Part shown: piece by piece, positions 1 to 64,000 of the stretch
How positions within the stretch are numbered: position 1 is the stretch's first letter
How the letters are laid out: every line of letters starts with the position of its first letter
Source of the DNA: Brachypodium distachyon
Taxonomy: Eukaryota > Streptophyta > Magnoliopsida > Poales > Poaceae
Assembly (NCBI RefSeq): GCF_000005505.3
Contig: NC_016131.3
Span: 42,617,355 to 42,681,354 of the forward strand
Direction of reading: 5' to 3'
Length of the DNA: 64,000 nt
The notes under the pieces: generated by a model
The model's input: only the letters and a program-made list of their open reading frames with translations
Told to the model about the DNA's origin: nothing
The model's database searches: none
Position numbers and translations under genes: made by a program

Positions 1-353
1 GCTCCCATTTTCAATGTGAACCCGAGTGAATTTGACGTTAATGTCGGGCCCGATGAGTGTCGGGTCAACCACCAGAGCATATCCACCTGGATTTGGCATG
101 ACCTTAGGATGATCTGTCCTGTTCCAGTTGAGCTCCTGTTCCGACCAGTACATAAACTTCAGAACTGCCGGCATCACATCATTGACTTCCATCTCTCGCC
201 TGCGCTGACTCTGCTTGTCAGTCGGCTCCGTGATGAAAATCATGTAGCTCTGGTGATGCTCCTTATATTCATTTCTTCCGACGTATTGCGGGATACCCTG
301 GTCTTCCACCTGATTGACAGCATTGTTACCGGAGGAGGTCCTAGATCTGGGCA
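1..353 (-). pseudogene. gypsy gag-pol linker leading to protease (partial at window edge)
   Basis: Translation of the minus strand from about 353 to 1 gives a continuous frame including QYVGRNEYKEHHQSYM, KFMYWSEQELNWNRTDHP and GGYALVVDPTLIGPDINV. Sequences of the type YALVVDP...G lie immediately upstream of the aspartic protease in Tat/RIRE2 gypsy polyproteins. The protease active site would lie just beyond the left edge. The frame was read by hand from the complement. Confidence 0.55.
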
Positions 354-559
354 TTAGCGCCTGTGAGCGGTGGAGGAGGGGGCAGCCGACTTGCCTCACC
401 CTTCTCGGCTCGCTGCATCCAGCTGCATTGCCGGGTTGTGTGATTTGCCGGTTTGCTGGGATTAGTCGTGTGAAAACGACAAGGCTGATCCAGCATCACC
501 TCGAACGTATACTTCTGCTTATCTTGCCAGGGCTTCTTTTGCTCTCCCTTCTTGACCCA

Positions 560-1186
560 CTACTGATTTCCAGTCTTCTGACGCTGGCTAGAGCCCGCAT
601 CAGGTTGATCCTGAATAGCGGCGACATGGGTTGGCCCATACCGGTAATCTGGCGTGTCGTCCCTTCTCTTGTTGCGGTGGTCTTGATGATCGTTCCTCCG
701 GAATGCCCCGGCAGGATTGTATGTTGGCTGCTCCCTTTGCGGCTCTGCCGGCATCAGCGATGGCTGAGTCGGATCACCGAGCGCATACATGTCGGCGATC
801 TTGATCATCTCAGACAGAGTGACCGGCATCTCTCTTTGCAGCTTTTGCCACAACATGCTCCCATGCCGGCATCCTTGATCAAACCATGCGATGGCCTGCA
901 ACTCCACTATCCCTTCATAAGAATTGCGGAGATTGTTCCATCTTGTTAGGTAATCTCGGTCAGTCTCGTTGTCTCTTTGCTTGCACATGGACAATTGCTG
1001 AGGGCGATTCGGCCTCTTGTAACTGCTAGTGAAATTGCTGACAAAAGCTTCTTCAAAGTCTATCCTGCAATTGATGCTGCCTTCCGGCAGATTGTTCAGC
1101 CATATCCTTGCCAGCCCTACCAGCATCTGAGGTACATAACGTACCGCCCATCTCCAGCCAATCTTCTGGCTTAGTACTGCCGTCAT
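560..1186 (-). pseudogene. gypsy gag core domain (Retrotrans_gag), broken
   Basis: The minus-strand frame carries the hallmark gag core: LARIWLNNLPEGSI, FEEAFVSNFTSSYKRP, DYLTRWNNLRNS and SMLWQKLQREMP. These match the capsid region of Tat-lineage gypsy elements in order. The protein would package element RNA in virus-like particles in the cytoplasm. The preceding part of the domain is in another frame (1053-1340) and the segment between DWLE and the capsid helix is shortened, so the gene is dead. The frame closes near 560 with a Gln/Arg-rich tail. Confidence 0.75.
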
Positions 1187-1234
1187 ATGTTCTCGTACCC
1201 CTTGGCAGCTGGAAACCCTGGGCTGGTGTCTCCC

Positions 1235-2188
1235 TCATGATCCGGTGCGCGAAACAACGCGGTCCCGGAGGACCTTGTTCTTCCAGAAGCTCCGACAGAT
1301 AGATCCTGTCAAGCCGATGTCGGGCATCCAGCGGCGACACTTGCCTGTTCCCAACTCAGGCTCCGAGCGGGCCGAGATTATCACGTTCTTGCCTGAGATA
1401 ACCTTCATCACCCATGGCCGAGTACCCGTCGTCGTAACGGTCTTGCCGACGATCTTCACCTCAATACAGGGGGTTGCGCCCGACATGCTGTTGACCTGCA
1501 GCAGTATCGGGTGCCGGACCCCGAGGTTGGTGTCCATGACCAGCTGAGTGACGTTCTTGTTGATCTCGGCGATTGTTGCCGAGATGCAGACCACTCTGAC
1601 TGTCATCAACTCTCCTGACCATTTGCTTCTCAGCCAGAGCCGGGTCATAATGCTCCAGGCGTTTATCTCGGCCTGAGTTGACACTCTTGTCCCGTTTGCC
1701 ACCAGGCGAGGATGCTTGTTTGTCAACCCGGCCATCAGCGCCCGCTGCCGAGTGAATGACTTGAAACGCACCGGCTTGCCGTGCAATCTCATGTATGCCT
1801 CATTCTGCTCGTTAGCTGTGCGGAGCAACTCCTTCATGCGCAGCTGCTGCAGCCGGAGTGCCTCTCCCGTGAGATTCGGCAACTCTTTGGCCGCAGCCTC
1901 GGCAGCTCTGAGATTCTTGACAGGGGTATTGTATTTCGGCTTCAGTGCCGAGGCAAAACTTGCGGACACTGCAGGTACCCCCCTGCCATCTCTAGCTATC
2001 TCAGCGTTCAAGTTCCTGCCACGGTTACACACTTCCCCAACTCGGTTAGGGTTAGTCAATGCGGTAGAATTGAGACCATGGGCTTTATTATACTCACGGA
2101 GCGAAATATCAAGTTCTTGCTGAGCGCGAGCCACATCGACGGCCTCCTTCAGCAGCTTTTGGCGCTCCAACTCTAACTCCGCCTGCAA
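1235..2188 (-). pseudogene. gypsy gag, middle part (broken)
   Basis: This minus-strand frame of about 317 codons begins with a charged, coiled-coil-like stretch (QAELELERQKLLKEAVDVAR), as in gypsy gag proteins. Its C-terminal third loses gag similarity while an overlapping frame (1053-1340) resumes it with GPRCFAHRIMRETP and TYDGSTKPEDWL, which matches the start of the retrotransposon gag domain. A frameshift near 1235-1340 is therefore likely. Confidence 0.55.
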
Positions 2189-2194
2189 CTGGGC

Positions 2195-2704
2195 CTAGTT
2201 AGCGTTTGACGCCACCGGCATGGTTAGCCGTTCGATGGCGGCTTGGAGCTGAGTCGGCTTTGGCGGCAAAGCCGACGTGCCGGCTTGAGCAGCGACATTA
2301 TCCGGCTTCTCCAAGGGGAACTTTGCTATTCTGCCGGATTTTCTTGGGACCGCACCACTCTCTCCGGTACCCTTGCTAGCATCAACGTCGTGAGCCATCA
2401 CCATGATCTCCACACGGTCAGCGGGGCAGTCGACATGCCGGCCGCGAATCGTGCAGACGGCGGGGGGATCTTCGGCCACTACCACCTGCTCTGGGTACTT
2501 GCAGTGACTGTCAGTAGCGACATAAACCTCATGCATGCCAAAGTTGATGAAGCGGCCCGCGCAAGGAAACGGTGCGTCGATGAAGCCCAGAGAGCCAAAT
2601 CTCTGGACCAAACCGGAGACCACGCGCTCTCCGGTGATGAGGAAGCTTCCTGTCCGGATGAAAACTCCAGCCAGCGCCGCTGCTGGCCCCACGGTGGGCG
2701 CCAA
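2195..2704 (-). pseudogene. gypsy gag N-terminal leader region (broken)
   Basis: This is an open minus-strand frame of about 169 codons starting right after the LTR/PBS and rich in Ala, Pro and charged residues, ending in AIERLTMPVASNAN. Low-complexity leader sequences of this kind precede the gag domain in grass gypsy elements. It has no recognisable catalytic domain. The next gag frame starts only a few bases after its stop codon, so one mutation probably split a longer gag. Confidence 0.5.
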
Positions 2705-2705
2705 C

Positions 2706-3515
2706 TGTCATGGTGGTGTCACGGCAGATGCCATAAGATGGCTTATGTTGTGGCCGATGGACGAAGGAGGAACCGGAGAAGGGAGGACGTGAAGAGAAAT
2801 ACGCACAAACACACAAGTACACACAGATTTACCCAGGTTCGGAGCCCTCTTGTAGAGGGAAGACTCCTACTCCTACTTTGTTGTATAAGCCGAGATAACC
2901 AGATCTACAATGGTGCTCCTTGAGCAGCTTTCTTGAGGAAGAAGAAGGAGAAGGGGAAACCCTAAATGTCTAAGTGTGGGGATCTCTCTTCAGGAAGGGG
3001 TAGTGCTCTATTTATGGACCGCTCATGTCACACTGACATGTGGGTCAAGGGCTAACGTTATCTTCTATGGGCCCCGCCAGGCACGCGCCTTGGTTCCCTC
3101 CGGGTGGCACCGCAGGAGACAAGACAACTTTACTTTTTCTGGCGTCCTGCAACAAGTACAACAACCTCCTGCCGGCTTCCGTCACTGATTCTCTTTTGGT
3201 GCTTCTCTGCGCACTCTCCTGGCACCGCAACGTAAGCAACGTCTGCTTTCCCGTGAAAAAGAGAACGTTGTTTTAATTTGCGCCATGAGATAAGGATAAG
3301 ACCGTTGAGCCATCTCGGCGGTGGCTGAGATTAAAGTACTCGTCCTTATCCTGCAACCATATAAGACAAGATAGTCATGCCGGTATACACTTGGTATGCC
3401 GACTTAGTATTAGATTGGCTTAAGGATGCCGACGCACATGCCCGTGCTGGCTTTGCCTTCATCATCTCGGTTAAAGTGTGTCGTCATGACCCTACTCGAG
3501 GTCATCCCCCCGACA
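2706..3515 (-). repeat. 5' LTR of the gypsy element
   Basis: The 810-bp segment begins TGTCATGG and ends CCCCGACA on the plus strand, giving the TGTC...GACA ends expected of an LTR. The left boundary abuts the primer-binding region and the gag coding region. A minus-strand TATA box CCATAAATAG lies at 3008-3017, compatible with U3/R. The right boundary is placed by the TG/CA rule and cannot be confirmed without the partner LTR. Confidence 0.65.
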
Positions 3516-3996
3516 TTCGTCGTTGCCTGGGGTCAGCACCGCGCGGGGGGACATCGCCGTGGCCTGCCGGTCTCCTGGGGCCAGCGCCACCGCAGGGAAA
3601 GCAAGCCACCGTAGGTAGCCTCTGCCGCCGCCGCCGCCAGCATGTGGATTTAGGGCCGCCGCCGCCAGCCGTGCAGTCGCTTCGTGGTGCCCCAGTTGGT
3701 TGGTGTTGCGTGCTGAGGGAGCGGCCCGCCGGCGACGGTAACCCCCTCGTCGATAGGGATGGAATCAGGCAGGGCATTGGGGATTGGGTTGGGGCTTTTT
3801 TTTTTCTTGAGGCCGATTGGGTTGGGGATTTGGGGAGTCCTCTTTCACCCAGTTGCCCAATCGTTACCTGCCATCTGAGGAAATACATGGGGTTTTGTGT
3901 AAAATCAAGTTTAAGTCGTTGGTGTAATCCCATTTTCAAACTGGTGGCTCGCGAGGCAGGCAGGCAGCCCACTCAAGCAGGTAGACGGGCTCTTGG
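3516..3996. other. GC-rich spacer, no gene seen
   Basis: This is a GC-rich stretch with (GCC)n-like runs around 3628-3670 and a T-run near 3799. Open frames on both strands are explained by base composition and show no domain. It might be a captured gene fragment or old exon debris, but nothing recognisable is encoded. Confidence 0.5.
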
Positions 3997-4990
3997 GGTC
4001 CGTTTGGTTCTATACCAATGCCGGCCTTACCAAATAATTGGCGTGCCCTCAACTTTTGGCCTCCGTTTGGATTGACACCAACAATTTGGCCAGCCCAGCT
4101 CAGCCCGAGCCTGTCCATTGTTTTTTCGCCAACTCGAGGGCGAGACGAGGGCGCTGAAATCCTCCGCCAACAATTTGGCAACCAAATTCTCTCCCGTGAT
4201 TTCTCCTCTCTCGACCTTCTCTGTCTTCTGTCCTTCGCGTTTCCTTCTCGAAGTACGGCAGCGGCGCACTGGACTGGCGATGCAGATGCCGAAACTCAAA
4301 ATAGATTGAGGGGGAACACAGATCAGGTGTCTATGAGTGTACAGTTCGAAGCAATTGGTCCATAGTTCACCGGAGATACATGAATCGACGAGGCGGACGT
4401 TGGTCAGAGTTGAAGAAGAAACTGAAAATTCCGGCGGTACAGTCAACAGAACTCTGTGTTTATTTAGGCATATTGCTCCCGATCGCGTGGAGATGGTCCC
4501 GTGCAAGGGAATCCTACAGGTTTGCCTCCGTTTACTCTAATTGGGTTGAGTTGTTCACAAGGTCAGCGGAGCAGTTTAATGCCGTTCTTCAAATTTGCTG
4601 GATCGAAACTTTTTTTTCTTGATTAGAAAACTTACACCATATATTCCTTGCTGCTATCACTTTCATCTATTTTGCAGAATCACCGATTACTACCTACAAC
4701 ATACTAAAACCCTAAACAACAGGTATTGCTAGAGCTTGCAGAATCACCGCCGTATCAGAATCGGCTTGATTCAATTAGATCAAACCAAAACAACTTGTTG
4801 AATGTTTGTCAAGCTAAATGGCTGCAAAACAAACACAGGCCTGAGCATTTTGCCAAATATTTGGTAGCAAAATTTGCTGCAAACCAAACAACTAGAGCTC
4901 ACCAAAATTTTGGTCATGCCCATGCTTTGGTAGTGCCAAAATTTTGGCAGGGCTGGCTGGGGCTTAAACCAAATTTCGATGCATTAATTT
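3997..4990. mobile_element. Possible non-autonomous DNA transposon with related inverted ends
   Basis: The left end reads GGTCCGTTTGGTTC and continues with repeated ACCAAAT/TTTGGC motifs. The right end (about 4840-4975) carries the same motifs in inverse orientation (AAACCAAACA, CCAAAATTTTGG, GGCTTAAACC). Both halves hold a CCAGCC/CTGCC block beside the CCAAAATTTTGG palindrome. The termini and a target duplication are not exact, so the superfamily (hAT or PIF/Harbinger) is uncertain. A similar GTTTGGAT...CCAAAT...GGCTC block recurs at 42100-42190. Confidence 0.3.
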
Positions 4991-5200
4991 TCAAGTTTCT
5001 GGGATCAAATTTATATGTCAAGTGAACTCTTTGTTTTGGTAAGAGTTTCAATAAACTGCTCAGTCAAGTTATATTGAAATGCTAAACATGGTAATCATTA
5101 TGGAATGTATTGCTTGAACCACTGGTAGGAATAAATCTCTGAAGCGCCTCAGTGGATCTACAACCTAAACCATCATACACTTCTCACTTTGCACCGGCTT

Positions 5201-6591
5201 TTAGAAAGGAAATTTGAAACGAGCAATGTTGTCCATAGTGACACATGGGTTCGACGGAACCTGGTGGAAAGAGCTTGTAGGTATTGTGGCAGCATGCTTG
5301 CTAGGCCTAGAACTATTTTCCATCTCCTCGTCGAGCTCTACGTCATGGATGCTATAGCGTTGCATCCCTGATCTTTTGCTCTGTAGCCTCTTGAAGTACT
5401 TCTGTGCGTGGCTCGAAATCTGAACCGGAGTCCTGGATGTGACGAAGTACTTGGAAATGTCCTTCCACTTTCCACTGCCATAGCCCCTCAACCCTCGAAG
5501 AAAGAGCCTACAATAACGAGGTCAGGCTCTAATTTTTGATTAAAATAGTGACTGATAGTTGTTTCATTAGTTGAAGCAAATAGTACCACGGAGATATGGT
5601 TTTCTAGATATATGGATGCTAACCACACATATCCTTTCAAAGAAGTTGTGTGTAATTTACTAAATGAAATAATTCAAAAACAATATTTTAAGCATTTACA
5701 TCTAGAAACATTTGTATACATATCTAATCATTCGCAACAAATGTTTATTTTTTATTCCCATTAATTTAGATATGATATCAAATGATTGGTGAGCAAACAT
5801 TTCATAATTACTGTGGTCATATTAATAACCATGACATGACCATACTTGCACTAGCTAGCAATCTTAAATTTATTATAAACAAACGAGTAATGCTACCATG
5901 TTATCATTTTACTCCCATAATACAAAATGTACTCTATCCATATATTCTGCAGAAGAGTGAAAAAAAACTAAATTGCTCGTCCTATAACAATCAATACATA
6001 TATCATACTTAATTAATATACTTGTGTTTAAAATGGACATGACATCAGCGAAACAATAATGAAGAGAAAAAACAATATCTTGACTAACAAAGGATGGCAA
6101 AGAAATAACCTGTGTTCCTCCGTGGTCCAAAACCTTTTGGTACAATGCTCAACTGGCTGATGGATGGACATCTTGTTCTCCAACACCTCTCCCTTGTTCT
6201 CCTTCGGCACCGGCACCTCCTTCATAGTCTCCACGACTCCCGCATGTTTCAATGGGAAACCATGCGAAAACTCCTTGTCGTCCATGGAGACCTCCTCCTC
6301 CAGTACCCCATAGTTCTTATTCACATGCCCATCAATGGTGCAGATGACACCATGCATTCTATCGGCACCACCGTACTCCTTTTCTTGACACTGCGTCATA
6401 CTCATCTCCACGAAGATATCAACGTACAAGTCTCTTACCTGATGCATGGGCTTTGAAGGGAACTTTTCTTGAAGCTCACTGATGATGTTGAGCTTCTTGT
6501 TCTCTTCATGATATCCGCCAGTGATGATCGACCTTGCTTCCTCTACCTCGGAGGAGGTCCAATCCTGATCTATATTGGCTCCTAGATTCAT
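5201..6591 (-). CDS. MYB-related transcription factor, SHAQKYF class (two exons)
   Basis: Exon 1 runs from the ATG at 6591 down to 6110 and exon 2 from 5507 down to the stop at 5201. The donor CACAG/GTTATT (6110/6109) and acceptor TGTAG/GCTC (5508/5507) join in phase, giving about 262 residues. The junction completes the DNA-binding repeat: FWTTEEHR + LFLRGLRGYGSGKWKDIS, followed by RTPVQISSHAQKYFKRLQ, the signature of DIVARICATA/I-box-binding one-repeat MYB proteins. An N-terminal stretch (DWTSSEVEEARSIITGGY, residues about 10-60) looks like a degenerate first SANT repeat. The protein is expected to bind GATAA/TATCC-type sites in the nucleus. The acidic middle and short Ser-rich tail have no known domain. 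A minus-strand TATA box lies about 93 bp upstream of the ATG. A further 3' exon cannot be excluded. Confidence 0.8.
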
Positions 6592-6683
6592 AGTGAACTA
6601 GAGGGAGTTGGATACTACTGAACACAATGAACAATATGAACTCTGAAGAGAAAAGGTGTGGAGAGGGTGAGTACTGGGACATT

Positions 6684-6693
6684 GTATTTATAG
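6684..6693 (-). promoter_or_regulatory. TATA box of the MYB-related gene
   Basis: CTATAAATAC on the minus strand lies 93 bp before the MYB start codon and is followed by a CT/AC-rich leader containing CACCCTCTCCACACC, a typical grass 5' UTR. Confidence 0.6.
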
Positions 6694-8234
6694 ATGGTCA
6701 TGCAGCAACAATATTTTTTCCCATATCTTTTATTAGTTAAACAATAATGGATGCAATCCATGTTCGATATACAATATTAAATTTAGATATACCAGAACTA
6801 AAATATATATAAATTAACAACATACTACGTTTGTGTGCCACAGTTTACCGCACCAATGAATAAAAATATAGATGTTTGTCTACCTAGTCTTAATCGCGTG
6901 CAGGTGTGGTGAATTTGATGTCATCATTTATGTATCGATTAACCACTATATTCATGGTATGTCTGCACTATGTGGCTTAAAATTAAGCTAGTGCTTGCAT
7001 AATAACACTTCTACAATATATACCTAGGGTCTTTTGAAAACATGTAAAAAAACTTAGGTTGCCTAAATAACTGTTCTAGAGTGGAACCCTTATACTGTGG
7101 TCGCCGCCATCCTGCCTAGAGCACACCGAATTCTATCATGAGTTAGCGGGTTTCGCTGGCACTTTGTAGTGACCAATTAATGAAACTTTGGTCAGCAATA
7201 AATGTACGCTTAATTGTATGATTACTATCTCTCTCTCTCTCTCAAATATATACATACGGACAATAAATGATTCATGAACTGTCATCAGATCGAAGCATAT
7301 CTCAATTTTGTCACGCGATCATTCACAGTATTCTGACTTAATAGATGAGCATAGGAAATTTAATCCCTTGACGCCGTGTCCTGATTTTTTAATTTCTCTC
7401 TTCTCAACCCTTTAAGTAATCTACAAATGACAACATGCACATTGATTTTTTCACTCAACTTTTCCTTGATATGAACATAGTTACTTGGTGTGTTGGACCA
7501 ATATTAGCATATACAAGCATATGCAGTTTATAGACGCATGGTTGCATGAGTGAATGATGCAAGATCAATATCCATGGTCTAGAAAGGATCAAGTGTTGCT
7601 TTTGAAATCAAATATGGGATATCTGAGTTAACATTGAAAGCACTGAGATGTTGTCTTGTCAGACCAAGATTTGGAAAATCCAAACACTCTCTGCGTGTGT
7701 ATTGTGCATAGTCTAGGATCACTTTAGTGTATGAAAATAAATAAAATGAAGTTTACATCCTTGTATATGGTTGTACTAAACATATAACATATTTCACCAA
7801 AAAATTCAAATGATGCTGAAAAAATGAACATGAACATTATATGCTTCTAATAACATTGAACATTTGGAATGTTACAAGCCTTTAGTAAATCCTTGAAAAA
7901 TCCAAATTGGAAATTTGGAATGTTACCAGCCTTTAGTAAATCCTTGAAACGAAAAATAGAATTTATTAAGTCCCTAAAATTTCAAATAACAACATAAAAT
8001 TCCAATGGGTCCAAACAAAATGATTTGAACGTGCAAAATTCTCTCAACCATGTATAATTTGGATAGTCATTTTAAAGTACAGAGGACGAGGACGTGATAC
8101 GAGTTGTTTCCCCCAAACAGCGAACCCATTTCGAACTCTGCCGCACGGCGCCGGGTCTCCGGCTCTCCGCCGGTTGACACCTTCTTTCCAGTTTCCGTTC
8201 GGTCCCTCCCGCATCGGCGCTTCCGCCTCCAACA
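6694..8234. other. Intergenic spacer between divergent MYB and PPR genes
   Basis: The stretch is AT-rich with no supported ORF. It holds a short (TC)n microsatellite at about 7229-7243 and an imperfect 51-bp tandem repeat around 7863-7950. The GC-rich segment after 8100 is probably the 5' UTR of the PPR gene. The two genes are transcribed away from each other, so their promoters lie here. Confidence 0.6.
7863..7950. repeat. Imperfect 51-bp tandem repeat
   Basis: TTTGGAATGTTACAAGCC at 7863 recurs at 7914 with one change, followed in both copies by TTTAGTAAATCCTTGAAA. The period is 51 bp. Confidence 0.8.
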
Positions 8235-10028
8235 ATGTCCGCAGCCCGGCGTCTCGCGGCGGCGCTCCCTAAACTGCGAGCAAAGCGCCCCGTCTCCTCC
8301 TCCTCCGCCGCCTCCCCACCAACCCAAACGCCGACCGCCGCCTCCCTCCTCGCCGACCTTCTCTCCGCGCCCACTCCTTCCGCCTCCGCCCTCACCCTCC
8401 TCCGCGACGCGCCATCACTCGCAGCCGAGTTATACTCCCTCCTCGCCGCGCCCTACCACGGCTTCGACCCCGCGTCCCTTGCGCTCCTCTTCTCCCTCCC
8501 CTCATGCCACCGCCTCCCGCCCCCTTCCCCGCGCATCCTCTCCGCTCTCCTCTACAAGATCCTTTCGCGCTCTCCGTCCTCCTCCGCCGACGCCGCTCGT
8601 TTCCTCCGCGACTCGCTCGCCGCTGGCGCCCCGCCGCCGGACACCTCTGCGTTCAACACCCTCCTCGACGCGCTCGCTCAAGCAGGGGACCTTCCCGGAA
8701 TGACCCAACTCTTCGCCTCCATGCGGGATGCTTCCGTCCGGCCCAACGTTGTCACCTACGGCATACTCGTGAAAGGCCTCTGCAAAGCTGGCCGCGTGGG
8801 GGATGCGCTCAGCGTGCTTGATGGAATGTCCGGCCCAGAGTCGGACGTTTGCCCGGATGTTGTCATGCTGAACAACATCGTGGATGGGTTGTGCAAGACT
8901 GGGAGGCTGCAGCAGGCCGTGAAATTTGTGGAAGAGAGGATGAGGAGTGTGCATGGGTGTGCGCCCAACACGGTTACTTATAACTGTTTGGCCCATGCAT
9001 TTTGCCGTGCGGGGAATGTTGGCATGGCGTGTGAGTTGGTCGCGAAGATGGAGAAGGAGCGTGTGACACCGAATGCTGTTACTCTGAACACGATTGTTGG
9101 TGGCTTATGCTGGGTAGGGAGGGTTGGGGCTGCGCTGGAGTTCTTCAGGGAGAAAAGAACAGTTTGGCCTGAAGCCAGGGGCAATGCGGTGACCTACAGC
9201 ACTCTGGTCGGGGCTTTCCTCCACACCAACAACGTGGGTGTGGCCATGGAGTTGTTCCATGAGATGGTGGATGAAGGAAACTCACCAGATGCAATCATGT
9301 ATTTCACCATGATATCAGGATTGACACAAGCAGGGAGGTTGGATGATGCTTGGTCAATGGCGACGTCAATGAAGAAGGCAGGCTTTCAGCTGGATGCAAA
9401 AGCATACAATATTTTGATTGGTGGATTTTGTAGGAGGAAGAGGCTGAATGAGGCTTATGAGTTGCTTGGGGAGATGAAGGAAGCCGGTCTCCAACCAGAT
9501 GTATACACCTACAATACCTTGTTGTCTGGCCTGTGCAAAGCAGGAGATTTCTTGGCTGTGGATGAATTATTGGGGAAGATGATTGATGGTGGTTGCCGGC
9601 CTTCTGTGGTCACCTTTGGTACACTTATACATGGATATTGCAAAGTTGGTCAAATTGATGAGGCGTTGAGGATTTTCCGGTCTATGGATGAATCTGGCAT
9701 TCAGCCCAACACCGTGATATACAATACTTTGATTGACTTCCTCTGCAAGAGCAGAGATACTAGTTTAGCAATTGAACTGTTTGATGAGATGAGGGAGAAG
9801 CATGTGCCTGCAAATGTAACAACCTTCAATGCATTGTTGAAGGGTCTTCGTGATAAGAACATGCCAGAAAAGGCATTTGAACTGATGGACCTCATGAGGG
9901 AAGGGAGGTGTACTCCTGATTACGTGACCATTGATATTCTCATGGAATGGCTGCCTGTCATTGGTGAAACAGACAGATTAAAGCATTTTATGCAGCATGA
10001 CACCACACCCAAAAGGATGACCACATAA
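8235..10028 (+). CDS. Pentatricopeptide repeat (PPR) protein, P class, probably mitochondrial
   Basis: Intronless gene of 597 codons with ATG at 8235 and TAA at 10026-10028. The N-terminus (residues 1-45) is rich in Ala, Arg and Ser and almost lacks acidic residues, as in organelle transit peptides. From about residue 134 to 580 there are 12-13 tandem motifs of about 35 residues with the consensus [DN]xVTYNTL(I/L)xGLCKxGRxxxAxxLxxxM, for example NVVTYGILVKGLCKAGRVGDA and DVYTYNTLLSGLCKAGDF. No E, E+ or DYW extension follows, so this is P class: a sequence-specific RNA-binding protein for stability, processing or translation of organelle transcripts. The layout resembles Arabidopsis At3g61520-type proteins, but the ortholog was not established. 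It is GC-rich at the 5' end and AT-richer toward the 3' end, a usual grass gradient. Confidence 0.93.
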   Translation: MSAARRLAAALPKLRAKRPVSSSSAASPPTQTPTAASLLADLLSAPTPSASALTLLRDAPSLAAELYSLLAAPYHGFDPASLALLFSLPSCHRLPPPSPRILSALLYKILSRSPSSSADAARFLRDSLAAGAPPPDTSAFNTLLDALAQAGDLPGMTQLFASMRDASVRPNVVTYGILVKGLCKAGRVGDALSVLDGMSGPESDVCPDVVMLNNIVDGLCKTGRLQQAVKFVEERMRSVHGCAPNTVTYNCLAHAFCRAGNVGMACELVAKMEKERVTPNAVTLNTIVGGLCWVGRVGAALEFFREKRTVWPEARGNAVTYSTLVGAFLHTNNVGVAMELFHEMVDEGNSPDAIMYFTMISGLTQAGRLDDAWSMATSMKKAGFQLDAKAYNILIGGFCRRKRLNEAYELLGEMKEAGLQPDVYTYNTLLSGLCKAGDFLAVDELLGKMIDGGCRPSVVTFGTLIHGYCKVGQIDEALRIFRSMDESGIQPNTVIYNTLIDFLCKSRDTSLAIELFDEMREKHVPANVTTFNALLKGLRDKNMPEKAFELMDLMREGRCTPDYVTIDILMEWLPVIGETDRLKHFMQHDTTPKRMTT

Positions 10029-10588
10029 GAGTATGCTTAGTTAGCACCATGAAATCTGTTTTGCTCAAAGGATGGAGCCATGAAGTTTGCTTCAGATTAA
10101 CCATGAGTGACAATATCAAGGTTTAATTGTGATGGGAAAATCAAAGTTTGTTAAGCTTATGTGAGAATTAGAAAACCAGCTTATGAGCCCGACTAACCTA
10201 ATTTAATGGATGCCCTTGTGATCATAATTGTCTGCACTCTGCAATCATAAGCTGCGTTATAGCAGTACATTTAAATATAGGTCATACTGAAGTCCCTGCA
10301 ATCTCATTCATCGCATATTGTGGCAGCTGGTCAAAATTTGTTGCTAATAAGGGCACAACTGGTTGGGTAATCACCAGTTCCTTTGTCTGGTGTTTGCAGA
10401 GCTCATTATTGAAGAAGGCCGAAAGCAGATATATTTACACCTAATCACTTGCTTAACTGCTCGATATGCTGTAGTGGAATAGACAACAACACATGCTTGT
10501 ACAACCATTTACATCAAATTAGGCTCTTAACATATGGTGTGCAGTTTATCCTGTGGATAACATGTCGATTTTCTGTTCTTGTTTCTAT
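10029..10588. other. PPR 3' UTR and spacer
   Basis: This is AT-rich sequence without coding signs. From about 10520 it begins to resemble the end of intron 3 of the K+ channel gene (TGATGAACTATAAAACAG here, TGATGAACTCTAAAACAG at 15181-15199), so the pseudogene duplication starts in intronic sequence. Confidence 0.6.
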
Positions 10589-11361
10589 CTGATGAACTAT
10601 AAAACAGGACATCGTTGTATGTTGCAATTGTCACCATGGCAACTGTTAGTAAGTCTACCTGTCACGTTTTCACACATAGTTTTTACCTTTCAATCTCCTT
10701 TTTTCCTCTGAAATTTAGACTGTATGTTGAGGTGCTAAGATATTCTTTCTCCTCTACAGGTTATGGTGACATTCATGCTGTAAATGTCAGGGAAATGGTA
10801 TTTATCATGATTTATGTTTCCTTTGATATGATTATCAGAGCCTGCCTCATTGGTAACATGACTGCACTTATTGCCAAAGGCTTGAGAACCGAGCGATTTC
10901 GTGACAAAATGAAAGAAATTATCAGGTGTATGAACAGAAATAAACTTGGGAAGGACATAAGGGAACAGATCAAGGGACATTTGAGATTGCAGTATGAGAG
11001 CAGCTGCACTGAAGCTTTGGTTCTTCCTACCAGGAGGTGCTATTTTGGAGCAAGGAAGTGCAGTTGATCAGATATACTTTGTCACGGTGAACCGGTGGGT
11101 ACAAGTGGAATAATTTCTTTGTTCTTTGACTCTTTGGGCATTTGGATGAGTTTTGTATTGCATACCTTAATAAAAGGAGTATACTCTCAATTCCTTTTGG
11201 TGGTTCCACGTTATAACTTACATTTAGAAAATGTTCATTGACAACGAGTTACTTCGATACTAAATTATGATATGTTCCTACGGTGTCCAGGAAGGTGTTG
11301 GCATTGGCGAAGATGGTCAAGAGGAGACTCTTTAGATGTTGGAGCCTGAGAGTTCTTCTGG
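10589..11361 (+). pseudogene. Partial duplicate of the SKOR-type K+ channel gene (dead)
   Basis: Pieces colinear with the intact gene downstream are present: the last part of exon 4 (about 10608-10649, SLYVAIVTMATV), an intron, then exon 5 (about 10760-11015) with GYGDIHAVN, RTERFRDKM and HLRLQYESSCTEA. Exon 5 is joined directly to the second half of exon 7 (ALVLPTRRCYFGARKCS in the shifted frame). After an intron comes part of exon 8 (11291-11361) with an in-frame TAG. Most of exon 4, the end of exon 5, all of exon 6 and everything after exon 8 are missing. Introns are retained, so this is a DNA-level tandem duplication, not a retrocopy. It has the same orientation as the parent and lies 0.4 kb upstream of it. 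Confidence 0.85.
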
Positions 11362-11769
11362 TTATATGTTTATGTTCTTCTCGTTAAAGCGTGATTCTTT
11401 TGGGCTTGAAACTCTCGACTCTTGTAGTTGAAGTAAAATACTCTACTCTATTTTGGGGTTGACATTTTAGGGGCTTTTCGAGAGTGGGCGATGGATGTCC
11501 GTAGCCGCGCGGGTCGCTCGCCGATGAGCATCCCCTTGCACATTTTGCTGTGATGTCAACGGAGGGACCTTGGTGGCAGCGCGAGGAAGGCCCGCGTGAC
11601 ACCAACGCTGCCACGTTGCAGGCCTACAAGAACCGTCGCTTTCCCTCACTTGTCGCGTCATACATGATACATCCATCCAGTTCAAATTGAGTTGCGAACC
11701 CAAGCTCGTTACTGCTACTGGAGTACTACCTACGCGCGGGGCAGTGGTGCATGCGCTGCTAGCTCGATA

Positions 11770-14700
11770 ATGCCAACGAGGCTGAAGAGGAGAGCGGAGG
11801 AGGAGAATGAGGACGTGGATTCCGACCGGTCGCCGTCGTGGCGGAACAACCGCCTCGAGCTCACCGGCCGCCTCCCTCCTCTCCACGGCAGCCGTCGCCA
11901 CCACGGGGAGGCCGGGTTCTTCCACGGCCTCATCATCCACCCGGACAACAAGTAAGTACACGCACACGGCCACCTTAGCTCCCTCTCCCCATTCACCTCG
12001 TTCTATACAAGCTTGATCGAACTCAAATCCGGATGCCTTTGCTTTGGGCGGCCGACAGCCACCACACGGAAATTTAATACTACTTCCTCCGTTTTATAAC
12101 ACAGTTCCATAACACAAAGCACACATGCAATTCGAGACTCAACTTTGACTAACAATTACCAGACCAATAATATGTGGGTTATTAGGTGCTATACAATTAT
12201 GCCATTAGATTCGCATTAAAGAAAACATTTTAAATGGTCTAAGTGAAAAAAATGTTTTCCAGTGTTCTGCAAACAAAAGTTTATTTGGTGTGGTATTTTT
12301 GTAAGCCCTGATGTGGTCGTATGATTCTTCTAATGATGTTTAATAGCGGAATTGAATGGATAGATTGAGTGAAGTTGAGGAAATCGTTTTTCTTTTCTTT
12401 TCTTTTTGCACTGATGCACCATTGTTTGAATCCACATCTAAACAAACGAGAAATGAATTTTAAAGCCACGGGTGCATGCACATCTGATCTGATGCAACAA
12501 ATGAATAATTGCTATTTCCAATGAAAATGCAAGAAATAAAAATCGTAGTTGTACAAGTACAACATGCTATAACATGTGCTTTGGCAACAATAAAATATGT
12601 TTTGTTCTTAGGCTAGATAGAGAAGATGTGAGATGTGCCATCCTTTCCCAAAAAAAGAGGGGAAAAGAGATGTGTCGTACTAATGAGAAAGATGTTCCTT
12701 TTGGGGCTTGTTGGTCGGATACAAATGAAGCAGATAATGAGAGTGGGATGCTTTTTTAGGAAACAGAGGTGAAAAACCGCCTCCGATTTCTCTCAGAAAA
12801 CTGAGAAGGAGAAAACAGTTTGACTGCAGTGCTGACCGGTAGCCTACGATCCTTACTCCCAGATCCTATGCATATTATACCGGACCACTTTCAGCTTCTG
12901 ATTCTTTCTCTCTTTTTTTTCCGAAAAGGAGGTTGAAATGCCCAGCCTCTGCTTCTTTCTCTCCTGCATGAATACTCAAACAGTCCTGAGATTGCCATGT
13001 AACACCTGTAAATCTGGGATATGTTAATGTTGCGTAGAAGGACAAACCGCAATAACATATGATTTTAAGTTTTAGCAACATACATGCTGACATGCATATC
13101 TAGCTGTTAAGTACTAGTCAATACAATATATAATGGTCAAAGGCCTCTACCCTGCCACCAGGCTCTGCACTCAAAATTTGATTTGTTCACCTGATGATTT
13201 AAATTCACCTAAACTACTAATCAGGGTGACTGGAGTATTAATCATAATATTGAGGAATATTTAAGTTGATTCGTAGGCTAACATGACCGTGTCAAACTAT
13301 AAGTCAGATGAGAACTTATCAGTATGACTTTTGTTCTTAGTTTCGCTATTTCATGATGAGGTGTGACAGATCACATTGGAGATGAGTTGTTCTGCGACAT
13401 TCATATAACCATCTAAATTTATTTCATTCCATGTGGTTACATCTTAATTAATTTATTATCAATACCATATATTGGATCTGTGCACAAGAGGAACCCACTA
13501 CCCACTCTGGCCCTCTTGGCCGTGTCAGCACAGGCCCAGTCATGTTCATGTGCATCATGAGGTATGTGTACAATCTCACCTGGTAAAATCGATCAACTCT
13601 GATGTGAGCAGCAGTGCTTAAACAGAGGGCTCACTTGCCCTAGCTACTTCTTTTGACCTAATTCACAAAGGATCTGTGTAGTTCTTGCTACTTTAACTTC
13701 TGAATTCGACTTCCCTACACAACAAAATTACATGGCTGAGTTGAATATTTTTCAAACTTGATTTTTTTTTGAGAAACGCCGATTACAAAGTCACGGAGCC
13801 TCGAGATTGACGTACGCACGGATGGTTACTCGCTATCGACGAGTATGTTGTGTACCACTGAAAGGATAAACAACTTTTTATGAGACATACGGGATGTCAA
13901 ACTTGGGGTTTAATTGATCCCTGGTGGGCTAGGGGGGGGGGAACCATGAAACCACCGCACTAACCCTCCAACGTCCAAAGGCTGGTCCTCCAAGCTTGAA
14001 GCATTGGAGAATATTGTTGGCTTCTTGCTCAATCAAATGCTAGAAAGTATGAACAACTTATACTGTTACAATAAATCCTATGTTAATGGGAGTGTGCTAA
14101 TTTACTGATTTGTTTTTGTTTTTGTTTTTTGACGGTGTTGCTGCAGGTCATATCGGTTATGGACCAGGTTCATAGTGGTTTGGGCAGTGTATAGTTCCTT
14201 CCTTACACCCTTCGAATTTGGATTCTTCAGGGGACTCCCTAGGAAGCTGTTCTTCTTGGACATAGCTGGCCAGATTGCCTTCCTTATAGATATTGTTCTG
14301 AAGTTTGTTGTGGCGTACCGTGACCCGGAAACGTACCGCATTGTATACAATCCAACCTCTATCGCCCTCCGGTAATATTTAGTTATTTACATCCCATCCT
14401 TAGCTAAATAGTTTAATTTACTCACAGAAATGGATGGACCTTAAATGTGATGTGATGTGACTTTCAATTATTCTGAAGTTTCTTAAATGAAATTTTTTGC
14501 AAGTGCCATTTGGGGGTTGTACATTCAAATTTGATTCTTGCAAGAATAAAAGAGACCCTCTATTTAGGAGTTTGTGTTATCTTTAGCTCAAGGATTTAAC
14601 ACACTGAGAACAAATTTCTTTCAATTTTGTGGAGCATAATCCTTGCGCCCTTTTCTCATTTTTATCTTAAGACAAACAAACGTGTGCACATCGCTCAAAG

Positions 14701-17700
14701 TACTAGCTTTTTAACCAACTCAGATATGGTATATGATTGGAGTCGATACAAGAATTTCTAGCCGCATTCCCACTCTAAAGCCCAACATGTTCAAGAACTA
14801 CGAGTCAGATTATACACCACAAGCTACTGAGGCATAACACATGCAAGGAAAAACTCCGAAGACTTCTAACTAGACTCAACTGCAAGATTGCTTCTAACAG
14901 TTTGTATTTTATGAAATATTTTCTCGAATAGTATTTTATGAATATGTTCTCTAGTAACTCAAATGTGACATTTAAGTACTTCAGAGTTTTAACCACTGAT
15001 ATATTTGCTTTTTAAATTCAGGTATTGCAAATCAAGTTTCATATTTGATCTCCTTGGCTGCTTGCCATGGGATGCTATCTACAAGGTTACTCTTTCGCTA
15101 AGGATTTTAGTTTCACTGGTAACATGCAGTCTTGATTTTGTGCTGTGGTTAACATTTAGCTAACCTATTCTCCTTTCCATATGATGAACTCTAAAACAGG
15201 CTTGTGGACGTAAAGAAGAAGTAAGATACCTATTGTGGATTCGCTTAGCACGAGCTCTAAAGGTCACAGAATTCTTTAAGGATTTGGAAAAGGACATTCG
15301 TGTGAATTACCTGTTCACAAGGATAGTGAAACTCATAGTCGTGGAGTTATATTGTACACACACAGCAGCTTGTATCTTCTATTACCTGGCAACAACACTT
15401 CCTGAATCAATGGAAGGATATACATGGATAGGGAGTTTGCAGTTAGGAGACTACAGCTATTCTCATTTCAGGGAGATTGATCTTACCAAACGTTATATGA
15501 CATCACTGTACTTTGCCATCGTCACCATGGCAACTGTCGGTATGCTTTGATCTCATGTTTCAACAAACAGTTTGCGCCTTTCCATAACTGTTTTTATGGA
15601 AACTTAGCCAGGTATTTTAAATGATAAGATACCATGTTCCCTATGCAGGTTATGGTGACATTCATGCTGTAAATATTAGGGAAATGATATTTGTCATGAT
15701 TTATGTTTCCTTCGATATGGTTCTTGGAGCTTACCTCGCCGGTAACATAACTGCAATGATTGTCAAAGGCTCCAGAACCGAGCGATTTAGAGATAGAATG
15801 AATGAAGTTATCAGGTATATGAAGAGAAATAAACTTGGAAATGATATCCAAGAACAGATCAAAGGACATTTCAGGTTGCAGTATGAGAGCAGCTGCACTG
15901 AATCCTCTGTGCTTCAGGATATCCCAGTTTCTATTCGCGCAAAGGTGATGAGCTGTATTTTAGATATCTTGCCGTCCGTCTGGTGATACAGTTTGAAACT
16001 GTTTTTCTCTATAATTGTCAGCTTACAATTCAATATACTTGTCTGCTTATATGTCATATCAAGTATGTTTTTGTCAGTTGTGAGTGATGCCATACTTGTA
16101 TTTGCAGATTTCGCAAACATTGTACGTGCCATATATTGAAAGGTCTCCGTTGTTCAGAGGATGTTCAGCAGAATTCATTCAACAAGTTGTGCGTATTATT
16201 TTCATTGGACAAATTATGCATGTTGATCTATTTTATAAATTATAAAATTTCCAAAGATATCTCTAGTGCATTTTTTATCCTTGCAGGTGATCAGGCTGCA
16301 AGAAGAATTTTTCTTACCAGAAGAAGTTATTTTGGAGCAAGGAAGGGCAGTAGATCAATTGTACTTTGTCTGTCAGGGTAAACTGGTGAGTTCAAGCCCA
16401 ATGATTTAATTGCTTAATTATTCGAATCTTTAGATGTTCAGATGATTTTATTATTGAGTACCGCCTTTCCAAAATATTACTTGCTTAAATTGTTTGCAGT
16501 GTTTCCACATTTGTATGATTGTATCCATTCCAGGCCTCTAGGAGTTTGACTTCTAAAAGCATGGGTGCACTGCACCTATTAACGGTCTGGATGTACATGG
16601 TACTAAATTTCGGAAAAAAAATCCAGCATATTGTAGTACTAAATATATGAAGGAATACCCAGAAAAATTCATGGACAATTGGACACACACACAGATATAT
16701 ATATATTCTTCCATTTGGGAGAAAAACAAGGTGAAAAAGGACACCATCAATTTATATTCACATATATTTGGCACAACATGTTCTTTTTTGCATTTATAGT
16801 ATACTGTCGATTTTGACTGAAGTTTTTGTGTAATATGATGTACTACAACTAAATATTTTTTCTTCAAGGTTCTTTGGTACATTCCTATTGCCACAAAATC
16901 GTGTCCAGAGTCAATTGGTGCAGATTCACCCATGCTTAGCTCAAACTTTACCTTATACTAAATGCACGTGTGTTGCTACGATATGAAAGATATATATTAC
17001 ATACATGTGTTGTTTTAAATATGTATGTGCTCATATTTTCCAATTTTATTCTAAATAAGAATTCTCTCAAAATATCTATTTGAGGAAACAATTACCTGAA
17101 AGGTATATGTCAAACCAACCAATTACAATCAAAAGATGACGATACATACAGGTACCACATTGAAAGAGTGGTAATCAAGTGATTGTTTATCAAGCAAGGG
17201 TAGTCTCAGTAGGGTGAACGGACAACCACCAACTCAAATCTTTACAAATGTAAAGATAAAGATAAAGAATAAGCAGTCATGTATCCATCTTAAGTACCGT
17301 ATGTTCTTGTTCTGTTCACTATTCAGGAAGGTGTTGGGATTAACGAGCATGGTGAAGAAGAGAATATTATAATGTTGGAGCCTGGAAGTTCCTTCGGAGA
17401 GATTGCTATTCTTTGTAACATTCCACAGCCCTGCACTGTTCGTGTTTGTGAACTTTGCAGGCTCTTACGGCTGGATAAAGAGTCCTTCACAAAGATATTG
17501 GAGATTTACTTCGTTGACGGAAGAAAACTTTTGAGCAACCTTACTGAGGTAAACAGTAGAAAGAAATATGACAGATATTATCTTTACTAGTACCAATCTT
17601 AGAACCGTCCTACCTCTTATTTGATCTTGCATGAACAGTCAGAATGAGAGCTGGTATAGTTGGTTTAATTTGATCTAGTACACATCTTTACTTACTGCTG

Positions 17701-19172
17701 TAAAGATGTCACTGGATGCATTATAGTATTATGTTAATTCATAACAAAGTTACGGGTGTCTTCATGGGTACATCTGGTTTCATTGCTTCTGACTGCAGAG
17801 CGATGACTATGGTCAGCGGGTCAAACAAATAGAATCAGATATCACATTTCATATAGGGAAGCAAGAGCTGGAGCTGAACTTAAGAGTAAATACCGCCGCC
17901 TTTTACGGTGATCTTCATCAGCTGAATGGCTTAATCCGAGCTGGAGCTGATCCAAAGAACACTGATTATGATGGGCGATCTCCTTTGGTACGAATTACTA
18001 AGAACTGGTTATGTAATTCTGAATGATGTACCGTTCATTGCAAAGATTGTACGCCTGATGTAAGTGTGACCATCATGTTCCTCACAGCATCTCGCAGCTT
18101 CCAAAGGGCATGAAGATATTGTGCAGTTCCTTGTCCATGAAGGAGCTGATATCAATCTTACTGGTATGCTCACTCAATGAAATGCCATCCCTGCTGCCAT
18201 TTCCAGCATTTTGCATATCCACTTGTACAATCCTGTGATCACACATTTTATACATTTTTATTTGTTCAACACCAGATAAATTTGGGAATACGCCCTTGCT
18301 GGAGGCAGTGAAGCAGGGGCATGACCGTGTGGCCAAATTGTTGTTTAGGAAAGGAGCCAAACTGAAGCTTGAAAATGCCGGCAGCCATCTGTGCATGGCA
18401 GTATCAAACGGAGACACCGATTTCATTCGGGGGGCTCTAGCTTATGGTGCCAATGCAGACTCAGAAGACTATGACCACCGCAGGCCTCTCCACATAGCCG
18501 CTGCAGAGGGCTTGTATATGATTTCCAAGTTTCTGGTAGATGCAGGCGCAAGTGTGCTCACAACAGACAGGTACCACCAAAGAAAATTTTGTCCTCCGTC
18601 TATGCAATTCAAGCTTGAAACCACTAAAAGTGTGTCATGTTCTTATTGAAGAAATACTAAGCTTGTACTAACTTTGAAGGCATGGCTGAGCTGTACATTG
18701 CCATATATGCAGATGGGGTATTACTCCGTTGGATGAAGGGCGTAAGTCTGGTAGTAAGCCGCTTATTATGTTGCTGGAACAAGCAAAAGCAGAAGAGCTC
18801 TCCAAGTTCCCCACACGCGGCGAAGAAGTGACAGGCAAGTTCAGAAGCTTGAACCTCTGCGAAATCACCTGCAAATTGGTCATTTCTGATAAAAATGAAC
18901 TATTGTTTCCAGATAAAATGCATCCACGACGGTGCTCCGTGTTTCCTTACCATCCATGGGATGCTGATGTAAAGCGAAAAGAGGGGGTGATGCTGTGGAT
19001 TCCTCACACGATCGATAAACTCATCAGGTCAGCCCAGGAGAAGCTGAGCTTGTCAGGTTCATGCTTGGGCTTGCTCTGTGAGGATGGCGCGAGGGTCCGG
19101 GATGTCGAAATGGTCAATGATGGGCAGAAGCTCTATCTGGTCAGAGGCGCGGGCACAGGTCAGAACGAGTAG
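11770..19172 (+). CDS. SKOR: Shaker-type outward-rectifying K+ channel, SKOR/GORK family (12 exons, 841 aa)
   Basis: Reconstructed exons: 11770-11951, 14147-14371, 15022-15085, 15200-15539, 15649-15944, 16108-16185, 16287-16385, 17327-17548, 17799-17987, 18088-18163, 18276-18570, 18713-19172. All introns are GT-AG and all phases match, giving 2526 nt. Domains: S1-S4 (residues about 66-195), with the voltage sensor in YLLWIRLARALK; pore TVGYGD at about 269-274 followed by IHAVN, typical of outward rectifiers SKOR and GORK; C-linker; cyclic-nucleotide-binding fold (about 390-500); ankyrin repeats (about 525-700, e.g. DYDGRSPLHLAA, DYDHRRPLHIAA); and a C-terminal KHA domain with VFPYHPWDADVKRKEGV. 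Length matches the family (about 820-860 aa). It should release K+ from stelar or guard cells across the plasma membrane on depolarisation. Intron 1 is 2.2 kb. The symbol is by family; rice uses KOR names. Confidence 0.95.
12081..12140 (+). repeat. Stowaway-like MITE end in channel intron 1
   Basis: CTACTTCCTCCGTTTTATAAC near 12081 is the usual terminal sequence of grass Stowaway elements. A matching inverted right end was not found nearby, so this is likely a remnant. Confidence 0.35.
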
Positions 19173-21240
19173 AAGGTGACTCAGGCGCAAAAATGAGAAG
19201 AAGAATCATATTGTTTCAGTAAAATCTTGAGTTTTTTCTGTCAGGTATTTATGTAAGATTAATAGCGTCCCCAACATTTTTTTTTTGTATTCTGGGTGCT
19301 TACCAGTGTATACAAAAGTAAGAAAACAATCAAACCGTTTCTACGATGCTGTACAGAAAATAGAAATATGATGTAAAAATTGAATCTAATGTGAACCAGT
19401 GAATGAACACGTCAAAAAAATGGTTTCACTCTGAAGTGGAGCTACTGCTCTTTACCGCCAAAAAAGTGGCAGGATCTCTTCAGTTAATTAATACTCCGTA
19501 CTATGCAAAGTGAAGTGCGATATGAATGAAGGTCCCTGCAGAAGATATGATTATTTTGTGCATTACCTGAAGTGAAGAGGCCATGGAGCCTAGAAGAACT
19601 TTTTTTTTACTGCAGCCTAGAAGAACTAGTATACCGGATGGAAGAAAATGCAGCTACAAGTTCCTTCCTGTGTGGTAGAGATATTGTCTCTGGCGTCTGG
19701 TACGCTGGTATACCAAAAAGAGAAAATTGTGTCCGGCGTACTGTACTTTCTGTTCTTTTTGAGAATCGTGTACTGTATTTTCGTGTGTACTGTACTTAAT
19801 AACCGGCGTGTCAAGGCCCAGCAACGAACAAGCCCTTCCATGTCTGTCAGACTGCTGGGCCTGCTACCAACAAGACAAAGGGCCGAGGCGTATTGTTTGA
19901 CGTCGCGTTGAAAAATTATTTACAAGGTTGAGTATTGTTTTTGACGTTGTGTCACTTGTGTGGAAGTTATAATCTTTTGAAAATTTGGTTTCGATATACA
20001 GAAACGCGTAAAACACAACAACTACATGACTGATTCGCCGATTGATTTATTTCAAGAAAAAATCGCAGATTTATCTGCGCTTGCGTTTGCGTTCGTGTTG
20101 TCCCGATACCGTAAGAAACAAAGGCAGCAGGCCAATTTCGTTGGCTGTGCATCGTAGACCTAGCTTGTGTATTTCTCGCTGAAGGAGGGGAACAGAAGCG
20201 GGAGATAGGAGCAGTCTGTGGAGATATTTTCTTTTGAGAACAACAACCTGCTTCTGTATTCAACGATCGAAATGTTTAAAGGGGTCCATGCAGCCTGCTT
20301 CAATAGGCCTTGGTATTTTTCGTGGAAAGATGACTGGCTTGATCACGCGCGAGATATTGGTTATGGAAGCCGCCGGAGGCTTTTGCAGTTTTGCAATGTC
20401 AAAATAGGCCTTGTTATTTTGAGTTTTCTTCATGAGAAAGTATTGAACTGTTTACATAATGGTACATACTTGAGATGCTGTCACGCTGCCAAACCTGATG
20501 TCAGTGATGTGCAACTGCTACCTCAAACTTCTGCAATTGTTTATGATTTAAGACCGTACTCATGTTAGGTCTACTTTCAAGACATTTGAAAGAGCAAATG
20601 GCGTGTAATCATGAAATCGAAGGAGGGCAATCAAAAGAAGTAATCCATTATTTAATCTCGAAGCAAGCCCTCCAATTGTCTAAGCATGGTTAGCATGCAC
20701 TTATATATGGTACAATCAACACACTTTGTAAAAGCTGAAGAACCGAGGACAAAGACCAACGTGGTGCATTAATGTGAATACATCTGCCGATAACGCCAGC
20801 TTTATGCTTATATAGTTCGTCGTATGTGATTTGGTGTTTCCATCTTTTGTTTAAATGCAGCAAATGCAAGCGGTAGATCTCATTTTCTGTTGCATAAAAA
20901 GGACAAGTAACTCTGCTGCAAGCAGCAGCTAGCAAGGATTCAGACTGCAGGGACAGAGTTCCAAGTGTAGTCGTGTAGATTGAACAAGAAACAGAGGCTG
21001 CCGGTGGTACACTTTTTGTCAGTTGATGACAGCCATGTATGCTGACTTCTTGCTCGTGCACATCATTATTTATACTGCCAAAAGTCATTGTGAAGTCAGC
21101 AAAAAGAAACCATGCATTTTGAATCTAACAGCACAACCAAGTTGGCAAGTCCAGGGCTACTCTAGTTTTTGGTAGATTTGTTGTTGTTGTTGTTGTTGTC
21201 ATCGTCGTCGGTGATAAACATAAGTCATTTCATTCCTTCA
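19173..21240. other. Spacer downstream of the K+ channel, no gene supported
   Basis: The channel 3' UTR lies at the start. Open frames at 20218-20568 and 20690-21088 show no domain, no biased codon use and no homolog I recognise. Short remnants such as TAATACTCCGTAC (about 19490) look like Stowaway ends. A (GTT)n microsatellite occurs at about 21179-21199. Confidence 0.5.
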
Positions 21241-21243
21241 GTA

Positions 21244-21402
21244 ATACTTCCTGGGTTGTGGGTTCTCTTTTATAAAACGTTTTGACAGGTTAATTTGGTT
21301 TTGCAAACTTTTTTTCGATATTGAAAAAAAAAAGATTGCAAAATCAAATTAATCCGTCAAAACGGTTTTGCAATCTTATAAGAAGAAACAGAGAAATTAG
21401 TA
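21244..21402. mobile_element. Stowaway-type MITE
   Basis: A palindromic element of about 160 bp: the left arm CTTTTATAAAACGTTTTGACAG...GGTTTTGCAA is mirrored by the right arm TTGCAAAATCAAATTAATCCGTCAAAACGG...TTATAAGAAG. The ends read ACTTCCTGGG and AGAGAAATTAG, divergent forms of the Stowaway CTCCCTCCGT/ACAGAGGGAG termini, next to TA at both sides. Confidence 0.75.
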
Positions 21403-22880
21403 CGTAGTAATGTTGGCAAGTTTTACCAGCAACTGTTGTTCATCCTCTGGAACAGAGAAGCGATCCGCTGCCTGAGCACATTGTGTTTTTTCTTTTGCAT
21501 ACCTCCTTACATGTAATATGTCTTGGGAAACCGTGTTAGGCGGGCGATCAAGAGTATTCAACAACTGAGGTACAGAAGTAAACTGCTGATTAAGACTCTA
21601 AACATTTCTCTTACTTGTCGTGCAGGGAGGTGACAAAGAATTGACAACCGGAGCCCGGAGGTGCCTTCAATTCCTCAGAAACTGGAACTTGGTCCGGTCG
21701 ACCGTAGCAACGAGCCAACGACGAAGTCATATCTCATCAAGGACAATTAACTCCAAATTCCTTGATTGATTGCGACTACAGCACAGTGTCTCCAAAGGAA
21801 GAAAATTAATCCTGCTAGTTGCAGGAGTAGAATTCTGACGCCCCATGTTGAGACCAACTTTTCATGTTCCTACGCGCCTAGCTACGACCCTAGCTACTCC
21901 ATCGCGAAGTCAAGATATGCCCAGCCGTGCAGCACTTGGGGTGTGGCATTAAAACCCCTGCATGCCATACTATGACGCGCGTCGGATTTAGAGTTTTACA
22001 AGTCACAATCTCCTCCTATGAAGTGGTCGTAGTTTGCTCTTGTGTCGCCAACATGCAGGCATGACAGTTCTTTATAGACAATATTATAATTACAAAGCTC
22101 AACACAATCCCAAGTGAATTGGAGAAGAATACTACTCCGTAATATAAAAAGTGTGATGATGATGCGTAGGGCCTGGAGTTATACGTCAGTGACACATTGA
22201 TATACTTGAACTAGGAGATCTTTTGCGATGGCAATATGCATAGTGCTTTTGTTTGTGTATACGTAAAAAAATATTGCTCCAACAAATTCTCAAAGTCTAA
22301 TTAAGTTTGGTCACTCAGCTTTGTTACCAGGTATTCTTGGTCACTCGTGTAGATTTGTTCCTTTTCAATTTGAAACGTCTTTAACAATTGCAACGGTGTT
22401 GCACACGTGGTACCATTTCCAACATAATCAAAGTTCAACAAAAAAATAATATGAAAAACAGGTGAAACCAAGGGAAAATGAAAAATGATTTTTTTTCTCT
22501 TCAAAACCTGAAGCGATACGAAGAAAAGTAAAAAGCAGCATTTAATGTTTGAAAATTTCAGAAACAAATTTGAAAAATGTTTTTTTGAAAATTAAATAAA
22601 TAACTACAAAATGAATATTTGCTAGAAAATCAGGGGATGGGAAAATCGAGGGAAATTGAATATTTTTTCTCTGAATTTTATTTTAAATTTAATCCCTCAT
22701 ATCTTATTTTCATGGTTTTGACAAATGTTTTGTGGTGATTGTGTGACCTTCAGGTCTATGAAACCACCGCCACAACACCGTCTAAACCACTTTTGGTGGT
22801 GCAAGGGACCAAATCTAGATGGTTTTGAGAATTGTGAGGTCAAAACTATTTGTTTTAGAGAAAAACATATTTTTGGTCGT
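21403..22880. other. Spacer, no gene supported
   Basis: AT-rich sequence without coding signal. ACTACTCCGTAATATAAAAAG near 22131 is another Stowaway-like remnant. The stretch 22740-22880 probably already belongs to the repetitive block that follows. Confidence 0.45.
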
Positions 22881-22884
22881 AAAG

Positions 22885-23460
22885 TCTAGAAACGTACGGT
22901 CCCTCAACTCGAAATCGTACCCATTTGGTACATCGATTGGTAAAATCGGATACTCTTAGTCTCTCTTCCAGATTCGAATGGTTTTAAATCCACGTGGAAC
23001 TGTTTTTCCTTAAAGTTTTCCATGTGAGATAGCCACAATGCACAGTTGGGAGACCAAATGTATATGATTTTGAGTTCAGTGATCATTTCTGGGCAAAACC
23101 TAACAACATCGTGGCGTCCGATGTGGAAAATTTTGAGAAATAACCGTGCTACGTGGAGTCAAAACAATTCAAAACTGTGGAGAGGGGCCAAAAGTATCCC
23201 GTTTTGCCAATTGAGAGACCAAATACTTTATACATTTTGATTTCAGTAACCATTTTTGGGCAAAACCTAACACCATCGTGGCATCCCACGTGGAAAATTC
23301 TGAGAAACAACAGCGCTACGTGGAGTCAAAACAAGTCAAAATTGTTCAGATTCGGGAGAGAGACCAAAAGTATCCGGTATTACCAATTGACAAACCAAGT
23401 ACTGTATACAATTTCGAGTTCAGTTACCAGTTGTAAACTTAGCTGCCAATTGTGAGACCA
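22885..23460. repeat. Foldback block with internal about 175-bp tandem repeats
   Basis: Two direct units (about 23043-23212 and 23213-23393) share GGGCAAAACCTAACA, CATCGTGGC, TGTGGAAAATT and GCTACGTGGAGTCAAAACAA. A diverged inverted copy lies at 22890-23040 (e.g. TCCACGTGGAACTG, TTTTCCATGTGAGATAGCCAC). A third partial direct unit ends near 23440. This is probably a non-autonomous DNA transposon with amplified subterminal sequence; termini were not resolved. Confidence 0.6.
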
Positions 23461-23734
23461 AAAATTATACTTCTCTTTATTTTATATACATAAATAAATC
23501 TATAAGATTAATAGGTCGTATTTTTAGTTAGGCGATTTGCAAGAGATGGTGTGGCTCTTTTTTTTCCCAAAAGGAGAACGTCCCGACCACTGCATCAAGT
23601 GATGCACACAACCAATTTTATTGCGAAGTTGTAAAAAGTCATACAGTTCAGCGATCGGAGATCGTGGATACAAAGATAAGCCAGTGAAATAAATCAAACA
23701 TAGCGAGTCTATGCATTAAGTCGTCTAGTAGTTG

Positions 23735-24767
23735 GACACCAGCACAGGTCTTGTTTGATCCCCGGTTCTGCTTCTTCTGCGGCATAGTTGGACACCAACA
23801 CAGGTCTTGTTTGATCCCCGAAGAGCTCAAGACGGTGAGATTCTGTATGGAGCAGCGGGCCTCCCCGTATAAGAGCTTTGAACATAGAAGCTTCTATGTC
23901 CCCAGTGCACTGGTGCCAACGAAGAAATCCCTGCGTTTTGGGCCACCATCGCCGGACAAGTGGCGACTAGGTCTGACTTCCGCTGCCGAGGACACGGCAA
24001 GGGATCTTATTCCTCTTGCTGCTGCTGACGATGCTGAAGAAAGGACTGAAACAGACCCAAACATCGCCGACGCTGTCCTGGGCATGTCGAAGGCGGTCGA
24101 TAATCTCTCGGTCCGGGAGGAGGAAGCACTGAAGGACACCGGGGTTGATGACAACGACATTGCTCGTCTGACTCTGGGACGGACTGGAGAAGAAGAGAAG
24201 ACTGCAAGTGTACAGGAGAAGAACCCGACCGTGGAGAAACCTGTGGATGGGCTGCTTCTGGAGAGGCAGCTAAGGGAGAAGCTGCTGAGGAAGAGAAAAG
24301 AACGTGCAGCTACACGTGCAGCTGGTGCCTTTCTGCAAGCGAAGGTATCAATCCTGGGAAAGAAGAGGGAGGGGGCTGAAATTGGGATGCAATCACCGCA
24401 GCAGGAGGACGCTAAAGGGACGGAGAGCCAGGCTCTGGACATTCCGCCTCCACAGGAGAACTCACGTGCTGTGAAAAAGACCAAGATCACTGGAGAAGAA
24501 GAGGGAGGGTGTGTTGTGGCGGATGGTGTGGCAACCAGCCCTGGAGCCATGAATGCCTTGGCCTGGAACTGTCGAGGAGTAGGGAATGCCTCGACAGTTC
24601 GCGAGTTAGTGTGTTTTTCCCAGAGATTACAGCTTAAGTTGATTTTCCTGTGTGAGACGAGGCAGGATAAAGAGAAAGTCCGCGGCTGCCTCCGTAATCG
24701 TTTAGGTCTGTCGGGTTTTGCTGGTGTTGACAGTGTAGGTACAAGCGGTGGGCTTGCACTGTTTTGA
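23735..24767 (+). pseudogene. LINE ORF1 C-terminus running into endonuclease N-terminus
   Basis: The knuckle CFFCGIVGHQHRSC (CX2CX4HX4C, near 23767-23808) is typical of plant LINE ORF1 proteins that bind element RNA. A charged, Lys/Glu-rich linker follows. The frame then continues into MNALAWNCRGVGN and IFLCETRQ, the first motifs of the apurinic-like endonuclease that nicks target DNA. It stops at TGA (24765-24767), where related proteins have Trp (GGLALFW). There is no genuine start codon because the 5' end is truncated. Confidence 0.8.
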
Positions 24768-24829
24768 CATGAGCAGTTTGATGTCGCTGTAATGTCCTTG
24801 AATATTTTTTTATTTATGTTTATGTCCGT

Positions 24830-26785
24830 GTGTCCCCAGAGGCAACTCAGTGGAGATTGTCATGCATCTATGGCGAGCCATGTACTGAGAACAGAGCGCA
24901 GGTCTGGGCAGAACTCTGCAATATGCACGGGCAATCCAATGTACCTTGGCTTGTCATCGGTGATTTCAATGAGGCTCTTTCGCAGTGTGAACATTTGTCA
25001 GTGAGCCTGCGACCTGAGGCTCAAATGCGGGCGTTCAGAGAAACCCTCTATAACTGTGGTTTGTTGGATCTGGGCTACTCAGGTGTCCCCTACACCTATA
25101 ATAACGGGAGATCTGGCTCTAGAAATGTTCAAGTTGGATTGGACTGGGCTGTGGTTGACGATGAATGGAGTTGTATGTTTGGCCAGGCAAAGATTGAACA
25201 CTTGACTTCTCCTTGTTCGGATCATAACCCGGTCCTTCTCTGTCTTCTGGAAGATATTCCTGGTGGGCCTAGGATGATAAATCGACAGTATGAACTATTT
25301 TGGGAGAGAGCTGTGGAACTACTTGAGCTTGTCGCTGAAGCCTGGAATGCTGCGCAAACGCAGGGTGACCTTGGGGCGATCATCACTGCCCTGGAAGGTG
25401 TCATGCGTAAGCTGCAGGGGTGGAGCAAGGGGAAGTTCGGCAACATTCTAAAAGTGCTGGAGACGGAAAGGAGTAAACTCAACCAACTGTGTGTGGACAA
25501 TGCAGACGCGAGGGAGATTAGGAGGGTCAACGATCGTATTAATGAACTGTTGTATCAGGAAGAACTTCTTTGGATGCAGCGTTCTCGTATCGATTGGATT
25601 AAGGCCGGAGACCGCAATACCAAGTTCTTCCATCAGAAGGCGGTCTGGAGGGTGAAGAAAAATAAAATTGTGAGATTATGTGATGCTAATGATAGTTGGG
25701 TCAAGGATGCGCCCGCGCTTGAGAAGATAACCATTGAATATTTCCAGAACATATTTTCCAAGGATGTGAATCTGAGCCCGCACCCCATCGTTGACATTTT
25801 GGAGGAAAAAATTTCAGATGAGATGAACAATCAGCTTTGCCGGGAGTTTACGAGAGAGGAGATTTTGGATGCGTTGTTTCAAATTGGACTGCTTAAAGCA
25901 CCGGGCCTGGACGGCTTTCCAGCCCGTTTCTATCAAAGGAATTGGGTAGTGCTTAGGGAGGATGTGATCCAAGCTGTACTGGGTTTTTTCCGTTCGGGCC
26001 ATATGACGGCGGGAGTGAACAACACTTCCATAGTGTTAATCCCAAAGGTGGCCCAGGCCAAAACGCTTAAGGATTTCTGGCCCATTTCGCTATGCTCCGT
26101 GCTCTGTAAAATAGTTGCAAAATGTCTGGTGAACAGGATGCGCCCCCTTCTGGATGAGATTGTTTCTGAAAACCAGAGCGCCTTTGTGCCTGGGAGACTT
26201 ATAACGGACAACGCCCTGGTCGCTTTTGCGTGCTTTCACTATATTGGGCATAATAATAGTCCGACAAATCAGTTCTGTGCGTATAAGTTGGATCTCTCAA
26301 AAGCTTATGACAGGGTTGACTGGGATTTTCTTCGTCTTACTCTTGAAAAGCTAGGCTTCGCTAAGCAGTGGGTGGAGTGGATTATGGTGTGCGTCACAAC
26401 AGTGAATTATTCAGTTAAGTTTAATGGTAAATTGCTGGAATCTTTCGCGCCTACTCGTGGTCTCAGACAAGGGGACCCGCTGTCGCCATTCTTGTTCTTG
26501 TTCGTGGTCGATGGCCTGTCAGCCTTGTTAAAGAGGGAGTCGGCGCTGAACAACATTAGTCCCCTGAAAGTCTGTAGGCGCGCTCCTGGAGTTTCACACC
26601 TGCTTTTCACCGATGATACCCTTCTCTTCTTCAAGGCAGAGGAAGGCCAAGCGAGGAGAGTACAGCAAGTCCTGAACAGCTATGCTTGCGGTACTGGGCA
26701 ACTTAATAATGTTTCGAAGTGCTCCTTGTTGTTCGGCAAAGGGTGTGATGAGGGCACAATCCAGGAGATTAAAACCATTCTTTAG
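24830..26785 (+). pseudogene. LINE endonuclease C-terminus and reverse transcriptase (broken)
   Basis: The frame resumes after a shift with WLVIGDFNEAL and SDHNPVLL, the remaining endonuclease catalytic motifs, then WIKAGDRNTKFFH and the reverse transcriptase blocks KAPGLDGFPARFY, IVLIPKV, PISLCSVLCKI, SAFVPGRLITDN, KLDLSKAYDRVDW and GLRQGDPLSPFLF. The catalytic box reads FTDDTLLF; plant LINEs normally have FADD. It ends at TAG (26783-26785) before the thumb region. RT copies the element RNA at the nicked target in the nucleus. Confidence 0.9.
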
Positions 26786-26841
26786 GTGGAGCAGGATGGC
26801 TTTGAGGCAAAATACTTGGGTTTGCCAACACCAGAGGGGAA

Positions 26842-28062
26842 ATGAATAAAGGAAAATTCCAAACCCTGCAGGAGAAACTGAGCAAGCGAGTGTTGCAGTG
26901 GGGCGAAAATAGGTTATCGCAAGGCGGGAAAGAGATCATGATTAAGGCGGTTGCACAGGCCATTCCCACGTATGTGATGGGGGTGTTTAAGTTGCTTGCC
27001 GGGCTCTGTGAGGACCTTACAAAGATCATCAGGGACTTTTGGTGGGGAGCGGAGCAGGGGAAGAGGAAAACCCATTGGGTTGCGTGGGACGCCATGCTCC
27101 GGCCGAAGAACATGGGTGGATTGAGCTTTAGGGACATGCAAACTTTTAATCAAGCCCTCCTCGCCCGACAAGCATGGCGTCTGCTTGATAAACCAAACTC
27201 CCTGTGCGCGCGGGTGCTAAAAGCAAAATACTACCCCAATGGTATGCTGGTTGATACTGTCTTTACGGGGAATGCCTCTTCCTCGTGGCAAGCGATTGAG
27301 TTTGGGCATGAGCTGCTCAAGAATGGTATCATCTGGAGAATTGGGAATGGACAGGAGGTCCGTATTTGGAGGGACCCTTGGATCCCAAGGAACTATAGTC
27401 GAAGACCGATATCGCAAAGAAGAAATTGCCGTCTAAAGTGGGTTTCTAAACTCCTAACCCCCGACGGCAATTGGAACATGGAGCTGCTAAGGAAATTTTT
27501 TCTCCCGGTCGATATTGATTACATTGTTACGATCAATCCGTCACACATGAATGAGAAGAACTGTCTGGCGTGGCACCTTGACAAGAGAGGCCCGTTCTCT
27601 GTGAGGTCGGCATACCACCTTGGGCGCTGCCTCTCGCCCAATGCCCAGGATTTGGGGGCGACGAGTAGCAGACCAGACGGAGACAGTGCTAAGTGGAAAA
27701 CAGTCTGGAATGACATTGTGCCAAGGAAAGTCAACATCTTTGCATGGAAAGCTAGCAGGGATGCTTTGGCCACGCAGGTTAATCTCCATCATCGGAAGAC
27801 GAAAAAGGTGAGAACTTGCCCAATCTGCGGTGTCGAGGATGAAGACTTATTCCATGCCCTGGTCCGATGTCCTAATGCCCGGGCCATTTGGCATGCTATG
27901 AGCTCTTGTTGGGACATCCCGGATCCTGGACTCATGCAGAACACAGGGTTGGGCTGGCTGTTGCATGTTCTGTCCCCCTTGGACAAGACGAAGGCTGCGA
28001 TGCTGCTCATGATGTTTTGGCGGATCTGGCATGTGCACAACGATATCTGTGGTGGCTTCTAG
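26842..28062 (+). pseudogene. LINE RT thumb/connection and zf-RVT domain (broken)
   Basis: This frame has LQEKLSKRVLQWGENRLSQGG and MIKAVAQAIPTYVMGVFKL, the usual post-RT region. It continues through NMGGLSFRDMQTFNQALLARQAWRLL to the zinc-binding domain KWKTVWNDIVPRKVNIFAWK...CPICGVEDEDLFHALVRCPNA. It is separated from the RT frame by a stop and a one-base shift at about 26783-26842 and ends prematurely at 28060-28062. Confidence 0.85.
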
Positions 28063-28699
28063 GCGCTTCCTGTGCAGCTATATGGACTCGCTCCTTTTTG
28101 TCAAGCAGAATCCGGTGGTTGATGTCGAGAAGGGCAAACAGGTTTGCTCCTACTGTGCTAGAGCGAAGACAGGCCATCAGAGAGTGGGGCAACTCTGTTC
28201 CAGTGATTCAAGATGGAAGCCGCCGGACCCTGATTCTGTCAAGTTAAATGTGGATGGATCCTTCTCTCCGGCTGATGGTTCCATGGGAGTTGGCCTGGTG
28301 CTTCGCAATGATAAAGGCGCGGTTATCTTCTCGGCCTGCCGGAGTCTGACACATTGCACGGGTGTCCTTGAAGCTGAACTGGCGGCGTGTGAGGAAGGCT
28401 TGCGAGCGGCAGTGGGCTGGACGGACAAGTTCGTCGTTCTGGAATCAGATTGCGCTGAAGCTTTGTCGCTGATCTGCGCCAAGAATGCTGATAGATCACC
28501 TTATGCCATGTGTGTCAGGGAGATCCGTCGCTTGCTCGATGAACAGCCTACTGCTGTGCGTAAAGTGGGTCGATCCCAAAACTGTGTTAGTCATTTGCTT
28601 GCCAACTATGCTAGAGTCAATAACTGTACGAATAGCTGGATCCGGCATGGTCCCGATGTGATTTCGGAAAGTGTAATGTTTGACTGTCCCGATGATTAA
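28031..28699 (+). pseudogene. LINE RNase H domain
   Basis: The RNase H fold is recognisable by KLNVDGSFSPADGSMGVGLVLRND, EAELAACEEGLRAAV, VVLESDCAEAL and the C-terminal RSQNCVSHLLANYAR. Acidic residues of the D-E-D site are kept. It would remove element RNA after first-strand synthesis. It is out of frame with the preceding zf-RVT segment. The stop at 28697-28699 is followed within about 20 bp by the A-rich tail. Confidence 0.85.
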
Positions 28700-28813
28700 T
28701 GGAATTCTCCTTTCACAAAAAAAAAGTCGTCTAGTAGACCGCCAGTGAGTCCGGTTGAAGATATCCCGTGAGACCGTCTCCAGCCGGATGCATCCAAAGA
28801 TGGTGTGGCTCTT

Positions 28814-29843
28814 GGCAGGTTTGAAATATCAAATACGAGTTTTGTTCGGAGCCAGCACCCTAAAGCTGGCTTCAGTACGTGAGCAGTTTACTACCGACAC
28901 GTAAGATGCTGCGAAAATGATGAACCTGTTAGCGAACTTCTGGCTACATTTTGAGCAATTTCTTGGAAATTAGCAGGGTTTTGACTTCATATGGATCAAC
29001 CCCGCCGGATATGATCGTGAAAAATTCTGACCAAGTTGAGCACGACGGACCTGAGCGCGCTTGCATTGCTTGCTTGAATTCCATGCAATGCAAGCGCGAG
29101 AGAATATTCCGAGGTTTTGACCAAATCGGTAGACAGGTACGTAGCCGAGACCAGAGTACACATGATCAATGACAAAACAGAGCTTCTGCTTAATTAAGGC
29201 CCACATTTGAACGCCGAGTCAAACTAATTAAGCCCCACAACTGCCTTGTCTGCCAAGGCGCTTTCCCGGTCAAAGCCCATTAATTTCCTCTCTCTTCCTA
29301 GCTCCTAGCGCACGTCCTCCTGACGAACATTACCAATATTTTACAAATTAAAACATAAAAAAGAAGTACAAAATGGAGCTTACAGAATAGTAGTACACTG
29401 TGTTTCGCAATTCAAAAACTGATCGATCGATGGATCACAATGATGTGTTGGCGATCGACAGAGCTAGTTTGGTCCAATTAATCGGTCCGCTTTGACTTAA
29501 ACTGCTGCCGTCGATCTCACCGGCAACTTGCCATGCATGCTCTGGTCAACACGGAGCGCTTCCGCCTTTGACGTTTTTCCCGTGCGCGCGCCCGGAGTTT
29601 GTTACCGATCGAGCCCCTCATGAAACGCACGCACCGGCTGCCTGCTAGCTAGTACCAGTACTAGGAATAAGAATGCATGAATCGTTTTCCCGATGGAATT
29701 GATCGATGGCGCGCGCCTACGTGCCGCGCGCATTGACTTTTCAAATCGAACGCGCGCAGAAACCCAGTCTTCTCACGTAATCGTCATGCAACTTCCTCAT
29801 CGATGCCACTCGCGCGGGGTCGATCGCCTCTCCCCTGCGTGCG
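28814..29843. promoter_or_regulatory. Upstream region of peptide gene 1 with seven W-boxes
   Basis: No gene is seen. W-box sequences TTGAC[CT], on either strand, occur at 28981-28986, 29117-29122, 29217-29222, 29268-29273, 29492-29497, 29544-29549 and 29733-29738. W-boxes bind WRKY factors and are enriched in pathogen- and stress-induced plant promoters; function here is inferred. A perfect 14-bp hairpin lies at 29056-29098. Confidence 0.55.
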
Positions 29844-29853
29844 TTATATATAG
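29844..29853 (+). promoter_or_regulatory. TATA box of peptide gene 1
   Basis: TTATATATAG sits 150-160 bp before the ATG at 30003. Transcription would start near 29880 and yield a leader of roughly 120 nt. Confidence 0.7.
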
Positions 29854-30002
29854 GCGCCGCGAGCCCGGACTCATTCCATTCCATAGCTTCTCAAATCTCG
29901 TATAGCATATACAAAGTCACACACATTGCCAAAACCCCCACGCTCGCTCGCTCCAGCCGTGTAAGGAGAAAAGACAAGGAAGAAAGCCAATTAAGAGCAG
30001 CC

Positions 30003-30257
30003 ATGGCCGTGGTGATCAGGAAGATGAGGCTCGTTCTGCCGGTGCTCGTGGCGGCGCTCGTGCTTCTTGCCGTGCTCGGCGAGGCGGCGCGGCCGTTGGG
30101 CGGCGAAGACTGGGCGGCGGCCGGAGGGACCCCGCTGCCGGGCGCTGCCGCGGCGGCGTCCATGGTCCAGGCGCTCCGGCGGATGTACCTGCAGCAGCTG
30201 GGCGGGCCGGGCGCCTCCTGCGGCACCAACAGCCCCAACAACGGATGCCCGCCGTAG
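30003..30257 (+). CDS. Small secreted cysteine-pair peptide precursor, copy 1 (84 aa)
   Basis: Intronless, ATG at 30003 (context AGCCATGG), TAG at 30255-30257. Residues 1-28 form a signal peptide (RKMRLVLPVLVAALVLLAVLGEA). It is followed by ARPLGGEDWA, an Ala/Gly-rich spacer, and the conserved tail MYLQQLGGPGASCGTNSPNN + GCPP with cysteines at 73 and 82 (CX8C). The short precursor, secretion signal and conservation confined to the C-terminus suggest an apoplastic signalling peptide released by proteolysis. It has four intact paralogs in the window (40723, 43987, 47051, 56253). I do not recognise the gene by name. Part of the tail (C-x-T-N-S-P-x-x-G-C) recalls the CTNIP/SCREW phytocytokines, but this is unverified. 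An antimicrobial role is less likely with only two cysteines. Confidence 0.8.
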   Translation: MAVVIRKMRLVLPVLVAALVLLAVLGEAARPLGGEDWAAAGGTPLPGAAAAASMVQALRRMYLQQLGGPGASCGTNSPNNGCPP

Positions 30258-31329
30258 GATCCACGAAGCAATCAAGACGTACGGCGCATCTGGGCCGTCC
30301 ATCCGTCCAGGCGCTTCCTCTCGCCCTCTCGGGTGGCAGGAGCAACTTTGTCTTAACGACCCTGCGAGGTAGAATCGGTCGCAGAATATATATCTTCGTT
30401 TTTTTTCCCTAGGCCGGACTAACGTTTCGGCGATGGATGGTTCATGGTTGGTATTGAATTCGTTGGTTAGTTCCTTGGTGATTTTTACCCTCGTAGTACA
30501 TACGCTCGCTGGGTATCAAATTTGTACAGAAAAAAGATCACACATATACTGAGATATACACCGTAGTACGTATGGTATGTTTGAATAAAGCGTAAAGCAC
30601 AAGCAAGCATCAGCATGGATGTATGCGTACTCCCTTTCTATCTAGATTGTTGTTCAGGTTCCTGATGATTTGTAATGGGCGATTATCAAATATCAGTCAA
30701 ACACAGTTCTGTTCTTTGATTCGTGAATCCACGCATGCCAGTTGTTAGTAGTACGTACGCGTGGATGCTTGCAGGATGACAACGTCACTCGTGGCCTCAT
30801 GGGCCGAGAAAGGAAGAATTTCTCATAGCGTGTCAGGCTGCCGTAGGTTCCACCGTTTCTAGGTGGGGTTAGTTGGGCTTCCCTTTTTCCTTCTTCGGCT
30901 GGGCGGCAAATAAGTCAGAGGCGGTGGTCACCTGGCCCAAATCGATCTAATATAGCTGTACTTGTACATGCCGGCCTCGCCGTAGTAATTACCGGCGTCT
31001 TTATGTCACCGTCTTGTACGCTGCCCCTTTGTTTCTCCCTTACCTATGCTCTTTTTTTTTTGGATTCTCAAACAAAAAAAGCTTATGCTCTTTAAAAAAA
31101 AAATGATCTCCCTTACCTATCCAACGTGAAAGGGATGGCAGTCGATTAGTTTAGTCACACATTAAGAGTGTATAAATTTAAATTGTTACTGTGGAAAAAA
31201 CATATCAACTTATATAAATTTAGTCGCACAATAAAAGTGTATAAAGTTAAATTGCATGTTTATGTGAAACAACATGTCAACTAATAAAAAAATTGGACAC
31301 AAATTTATAGAACTGTGTTCGATCATGAG
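30258..31329. other. 3' UTR of peptide gene 1 and spacer
   Basis: No coding signal. The peptide 3' UTR probably ends within about 400 bp. Homopolymer-rich sequence around 31050-31100 and two similar TTTAGTC(A/G)CACA-TAA-AGTGTATAAA blocks (31149 and 31219) are the only structure seen. Confidence 0.5.
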
Positions 31330-31930
31330 CATGGTTTTAAATAGCGCGCTATGGCATTTAGCGCCGGTCTCATCTAGATGCTATAGACGTTATAGCATGC
31401 TATAGCACGCGCTATTTCAAATAACGTTTTGCAAAAAAATGAATCAAATTTAGCCCAAATTAAATGTTTCAGCATAACAACGTACTAAAAAGTTCTCCAA
31501 TCATTTCGAAGACCAAATCCATGACATAAACAGAAGATACGAGGCATAATTGAAGCACTGGAGGTGACGCTGCTGGTTGCAAGCTGGAGGAAAGGCGGTC
31601 TGTTGTGAGTTGGAGGAAGGAGCCGTCGCCACCGCTGCCGGTCACGAGCTATGCGGATTTGCCGCCTCCGCCCTCATGGTGGAACCTGTTAGGTCTGAGA
31701 GACCGAGACTGGGAGATTTTGAGCATGGTCTTTAAGCCGACGTGGTACTATTTGAATTTCGGATGCTATAATATTTAGCGACGCTATAGCATATAGCGTT
31801 TAGCGTCATTTAGCGTGCTAATAGTGAGAATAGCGGCATAGCGAGAAAAATTGTTTAAACGTAACGTCGGGTCTTCAGATATGCTATAGCGACGCTATAG
31901 CGAGGAAATAGCGCGCTATTTAAAACCATG
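31330..31930. mobile_element. hAT-type MITE, 601 bp
   Basis: The termini are perfect 23-bp inverted repeats starting CATGGTTTTAAATAGCGCGC at 31330 and ending GCGCGCTATTTAAAACCATG at 31930. An 8-bp target duplication ATCATGAG flanks it at 31322-31329 and 31931-31938. An 8-bp TSD and CA...TG ends place it in the hAT superfamily. The interior has many TATAGC/TTTAGCG motifs and no transposase. Confidence 0.95.
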
Positions 31931-31938
31931 ATCATGAG

Positions 31939-32726
31939 TCAAAGTTGGTAAAGTTTGACTACATACATCATGGGACGACATGAATGAAGAAAGATCGATA
32001 TCGTTGACATGAGGGGTCGAGGGTTAATAGCCAACTACAAATTTCACTTTCTTTTCTACAAGTTAGGCACATCGAAAATTAAGGTTATAAAGGTGCAACT
32101 AGGTGAGACAAGCCTATATGATGATACCAAGAGAAGTACAAGGAAAACACAAGATAAACAATACAAGTAAAGTGCTCGGGTATAAAGATAACCGAGGCAC
32201 ACAAAGACTATGTTTTATCCCAATGCTCACTTTCTTAGAAGGAAGCTAATCATCATTGGAGAGGTGGAGGAACCACCATAGGTTTTTCGAACAACCTTAA
32301 AGGCATGGCTCGCCTTCTTCTCGTTGTGCCTCTCCAAATAAACTAAAGACCCAATCGCTCATTTTAGATTTTGAGTTGATTTCTGAACCATTACAAATCT
32401 TTCCAGAGAAAATCCATACCTCTGGATGCTCTCGGAAGGACTCCAACCGTCTAGGAGTTCCTGCAACTCCAAGTGTAAGTCAAAGGGAAACAAATCCCTT
32501 TGGTGGAAGTGTAAATCTGAGGCTCCTCTCACTTTTCCCTCAAAGGATTGGTGAAATCTGAGCAAGCAAGGACAAGCTATATATTTTGATCTTGAAGTTG
32601 AGTTTAATATATGGAGTTGTATGGAGAGTGTAGCACAACTTAAGTCGGGGCCAAAGAGATAACCCTTGGGGAAGAAGGTTGGAGCCTTTCATATGCATGC
32701 ACAAATATGCCTTGGGAATTTCCCTA
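31939..32726. other. Spacer, no gene supported
   Basis: AT-rich sequence without domain-bearing frames. Nothing further was identified. Confidence 0.5.
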
Positions 32727-33814
32727 AAAAAATATGTCTTGGGAAAGACCCGCCACCGGGAAATTGCCCAGGATCCTCTAATTAAACACCCTTTAATTAA
32801 TCAAAGTAAACAAGATGATTAACTTCACAATTTTTTATGGGCAAACTTCAGTTTAAAAGGAATACCATATGTTTTTCCCAGGCTCGATTAATCAGCTAGC
32901 TCTATCAAAGTTGGGAAATTTTCAGCAGCCTGGAGGCTCACCTGGACCCTCCATATCAGCATTCGGGAAGCACCTGGCGAGTTACCCGATCTCTGGAACC
33001 ACCTGAGTCTAGAAGCCTCTTAATTCACCCAAATCTCAGCCTGGGGGGTAGTAGAAACTAGAACCCGGAGCAGCCTCTGGCCAAATATCTGGACGAGTCC
33101 AGAGACTTGTGAAACTCATCCTGAGTGTAGACCGGTAGCATACTCGGATTCCGAGTAGCCTCCACACTACCACAGACGCGAATATCCTTGTCAGTCCAGA
33201 ACCGACCGGAAAATACGTTTTCCCAACAGGAATATGACTCCTGTGTGCTAGCCGACAGGAATAGACACTCAGGAAAAAAATATGTCTTGGGAAAGACCCG
33301 CCACCGGGAAATTGCCCAAGATCCTCTAATTAAACACCCTTTAATTAATCAAAGTAAACAAGATGATTAACTTCACAATTTTTTATGGGCAAACTTCAGT
33401 TTAAAAGGAATACCATATGTTTTTCCCAGGCTCGATTAATCAGCTAGCTCTATCAAAGTTGGGAAATTTTCAGCAGCCTGGAGGCTCACCTGGACCCTCC
33501 ATATCAGCATTCGGGAAGCACCTGGCGAGTTACCCGATCTCTGGAACCACCTGAGTCTAGAAGCCTCTTAATTCACCCAAATCTCAGCCTGGGGGGTAGT
33601 AGAAACTAGAACCCGGAGCAGCCTCTGGCCAAATATCTGGACGAGTCCAGAGACTTGTGAAACTCATCCTGAGTGTAGACCGGTAGCATACTCGGATTCC
33701 GAGTAGCCTCCACACTACCACAGACGCGAATATCCTTGTCAGTCCAGAACCGACCGGAAAATACGTTTTCCCAACAGGAATATGACTCCTGTGTGCTAGC
33801 CGACAGGAATAGAC
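32727..33814. repeat. 548-bp tandem duplication spanning the CACTA left end
   Basis: The segment from AATATGTCTTGGGAAAGACC (32731) to GCCGACAGGAATAGAC (ending 33266) recurs with a period of 548 bp (33279-33814), almost without differences (for example CCCAGGATCC versus CCCAAGATCC). Each copy contains about 430 bp of flanking DNA plus the first about 100 bp of the CACTA element (terminus at 33165 and 33713). A filler of about 8 bp (ACTCAGG) lies at the junction. Confidence 0.95.
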
Positions 33815-35095
33815 GGCAGGGATAGCTTGACAGGGATATTCCAATATGCCTGTGTGTCCACCGACATGAGCTATATTCCTGTCGGCCACTCCCGTCAGCC
33901 ACCGATAGGAATATAATCCGTCGTCAGGTGGAGGCTCATCAGCTCAAGGATTTTCCTGTCGGTTAATGCTGTCAGTGGACGCACAGGAAAATAAATTTAT
34001 AGAAAAAGGAATTTTCCATCGTCAGGCCTACACTTTTGCCTGTGCGGCCACCCCGACAGGAAAATGACAAGAATATACCTAGAATGGCATCACGGCCGAC
34101 AGGGACAATTGCAAAAACTGACAGGAAAATTGGACATGGCACGACAGGAAAATAGGAAAAACAGACAGGAAATATGTAGATGATCAATAGTGAATACAAT
34201 TCATATTTGTATAGCACAATTACAATTGAATCTAATCTCAACAGTACATATAACCCACAAGAAAGTCACAAATAAGTTTATACTGTCCAGAATATGCAAA
34301 CAAGTTCCAAGCATCACAACACATAGTCTAATACATGCCAGTCCTACATGAATTGGAGCTTGACAAACCACATGTCAGGACTCACAACCATGAACATACC
34401 ACAAAACACACAAGTTCAGCAAACGTTCCAAGTGACCAAAAGTTAGAACTACCCCACAACCACCTTCACTTGTCAAGTCAGAACTACCCAACAACCACCT
34501 TCTCTTGTCAGGGCTCGGGACCGGGTTGTTAGAGCCATTAGTTCTCCCACACGATCTAATGTTGTTGTTGTTGCCATCGGTGTGCTCATCTACCAAGTCA
34601 TGATTGCCTTCCTCACCATACATGTTGGCCAAGCCACCCTTATGAGCTATCACTTCCAAGCCTGCGTCCAAGCCTTCCAAGCCACCACCAATGTTGTTGT
34701 GGTCACCTTGGGATACAACACGAGATGACACAGGAGTTCCCTGCATAAGGAGATGTAGTCAATAATTTATATGAGCACAAAACAACTTCGGTTGCATCAC
34801 CTTACCAACAATATAGCATCTAATACTCATGCTATGTTGGACAACATTAACATGAGGCAACATCCTCATTGCAGCAAGAATAGTTTCCATTTTGACATAT
34901 ATAACAATTTTGGTCATGTACAATAAAGCAGAAGGATTTTGTTTTTGTACATGATAAACTTACTTGTGGTGTTGGAAACAAATTGGTTCCAAGCCAAGCT
35001 GGTGGGTCTTTTTTCATGTCCTTGAAAAGTTCCTACAAAAGTAAAGTGCAACATCAAGATAATTATTCCTAGAAGAACCACTGAGTTGAATTTTT

Positions 35096-35878
35096 TTATA
35101 GAGATACACGTACCAATATGAGTCGCTCATACATTTCGTGTTTCTGATCATGCAACTCTTGTTTATTCTCTAGATTTTCATTGGCAACCTTCAGCTTCTC
35201 ATTTTCATGAATTACATGCTGGAGTTGAAGGCTTTGTCGAGACGACAAAGGACGACCCAACGTTTTGGATTTTTTGGCTTGCCTTCCAGCACATATGATT
35301 TCATCCTTAGAAATATCCCCATCTCCCTTTGGCAATCGGCCATGTGGTATGCCACCACCTGATTTATATAGCACCTCTCCATCAATCTCTTCAGGATGCC
35401 AATCATCGGGAAGATCCGGGTTCATTTCTTTAGTTGTTTGAACATACTCATCCTACAAAGATAGAATAATCAAGTGTTGCAACGATGTATTTTAGACAAG
35501 TATTGCAAGGAGGAAATTTAGAAAAGTTTATACATACAATCTGCTTTTGAGCAATACGAGGTATTGCTCCACGTGGCTTGCCATGTTCATCCAGATTCTT
35601 AAACCCATATTTCATTGCAGCATATGTATCTATCACCGAAGCATTATCAGAACCATAAGAATCTGCTTGCAAGTCAATACGAATAATATAAGACATTATT
35701 GTGACCAACATTCAGAAAATAGAGAAGAAATCAACACAAGACATACCATACGTTCTTGTGCCATACCAATTGGCATTGAACCTCCACGAATCTGAGCAAC
35801 TTCTTGTCCTTTCGATCGACACACCTTTCCCCTCTTCCTTTTTGCCTCAAACTCTTCCGAACTCCAATAACGACACAT
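35096..35878 (-). pseudogene. CACTA TnpA-like (Ptta/En/Spm) transposase remnant
   Basis: Minus-strand pieces read WSSEEFEAKRKRGKVCRSKG, QIRGGSMPIGMAQER, then after probable introns YAAMKYGFKNLDEHGKPRG and NPDLPDDWHPEEIDG. A Gln/Glu/Lys-rich coiled coil (QHVIHENEKLKVANENLENK) follows. This is the usual order in Ptta/En/Spm proteins that bind subterminal repeats. Further exon-like sequence may reach 34375. Exact splicing was not settled. Confidence 0.6.
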
Positions 35879-36058
35879 TGCACCCCATGCATGTTCAGGG
35901 AACCATGGTATCCTGCTTTCTAGGTATTCATGTAGATGAGTTCTTCTCCACGTGCCAAAGAATCATCAAGCATATCTCCTTTCTTCTCAAAGTGCATCTT
36001 CACTACATTTGTGCGGAGCTGGTACATCATGTCCACCACCTTTTTCCTTTCATAGTTC

Positions 36059-36334
36059 TCAAGGTTGATGATGGGTATTACCAATGTCAGCTACCATATC
36101 ATCCATATGGTCAATGTCATCACATGAATGATGTATTGGCACTGCTCCACTACTGTTAGCAACAATCCTCTCCCCATGTTGAGACCATCTTTCATACCTT
36201 TCCTTAAATCCATTTTTGAACAAGTGGGTCTCTACACTGTCCCTAGTTCCTCTGACATAATTTCTACAGATGCGGCATGGACATTTAATTTTACCATCTT
36301 GAACTACACTAGGCAAAGAGAAAGCGTGATTCAA
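36059..36334 (-). pseudogene. CACTA TnpD N-terminal transposase-associated domain
   Basis: The minus-strand frame carries KIKCPCRICRN, VETHLFKNGFKERYERWSQHGE and an acidic DDIDHMDDMV stretch, matching the zinc-binding transposase-associated domain at the start of plant CACTA TnpD proteins. The DDE catalytic domain that should follow is missing, and TnpA-type sequence comes soon after. It was probably left by an internal deletion. Confidence 0.75.
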
Positions 36335-36937
36335 GAATCAACCAGTTTTTGCAATCCATTCATTATCGGGAATTTTATCATGATGCCAATCATTATACAT
36401 CTAAACCCGATTCACCATTTACCAATTGTTGTGTTTAAAACATAATTCAAACAATTCAATGCTACTGTCAACCATTGCACATCATACATAACAAAATCAA
36501 AATTAACCGCAGACAAGTCAAAAGTGAAAAATCACACCTGTTGCCTGTCGTCTCCCTTCCCAAACTGCTTGACCAGAGAAAAACCTAGTCCAGTTGCCTT
36601 GCTACTGTTCGGATGTCGGAATTGAACTTAATTTTCAGTACAAGTACCATCCGTGGTGTGTATAACACAAGATTTAGAAGAGAAGGAGGAGTACTTACAG
36701 CCAAATTTTACGAGTGGGGGAGGAGGTGGGCTGCACCATGCAGCTGCTCCATTCCGGGATGTAGATCTGGGGAGACAGGGGAGTGGAGAGCGCCGGAGGT
36801 GTGAGCACCGGCCGAGGTAGGAGAGGGAGGCAGGGGCGCGATGGGGAGGCGAGGCCGGCGGAGGAGAGGTAGGGAGGCACGATGGGGAGGCGGGGGGGGG
36901 GGGGCGTGACGGCGGAGGAGAGCGGAGGCGGGGCTGA

Positions 36938-37379
36938 TGTGGGGAGCGGCGGTGGCTCGGAAGGGAGTGGGGAGTGAGAGTGTGAGGGAGGGAGTCGGGA
37001 GGGAATCTAGGGTAAGGGAGAGAGCGTCTGGTTAAAAAAAATTGGATTTGAGACTACTCGGTAAGGGATTGTTACGCCTGGGCTCAGACATGTCTGAGGC
37101 CACGCGTGGGATCTTGCCTCGAGACTAAATATCCCTGTCGGTCCCGCAACTGCCTGATAGTGGGGAGCGGCGGCGGCTCGGAAGGGAGTGGGGAGTGAGA
37201 GTGTGAGGGAGGGAGTCGGGAGGGAATCTAGGGTAAGGGAGAGAGCACTTGGTTAAAAAAAATGGATTTGAGACAGTTCGGTAAGGGATTTTTATGCCTG
37301 GGCTCAGACATGTCTGAGGCCGCGCGTGGGATCTTGCCTCGAGACTAAATATCCATGTCGGTCCTGCAACTACCAGATA
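36938..37379. repeat. 221-bp tandem duplication inside the CACTA element
   Basis: GTGGGGAGCGGCGG at 36939 recurs at 37160, and the similarity (GAGTGTGAGGGAGGGAG, GGCTCAGACATGTCTGAGGC, TTGCCTCGAGACTAAATATC) runs through two adjacent copies with a period of 221 bp. The copies differ at a few positions. Confidence 0.9.
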
Positions 37380-38305
37380 GGAACACAGTTTCCTGTGGGT
37401 TTGGGAAGGAAGCCGACAGGAAAACGCATATTCCTGTGCGCGTTGCCTACAGGAAAATATATATTCCTGTGCGTGTCATCTATACTCACAGGAATAGAAA
37501 ATTAAAATGAAAGATTACACTTGTTTTATAAAGACCGTGTAGTATATTATTTCATATATGTGACTAAATCAAACCAATTCTTGCTAGTACATTGATTTAT
37601 AAATTTTGGAATAATATTTTTGGTAATTCTTTTATACAATACTTCCATTAAATAGTTTTAGAAAATCAAAAACACATTATTTTGTACAAATGGTATCAAA
37701 TAAAAATTACATTTAGTACATTTACAACCTTCTATGCGATTCTTACGTTACACTATAGGGCCAAATCATACTATATCCAACGATGAAAAATGTGCCGAAA
37801 GTTATTGGATAGAAGAGATGAACTCTAAGTTCGACTTACCTTGAACCATTCAAGGCAAGGTATGATCATATCGCACATTTAGGGTTCATATTTTGATTCC
37901 AAGCTTGTTAGGGTGTAACATGAGTCCTCGCTCGGTCTCGCCCAATTTGGAGCTCATTTGGTAAGTCAAAAGTTTCAAAAACATTTTCAATTCTTCTTGT
38001 CGGTATTCAACCCACAGGAAAATACATATTCCCGTTGGCCAGAAAACCCTCCCGACAGGAATAGAAGATTTCCCTGTCGGTGTACAGTTGCCCGACAGGA
38101 ATCTATGTTTATCCCCATGTGTGGGCTTCAAAGCCGACATGAATATATATTTTCATGTGTGTTTAGAGCCGACCGACAGGAAAATGTTTTGTTGACCTGT
38201 GTGCCATGTAATACCTGACAGGGAATACTTCTATTCCTGTCCGTTGGCTGTGGGCCCGACAGGAATAGAAGTCACCCGACAGGAATATATCGGTTTGTGG
38301 TAGTG

Positions 38306-39403
38306 CCACCCTTAAAAAAAAACCAACAAAATGTTCTACATAAAGCTTTCTCTCTTGGGTTTCTCAAAGCTTTTTTGTGGAACTTGGTTTCTGGATAGGT
38401 TGTGTATATAGTAAAATGCTGTCCATTCCAAGTTCATCAATTGACCCCTCTGAATAGTATGATCAATTTTTCTATGACTTGATCAAAGCAAAAGATACAA
38501 CAATTTGGATGTGTGTCGTCCTATTCTCTCTTTTAAATCAGGAGGTTGCCATGAATGCTTTTAAACCTTTAAGCTTATAACCTATACATATGCGTAGCAA
38601 ACATTGTAGATCTCTAATCATGATGTCACATACACCGAAACCTGCTTCAAGACAAGATGCCATTCTAATGAATTTACGAACTGATGTAATATCATGTACA
38701 AACAATGTAGTGGTTTAGTAACATGGTCTCATTTGTCGGCTCGTGGTCCAAATAACAGATATGCACATTGATCTAATATCACATAAAAATATTCACCGCA
38801 TCACATAAAAACCAACCTTCAGCTAAACAATCTAGACTTTTATTCCATATCTGTAGTTACCTACCATCACATAGAAGCAAACTTGCTAGATCACAGTTAG
38901 GACATTAATTCCATATTATGGTCGAATATGACGTAAAAGTACCCGATGACGCAAACAGTGGTCAGCTGGCTTGTGATTTGAAAGATAGTTCTGTTTATCA
39001 ATATAACATGGTATGCGGTCTCAAGTAATAAAAACCATTTGTAGCTCGTTAGTTTATGTACTTTTATGCATAGTGGTGGGCATGCTTATCTCGATTTATT
39101 ATGTGGTACATAATGAAGCAATACGTAGGCTGTTTAAAAGGCATGTTAACAACCCAAGAGGCAATCCGGCATATCGATATAGTTATATGTATGGAATTTC
39201 ATACAAACCATTGCATCGATGTATTACGGTGGCCCCATTTTATTGTGCATACATGTATCTCTGCTCATTCCGCATAAATATCTAAAATCATAAACCATAT
39301 TACAGGTCATTTACAGAGTGTTCCAAAGAGACGACTAAAAACATTCCTCGTGCAATTGCGTAGGATGTCGTATTTCTAAAAACAAAAAAATAATATCCAC
39401 GAA
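38306..39403. other. Spacer, no gene supported
   Basis: AT-rich. The ATG-started frame 39013-39285 encodes a hydrophobic 90-residue peptide without recognisable features and is most likely chance. Confidence 0.45.
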
Positions 39404-39496
39404 GTGATGAGCTTGTAATAAATTGGTTGTGTGCATCGCTTCGATGCAGAGGCCGGGGAGCTCCCCTTTTCTGGAAAAAAACAAAGCAATGAGCTG
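39404..39496 (+). mobile_element. Very short LINE 3'-end insertion
   Basis: TTGGTTGTGTGCATCGC and GATGCAGAGGCCGGGGAG are followed by CCCCTTTTCTGG and A7, the grass LINE 3' tail. ATGAGCT occurs just before (39408) and just after the A-tail (39489), a possible short target duplication. The body is only about 75 bp. Confidence 0.6.
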
Positions 39497-40550
39497 TATT
39501 ATCTGAAATTTTCAAAGGATGCCCTTGCATTTGGGAAGGCCACCATGCATAATAGTTGATGCTGAAACTATAACACAAGTATAAGTGATACAAACTCATG
39601 GCTTAGTTCAAAAGAGCAAGATAAGAGCAAGATATTCTGGGGTTTTAGTGTGCACGCAGCATGTTATCAGTTTCCTATCTGTACTGCCATGTGGGTAAGA
39701 GGACAGTTCCATGACTAATTTGGTTCATTTGATAGTTTAGGGGGAAAATGAGCCGTGTGTGATAGACTGATAGCTCAAAATTACCCCTTAACTCATTAGA
39801 AGGTTGGACAAGTGCGCAAAACAAAAGAGTTTTCCATGTATACATCCCACATAAAACAAGTAAACAACACACTTCACCACTACATATATGATCGCCTTGC
39901 ACATGATATATTCATGCCTGAGCCTTTGCGGACCAAAGCCATCCATCCTACCGCGCACTGACGCGCGCCGCAAGTTTGTGACGCGAACCCGGTCCAATCC
40001 AAACGGGTCGCAGCAGCCAGCCGGTAGACTCGATCGAGTCCTACAATCAAATCCGTGGTTGGTCTCCTGGACTCAGGTGACGCCAACCCGGCTGCCCTAT
40101 AACTAATATCGATCGTGCCGGCCGGTCAGCGCCGGTCTCCGGGTTTTCGCCGCATTAATTCTCTAGAAACATTGTACTCCTACTTTGCACCATCACATCG
40201 AAAAGAAACAGTTAAAAAGTCGCTAATGTACACCAACGAAGAGACAGACACTGCACGGCCCTGACAAAATTAATTAGTTTAGTCCTAATCTCAATCTCAG
40301 TGAGTTAGCAGTTAGTGCTGCCGTATTCAAATTAATTAGCATGTGAAGTTAGTGCGCCAGGAACGATTCCTCTCTCTCGAATCCCCTGTAACATCCTCGC
40401 AGCTGCTGCATCGATCAACCGTGATGTATTAATTCTGCATGCTTTCTCTCGTCATGACAAACGTTACCATGCATGCAACATATGATCACCAAGTAGTACT
40501 ACTCTATGGAGTAGCCTATTAGAGCCAGGCTAGCTACCGCGACGCAAAAC
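39497..40550. promoter_or_regulatory. Upstream region of peptide gene 2
   Basis: No gene is seen. From about 40082 onward it is colinear with the region upstream of peptide gene 3: CCTATAACTAA, GCGCCGGTCTCCGG, TTCGCCGCATT, CAATTAGCATGTGAAG, TCTCTCGTCA. The shared promoter shows that gene and promoter were duplicated together. Confidence 0.6.
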
Positions 40551-40560
40551 CTATATATAC
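40551..40560 (+). promoter_or_regulatory. TATA box of peptide gene 2
   Basis: CTATATATAC lies about 170 bp before the ATG at 40723, a spacing similar to the other members of the family. Confidence 0.7.
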
Positions 40561-40722
40561 TCATGGGCAACCCATGGAACGTCTCACCGATTTCATACCC
40601 AAGTTAATCTGTTCTTCGTCCTGTTGCACTCGCCAGCCAATCAAGCTTACCAATTCGACACAAGCATCAACCGTTAATAGTCTAATTAAGCGAGAAGAGG
40701 GGCACGTACGCCAGCTAGATTC

Positions 40723-40950
40723 ATGGTGATGAGAGGATTTTCTGTGCGGCCATTGATGTTCCTGGTGATCCTGGCCTTCTTCGCCGTCTCCGGCGCAGCG
40801 ACGCGGAGGCTCGGCGGCGACGTGTGGGCGCCGGCCGTCTCCGGCAACGGTGTGACGGCGCAGCTTATCCGGCAAATGTACCTGCAGCGGCTGGGGGCGG
40901 GGCCCTCCTGCGGCACCCACAGCTCAAACGGTGGCTGCCCAGGTCCGTGA
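40723..40950 (+). CDS. Small secreted cysteine-pair peptide precursor, copy 2 (75 aa)
   Basis: Intronless, ATG at 40723 and TGA at 40948-40950. The signal peptide covers about residues 1-26 (MFLVILAFFAVSGAA core). It is followed by RRLGGDVWAPAVSG and the conserved tail LIRQMYLQRLGAGPSCGTHS + SNGGCPGP, with cysteines at 63 and 72 (CX8C). His replaces Asn and Ser replaces Pro relative to copies 1, 4 and 5 (T-H-S-S versus T-N-S-P). The last about 90 coding bases are nearly identical to copy 3, 3.26 kb downstream, so the two arose by a recent tandem duplication or were homogenised by gene conversion. The inferred product is a secreted signalling peptide; the receptor and maturation site are unknown. 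Confidence 0.8.
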   Translation: MVMRGFSVRPLMFLVILAFFAVSGAATRRLGGDVWAPAVSGNGVTAQLIRQMYLQRLGAGPSCGTHSSNGGCPGP

Positions 40951-41334
40951 TTGATCTAGTAGTAGATTCGAGGGCCCATGGAGAAAAGGAATGTTCGTGC
41001 ACTTTGGAGGTACACGTCTCGATGTGTCACTCTAACGGTTTCACATGTAAGAGTGACGATTGACGAGCTACATGAGGGTGGCGGCAATTCTTTTTGTTGT
41101 TTATAAGTTCTGATTCAATCTGTTGAGTTTCTTCTTTTTTACCTTCTTTTACGTAACGGAGATTAAACTCGACTGAATTCTCAGTTTTCTGAGTGTAACT
41201 ATTATAGTTCGATTTTGAATAAAGGTGATGCAATATGTTGTCGCTTTGCTTATTAAATTGACGATGGAATGGTGGCAAGGAAATGGTTCTAGTAGTATTC
41301 GTGGAATGTGTATGCATATAATTTGTTAACCACA

Positions 41335-41410
41335 AAGAGTTTTCTTTTTCGAAAATAGAGGTTTCCGGCCTCTGCATCCAAATCAAACGATCCACGCAAA
41401 CATATTACAA
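41335..41410 (-). mobile_element. Short LINE 3'-end remnant (minus strand)
   Basis: On the minus strand this reads TTTGCGTGGATCGTTTGATT, GGATGCAGAGGCCGGAAACC, then TATTTTCGAAAAAGAAAA, a diverged form of the LINE 3' tail seen at 39419. Confidence 0.5.
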
Positions 41411-42432
41411 TCCAGTTCGCGGGTCACACAACATGAACATAAATAATCAATAATCAATCAGACGAATCTAAAATCTCGCATAACGTGACTATAAGTTTTG
41501 AATTCTAGCAACGGGTCGCCTGCCAGTTGTTGAAGATATCCCATGCACGACCAGCTCTGTCTCCACATAGAGTTTCTTGGATGTGACTACTCGGCAATCG
41601 TTCGTTCAGAAAGTTCAGCATCCTTAGGCGCATTTTCTCTCTCCCGCACGTATGCGTGTCCCATGCATACACATTAGAAGTGAAAATAATTTACCATTTC
41701 TTGCGGAGAAAATTGCCAATCCTTTTGCAGTAGTGATCTTTAGGATTCTATTTTCAAAAGCGCTATTCTGTCCGATCAATAGTATCTGTTTTGGTGAAAT
41801 CAATAATTAATAATATGTTATATTCATACGGGAAAAAATGTGGATAGATCAAGTTCGAAATATGTTTTTTTTAAGGGAAGAAATATGATTGATTTGGGAT
41901 TCGTGGAAGTGTGAGGAAAACATAGTGGTAGGGGGAGGATACAAAAAAAAACGCATTCGATCCCAAGATGGGGTTCCACTGTGAAAGAGATAACGGAACA
42001 AAACAAAACACCCCACTTAAAGGTTCCACAGATGGCAGGCAAGAGATGCACCCAGGTTAAAGTATTTCAGAGAGCGGATCCCAAAGATATTAGATGTGTT
42101 TGGATGGCGACCAAAACCAATCATGCCACAAGAATAATCATGGCCAAATTTTTTGGCTCTTGTTTGGATAGTAGCAAATATTTTAGCATGCCCATTCTAG
42201 TCAATTCAAGTTCCATTTTCTAACATTGGCGAAAACAAGAACGACTGAAACCCACTTGTATTGTTGTTTTAATTGTTCTGGTATGGACATCAACCTTACT
42301 TATTGCCAGATCAAAATGTTCCGGAAAACATCAGAGTGGTGCATGCTTAATGAAGTTAAGAGCTCCAAAAGGAGAATGCGGATATAGAACTTCTATAAGA
42401 TTAAACCTGTTCTCTGCCTATACTCTCAGCAA
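41411..42432. other. Spacer with MITE-like debris
   Basis: No gene. TGTTTGGATGGCGACCAAAA and GGCCAAATTTTTTGGCTC (42100-42165) resemble the end sequences of the putative transposon at 3997-4990. Confidence 0.4.
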
Positions 42433-42491
42433 ATGTTGGCTGTGTGCATCATTTTGATGGAGAGACCGGAGGTTTCAACCTTTTTTGAAAA
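42433..42491 (+). mobile_element. Very short LINE 3'-end insertion
   Basis: GTTGGCTGTGTGCATCATTT and GATGGAGAGACCGGAGG, then CAACCTTTTTTG and A8, again match the LINE 3' tail. TTGGCTG before it (42436) and after the A-run (42497) may be a 7-bp target duplication. Confidence 0.5.
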
Positions 42492-43823
42492 AAAACATTG
42501 GCTGCAAATTCACGAGGAACATTTATTTGTCTTCCTTTTTCAGGTTTCAGGCTCACATCTTGAATACTCTGACTTTGGTCTCCAGAGAATTTCTATGGAG
42601 ATTGGTGGAGTTGGGATTAGTTTTTTTTTAAGTGGATTTTGTAAGTGGAGGATTACTTAACGTACTGCAGGAACTTTGATTTATCTTAATTAGTGGACCA
42701 AAAATGGGAGTGCCTATAACTAGCTCGCGCCGGCCTTAGCTGACTTAGAAACAGTCATCTCCGGGTTAACGCTAGCTGATACCTATTTGATCAAGATTTT
42801 CTCATCCCTTTTGTATTTTGCACATATATCATATTTAGATTGGATAATTCTTAGCATGACTTAAAAAATAGTTAATACTCATAGTGCCAAGAGATAGCAA
42901 AACCAAACAAGAATAGTACATAGGTGATAAATTCATTCACTTATATGGAATACAATTTCTAGATTGTCATGTGTTGGACCTCGTAACGCCAAGCTCGCGA
43001 GTCATGTGTTTATGTGTCCAACCAAGAAATTTGAGGCCTCTTTGATTTACAGGATTTCAGAAACACAAGGATAACAAAAATGCAAGGGTTGAATGTCATG
43101 ACAATATTGAATCCTGCATGAATTCAAAACATATTGAATGTGCAGCAAAAACTGTTTGATTGAGGAAAAATAAAATAACTTGCTTGAATAATTTTGTTCT
43201 AGTCATAGTTGTTGTAAAAAAATTAATACGAGATTGAACCTTGTGGAAACTTTCGTTTAAAATTGCATGCCATCGAAAGCGAATAAGCTCCTTGGGAGGA
43301 TTGAGGGGCCTAACAGAGCACACCATCCGAACCATCGACCAGACAATTGACAAAGCCAGCCGCAGCCGGCACGACCATCCTAGTCCTAGCTACCATCCTC
43401 TCATACACCGTTCACCCGTTGGTCCTATAACTAAATGTGATGCGCCGGTCTCCGGCTTTTCTTCGCCGCATTTGCCATACATATGCTATTTTGAGACATC
43501 ACGTAAAAGGAAACAACTTAAAGAAAGCACATGTGTATACCAGACAAGGGGACACGAACAGGTCCTGCAAGTTTAACAAATACAGCTAACAGCTATTAAG
43601 GATTAAATATACATAGTTCTCCTTACCTTTTAGTGGCTGATTAAATAATCTACCTAGCCAGGGCTGCCAATTAGCATGTGAAGCTAGTGCGTCTTAGAAT
43701 CATTCCTCGCAGGTACGTGCATCGACCGAGCGTGGTGTATTCTCTCGTCACGACACACGTGAACAGGCAACATTGATCACTTCGGAAAGCCTATTGCATC
43801 GGCACTAACTACAGCAGGTGCGT
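42492..43823. promoter_or_regulatory. Spacer and upstream region of peptide gene 3
   Basis: No gene. GAGGCCTCTTTGATTTACAG at about 43031 looks like a PIF/Harbinger MITE end. A W-box core TTGAC occurs at about 43347. From about 43420 the sequence is colinear with the peptide gene 2 promoter. Confidence 0.45.
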
Positions 43824-43833
43824 CTTTATATAC
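43824..43833 (+). promoter_or_regulatory. TATA box of peptide gene 3
   Basis: CTTTATATAC, about 155-160 bp before the ATG at 43987. Confidence 0.7.
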
Positions 43834-43986
43834 GGCATCGGTACCCAATGGAACGTCTCATTGATCTATCGCGCCAACGGCCCAAGTTAAGTTGTGAATC
43901 AAGGCTAGGCATGTGATCGTGTAGTAAGTACGTGCACCAGAAGCAAGAAGAGAGAAATACTTGCTCTAATCAGTGCTCCATCAATA

Positions 43987-44223
43987 ATGGCAAGGTTTGC
44001 TTCTGTGCCATTAATGTTCCTGGTGATCTTGGCGTTCTTTGCCGTCTCCGGCGAAGCGGCGCGAATGCTTGGCGGCGGCGACGTGTGGGCGCCTTCCGGA
44101 GAGGCGGTCGTCTCCGGCGGCGGTGTGATGGCGCAGCTTATCCGGCAAATGTACCTGCAGCGGCTGGGGGCGGGGCCCTCCTGCGGCACCCACAGCTCAA
44201 ACGGTGGCTGCCCACACCCGTGA
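43987..44223 (+). CDS. Small secreted cysteine-pair peptide precursor, copy 3 (78 aa)
   Basis: Intronless, ATG at 43987 (TCAATAATGG context) and TGA at 44221-44223. The signal peptide is about residues 1-24 (PLMFLVILAFFAVSGEA). It is followed by ARMLGGGDVWAP and the same tail as copy 2, QMYLQRLGAGPSCGTHSSNG + GCPHP, with cysteines at 66 and 75. Compared with copy 2 the variable middle is longer by a few residues (SGEAVV) while the tail is identical up to the last two residues. This indicates selection or conversion on the C-terminus. The duplicated block includes the promoter. Function is inferred as for the other copies. Confidence 0.8.
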   Translation: MARFASVPLMFLVILAFFAVSGEAARMLGGGDVWAPSGEAVVSGGGVMAQLIRQMYLQRLGAGPSCGTHSSNGGCPHP

Positions 44224-45282
44224 TCTAGTGAAAGATTTCAGGGGTGATTAAAAATGAGTCGATCATAAGTGCGTGTGTCATTCCGTTGCACTCAGGATTG
44301 AGTGGCCTCCGTGGTGCTCGTATTCTTTGTCGTTAATTTGATTCTTTCTGTTCAGATTTGGAATACAACTATAGTCTTTTCTCTCTCTGAGGTGGTAATG
44401 CAAGAATAGTTGTGTTTGAATATATACCGTGCGGCGACCATGGTTACCAGTTTCAAATGTTTGTCAATCAACCACAACATTTTGTGATCTGATGCCAGAT
44501 GGTTTCCCTTCTTTCCAAAAAAGGAAAAGTGTTGTCATTGAATACATAGAAATCCATCTGCAAATATTCGATTTGTGATTTTTAACTTATATATAACATC
44601 GATCGTTGCGGAACCCCTTCCCAAGTCCCCGCCTCATGTGTGTGAAAAAACTAATAAACTTACGAGAACTTTGCAGCACTCGAACATATGCCATATGCGA
44701 CAAATTTGGGGATGAATTGATATGGAACGGTCATAATGGAGCTTTTAGTTTTATGAAGAAATCTTCGATCTTTATGTTCGTTTTAATTGTATCGATCTCT
44801 TTTACTTTCTTTTATGAATTAATAACCCGAGATTGTCGTTCTTAAAGAAAAATAAAATCTAGCCTTTTTAGGAAGTTATCGTATGATCATCTACTTTGGA
44901 TGTCATGACATATTTCAGGAACTCTGCCATACATATGCAGTGTATTCAAAGTTCAAATACGCGACGCACGTCATGAATTTGACATACGTATATACTCAAT
45001 TCAACTACGCATTATACAAACAAAGACCACGGAAAATCTTCACAAGCTTGGTGATGAATGCGTGCGTGCATGCATGCCGCGGCATATCTGCCGTATCACG
45101 TATGCATGTGTGTAGTGTATCTGACTAGGAATTTGCTACATATGCATCCGGTCGAGTAGGAAGTCAAAAAGGATCCTGAAACACGTGTGTCAATTCTATT
45201 ATAAGCTTACGCACCATGGACTTAATATTATCCGGTTGATGAATTGAAGTAGTCTATTTTTCCGAGATCGCTTGGTCGTCGT
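44224..45282. other. 3' UTR and spacer, no gene supported
   Basis: No coding signal. Frames at 44606-44845 and 44883-45128 have no recognisable features. Confidence 0.45.
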
Positions 45283-45374
45283 ATCATAATCCAAGCATCC
45301 AACGATAGCACACGGAACAGGGGATAGCATCATAATCCAAGCATCCAACGATAGCACACGGAACAGGGGATAGC
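45283..45374. repeat. Perfect 46-bp tandem duplication
   Basis: ATCATAATCCAAGCATCCAA...GGGGATAGC occurs twice in a row (45283-45328 and 45329-45374) with no difference. Confidence 0.95.
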
Positions 45375-45524
45375 AGGGATAACCCTCAGATTTTTTTATT
45401 TAGAAACACGATACAAACGCACACGCTCACAAACATGCGGGTACACTCACCCCTGTAAACATTCACTACCCCTATGAATACCTCCGAGAGACTGAGCCGA
45501 CAGATCTTGAGAGATTGACGAAAG

Positions 45525-46513
45525 AGAGGAAATTGCACAAACCACTCAACTTTGATCACCTTTGTTGCGAGCCTAGTTTTAGAAACCGGACCGGACCGGC
45601 GGTTCGACCGGAAAAAGCCGGAACCGACACCTCTGCCCGTCGGTTAAGCGGACTGGACCGGGCAGCCAACTGAACCGGAAGAAATACGGTCGAACCGGCG
45701 GTTTTGCCTCGATACAACGAAAAACCGGGTTACCTGTCCGGCAGCTGCAGGCACAATAATTTGCGAACTCGGTAAAATATATTGCACCATGCAGGAATCG
45801 AGAACCCTGGACCGGCTGAGTTAGCCCCGGAAGCACCAACCATCAGCTGAACCTACTTAATCATTACTTTCGTAGTAAAATAATGACAATTTATTAAATT
45901 CCGGTCCATCTATTGAACCAAATAAACCGGCGGTTGGACCGGTGAACCGGGAACCGGCAACCTCACCGGTCCGGTTTTCAAAACTAGGGTTGCGAGAACA
46001 CCCACTCGATGTCTTTTTTGCGCAAAACACCAACTATTCGTTTAATCCATTGCAAATAAGTCCTAATCTGAGTTTTAGCTCGTTAACAAGGTTTCTGACC
46101 AATGGGACACACCCGTCGGTGCCAAGCTGGCAGCTCGGTCTTGCCAGCGCGGAGCAGATCGGGTTTGAGCTGAGTTCTAAATGATTTTTTTTTTGACATT
46201 GTTGATTCAAACTAGCTGGCCTCAATCTATTTGCTTTCATGGACACCAAGTTTGAATCAACAATGTCAAATAAATTTCAGTTAGAACTCTCAGCTCAAAC
46301 CCGACCCGCTCCATGCTGGCAAGCCTGAGCTGTCAGCTTGGCACAGATGGGTGGGCTTCACCGGTCAGAAACCTCGTTAACGAGCTAAAACTCGAGTTAG
46401 GACTTATCTACAACGGATTAGACGAATAGCAGGTGTTTTGCGCAAAAAAAAACGTCGAGTGGGTGTTCTCCGCAACAAGGTGATCAAAGTTGAGTGATTT
46501 GTGCAATTTCCTC
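45525..46513. mobile_element. Foldback MITE, Mutator-like, about 564 bp plus insertion
   Basis: The two halves are long inverted repeats: GAGGAAATTGCACAAACCAC, CAACTTTGATCACC and CACCCACTCGA on the left, mirrored by GAGTGGGTGTTC, GGTGATCAAAGTTGAGTG and TTTGTGCAATTTCCTC on the right. The arms almost meet at a short centre near 46200. A 9-bp target duplication TGACGAA[AG]G (45516-45524 and 46514-46522, one mismatch) points to the Mutator superfamily. No transposase. Confidence 0.8.
45572..45988. mobile_element. hAT-type MITE, 417 bp, nested
   Basis: The ends are CCTAGTTTTAGAAACCGGAC and the inverse GTCCGGTTTTCAAAACTAGG, one mismatch. The 8-bp target duplication GTTGCGAG is exact (45564-45571 and 45989-45996). 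It interrupts the left arm of the foldback element, so it is the youngest of the three insertions. The interior is rich in CCGG/ACCGG motifs. Confidence 0.93.
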
Positions 46514-46540
46514 TGACGAAGGATGACCCTCAAATTTTAA

Positions 46541-46905
46541 TCAACGGCCAGGCGACTGAAAAATAGCCATACCTATAGTCAAGCGACTAATAAGCCCCAG
46601 CGAAAAAACTATTTCTCTTTTGACAATGAAGTACTCCTACGTACGAGGACATCTAGTTTGTATTCCGAGACCTGATACTCAGATACTGCGCATTCCATTT
46701 TGCGGTCTTCCTGTCCGACCGTCGTGGATACCGAAAGTGCCGTTGGATGGAGCGATTCAGGAAGAGAAGTGTACGGCTCGAGCAACATCCGCGTAGGTCC
46801 TTGCTCGCGGGATTCTCCCAGCCGCACACGTAACATGCATGCATAGGTACGTGCAAGAGTGCGCTGCGGCTAGCATTCAAACAAACGCGGCAGCCGATCT
46901 CTTCC
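46541..46905. promoter_or_regulatory. Upstream region of peptide gene 4
   Basis: No gene. W-box cores occur as GTCAA near 46577 and TTGAC near 46619. The frames here lack support. Confidence 0.4.
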
Positions 46906-46915
46906 TTTTTATACA
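46906..46915 (+). promoter_or_regulatory. TATA box of peptide gene 4
   Basis: TTTTTATACA about 140 bp upstream of the ATG at 47051. Confidence 0.55.
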
Positions 46916-47050
46916 TCCGCCAGGCCAGGCACGGCTATACACTCCATTGATCCAGCAGCTCCATCTGCTGTGCATGCAGCAGTTTGTAGTAGCAGTGTAC
47001 ATTAATAGTCCCTTAGACCCTTTCTAATCCCGTGAGAAGAGCGTTAGATT

Positions 47051-47278
47051 ATGAGCTCGAAGCTTGGTGCGCCGGTGCTCTTGATGGTGGTCATGGCGTT
47101 CCTTGTGGCGCCAAGCTCGGCCAGGGCGTTGGCCGGCGGCGAGAGATGGGCCGGAGGGGCCGTCTCCGGTGAGCCCGTCATGCTGCTTCTCCAGCATTTC
47201 TATCTGCAGCGGCTGCCTGGAGCATCGTGCGGGACGAACAGCCCACACGGTGGATGCCCACCTGCAACTGCCGGTTGA
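47051..47278 (+). CDS. Small secreted cysteine-pair peptide precursor, copy 4 (75 aa)
   Basis: Intronless, ATG at 47051 and TGA at 47276-47278. The signal peptide is about residues 1-24 (APVLLMVVMAFLVAPSSA). It is followed by RALAGGERWAGGAVSG and the tail HFYLQRLPGASCGTNSPHGG + CPPATAG, with cysteines at 60 and 69 (CX8C). Unlike copies 1-3, five extra residues follow the CPP, as in copy 5. The middle region is the shortest in the family. Because nucleotide similarity to the other copies is limited to the tail, this is an older duplicate kept under selection. It is inferred to be a secreted signalling peptide; specificity may differ because of the Pro in RLPGAS. Confidence 0.8.
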   Translation: MSSKLGAPVLLMVVMAFLVAPSSARALAGGERWAGGAVSGEPVMLLLQHFYLQRLPGASCGTNSPHGGCPPATAG

Positions 47279-49194
47279 TGGGCCGAGAGCTGCGGCCTGG
47301 GCTGAATGTATACCAATGCTCATACCGAGTTGTCCTTAATTAGTCCTTACTTCGCATGGCAGTTTTTTTTTTCTTTTTTTTTTAATAAAACATGTAGCCG
47401 TATGGCTTTGCTTTGGAATTGTATCACCTTTCTGCACGTGAATTTCTCTCTGGTGTTTTTGTAAAGACCAAACATGTTGTATAACACGCTGCCATTCTAT
47501 TTTCTTCTTCGTTTATTTGGAGTTTTGCTACGGATGAATCGGATGATGCGGACGAAGGAACCATCGAACACTAGCTTGCCCCCTAATCCGCGTGTTTCCA
47601 GACACGTTGGCCAAAAAATTATGGAACCCTAATGCGCGCACGCGCGCCACATTCTCATCTAGCGCTTTGTGCAGCCTAACTTTTGCCCACATTTGCTTTT
47701 CTTTCCTCCAAGTGCACTGCTCCTCCATCCGACGTCCGGCCGCCGCCGTCTCGTGGAGTCTTGGTCAATTATCAGCGTCGGTATCATGTCATGCTCCGGA
47801 TTCATCCTTGTCTGGTCCGGATCCGCCGCCGGCGAACACTGAGGTAAGACCATCTACACGTTAGAAGCTTGCTTCCTCTGAATCCATGCACTTTCAGAAG
47901 CTTTCTCTCTGAACAAACTTAACTTGAGGTATAGCTGTAAACCTAGTACAATACGTGTTAATGTAGATCAAGTGCCATCACTGTTGCTGAACCTGATCAA
48001 CCACACCAAAACACATCTGCCGATCGCATGATCAATAAAACAATAACTCAACCTAACAGAGAAAGATGAGTAACACGTACCACACATGCCGTCGCAAGAT
48101 GGTGATGAGCCCGAATTCGACTTATGAAACGCGACGCACGCTCGTGACAAGTGAGTGAGTATGCTAGACCTAGGCATACCTCTGGCCGGACTCCATAAAG
48201 TTCAGCAAAAAAAAAAAAAACGTCAAGCCTGAGGCCCGGAAACATCCTTTTTGGCATGAAAAGAAATTTAATTATATTAATCATTTTCTGAGGGAGAGGG
48301 TATGAAATGATTTATGTATACCTCTTTTCTAACAATTTATAAATTTTAATCATCTCGGCGTTTCTTCAAGCTTTTGGGTCATGCTGCAGGATGAAAATAG
48401 GATCTCAAGCCTGACCCAGGGGTCGTGCTTTGGGCCGATCCACCGGTGACCAAACCCTTCTACCGATTACAATGGTGTAATTATTTCTCTCATAGTAACA
48501 CATGACTAAAAACTTTGTACCGTGATCACTTTACCTAAAAGGTCTTTTGACATTTTTTTTTTAGAAATTAGATATGGACCGATCCTAAATATTTGTAGTA
48601 GTACATCACAAGTAATTGAACTCGTGTCAGTCTTCCAGGTTATGTATTAATTGGAGAATGGAAGACGGTAGAATTCCACAATTCCCTTGTACTATGGATA
48701 GAGGAATTTCCTTGGAAGCTTGGGTATGGTAGGGTAGGGTATGACTCGAACTGGAAATATTCGCCTGAAGGAGCACCGTACAAATCAAAGTTCCGAGCTG
48801 CTGACTTCACATGTAGTATATATCGCCGTGTGGACAACGCGCGCCTTATGATAAAGACTTGACCAAAGGCATATTCTGTTAGTTTTTGAAAGTCAAAGAA
48901 AATAACCAGAGAAAGATCGATGTACGTGCATGCTGTCTAGTTTTATTAATTGCGTCTCCGGCCGGAAATTCCCTTGAATTTGTTGCTTTTATTTGTTTCG
49001 TTCTCCGTTGAAGTCAACGAAATATATATGCGCAGAGAGATGTACTTTTATCTTTAGAGGTACGTTCTTTTTTTACCAATTTTGAGAGGTACTTTATATG
49101 TACTTAGTACAATTGAAATTATTTGTTCTGGTAAACCCACATAAAACAGAGTCGTCCACGCTTACATGAGGCATTTTTTGTCCATTATAAGTAT
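47279..49194. other. 3' UTR and spacer, no gene supported
   Basis: No convincing coding frame. Frames at 47592-47864 and 47968-48284 lack domains. The stretch ends at the copia target site GTTTT (49195-49199). Confidence 0.45.
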
Positions 49195-49199
49195 GTTTT

Positions 49200-49429
49200 T
49201 GTTATAAAATAACTAGTTGTAATGTAAGGGAATATATAGAATGGAGAGAGTGAGAGATAAAAATTGGAAATTCTTATTGCCTTTCCAATACATAAGCTCT
49301 TATATATATATCAATACATGTGAGATGGAGTTACAAGCATTGATGCTAGGAGAGTTACACCATTAAACTAGAAGGTTATAACTTTGATGGTATAGGGGTT
49401 ATGGACATCCACATCAATATTTCATAACA
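49200..49429 (-). repeat. 3' LTR of the copia element
   Basis: The 230-bp LTR starts TGTTATAAAATAACTAG and ends TTTCATAACA. It is the 3' LTR because coding is on the minus strand; the polypurine tract abuts it at 49430-49442. Confidence 0.95.
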
Positions 49430-49564
49430 CTCCCCCTTGGATGTCCATTAACAGGTGAATTGCATGACTTGTTAAAAACCTTGCCAAGGAAAAACCCAGT
49501 GGAAAAAAAAACCATGGTCAAGAAAAAAAGAGTACACACATATTCACTCCCCCTGATGGCAACA

Positions 49565-49992
49565 TCACTTGATGTCTTTTAGCCGTCGCAATCCGATACC
49601 ATGTACCAATTTCTTGAATACTGAAGTAGGGAGTGCTTTTGTGAACAAGTCTGCTAGATTCTCGCTTGAACGAATTTGCTGCACTGTTACAATACCATCC
49701 TTCTGGAGATCGTGAGTGAAGAAAACTTTGGCGAGATATGCTTCACTGTGTCTCCTTTGATATATCCGTCTTTTAGTTGGGTTATACAAGCCATATTATC
49801 CTCGTGTATGACTGTAGGCGCCCCCTTTCCCAAAAGTAAGTTACACTCTTTGCGAATATGATGTGACATACTCCTCAACCACACACATTCTCGGCTAGCT
49901 TCATGGATTGCTAAGATCTCTGCATGGTTAGATGAAGTTGCAGCTATAGTTTGCTTCATTGAACGCCATGAGATTGATGTGCCTCCACACAT
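49565..49992 (-). pseudogene. copia RNase H domain
   Basis: The frame 49687-49992 shows SISWRSMKQTIAATSSNHAE, AIHEASRECVWLRSM and APTVIHEDNMACI, and the overlapping frame 49565-49789 shows HDLQKDGIVTVQQIRSSENL and ADLFTKALPTSVFKKLVHGI. These are the characteristic motifs of the copia RNase H at the pol C-terminus. One frameshift separates them. Confidence 0.85.
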
Positions 49993-50060
49993 AAAGACAT
50001 ATCCAGTTTGTGATCAACCATTATGTGGATCAGATAGATGTCCTGCATCTGCAAAACCAA

Positions 50061-50679
50061 CTATTTCTTCTTTGATTGTGTTAGAAAATATAAACCTATG
50101 TCCTTTGTACCTTCAAGATAAGGTAGTATATGCTTCACACCGTTCCAATGTCGCCTTGTAGGACAAGAGTTATATCTTGCTAACAAATTAACGGAGAATG
50201 CAATATCAGGTCGTGTATGAGTAGAAAGATACAATAATGCTCCAATGGCACTTAAGTAAGGAACCTCAGGGCCAAGAATTTCATTGTCATCCTCTGAGGG
50301 CCTAAAAGGATCTTTCGTTATATCAAGTGACCGGACAACCATTGGGGTACTCAATGGAAGTGCTTTATCCTGTAAAATTGTTTCAAAATTTTGTCTGTAT
50401 AAGTTGTCTGATGCAAAAGAATGCCATCTTTGAGATGTTCTATTTGTAATCCAAGGCAAAATTTGGTCCTTCTAAGATCTTTCATCTCAAATTTCCTTTT
50501 CAAGCAATCCATTGTCTCGGAGAGTCCTTGAGAAGTACCAATCAGACTTAGATCATCAACATATACAGCTATTATCACAAATTCAGCTCCGAATCTTTTT
50601 ATGAATATGCATGGACAAATAGAATCATTTTTGTACCCTTGTTTTGTCAAATATTCACCGAGACGATTATACCACATTC

Positions 50680-50744
<65 letters not shown>

Positions 50745-50782
50745 ACTATCAAGTGAACCATACAAGTATGCTGTAACAACAT
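50061..50782 (-). pseudogene. copia RT C-terminal part with (TA)n insertion
   Basis: After a run of alternating Tyr-Ile codons made by a TA microsatellite, the frame continues MWYNRLGEYLTKQGY, VIIAVYVDDLSLIGT (the YVDD catalytic box), FEMKDL and LGLQIEHLKDGILLHQ. A second frame (50061-50459) has PEVPYLSAIGALLYLSTHTR, the RT/RNase H junction. The palm segment between TAYLYGSLDSDIY and MWYNRL is missing. Confidence 0.85.
50681..50741. repeat. (TA)30 microsatellite inside the copia RT
   Basis: Uninterrupted TA dinucleotides fill 50681-50741, where the RT palm codons of other copia elements would be. Read on the minus strand they extend the frame as (YI)n without a stop. Confidence 0.97.
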
Positions 50783-50809
50783 CCATTAGACGCAATTCAA
50801 GATTCTCTT

Positions 50810-52399
50810 TTATTGCCAGACTAATAAGATATCTAAAGTCGTTGCATCCATCACAGGAGAATATGTTTCTTCATAATCAATTCCACGTCTTTGGGAGAAT
50901 CCTTGGGCAACTAATCGTGCCTTGTATCTCATAATTTCCTCTTTCTCATTTCTCTTTCGCACAAAGACCCACTTGTAACCAACAGGTGTGCGGGTTACGG
51001 GTCCGAAGACTTCTCTTTTTGTAAGAGAATTTAATTCTGCTTGAATTGCATCTTTCCATCTTGGCCAATCTTGTCTTTTCTTGCATTCCTTGACCGATCG
51101 AGGTTCATGATCCTCAGTTTCATCCATAATTTCTAGCGCTAGATTATATGCAAATGCATCATCGATGATGACTTTGTCACGGTTCCAAATTTTTCCCGAC
51201 ATGACATAGTTTAACGAGATCTCATTTTCTAAAGAATCAGGTACCTTTGTCTCTTCTATAGCAATAGCATTTTTCATGTCTACAATCTCCTCGGGAGATT
51301 TTTCTTGGTTTATTATATCCTCGGATTGACCATCTTGATCCTTTGCTCCCTTTCTTTTCCAAGGATTTTTATCTTTGGAACCCAATGGTCTACCTCGTTT
51401 CATGGTAGGTTTTGATTCATTTGCGGTAGACGGTTGCCCATGTTGGACATCAATTCTTTCAGGAGCATTAGCAGCTGAAATATATGACGTTGTCACTCTT
51501 TTTAAGTTTGTAAAAGCGTCTGGCAAATTATTCGCTAAGCTTTGTAAATGAATTATCCTTTGAACTTCTTGCTCACATAGGTTTGTACGAGGATCAAAGT
51601 GAGATAGTGATAATTCATTCCAGCTTATTTCTTTAGTTAGCTGCTTATCCTCTCCCCCTGTTGTTGGGAAATTTGACTCATCAAAATGACAATCAGCAAA
51701 TCTTGCTGTAAATACATCTCCTGTTGATGGTTCAAGATATTTTATTATAGAAGGGGACTCATATCCAACATATATTTCCAACCTTCTTTGAGGTCCCATC
51801 TTTGTGCGCTTTGGTGGAGCAATTGGGACATACACCGCACATCCAAAGATTCTTAGACGGGAAATATCTTGCTCTTTGCCAAAAACCAACCGTAGAGGGG
51901 AAGAACTATGGTAACTTGTTGGCCTGATGCGAATTAATGCCGCTGCATTAAAAATAGCATGTCCCCATGCAGACATTGGGAGTTTTGACTTCATAAGTAA
52001 TGGTCTCGCTATTAATTGGAGACGTTTAATAAATGACTCAGCAAGACCATTCTGTGTATGAACATGTGCAACTGGATGTTCAACACTTATTCCAATCGGC
52101 ATGCGGTACTCATTGAAGCGTTTTGATGTAAATTCACCGGCATTATCCAGGCACATAGTTTTAATCAGATTATCTGGAAACTGAGCTCTTAACTTGAATA
52201 TTTGAGCCAACAACCGCGCAAATGCTAGATTGCGGGTTGATAGTAAGGAGACGTGAGACCATCTAGTTGATGCATCAATTAAAACCATAAAATATCTAAA
52301 TGGTCCACTTGGTGGATGAATTGGTCCACATATATCTCCTTGTATGCGCTCCAGAAAAGCGAGGGACTGATGTCCAATTTTAGCCAGTGATGGACGCAC
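50810..52399 (-). pseudogene. copia integrase core and N-terminal reverse transcriptase
   Basis: Integrase motifs GDICGPIHPPSGPFRYFMVL (first D), CLDNAGEFTSKRF (second D) and HVHTQNGLAESFIKR (Glu) are in order, followed by the copia-specific VFGKEQDISRLRIFGCAVYV. The RT begins with WKDAIQAELNSL, YKWVFVRKRNE, YKARLVAQGFSQR and YEETYSPVMD. The frame shifts at about 50810, before the remaining RT blocks. Confidence 0.9.
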
Positions 52400-52480
52400 A
52401 ATCAGTTTCCGTTGAGAGCATGCGATGCATGGGAAGTCATTCGATTAGAGAACTTTTTCATTCTTTAGTTCATGATCGCA

Positions 52481-53037
52481 TTAACTATTAATAATTTTTC
52501 GCATCATTACTGATCCGGGATGGCCTAGCCGGTCATGCCATGTGATAAAATTGCTATGGTTGGTGAACTTCGGTTCCACCACCATATATGACTCATTCCT
52601 TTTGAGACTTGTATAGTATAAACCAGAAGATAATTCTGGTAATTTCTCCAACACATATTTTTCCCCGATGACATCTTTGTATTGTTGAGGCACTCCACAT
52701 TACCCTCGCACATTGTCTCTATATGATAGCCATTTAGGCGTATATCTTTAAAAGTCAACAAATTTCTTTGAGACTTTGGGGAATAAAGTGCTTCGTTTAT
52801 GTCTACCTTTGTCCCACAAGGTAACATTATTGTGGCTCTTCCTGAGCCCTCTATCAATTTAGCTCTTCCAGATATTGTATTAACAACCGCGTCATGTATC
52901 ACAAGGTACGAAAAATATACTTTACTCTTTAGTATGGTATGCGTTGTTGCACTGTCTATACGACATATATCTTCTTCATTCGGAAGATCTTGAGCCAAAG
53001 AGTTTTCCATATATACTTCAAAAGAAACATATACCAA
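52481..53037 (-). pseudogene. copia protease and pre-integrase region
   Basis: The first frame (to 52525) carries CRIDSATTHTIL, the aspartic protease active-site region with D-S-A in place of the usual D-S-G/D-T-G, and SPKSQRNLLTFKDIRLNGYH. The overlapping frame 52481-52693 has FITWHDRLGHPGSVMMRKII, the GAG-pre-integrase zinc-finger lead. A frameshift near 52690 separates them. Confidence 0.8.
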
Positions 53038-53395
53038 TAAATATTAGTTTATTAGAATAAATTTATTAAATACTAAACAGTTACATGCATGAGTATTAAA
53101 CACAGATATGAATTTATTCTGTAGCAAAGGAAGTTACAACATACTTAACTCTTACTGTAATTAAGACATATTTATTCTTATGTGGACTAGAAAATTACAA
53201 TATAAATTATTCTTGAATGAAGAAATCAGAAACATCCAATATTTTGGTGTTCGGCAGTTTCGTGCCAAATGGGGTTTTCCTCCACAACGATGGCATGGAT
53301 ATTCAGTTTTATCCATTTCACGATTTTCTTTATCTCTCTTTTCTTGTCTTTCATGAGGTCTAGTTGTGTTCTTGAAGCGAACACTATAATTTCCT

Positions 53396-53767
53396 CTACC
53401 ACGACCTCGTCCCCATGTGCACGTCCTCTATTTTGGTAATCATATCTTGTCGCATTCGCTTTAGGGAATGGACTAGAACCACTTGGGCGTGACTCATGGT
53501 TTTCATCAAAAGCTCATTGTTTTGTTCAGCCAAAAGCAAACAAGAAATAAGTTCGGAATATTTATTGAATCCTTTCTCACGGTATTGCTGCTGAGGCAAC
53601 ACATTTGATGCATGGAATGTAGAGCATGTTTTCTCTAGCATCTCTTCATTTGTTATTTTTTCTCCACGCAACAGTAACAGTGATGTGGCTGAATTGTATT
53701 CAGAAACACTTTTATAGTCTTGCAACCTTAGGTGCAACCACTCATAACGAGCTTTAGGGAGGATCAC
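53396..53767 (-). pseudogene. copia gag fragment (UBN2-type)
   Basis: The minus-strand frame includes ARYEWLHLRLQDYKSVSEYN, KITNEEMLEKTCSTFHASN and LISCLLLAEQNNELLMK, typical of the copia gag capsid region. The N-terminal part upstream (toward 54100) is missing or replaced by hairpin sequence. A CX2CX4HX4C-like zinc knuckle may follow out of frame near 53270-53330. Confidence 0.75.
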
Positions 53768-53819
53768 TGTTTTCTGATGATCAAATCTTTCTTTTCGTTT
53801 GTTCCAAAGAACAAAATCA

Positions 53820-53902
53820 AAGCCTTAGCTTTATCTTGGCTAGATGCATTTTTTTATCGCATCACCAAGCCCATTGGCATAGCCAAGATAAAGCTAAGGC
53901 TT
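53820..53902. repeat. Perfect 23-bp hairpin in the copia leader
   Basis: AAGCCTTAGCTTTATCTTGG at 53820 is mirrored exactly by CCAAGATAAAGCTAAGGCTT ending at 53902 (23-bp arms, 37-nt loop). ATTCAACATAGTAAACTACA also recurs as a direct repeat at about 53941 and 53997. Confidence 0.9.
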
Positions 53903-54170
53903 GGCAAGATAAAGCTTTCTTTTAGTTTGTTCTTGTCCGAAATTCAACATAGTAAACTACAAAATATCCAGAGTCGTGAAATCAAGCTTGGCAAGATTCA
54001 ACATAGTAAACTACAAAATATATAGATTGCAAACTTCAAACAATCGCGCAAGAACAAAATATAGAAACAAATACAAAAAATAATGTCTTACCACAAAAAT
54101 AACATTACGATCAACGAAAAGTTTCTTACCTAGTTCTTGACAGCTTTTAGAGGCAGTTGTGCTGATAACG

Positions 54171-54400
54171 TGTTATAAAATAACTAGTTGTAATGTAAGG
54201 GAATATATAGAATGGAGAGAGTGAGAGATGAAAATTGGAAATTTTTATTGCCTTTCCAATACATAAGCTCTCATATATATAGCCATACATGTGAGATGGA
54301 GTTACAAGCACTGATGCTAGGAGAGTTACACCATTAAACTAGAAGGTTATAACTTTGATGGTATAGGGGTTATGGACATCCACATCAATATTTCATAACA
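54171..54400 (-). repeat. 5' LTR of the copia element
   Basis: Same 230-bp sequence as 49200-49429 with few substitutions (for example GATAAAAATTGG versus GATGAAAATTGG). The high identity implies a fairly recent insertion despite the broken coding region. Confidence 0.95.
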
Positions 54401-54405
54401 GTTTT

Positions 54406-55052
54406 CTTTTTTTAGTGAAAAGCATTGTAAGGGGACGTACAGTGGCTACATATCAGGTAAAAACCCCTATTCAGTGAAAAATAAAAACTTTCAATCCGAA
54501 CCATTAGATCACAAATAAATGATTGAAATGAAATGTGGAACCTCTAATCATTTAAAGATATTTTATGAAAAAAACCACGAGGTGGGATTCTTTAAGGGTT
54601 TTTTGCTTCATAAAATGCATTTACCTGAATACAGGTTCCACCTTTTATATCAATCGTTTATTTAAATCAACTGGATAGGATTGAAGTTTTCAAGTTTGCA
54701 CTGAAAACAGGGTTCACTGAATACATTTCCACGTACAATAATGGTTGATGAGACTGCATTTTTTTGTACATTCCAAATCATTTAGAGAATACAATAAGAC
54801 ATGTTATATAATAGGTTATCTTTAAGTGTCATATTTTGCAAGTTTAAGTGAATAAAATTAAATAAATGAATGTAAAAAATGTGTAATCTGTTTTTTATCG
54901 GGGTAAAAAAGGGTGTAATCTAGTACAATGGAAAAATACGATGTATCTTCTTTTGAAGAGATTGATCATCTCTTGGTTAAAAGAAGGCCTAAGAAAAGGA
55001 TGACATACGATGTACACCGAACCAACCAATTGATTGGTGAACCAACCTAAAA
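54406..55052. other. Spacer, no gene supported
   Basis: AT-rich sequence between the copia element and the next MITE; nothing recognised. Confidence 0.5.
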
Positions 55053-55582
55053 ATAGTATATGAGTAAAAATACACAGGTAGTTCATAAACTCGGAGCAAA
55101 TGCACACTTTAGTCCACGAATTCAGAAAATGCACACATAAAACCCTAAACTGGTATTAGTGTAACACTTAGGTCCAAAAACGGTTCTGCAAGATTAATTT
55201 CGGCCACTTGGCAGCCACATTAGCTTAAGTCAGGACCATAGGTTGCTATTTGGGTTTCTCGAGGGTTTTTTTTCCAAAAAACTAACATAATTCTAGAAAA
55301 ATTGACATAATTTTCTGCGGGTTGCTTTTAAATGCGGAAAAAATAACATAATTATGTGCATGTTGCTGTTAAATTTTTGCAACCCCCCCCCCCCCCAAGA
55401 AACCCAGCAGAACCTACGGTCCTGCCGATGTGGCTGAAATTAACCACGTCGAACTATTTTTGGATCTAAGTGTTACAGTAATACAAGTTTAGGGTTTTAT
55501 GTGTGCATTTTCTGAGTTCATTGACTAAAGTGTGCATTTGTTCTGAATTTATGGATTAGTAGTGTATTTTACTCATATATTG
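55053..55582. mobile_element. Foldback MITE, about 530 bp
   Basis: The arms of about 140 bp are inverted copies: TATATGAGTAAAAATACACA...AAATGCACACTTTAGTC... ACATAAAACCCTAAACTGG on the left and CCAAATTTA-free mirrored AAGTTTAGGGTTTTATGTGT...GACTAAAGTGTGCATTTG...TTTTACTCATATA on the right. The centre has a C15 run near 55383. The exact target duplication is ambiguous because of TATAT at the ends, so the superfamily is open. Confidence 0.75.
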
Positions 55583-55939
55583 CCAGTCTAGCCACCGGTA
55601 GAGAGTATAACTGAGTCTAAAAAATTGGTGGAAAGGGACTCTCGAGGATAGGCCATCTGACTTGATCGGCACGGTCGCAGGGTGAACCGTAGATTTGCTA
55701 GTGCAGCCCCCGGGCAAGATCACGCATTGTGGAAGCTGCGGTGGAGTTGGTCTAGGATCTCGCGGCTGAGATATGCAAGATGAAATTGCTTTATGTCGTG
55801 TGATTTGTATTGAACCTTGAGAGCTGCTCTCAGATCATCGTATCGTATGTTTCCATAATTTTGAGGGAATTTCTCATTCTATTAATTAAAAATTAGGGCA
55901 GTATATATGTTTCCATAATTACTCATATTTCCAACTTAT
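55583..55939. other. Spacer, no gene supported
   Basis: No coding signal. TATATGTTTCCATAATT recurs at 55845 and 55903. Confidence 0.4.
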
Positions 55940-55971
55940 AGTCAAATCCTTTGCTGAGTCGCACACATGAG

Positions 55972-56157
55972 TTTATATAGTTCAAGAACTCATGAGTTTC
56001 AGTCAAATCACGGATCCAACCTTTGTATGAGTTTCAGTCAAATCACGGATCCAACCCAGCCGATCCATTGCCTTTATATAGTTCAAGAACTCATGAGTTT
56101 CAGTCAAATCACGGATCCAACCTTTGTATGAGTTTCAGTCAAATCACGGATCCAACC
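55972..56157 (+). promoter_or_regulatory. Amplified promoter repeat with W-boxes and duplicated TATA box (peptide gene 5)
   Basis: ATGAGTTTCAGTCAAATCAC and the following GGATCCAACC occur four times, starting at 55992, 56027, 56093 and 56128, as two 35-bp pairs inside a 101-bp duplication. Each holds AGTCAA, the complement of the W-box TTGACT; a further AGTCAA lies at about 55940. TTTATATAG, a TATA box, is present in both larger copies (55972-55980 and 56073-56081). The nearer TATA is 172 bp before the ATG. Confidence 0.8.
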
Positions 56158-56252
56158 CTTGCACTGCAATTTTGCGGCACAAGCTTAGATAGCAACCTAC
56201 AGCATTGTTTGCAAATTATTTTCCGTGCAGTGATCAGAAATTCTGAATTCAA

Positions 56253-56504
56253 ATGACGATGAGATCAAAGTTTATCGTGCCAGTGATCGTCATGGCGATC
56301 ACGGCGCTCCTCGTCACGTCGATGTCGGCACGTCCATTATTGGACGGCGAAACGTGGGCCGGAGAGTCCTCAACAGCGGCAGTCGCTGGCGAGTCAATCC
56401 TCAAGCTTCCTGCCGGGCTGTATCTGCAGAAGTTAGGGGCAAGGCCGTCCTGCACAACGAACAGCCCAAGCGTTGGATGCCCCCCACCCCCACCTAACGG
56501 TTAA
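56253..56504 (+). CDS. Small secreted cysteine-pair peptide precursor, copy 5 (83 aa)
   Basis: Intronless, ATG at 56253 and TAA at 56502-56504. The signal peptide is about residues 1-26 (FIVPVIVMAITALLVTSMSA). It is followed by RPLLDGETWAGESS, a spacer, and the tail LYLQKLGARPSCTTNSPSVG + CPPPPPNG with cysteines at 67 and 76 (CX8C). Here Thr replaces the Gly after the first Cys, and the second Cys is followed by a Pro run, which could be hydroxylated. A second ATG two codons later (MTM) could also serve; the first is chosen because the frame and hydrophobic core fit either. The gene has a tandem, frameshifted copy 0.92 kb downstream that shares promoter and 3' sequence. Confidence 0.8.
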   Translation: MTMRSKFIVPVIVMAITALLVTSMSARPLLDGETWAGESSTAAVAGESILKLPAGLYLQKLGARPSCTTNSPSVGCPPPPPNG

Positions 56505-56726
56505 GGGCGACCTATAGATGTACTAGTAGTTGTTTTATGATGTACCGGTCAAGCAGTCACATCGTTTCGTACTTCGATTATTATTGTTGTTGAATGTCAT
56601 ACATATACCCGCAGGGTCATCTTAATCTTGATCTGTGCATGGTGACTGGTGAACCGTAAGGAACAACATCTATACATACGTACTTGAAGGCTTCTCAAAT
56701 AAGTTGCACTAGACGAGGGTCTTCAC

Positions 56727-57032
56727 TGGATATGCTAAGTAAAAATAAGTTTATACAAGTTTATATCACAAAATATCAACATTTGCGATACCAAACAAAT
56801 AGTATAAAAATATTTAATAGGATACAAATAAACCTGGTAAACTTATTTTTATACTATATTTATTTTGTACGAATGGACCATAGTACCAAATAAATATATA
56901 AAAATAAATACCAAGATTTATAATACCAAAATATCAATATAAATAGATCCATTATTAAATATTTTATACTATATTTATTTGGTATCATAAATGTTGATTT
57001 TTTGTGATATAAACTTGGCTAAACTTTTTTTA
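56727..57032. mobile_element. Foldback MITE between peptide copies 5 and 6
   Basis: ACAAGTTTATATCACAAAAT, AACATTTGCGATACCAAA and TAGTATAAAAATATTTAATA on the left are mirrored by TATTAAATATTTTATACTAT, TTTGGTATCATAAATGTT and TTTTTTGTGATATAAACTTG on the right. The right arm recurs at 57794-57857, downstream of copy 6. Confidence 0.7.
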
Positions 57033-57037
57033 TATAG
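57029..57037 (+). promoter_or_regulatory. TATA box region of peptide copy 6
   Basis: TTTATATAG is followed by TTCCAAAACTCATGAGTTTG and AGTCAA (W-box complement), a single diverged copy of the repeat found four times before copy 5. Confidence 0.65.
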
Positions 57038-57171
57038 TTCCAAAACTCATGAGTTTGAGTCAAATCTCGGATCCAACCCTTGCACCGCAACATTGCGGCA
57101 CAAGCTTAGATAGCTACCCAACATTGTTTGCAAATTATTTTCTGTGCAGCGATCAGAAATTCTGAATTCAG

Positions 57172-57422
57172 ATGACAATGAGATTGAAGTTTATTGTGCC
57201 AGTGATCCTCATCGCGATCACAGCGTTCCTCCTCAGTCGACGTCGGCACGGCCATTATTGGACGGCGAAACGCGGGCCGGAGAGTCCTCATCGGCGGCCG
57301 TCGTCGGCGAGTCAATCCTCAAGCTTCCTCGCGGGCTGTATCTTCACAAGTTAGGGGCAGGGCCATCCTGCAAAACAAACAGCCCAAGTGTTGGATGCCC
57401 CCCACCCCCACATACGGGTTAA
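57172..57422 (+). pseudogene. Small secreted peptide precursor, copy 6, frameshifted
   Basis: From the ATG at 57172 the signal peptide starts as in copy 5 (KFIVPVILIAITAFLL). A one-base deletion near 57235 then moves the frame, giving an unrelated Arg-rich sequence. The conserved remainder is in the next frame: SARPLLDGETRAGESSSAAV and LYLHKLGAGPSCKTNSPSVG + CPPPPHTG, stop at 57420-57422, CX8C kept. Trp of the GETWA block is changed to Arg. The alternative frame opens from 57144 but has no ATG-started signal peptide. It is therefore a recent pseudogene, unless the deletion is a sequencing error. Confidence 0.8.
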
Positions 57423-58460
57423 GGGTGACCTATGGATGTACTAGTAGTTGTTTTATGTATTGGTCTGTAACATCCCAAAAAAAATTCCATTTTGGAATGT
57501 TAAATAAAAATAATTATCTTACTTAAGTTTGTTGTTCCGAAAAGCCATTTGTTGAGCTTTGTTTGAATTTCCTGAAGGATCTAAAATTTTGAGAGCTTGT
57601 TTGGGTTTTTCCACACCATGTTTAAATTTTCAATAGAAGAGTGGATTAATATGACTATCCAAAATAATAAAACATGGTTGGGAAATTCATACTAGTTCGA
57701 AGTATTTCTATTTGGATCGATTTGCATTTTATGGTGTTATTTGAAATTTGGAAACTTAACAAAATCTTTGTACTATATGGATCAGAGGGAGTATTTTTGT
57801 ACTATATTTATTTGGTATCATAAATGCTGATATTTTGTGATATAAACTTGGCTAATTTTTTTTAATTAGCATAGAATATATATGACAGCGTACCTAGTGA
57901 AAACCCTCGCTTAGTGCAAAAATTTTGGTCAACCAAGAACCAAGGAATCGGTAGCCAATGTTTTTTCTTCTTCTTATGACCCTTGGTTGGCAAAAATTGC
58001 TCTTTACTTGATTTGTTGCTAAAAGTTATGGTTGTTTATAGAAGCTTGTGCACGTGCCGCCGATGATCTTTTCACAAATCTTACCAAATTTTTGGTCAAA
58101 CAAGAAACTAAGGAATCCATAACCAATGTTTTGGTTAGCCAGTCATTGATTGGCAAAGATTGAATGGACATGAATTGGCACGAATCAACATGTATGCAAA
58201 ACATATATAACTTACTTCAAGTTTATAAGGTATGTGTGTATTTCCGAGCTCGCGGTATAATACATTATTAGTTATCAAATCTATTTGAAAAAAAGATAGG
58301 TAGTTTTAAACTAATAATATCTCATCTCCTCTTCCAATAAAATACACTGCAAAGATCTTCGAATAGGTTTTATCTCTCAACTGTAACATAAATAGTTTTA
58401 AACTACGAATAGTAAAATCTCCCAACGTGATTCTGGAATCTCCTTCCCCTGCTTTTTAAC
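57423..58460. other. Spacer with repeat debris
   Basis: The first about 50 bp match the 3' UTR of copy 5. ATCAGAGGGAGTATTTTTGTAC at 57781 looks like a Stowaway end. 57794-57857 repeats the right arm of the MITE at 56727-57032. No gene is seen. Confidence 0.5.
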
Positions 58461-59850
58461 CACTACTATAAAAAGACTTATCAGTAACGGTCGAAAAACA
58501 ACATCAGTAACGGTCGGGGCACCGTTACTAACTTCGTGTTACTGATGATGGTATCATCAGTAACGGTCGCTCTGATGTACATCATCAGTGGCGGGCGGCC
58601 TACTTGGTGACCGACAGTGATGAGTTTTGAGCGAAATTAAAAAAAAAGCTCATGACCAGCATATTATTATGCTAGCAATGCTTTCCTTTTTCTAATTGCG
58701 TACAAATTCTGCAGTAGAGATAGTAGCAGCAGCACGGGAAATTCAAGATCAAAACGTCGAATGCATTCACAGCAAAAGATAATTAGCAATCAAGTTGCGT
58801 GCATTCACAGCAGAATAGAATTAGAAATCAAAAATAAAAATTACATGGTCGCATCCATTCACAACAGAGATTACAAAAAAAATCACGAAAGAAAAGCCGA
58901 TGTCCATGATCTGCTATACACGGCGACGGGAGGCCGGATCCGGCGGCGATGGTCGGTGCCTGTGAGAGAGACAGTGAGAGAGAACAAGACACACACAGAG
59001 AGAGAGAGAGATGGGGGGTTACCGGCGGCTGGCGACGGGGGAGCCCGGATCCGGACGGCGGCGCGAGGCAGGCGGCCGGGGACGGGATCCAGCGGCGGCG
59101 ACCCACGGCGGCGCGAGGCAGGAGGCAGGCGGCCGGGGACGGGATCCGGCGGCGGCTTCCCACGGCGGTGCCAGGCAGGAGGCAGGCGGCCGGGGACGGG
59201 ATCCGGCGGTGGCTTCCCACGGCGGCACGCGGGGTCGGGAGGGTGGTGGAGGTGCCTGCTGCAGGAGGAGGAGGGCCGGGGGTCGAGGTCGTCGGATGCA
59301 TGGCGGGGCCGGTCGGGGGCGCCGGATCCGGGGGCGGCCGGTGTTGAGGTCACCGGATCCGGGGGCGGCCGTGTTGAGGTCGCAGCTGCCGGGCTCGGCC
59401 TCCTGCTGCTGCTGTAGGAGGAGAGAAGGGGAATGAGAAGAGGGAGATCGGGAGAGAAGAGAAGGAGGGGATTTGGGGGAGAGAAGGGAAGAGGCGCTCG
59501 GCAGAGAGAAGAGCGGCGGCTGAGAGAGGAGATGAATTAGGGTTTTGGGGGATTTGGTGAGAGTTGTTTATATAAGCTGGACAGTTTGGGCCGCAAATGG
59601 GTTGGGCCCAAGTGGTCATCAGTGGCGGGTGTAAATGTAAAGCCCATCACTGATGTGTGTTCTTGCGAACTTTGTTATTTTTCACATTAAACATTAGTGA
59701 CGGGCCTTTCGCGCCCGTTAGTTATGAGTGGACATCAGTGGCGGGCCCAAATGTAAAGCCCGCCACTGATGTGTGTTTTTGCGAATTTTGTTGTTTTTCA
59801 CATTGAACATTAGTGACGGGTCTTCCTCGCCCGTTATTGATGATTGGTGA
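58461..59850. mobile_element. CACTA-type element lacking its right terminus
   Basis: It begins CACTACTATAAAAAGACTTA with subterminal CAGTAACGGTCG repeats (58484-58577). The right part has inverse and direct CATCAGTGGCGGGC, AAGCCCGCCACTGATG and GTGACGGG...CCCGTTA motifs up to about 59848, as in CACTA subterminal arrays. The expected TAGTAGTG end is absent. The GC-rich interior (58920-59560) has no recognisable transposase. Confidence 0.7.
59069..59239. repeat. 57-bp minisatellite, three copies
   Basis: CAGGCGGCCGGGGACGGGAT starts at 59069, 59126 and 59183; each copy continues CCRGCGGYGGC and CCCACGGCGG. The period is exactly 57 bp (19 codons), which keeps long spurious frames open. Confidence 0.93.
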
Positions 59851-59861
59851 GCCTGTCTATA

Positions 59862-60041
59862 CATGAACTTGTTTTATACGTTGGTATTTTTTTTGTTTGG
59901 TATACTTCGATTCATTTTCCTGTAACTTAGATATTACATTGATTACATTGTTAGTTCCATTCTTGTTGAATAATACCCGGCGTATAGACCATGATTTGTG
60001 CATGTGGTGAACTATAACGAAGAAAATTTATAAGTACATAT
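59862..60041. other. Spacer resembling the 3' UTR of peptide copy 5
   Basis: TTGTTTTATACGTTGGTA, TACTTCGATT, CTTGTTGAAT and TTTGTGCATG-TGGTGAAC follow in the same order as related words in 56530-56660 (TTGTTTTATGATGTACCGGT, TACTTCGATT, GTTGTTGAAT, CTGTGCATGGTGACTGGTGAAC). It may be the displaced 3' UTR of copy 6 or of a lost copy. Confidence 0.35.
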
Positions 60042-60775
60042 TGTTGGAACTGAAGTTCAGTTTTCAGTAAATTCAGAAGTTCAGAGTTTCAGTTTTCAGT
60101 TTCTGAAGAAAGTTACAAAGGAAACTATTTTGCTGTTTATTTTCGTTCTTTGTCCGTTGAGATATTTCCTTGTGGTTTACCGTTTGACTTGTCGACGAGC
60201 TCAAGAGTTATCTTTTGCATTCGTTCAGATGGGACGCCTCTGAACAGATAAGTACCGCGTGTGTTCAGTTTTGATTTGGTTGTTTAAAACTGATTTGGTT
60301 TCAGCTGCACGCACACGATATGGACTCAATCTCTCCTGATATTCTGGCCAACGAATTAAGCTTGTTAGCTTTGAAACTTGCTGGCCAAGAGATAAGATTT
60401 TCTGGTTGAGAAGGAGTCTATAAAAGGCCACGTGCAGCAGGTGTTTTGCAATCAATTTTGGAGTTCTTCCACGTCCATCTGAGCTTGGCTTAGAGAGAGC
60501 TACGTCCACGAAAACCCTGCTGGTTCATCTCCTTTTGAGTGCACAATAGGAGATAGGAGATCATTGTATCTTGGAGGAGAGCCGCTGTTGAACTCGTGCA
60601 CCACGGCGAGGGCATGAATCTCCTTGAAGACAGCGCCTACCGGCGTGCCTTGATCCTTCAGAGCTGCTGCACCACGACTTGCTGCAACAACTTCGTCCAC
60701 AACCTGTTCGAGCTGCTGCCTACCACGACGTCGATTCCATCAATTTCAAGGAGATTCATCGTCTTCATCGACTCA
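60042..60775 (+). repeat. Putative 5' LTR and leader of second copia element
   Basis: TGTTGGAACTGAAGTTCAG at 60042 opens a region with TATA box CTATAAAAGG at 60418-60427, before the gag frame that begins at 60791. The right end of the LTR and a standard primer-binding site could not be fixed; the end given is a guess. Confidence 0.4.
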
Positions 60776-60790
60776 TAGGTAACTGTTTCC

Positions 60791-61417
60791 ATGGCAACCT
60801 CAAACTCCTTCGATGATGCCATGAAGCCTTAAAAGTTCAACGGCAACCACTTCAAGCGCTGGCAGACCCAGATGATGTATTGGCTCACCAACTTGAATGT
60901 GTACTCAGTCATTACTGATCCAGAGCCGCATCCAGATGAGCTTCTTCCTGGGGCTGCAGCATATGCTGAAAGTTATCAGGCCAAGAACTTTAACTGTTGT
61001 GGCAGAATTCTGAGCATGCTTTCTGATAAGTTTTATGATATATACATGCATCATACCTCTGCTCGTACTCTGTGGGAAACTCTAGAGAAGAAGTACAGTG
61101 TCCCTGATGCTGGAAAGGACTTGTACTTGGTTGAAAAATACCATGATTTCAAGATGACCAATGGAAAGTCTGTGGTGGAGCAAACTCATGAGCTCCAGCT
61201 TATAGTGGGGGGGCTAAGCCACAGCAAGATTGCTCTCCCTGATAAGTATCAGGTGGGAATGGTGATTGCAAAACTCCCTAATTCTTGGAGAGATTTTGCT
61301 ACTGCCCTCAAACATCGCAGAGAGGAAATGACTATGGATGACCTCCTAGCTTCACTCGATGTTGAGGAGAAAGCACGAGCAAAAGATGCTCCATTGGTTA
61401 ATGACGATGATAACTAG
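60791..61417 (+). pseudogene. copia gag (UBN2 domain)
   Basis: ATG at 60791 is followed by an early TAA (MATSNSFDDAMKP, then stop). The same frame goes on with FNGNHFKRWQTQMMYWLTNL, ARTLWETLEKKY, KSVVEQTHELQLIV and LPNSWRDFATALKHRREEMT, the copia gag capsid domain. It ends at 61415-61417 after VNDDDN. Confidence 0.85.
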
Positions 61418-61739
61418 AGTGAATTTCCTAGATGCTCGTCAGAGAAGGAACAAGAAGGACCCAAGGAACCCTAATGGTTTTAAACAAAGAGGAAAGATCG
61501 ACAAAGGCAATGGCAAAAGAAATGGCAAAAATCTAAGTGGTTGCTTCGAGTGCGGTAAGCCTGGCCACATGGCCAGAAACTGCCGTTACAAGAAAAGAAA
61601 TGAAAAGGTCCAAAAGGACAAACCTGATGATCAGACTGATGCCAAAGTCAACATGGTGATTGACGGAGCCGAAATTGCAAGGTGTGTTTCGAACATCTCT
61701 GAAAGAATTGAGGTGTCAATCTGCAGATTGGTGGATTGA
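61418..61739 (+). pseudogene. copia gag zinc-knuckle region
   Basis: In a shifted frame the nucleocapsid knuckle CFECGKPGHMARNC (CX2CX4HX4C) lies within Lys/Arg-rich sequence, as expected for RNA packaging. It ends at the TGA of 61737-61739, and the next part of pol is in another frame. Confidence 0.85.
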
Positions 61740-63528
61740 CACCGGAGCCTCTGTTCATGTGTGTTCTGATCGATCTTTGTTCTCCACTTTTCAGGAACAA
61801 CGAGGAGGCCGTTCTGTGACTGGTCTCGAGAGCAAGTCCACGGTGCTGGGTAGTGGTCAAGTGGATCTGAAGCTATCTTCAGGAAATGTTCTGACCCTAC
61901 ACAACGTGCTCTATGTGCCATCGGGCAATGTTAATCTGATTAGTGGAACGATATTAATGAAGTTAGGGTATAAGATAGTTTGTGAGAGCAATAAAGCTGT
62001 AATAACCTTTAGTGGTTCGTTCATTGGGAAAGGCTATGTTGATCGTGGCCTTATTAGATTGTCTTTGTTTCCTTGTTCAGGCACTAGTAATACAGCATTT
62101 GCAGTTCCAAATTCTTCTCACTCTTGTGATAATTTCTTATGGCATAATCGTCTTTGTCATGTTAATTTCAAGTCTATATCTCGCATGATGTCCCTAGATT
62201 TAATTCCTAAACATGATACTAGAGGTGCAAAATGTGAAATTTGTGTGCAAGCTAAACAACCAAGGAAGCCTTTTAAATCTGTTGAAAGAGATAGTTCCTT
62301 TCTTGAATTAGTGCATTCTGATATTTGTGAGATGAATGGTATTTTGACTAGAGGAGGTAGACGTTACTTCCTTACTTTTATTGATGATTGCTCAAAATAT
62401 TGCTACATATATTTACTGAGAACAAAAGATGAGGCTTTTGAACACTTTAAAATCTTCAAAGCTGAAATTGAGAATCAGCGTAGTCTGAAAATTAAAACTT
62501 TGAGATCTGATAGAGGAGGAGAATACCTGTCGAATAAGTTCTCCAAATCTCATGAAGAACATGGAATTATTCATCAAACTACCGCCCCGTATTCGCCCCA
62601 ATCGAATGGGGTAGCTGAACGGAAGAATCGAACTCTCACTGATCTAGTGAATGCAATGCTTGGTAACTCTGGTCTTCCAAATAATATGTGGGGCGAGGCT
62701 CTGTATACAGCATGCTTTGTGCTGAATCGTGTACCTATCAAAGGATCAGATGTTACTCCATATGAACTATGGAAGGGTCGAAAGCCAAACTTGAATTTTC
62801 TGAAAGTGTGGGGATGCCTTGCTAAGGTAAATATACCAATAGTCAAGAAGAGGAAACTTGGTCCAAGAACTGTGGACCGTGTGTTCTTAGGATATGCACG
62901 AAATAGTTTTGCATTTCGGTTCCTGGTTGTTAAGTCTGAAACTACAGAAGTTCGTGAGAATTCAGTGATGGAATCACGTGATGCAACCTTTTTCGAAGAC
63001 ACCTTTCCGATGAAGGTAAGAATTTCTAGCTCTGCCCCTATTCCCTCTGAACCTAGAATTAGCACTATGTCAGATGATTCCCTTGAATTAAGGAGGAGCA
63101 AGAGATCTCGAACTGAAAAAACATTTGGAGATGATTTTCTCATATACCTAGTGGAGGACGTGCCCACTACAATTGCAGAAGCTTATGCTTCTGCTGAATC
63201 TGCCTATTGGAAGGAGGCTGTACAAAGTGAGATGGATTCTATCCTCTCTAATGGTACTTGGGAGATCACAGAGTTGCCCCATGGTTGCAAAACTATAGGA
63301 TGCAAATGGATCTTCAAAAAGAAATTAAAACTTGATGGAACTATAGATAAGTTCAAAGCCAGGTTAGTTGCAAAGGGGTACACACAAAAGCAAGGAGAAG
63401 ATTATTTTGATACATATTCTCCGGTGGCTCGCATGCCAACAATACGTGCTCTAGTAGCACTAACTGCTGCATATGGTTATGAAGTCCATCAAATGGATTT
63501 AAAACTGCATTCCTCAATGGAGAGTTAG
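61660..63528 (+). pseudogene. copia pol: protease, integrase, start of RT
   Basis: In order: protease WWIDTGASVHVCSD (D-T-G-A), pre-integrase FLWHNRLCHVNFKSI with CEICVQAKQ, integrase core HSDICEMNG, TLRSDRGGEYLS and SPQSNGVAERKNRTL (D,D-35-E), then WKEAVQSEMDSIL, GCKWIFKKKLK and KARLVAKGYTQKQGEDYFD of the RT. A one-base loss at about 63500 (after EVHQMDLK) ends the frame at 63526-63528. Confidence 0.95.
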
Positions 63529-64000
63529 AAGAAGAAATATACATGCGGCAACCAGATGGTTTCGTCATCCCTGGACAAGAAGGTAAAGTGTGTAAACTTG
63601 TTAAGTCTTTATATGGACTAAAACAAGCCCCAATGCAATGGCACGAATTTTTTTGATAAAACCTTGATCTCTGCTGGTTTTTCCGTTAATGATGCTGACA
63701 AGTGTGTATATTTTAGGTTTGAGGGTAATAGTGGAGTAATCCTTTGTCTCTATGTCGATGATATTTTAATTATGGGTACAAATCTAGATGCCATTGCTGA
63801 AACAAAGAGTTTATTATCTGCTAAATTTGACATGAAAGATTTGGGCCAGGCTGAAATTATTCTTAATATTAAGCTCCATAAAAGAGACAATGGAATAGAA
63901 CTTAATCAAGCACACTATGTTGAAAAACTACTGGATCGTTTTGGTCATTCTGATAGTAAACCTGCAGCTACTCCTTATGATCCTTGTCTTAAGTTACATA
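63507..64000 (+). pseudogene. copia RT C-terminal part, running off the window
   Basis: In the restored neighbouring frame there is [20 protein letters not shown] and [16 protein letters not shown], then a stop/frameshift at about 63650. CLYVDDILIMGTNLD (catalytic YVDD) and KFDMKDLGQAEIILNIKLH follow. The frame is open to the right edge. Confidence 0.85.

Follow-up and report, generated by a model that had tools for sequence, protein, structure and literature searches.

The window analysed here, a stretch of 64,000 nucleotides of the Brachypodium distachyon genome, carries five intact open reading frames and one broken copy, all on the forward strand (Table 1), in agreement with the original prediction of six same-strand genes, five of them intact. 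The precursors are 75-84 residues long and end in a C-x8-C tail. The invariant cysteine spacing claimed for the tails holds: C-x8-C-P is present in all six copies, and the window contains the full tail pattern six times, against not once for 100 first-order Markov sequences, whereas the bare C-x8-C-P is at chance level (9 occurrences in the window; Markov mean 7.8, maximum 16). The tails had also been described as near-identical, which is right within one type but not across the array, since the tree places the genes in different types.

Table 1. Positions of the peptide genes and associated features in the window.
Feature	Position	Strand	Description
Gene 1	30003..30257	+	type I precursor, 84 aa, tail RRMYLQQLGGPGASCGTNSPNNGCPP
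Gene 2	40723..40950	+	type II precursor, 75 aa; database counterpart BRADI_1g44380v3, with a different gene model
Putative intron of the BRADI_1g44380v3 model	40943..41613	+	671 bp, GT-AG; would alter only the residues after GGCP
Gene 3	43987..44223	+	type II precursor, 78 aa
Gene 4	47051..47278	+	type III-like precursor, 75 aa; long branch in the tree, placement unsure
101-bp repeat unit, 1.9 copies	55972..56158	+	upstream of gene 5; TTGACY (W-box) cores
Gene 5	56253..56504	+	type III-like precursor, 83 aa; long branch in the tree, placement unsure
Copy 6 (broken)	57172..57422	+	duplicate of gene 5; frames disagree

The genes had been called intronless, which is uncertain for gene 2: the protein of its database model (P0096, 66 residues) ends in GGCPVQHP and could be matched to the DNA across 40943-41613, and a GT-AG intron at this position, deduced from the database model, would yield that end. 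In copy 6, the ATG at 57172 and the start of the signal peptide are in one frame, and the mature part and the tail are in another; the tail itself is intact (57366-57401), and a stop codon ends at 57422. This copy lies 918-919 bp from gene 5 and shares 89-90% identity with it over two aligned blocks. A seventh copy is found outside the window, on another contig of the same genome (G000:C4:58727810-58728028, reverse strand), and its tail, SCQTWNPNGGC, stops at the cysteine; weak extra genome matches (L014 and L022-L024), inspected by eye in 800-base translations each, showed no resemblance to the family. TTGACY clusters are found upstream of genes 1 and 5, and may be taken as a hint, and only a hint, of induction by elicitors.

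Homologues in grasses and constraint on the tail

A search of the protein database, proposed as a check along with the original prediction, found homologues across many grasses. Gene 1 as the query retrieved itself and 36 further homologues at E ≤ 0.01, 37 database proteins in all; 246 proteins were found at E ≤ 10 among 7982 candidates scored. Among the 120 matches listed of these 246, every row naming an organism is a grass, and no plant outside the grasses is named; the database matches listed include no credible function name for the family, and a literature search by locus tag (some tags guessed), tail sequence, and phrase found no paper on it. C-x8-C is present at the C-terminal end of all 121 grass proteins retrieved (B. 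distachyon accounts for five), partly by construction, because all were retrieved with family queries; exactly two cysteines follow residue 20 in 116 of them, and three in the other 5. Gene 1 and the rice protein P0030 are identical at 25 of 26 positions in the tail, and at 35 of 54 aligned positions in the rest; the type I tail in the wheat protein P0011 (20 of 26) is not better conserved than the rest (46 of 56). Genes 2 and 3 pair in the tree (support 98/89), and the main types of the family are older than the deep split of the grasses. The description as an expanded grass locus is apt, according to the tree, in the sense of an ancient shared array and not mainly of a recent expansion in Brachypodium.

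The tail had been predicted to be under constraint, and dN and dS were computed separately for the tail and the rest in 5 of the 10 possible pairs of intact paralogues. Tail dN is lower than the dN of the rest in all five pairs, as predicted: the dN/dS values are 0.091/1.648 (tail) and 0.66/0.691 (rest) for genes 1-4, 0.118/0.884 and 0.582/0.659 for genes 3-4, 0.207/0.949 and 0.439/0.956 for genes 4-5, 0.16/0.458 and 0.501/1.056 for genes 1-3, and 0.041/0.055 and 0.14/0.27 for genes 2-3. By ratio, four of the five pairs show the constraint on the short tail; in the young pair 2-3, with three tail changes altogether, the ratio is no lower in the tail (0.75) than in the rest (0.52).

Each precursor has a hydrophobic peak (15 residues) of 2.6-3.2 close to its N-terminus. 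The AlphaFold model of gene 1 (mean pLDDT 60.9, low confidence) contains only two helices, at residues 2-28 and 48-65, and no folded domain; none of the five intact genes matched a Pfam family above the cut-off, and solved structures, searched with a single precursor and also with the grass profile, gave chance-level matches only. Homologues in many grasses, a lower dN in the tail than in the rest in the five pairs, a hydrophobic N-terminus, and no folded domain support the claim of a conserved, tail-selected family of short, secreted-looking precursors. Because homologues are widespread in grasses, tail dN is lower than that of the rest, the types are ancient, and no folded domain is found, the gene products are very probably precursors of secreted signalling peptides encoded at the C-terminus.

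Likeness to CTNIP/SCREW and alternative readings

PMC9191895 describes the CTNIP/SCREW peptides as ligands of the receptor kinase HSL3/NUT, with the activity of CTNIP4 carried by its C-terminal 23 residues and its two cysteines; it reports no clear CTNIP in Poaceae, yet an expansion of HSL3 there. The filter for CTNIPs given there was two C-terminal cysteines with a spacing of 9-11, so the grass family would have been excluded if this meant the residues between the cysteines, of which there are 8 in the grasses (9 from C to C), and 9 in 22 or 10 in 3 of 25 Brassicales CTNIPs. HSL3 (AT5G25930) is paired with peptides bearing the CTNIP motif in the PDB entries 9wum and 9w1s.

CTNIP had been named as an analogy, and it turned out to be the nearest real candidate relative, but the sequence likeness is weak. 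The profile likeness varies with the settings, from E about 1e-5 to 0.02, and 0-2% of permutations match it. Aligned by hhalign, 24 Brassicales CTNIPs (alignment A7, which leaves out one of the 25, the 44-residue row P0145) and 37 grass rows gave an E of 2.2e-5 (probability 76%), a raw score reached in 0/150, 0/150, and 1/150 column permutations. With trimmed columns, E was 0.0062-0.023 and the mature-region score was reached by 6 of 300 permutations; the 'first' setting gave 0.0059, and A7 against another grass alignment (A1) gave 0.0018 (probability 15%). In Smith-Waterman comparisons, the family mean was reached 10 times in 600 permutations, and the score of the best single pair 33 times in 600. 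Against a two-sequence CTNIP profile, the grass proteins scored at most 0.5 bits, compared with 10.1 bits for the best shuffles. A made-up CTNIP profile, judged by simulation to be too weak for the protein database, recovered both PDB peptide chains, and a CTNIP query yielded no candidates in the B. distachyon genome, in a search without a positive control. The contiguous CTNIP motif is found in none of the 121 grass proteins and in 23 of 25 Brassicales CTNIPs (0/121 and 25/25 for the looser C[TP][NH]IP). In the best alignment of the profiles, in the joint MAFFT alignment, and in the best pairwise one, the second cysteine of the grass tail falls on the first of CTNIP and not on its equivalent, and the cysteine register is ambiguous. 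Membership of the grass peptides in the CTNIP/SCREW family is not established.

We give a probability of about 0.5 to the joint reading that the genes encode secreted C-terminal signalling peptides and that the grass family is a divergent counterpart of CTNIP/SCREW; the second part, taken by itself, is evenly poised. An independent, grass-specific family of two-cysteine signalling peptides with a different receptor, whose likeness to CTNIP would be convergent (a short Gly/Pro-rich two-cysteine tail), is a serious but less probable explanation. The missing CTNIP motif and the ambiguous register argue for it, as do the marginal likeness with trimmed columns and in pairwise scores, and the grass-only names among the 120 matches listed; the raw hhalign score, reached by only 0-1 of 150 column permutations, argues against it, as do a precursor layout that is the same as in CTNIP and the report, in PMC9191895, that CTNIP is missing where these genes occur and the receptor is retained. 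It is unlikely that the genes encode secreted antimicrobial or other small proteins without a signalling role: they are short, secreted-looking, and multigene, with two cysteines and a weakly positive tail, but the charge amounts to 1-2 Lys/Arg in each of three tails counted, there is no folded domain, 116 of 121 proteins have exactly two cysteines after residue 20, and, by ratio, the short tail bears the constraint in four of the five pairs. Decayed gene relics or chance open reading frames, the latter rejected on the Markov sequences, are a very unlikely explanation of the five intact copies, taken as a class, although one of six window copies is broken, given that homologues occur in many grasses and divergent pairs have low tail dN/dS.

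A possible ligand for grass HSL3

If the genes encode signalling peptides, as is very probable, the hydrophobic N-terminus would act as a signal peptide for secretion, and the middle of the precursor would be a disposable pro-region. Processing would leave a ligand of roughly the last 23-26 residues, including the two invariant cysteines, which would be set free in the apoplast and would probably be joined by a disulfide. Four HSL3 co-orthologues are present in Brachypodium (G000:C1:34.15 Mb; C4:6.54, 6.81, and 6.83 Mb), and AtHSL3 groups with them (87/85, in a tree with one dicot reference). The peptide would most likely be perceived by LRR receptor kinases of the grass HSL3 clade together with a BAK1-type co-receptor, which leads to the view of the family as a divergent grass CTNIP/SCREW counterpart. 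The peptides may have a role in stress; the term "phytocytokine" and an immune role would apply to them by analogy only. More tentatively, and at slightly less than even odds, the family may be the missing HSL3 ligand of the grasses: CTNIP would not have been lost in Poaceae but rewritten, through replacement of its motif by C-x-TN-S-P or a one-cysteine shift, and its gene would have multiplied, as HSL3 did, to form an ancient tandem array.

PMC9191895 found no CTNIPs in Poaceae, to which the main cereals belong, and leaves the HSL3 ligand open there. The reviews PMC12907539 and PMC13056886 connect HSL3/NUT signalling with immunity and with water loss through stomata. The family described here provides short, synthesizable candidate ligands in a model grass with four candidate receptors, and the HSL3 question in grasses reduces to one assay. 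If these peptides are the missing ligand, ligand and receptor would have diverged together across a whole plant family; even with another receptor, a tail-constrained peptide family of many grasses merits functional assignment.

Comparison with known peptide systems

PIP, CEP, IDA, and CLE peptides have a family core motif and are not known to carry a cysteine pair. The grass genes resemble them in encoding short, secreted-looking precursors conserved at the C-terminus, but differ in their invariant cysteine pair (121/121), and the core motifs are rare or lacking (G.GH in 4 and SGPS in 3 of 121 proteins; the IDA-like and CLE-like patterns tried in none); these identities were rejected. Cysteine-rich plant peptides (defensin, LTP, RALF, EPF) typically have four or more cysteines forming a fold. 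The grass proteins are likewise small, secreted-looking, and cysteine-containing, but 116 of 121 have two cysteines after residue 20 and the other 5 have three; with no Pfam match above the cut-off for the five intact genes and a low-confidence model of gene 1 that shows no fold, a folded cysteine-rich protein was rejected as well.

Unlike CTNIP/SCREW, the grass tails lack the CTNIP motif, with C-x-TN-x-P in 65 of the 121 proteins instead, and have C-x8-C where CTNIPs have C-x9/10-C. The likenesses begin with the short CTNIP-type precursor and its secreted-looking N-terminus, matched here by the length of 75-84 residues, the hydrophobic peak, and the helix at 2-28; in both, an Arg-Pro follows shortly downstream. 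The mature part opens with Arg-x-Leu/Phe in 118 of the 121 grass proteins; 24 of 25 Brassicales CTNIPs have a similar start. Both also share [FY]..QxLxxGP ([FY]..QxL..P in 103/121 and 19/25; GP shortly upstream of the cysteine pair in 102/121 and 23/25), two cysteines near the C-terminal end, and a tail rich in Gly, Pro, and Asn.

Gene array and genomic surroundings

On the + strand of the window, positions 30003-57422 hold five intact open reading frames (genes 1-5) and one broken copy (copy 6). The originally described tail pattern, the conserved C-terminal part with its two cysteines (C-x8-C), occurred six times in the window but never in 100 Markov sequences of window composition, which bears the pattern out; the C-x8-C spacing with the next proline, taken alone, is at chance level in the window. 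The genes were also described as intronless, which is uncertain for gene 2: its database counterpart, BRADI_1g44380v3, starts at an internal methionine and implies a 671-bp intron, through which the end residues GP become VQHP.

Three pooled whole-genome searches with family proteins as queries (271,293,937 bases, 11 contigs; the window is G000:C1:42617355-42681354) placed family members at the six window places and at one dispersed copy, of type IV; four further matches, all with E above 0.1, showed no family resemblance by eye. The dispersed copy stops at the second cysteine, without the proline that the array copies have next, and type IV proteins of oat and Puccinellia stop likewise.

Family copies and neighbouring features (window positions unless a contig is given)
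Feature	Position	Strand	Remark
PPR-repeat gene	8178-10028
Exon with KHA domain of plant potassium channel	18690-19172		within 10603-19172, behind PPR-repeat gene
LINE-type element	23688-28699		RVT_1, zf-RVT, RVT_3
Gene 1	30003-30257	+	type I
Gene 2	40723-40950	+	type II
Implied 671-bp intron, gene 2 model	40943-41613		BRADI_1g44380v3 vs DNA
Gene 3	43987-44223	+	type II
Gene 4	47051-47278	+	type III-like
Copia-type element	49687-53010	-	between genes 4 and 5
101-bp unit x 1.9, 100% identity	55972-56158		just upstream of gene 5
Gene 5	56253-56504	+	type III-like
Copy 6	57172-57422	+	broken
Second copia-type element	60833-63528	+
Dispersed copy	C4:58727810-58728028 (L004:1498-1734)	-	type IV; whole-genome search

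The ORF at 10603 resembles channel sequence, with no Pfam match. TTGACY (W-box) cores number six each in the upstream kilobases of gene 1 (29003-30002) and gene 5 (55253-56252, partly stemming from a tandem repeat), against a mean of 1.33 per kb with at least six in 2.8% of 1-kb stretches. Genes 2 and 3 have none upstream, gene 4 has one and copy 6 three, and the whole-window total is ordinary (86, reached by 20 of 100 shuffles). A stretch related to the 101-bp unit also precedes copy 6.

Precursor build, distribution and age of the family

The C-terminal C-x8-C pair is present in all 121 retrieved grass proteins, 116 of which lack a third cysteine after residue 20. A strongly hydrophobic stretch lies within residues 1-30 of the precursors, after which the mature part opens with an Ala-Arg-Pro-Leu-like sequence; the AlphaFold model of gene 1 (24 rows; mean pLDDT 60.9; helices 2-28 and 48-65) shows no fold. 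Judged from sequence and model, the build is that of a C-terminally encoded peptide hormone rather than of a defensin-like protein, with secretion and processing predicted.

Queried with gene 1, the database yielded 37 proteins at E<=0.01, gene 1 itself counted; queried with an alignment of 13 mature regions, it yielded 246 at E<=10 out of 7982 scored candidates. Among the 120 of these 246 matches listed, every row naming an organism is a grass (rice, wheat, barley, oat, sorghum, Setaria, switchgrass, Phragmites and Eleusine included) and no function name is credible, most named rows being "hypothetical" or "uncharacterized" and P0022 bearing an unlikely automatic name. ENA contigs about 500-1300 bases long underlie some family rows, a length that could point to transcript assemblies. 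No paper naming the family was found in searches of open-licence PubMed Central; a subscription journal, preprint or supplement could still name it.

A tree was built from 64 selected proteins, namely the dispersed copy and 63 of the 121 retrieved database proteins. It divides at 100/99 into a type I side (30 rows, counting type IV) and a type II/III side of 34, the program warning of few columns (86) and many forks being unresolved; type IV from the dispersed copy has a long branch and an unsure placement. Because each side contains members of both deep grass lineages, the type split is older than the split of those lineages. In the window the types run I, II, II, III-like, III-like, broken, and Aegilops locus numbers run alike (063392, type I; 063394-063395, type II; 063398, type III); close-lying numbers with differing types are likewise seen in Setaria, Puccinellia, Eleusine, Paspalum, Digitaria and Stipagrostis. 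These locus numbers suggest that array order has been kept.

Tail dN was lower than that of the rest of the precursor in all five tested pairs, of ten possible among the intact genes. In the four divergent pairs the dN/dS of the tail was lowest for genes 1-4 (0.06) and highest for genes 1-3 (0.35), and that of the rest lay between 0.46 and 0.96; in the young pair (genes 2-3) the ratio was 0.75 in the tail, on three changes only, against 0.52; all these figures are rough because the tail has just 16.5-19.5 synonymous sites per pair. Gene 1 and its rice relative are identical at 25/26 tail and 35/54 other aligned positions, the counts being 24/26 and 32/56 for Setaria, 23/26 and 30/53 for Phragmites, 21/25 and 30/57 for sorghum, and 24/26 and 46/53 for Avena; the wheat protein P0011 shows the opposite trend (20/26 and 46/56).

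Putative HSL3 receptors and comparison with CTNIPs

CTNIPs are stress-induced peptides that bind the receptor kinase HSL3 and recruit BAK1, and the C-terminal 23 residues of CTNIP4, with two cysteines, suffice for activity, according to Rhodes et al. (2022, PMC9191895). A made-up CTNIP motif profile matched two PDB peptide chains, 9wum_B and 9w1s_C, most of whose residues were read out via two further searches; chain A in both entries is AT5G25930, given as HSL3 in PMC9191895. A protein search gave 25 proteins sharing this tail (one row unnamed), taken as CTNIPs on the motif and the PDB entries. All named rows belong to Brassicales.

With the HSL3 ectodomain as query, four stretches, L025-L028, were among the best genome matches; a tree built from AtHSL3 and the best 16 of 97 matched stretches places AtHSL3 with these four and no others (87/85), the four themselves forming a clade at 100/97. 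Of the four, three lie within C4:6.54-6.83 Mb, and L027, whose open frame around the match has only 392 residues, may be broken or interrupted by an intron. We consider the four, with moderate confidence and on a single dicot reference sequence, to be putative HSL3 co-orthologues, a set agreeing with the published HSL3 expansion in grasses (PMC9191895). On this tree B. distachyon would retain several HSL3 receptors, whereas the survey in that paper found no clear CTNIP in grasses.

Comparing 24 of the 25 CTNIPs with 37 grass rows, hhalign gave E 2.2e-5 (probability 76%); E was 0.0059 with the "first" setting, about 1e-5 to 2e-5 with the other five, 0.0018 with grass alignment A1 replacing A8, and 0.0062-0.023 when rare columns were trimmed first. 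Permuting the mature CTNIP columns reached the hhalign score in 0/150, 0/150 and 1/150 cases (three column settings), and the mature-region score after trimming in 6/300. The pairwise family mean (10 CTNIPs, 19 grass proteins) was reached in 10/600 permutations and the best single pair in 33/600; a profile built only from the two PDB peptides scored no grass protein above shuffles. Because these results conflict and the comparison, with Brassicales alone on the CTNIP side (hhalign effective diversity about 1.6), is underpowered, we give a relationship of the grass family to CTNIPs roughly even odds, and the family is not classed as CTNIP here.

The filter described in PMC9191895, which kept candidates whose two cysteines are spaced 9-11 residues, would exclude the grass family, with its spacing of 8, if residues between were counted. 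The alignments match the second grass cysteine to the first CTNIP cysteine, and pairing like with like would require indels inside the loop; common to both families is the core Q-x-L-(Q)-x-G-P with a cysteine after it.
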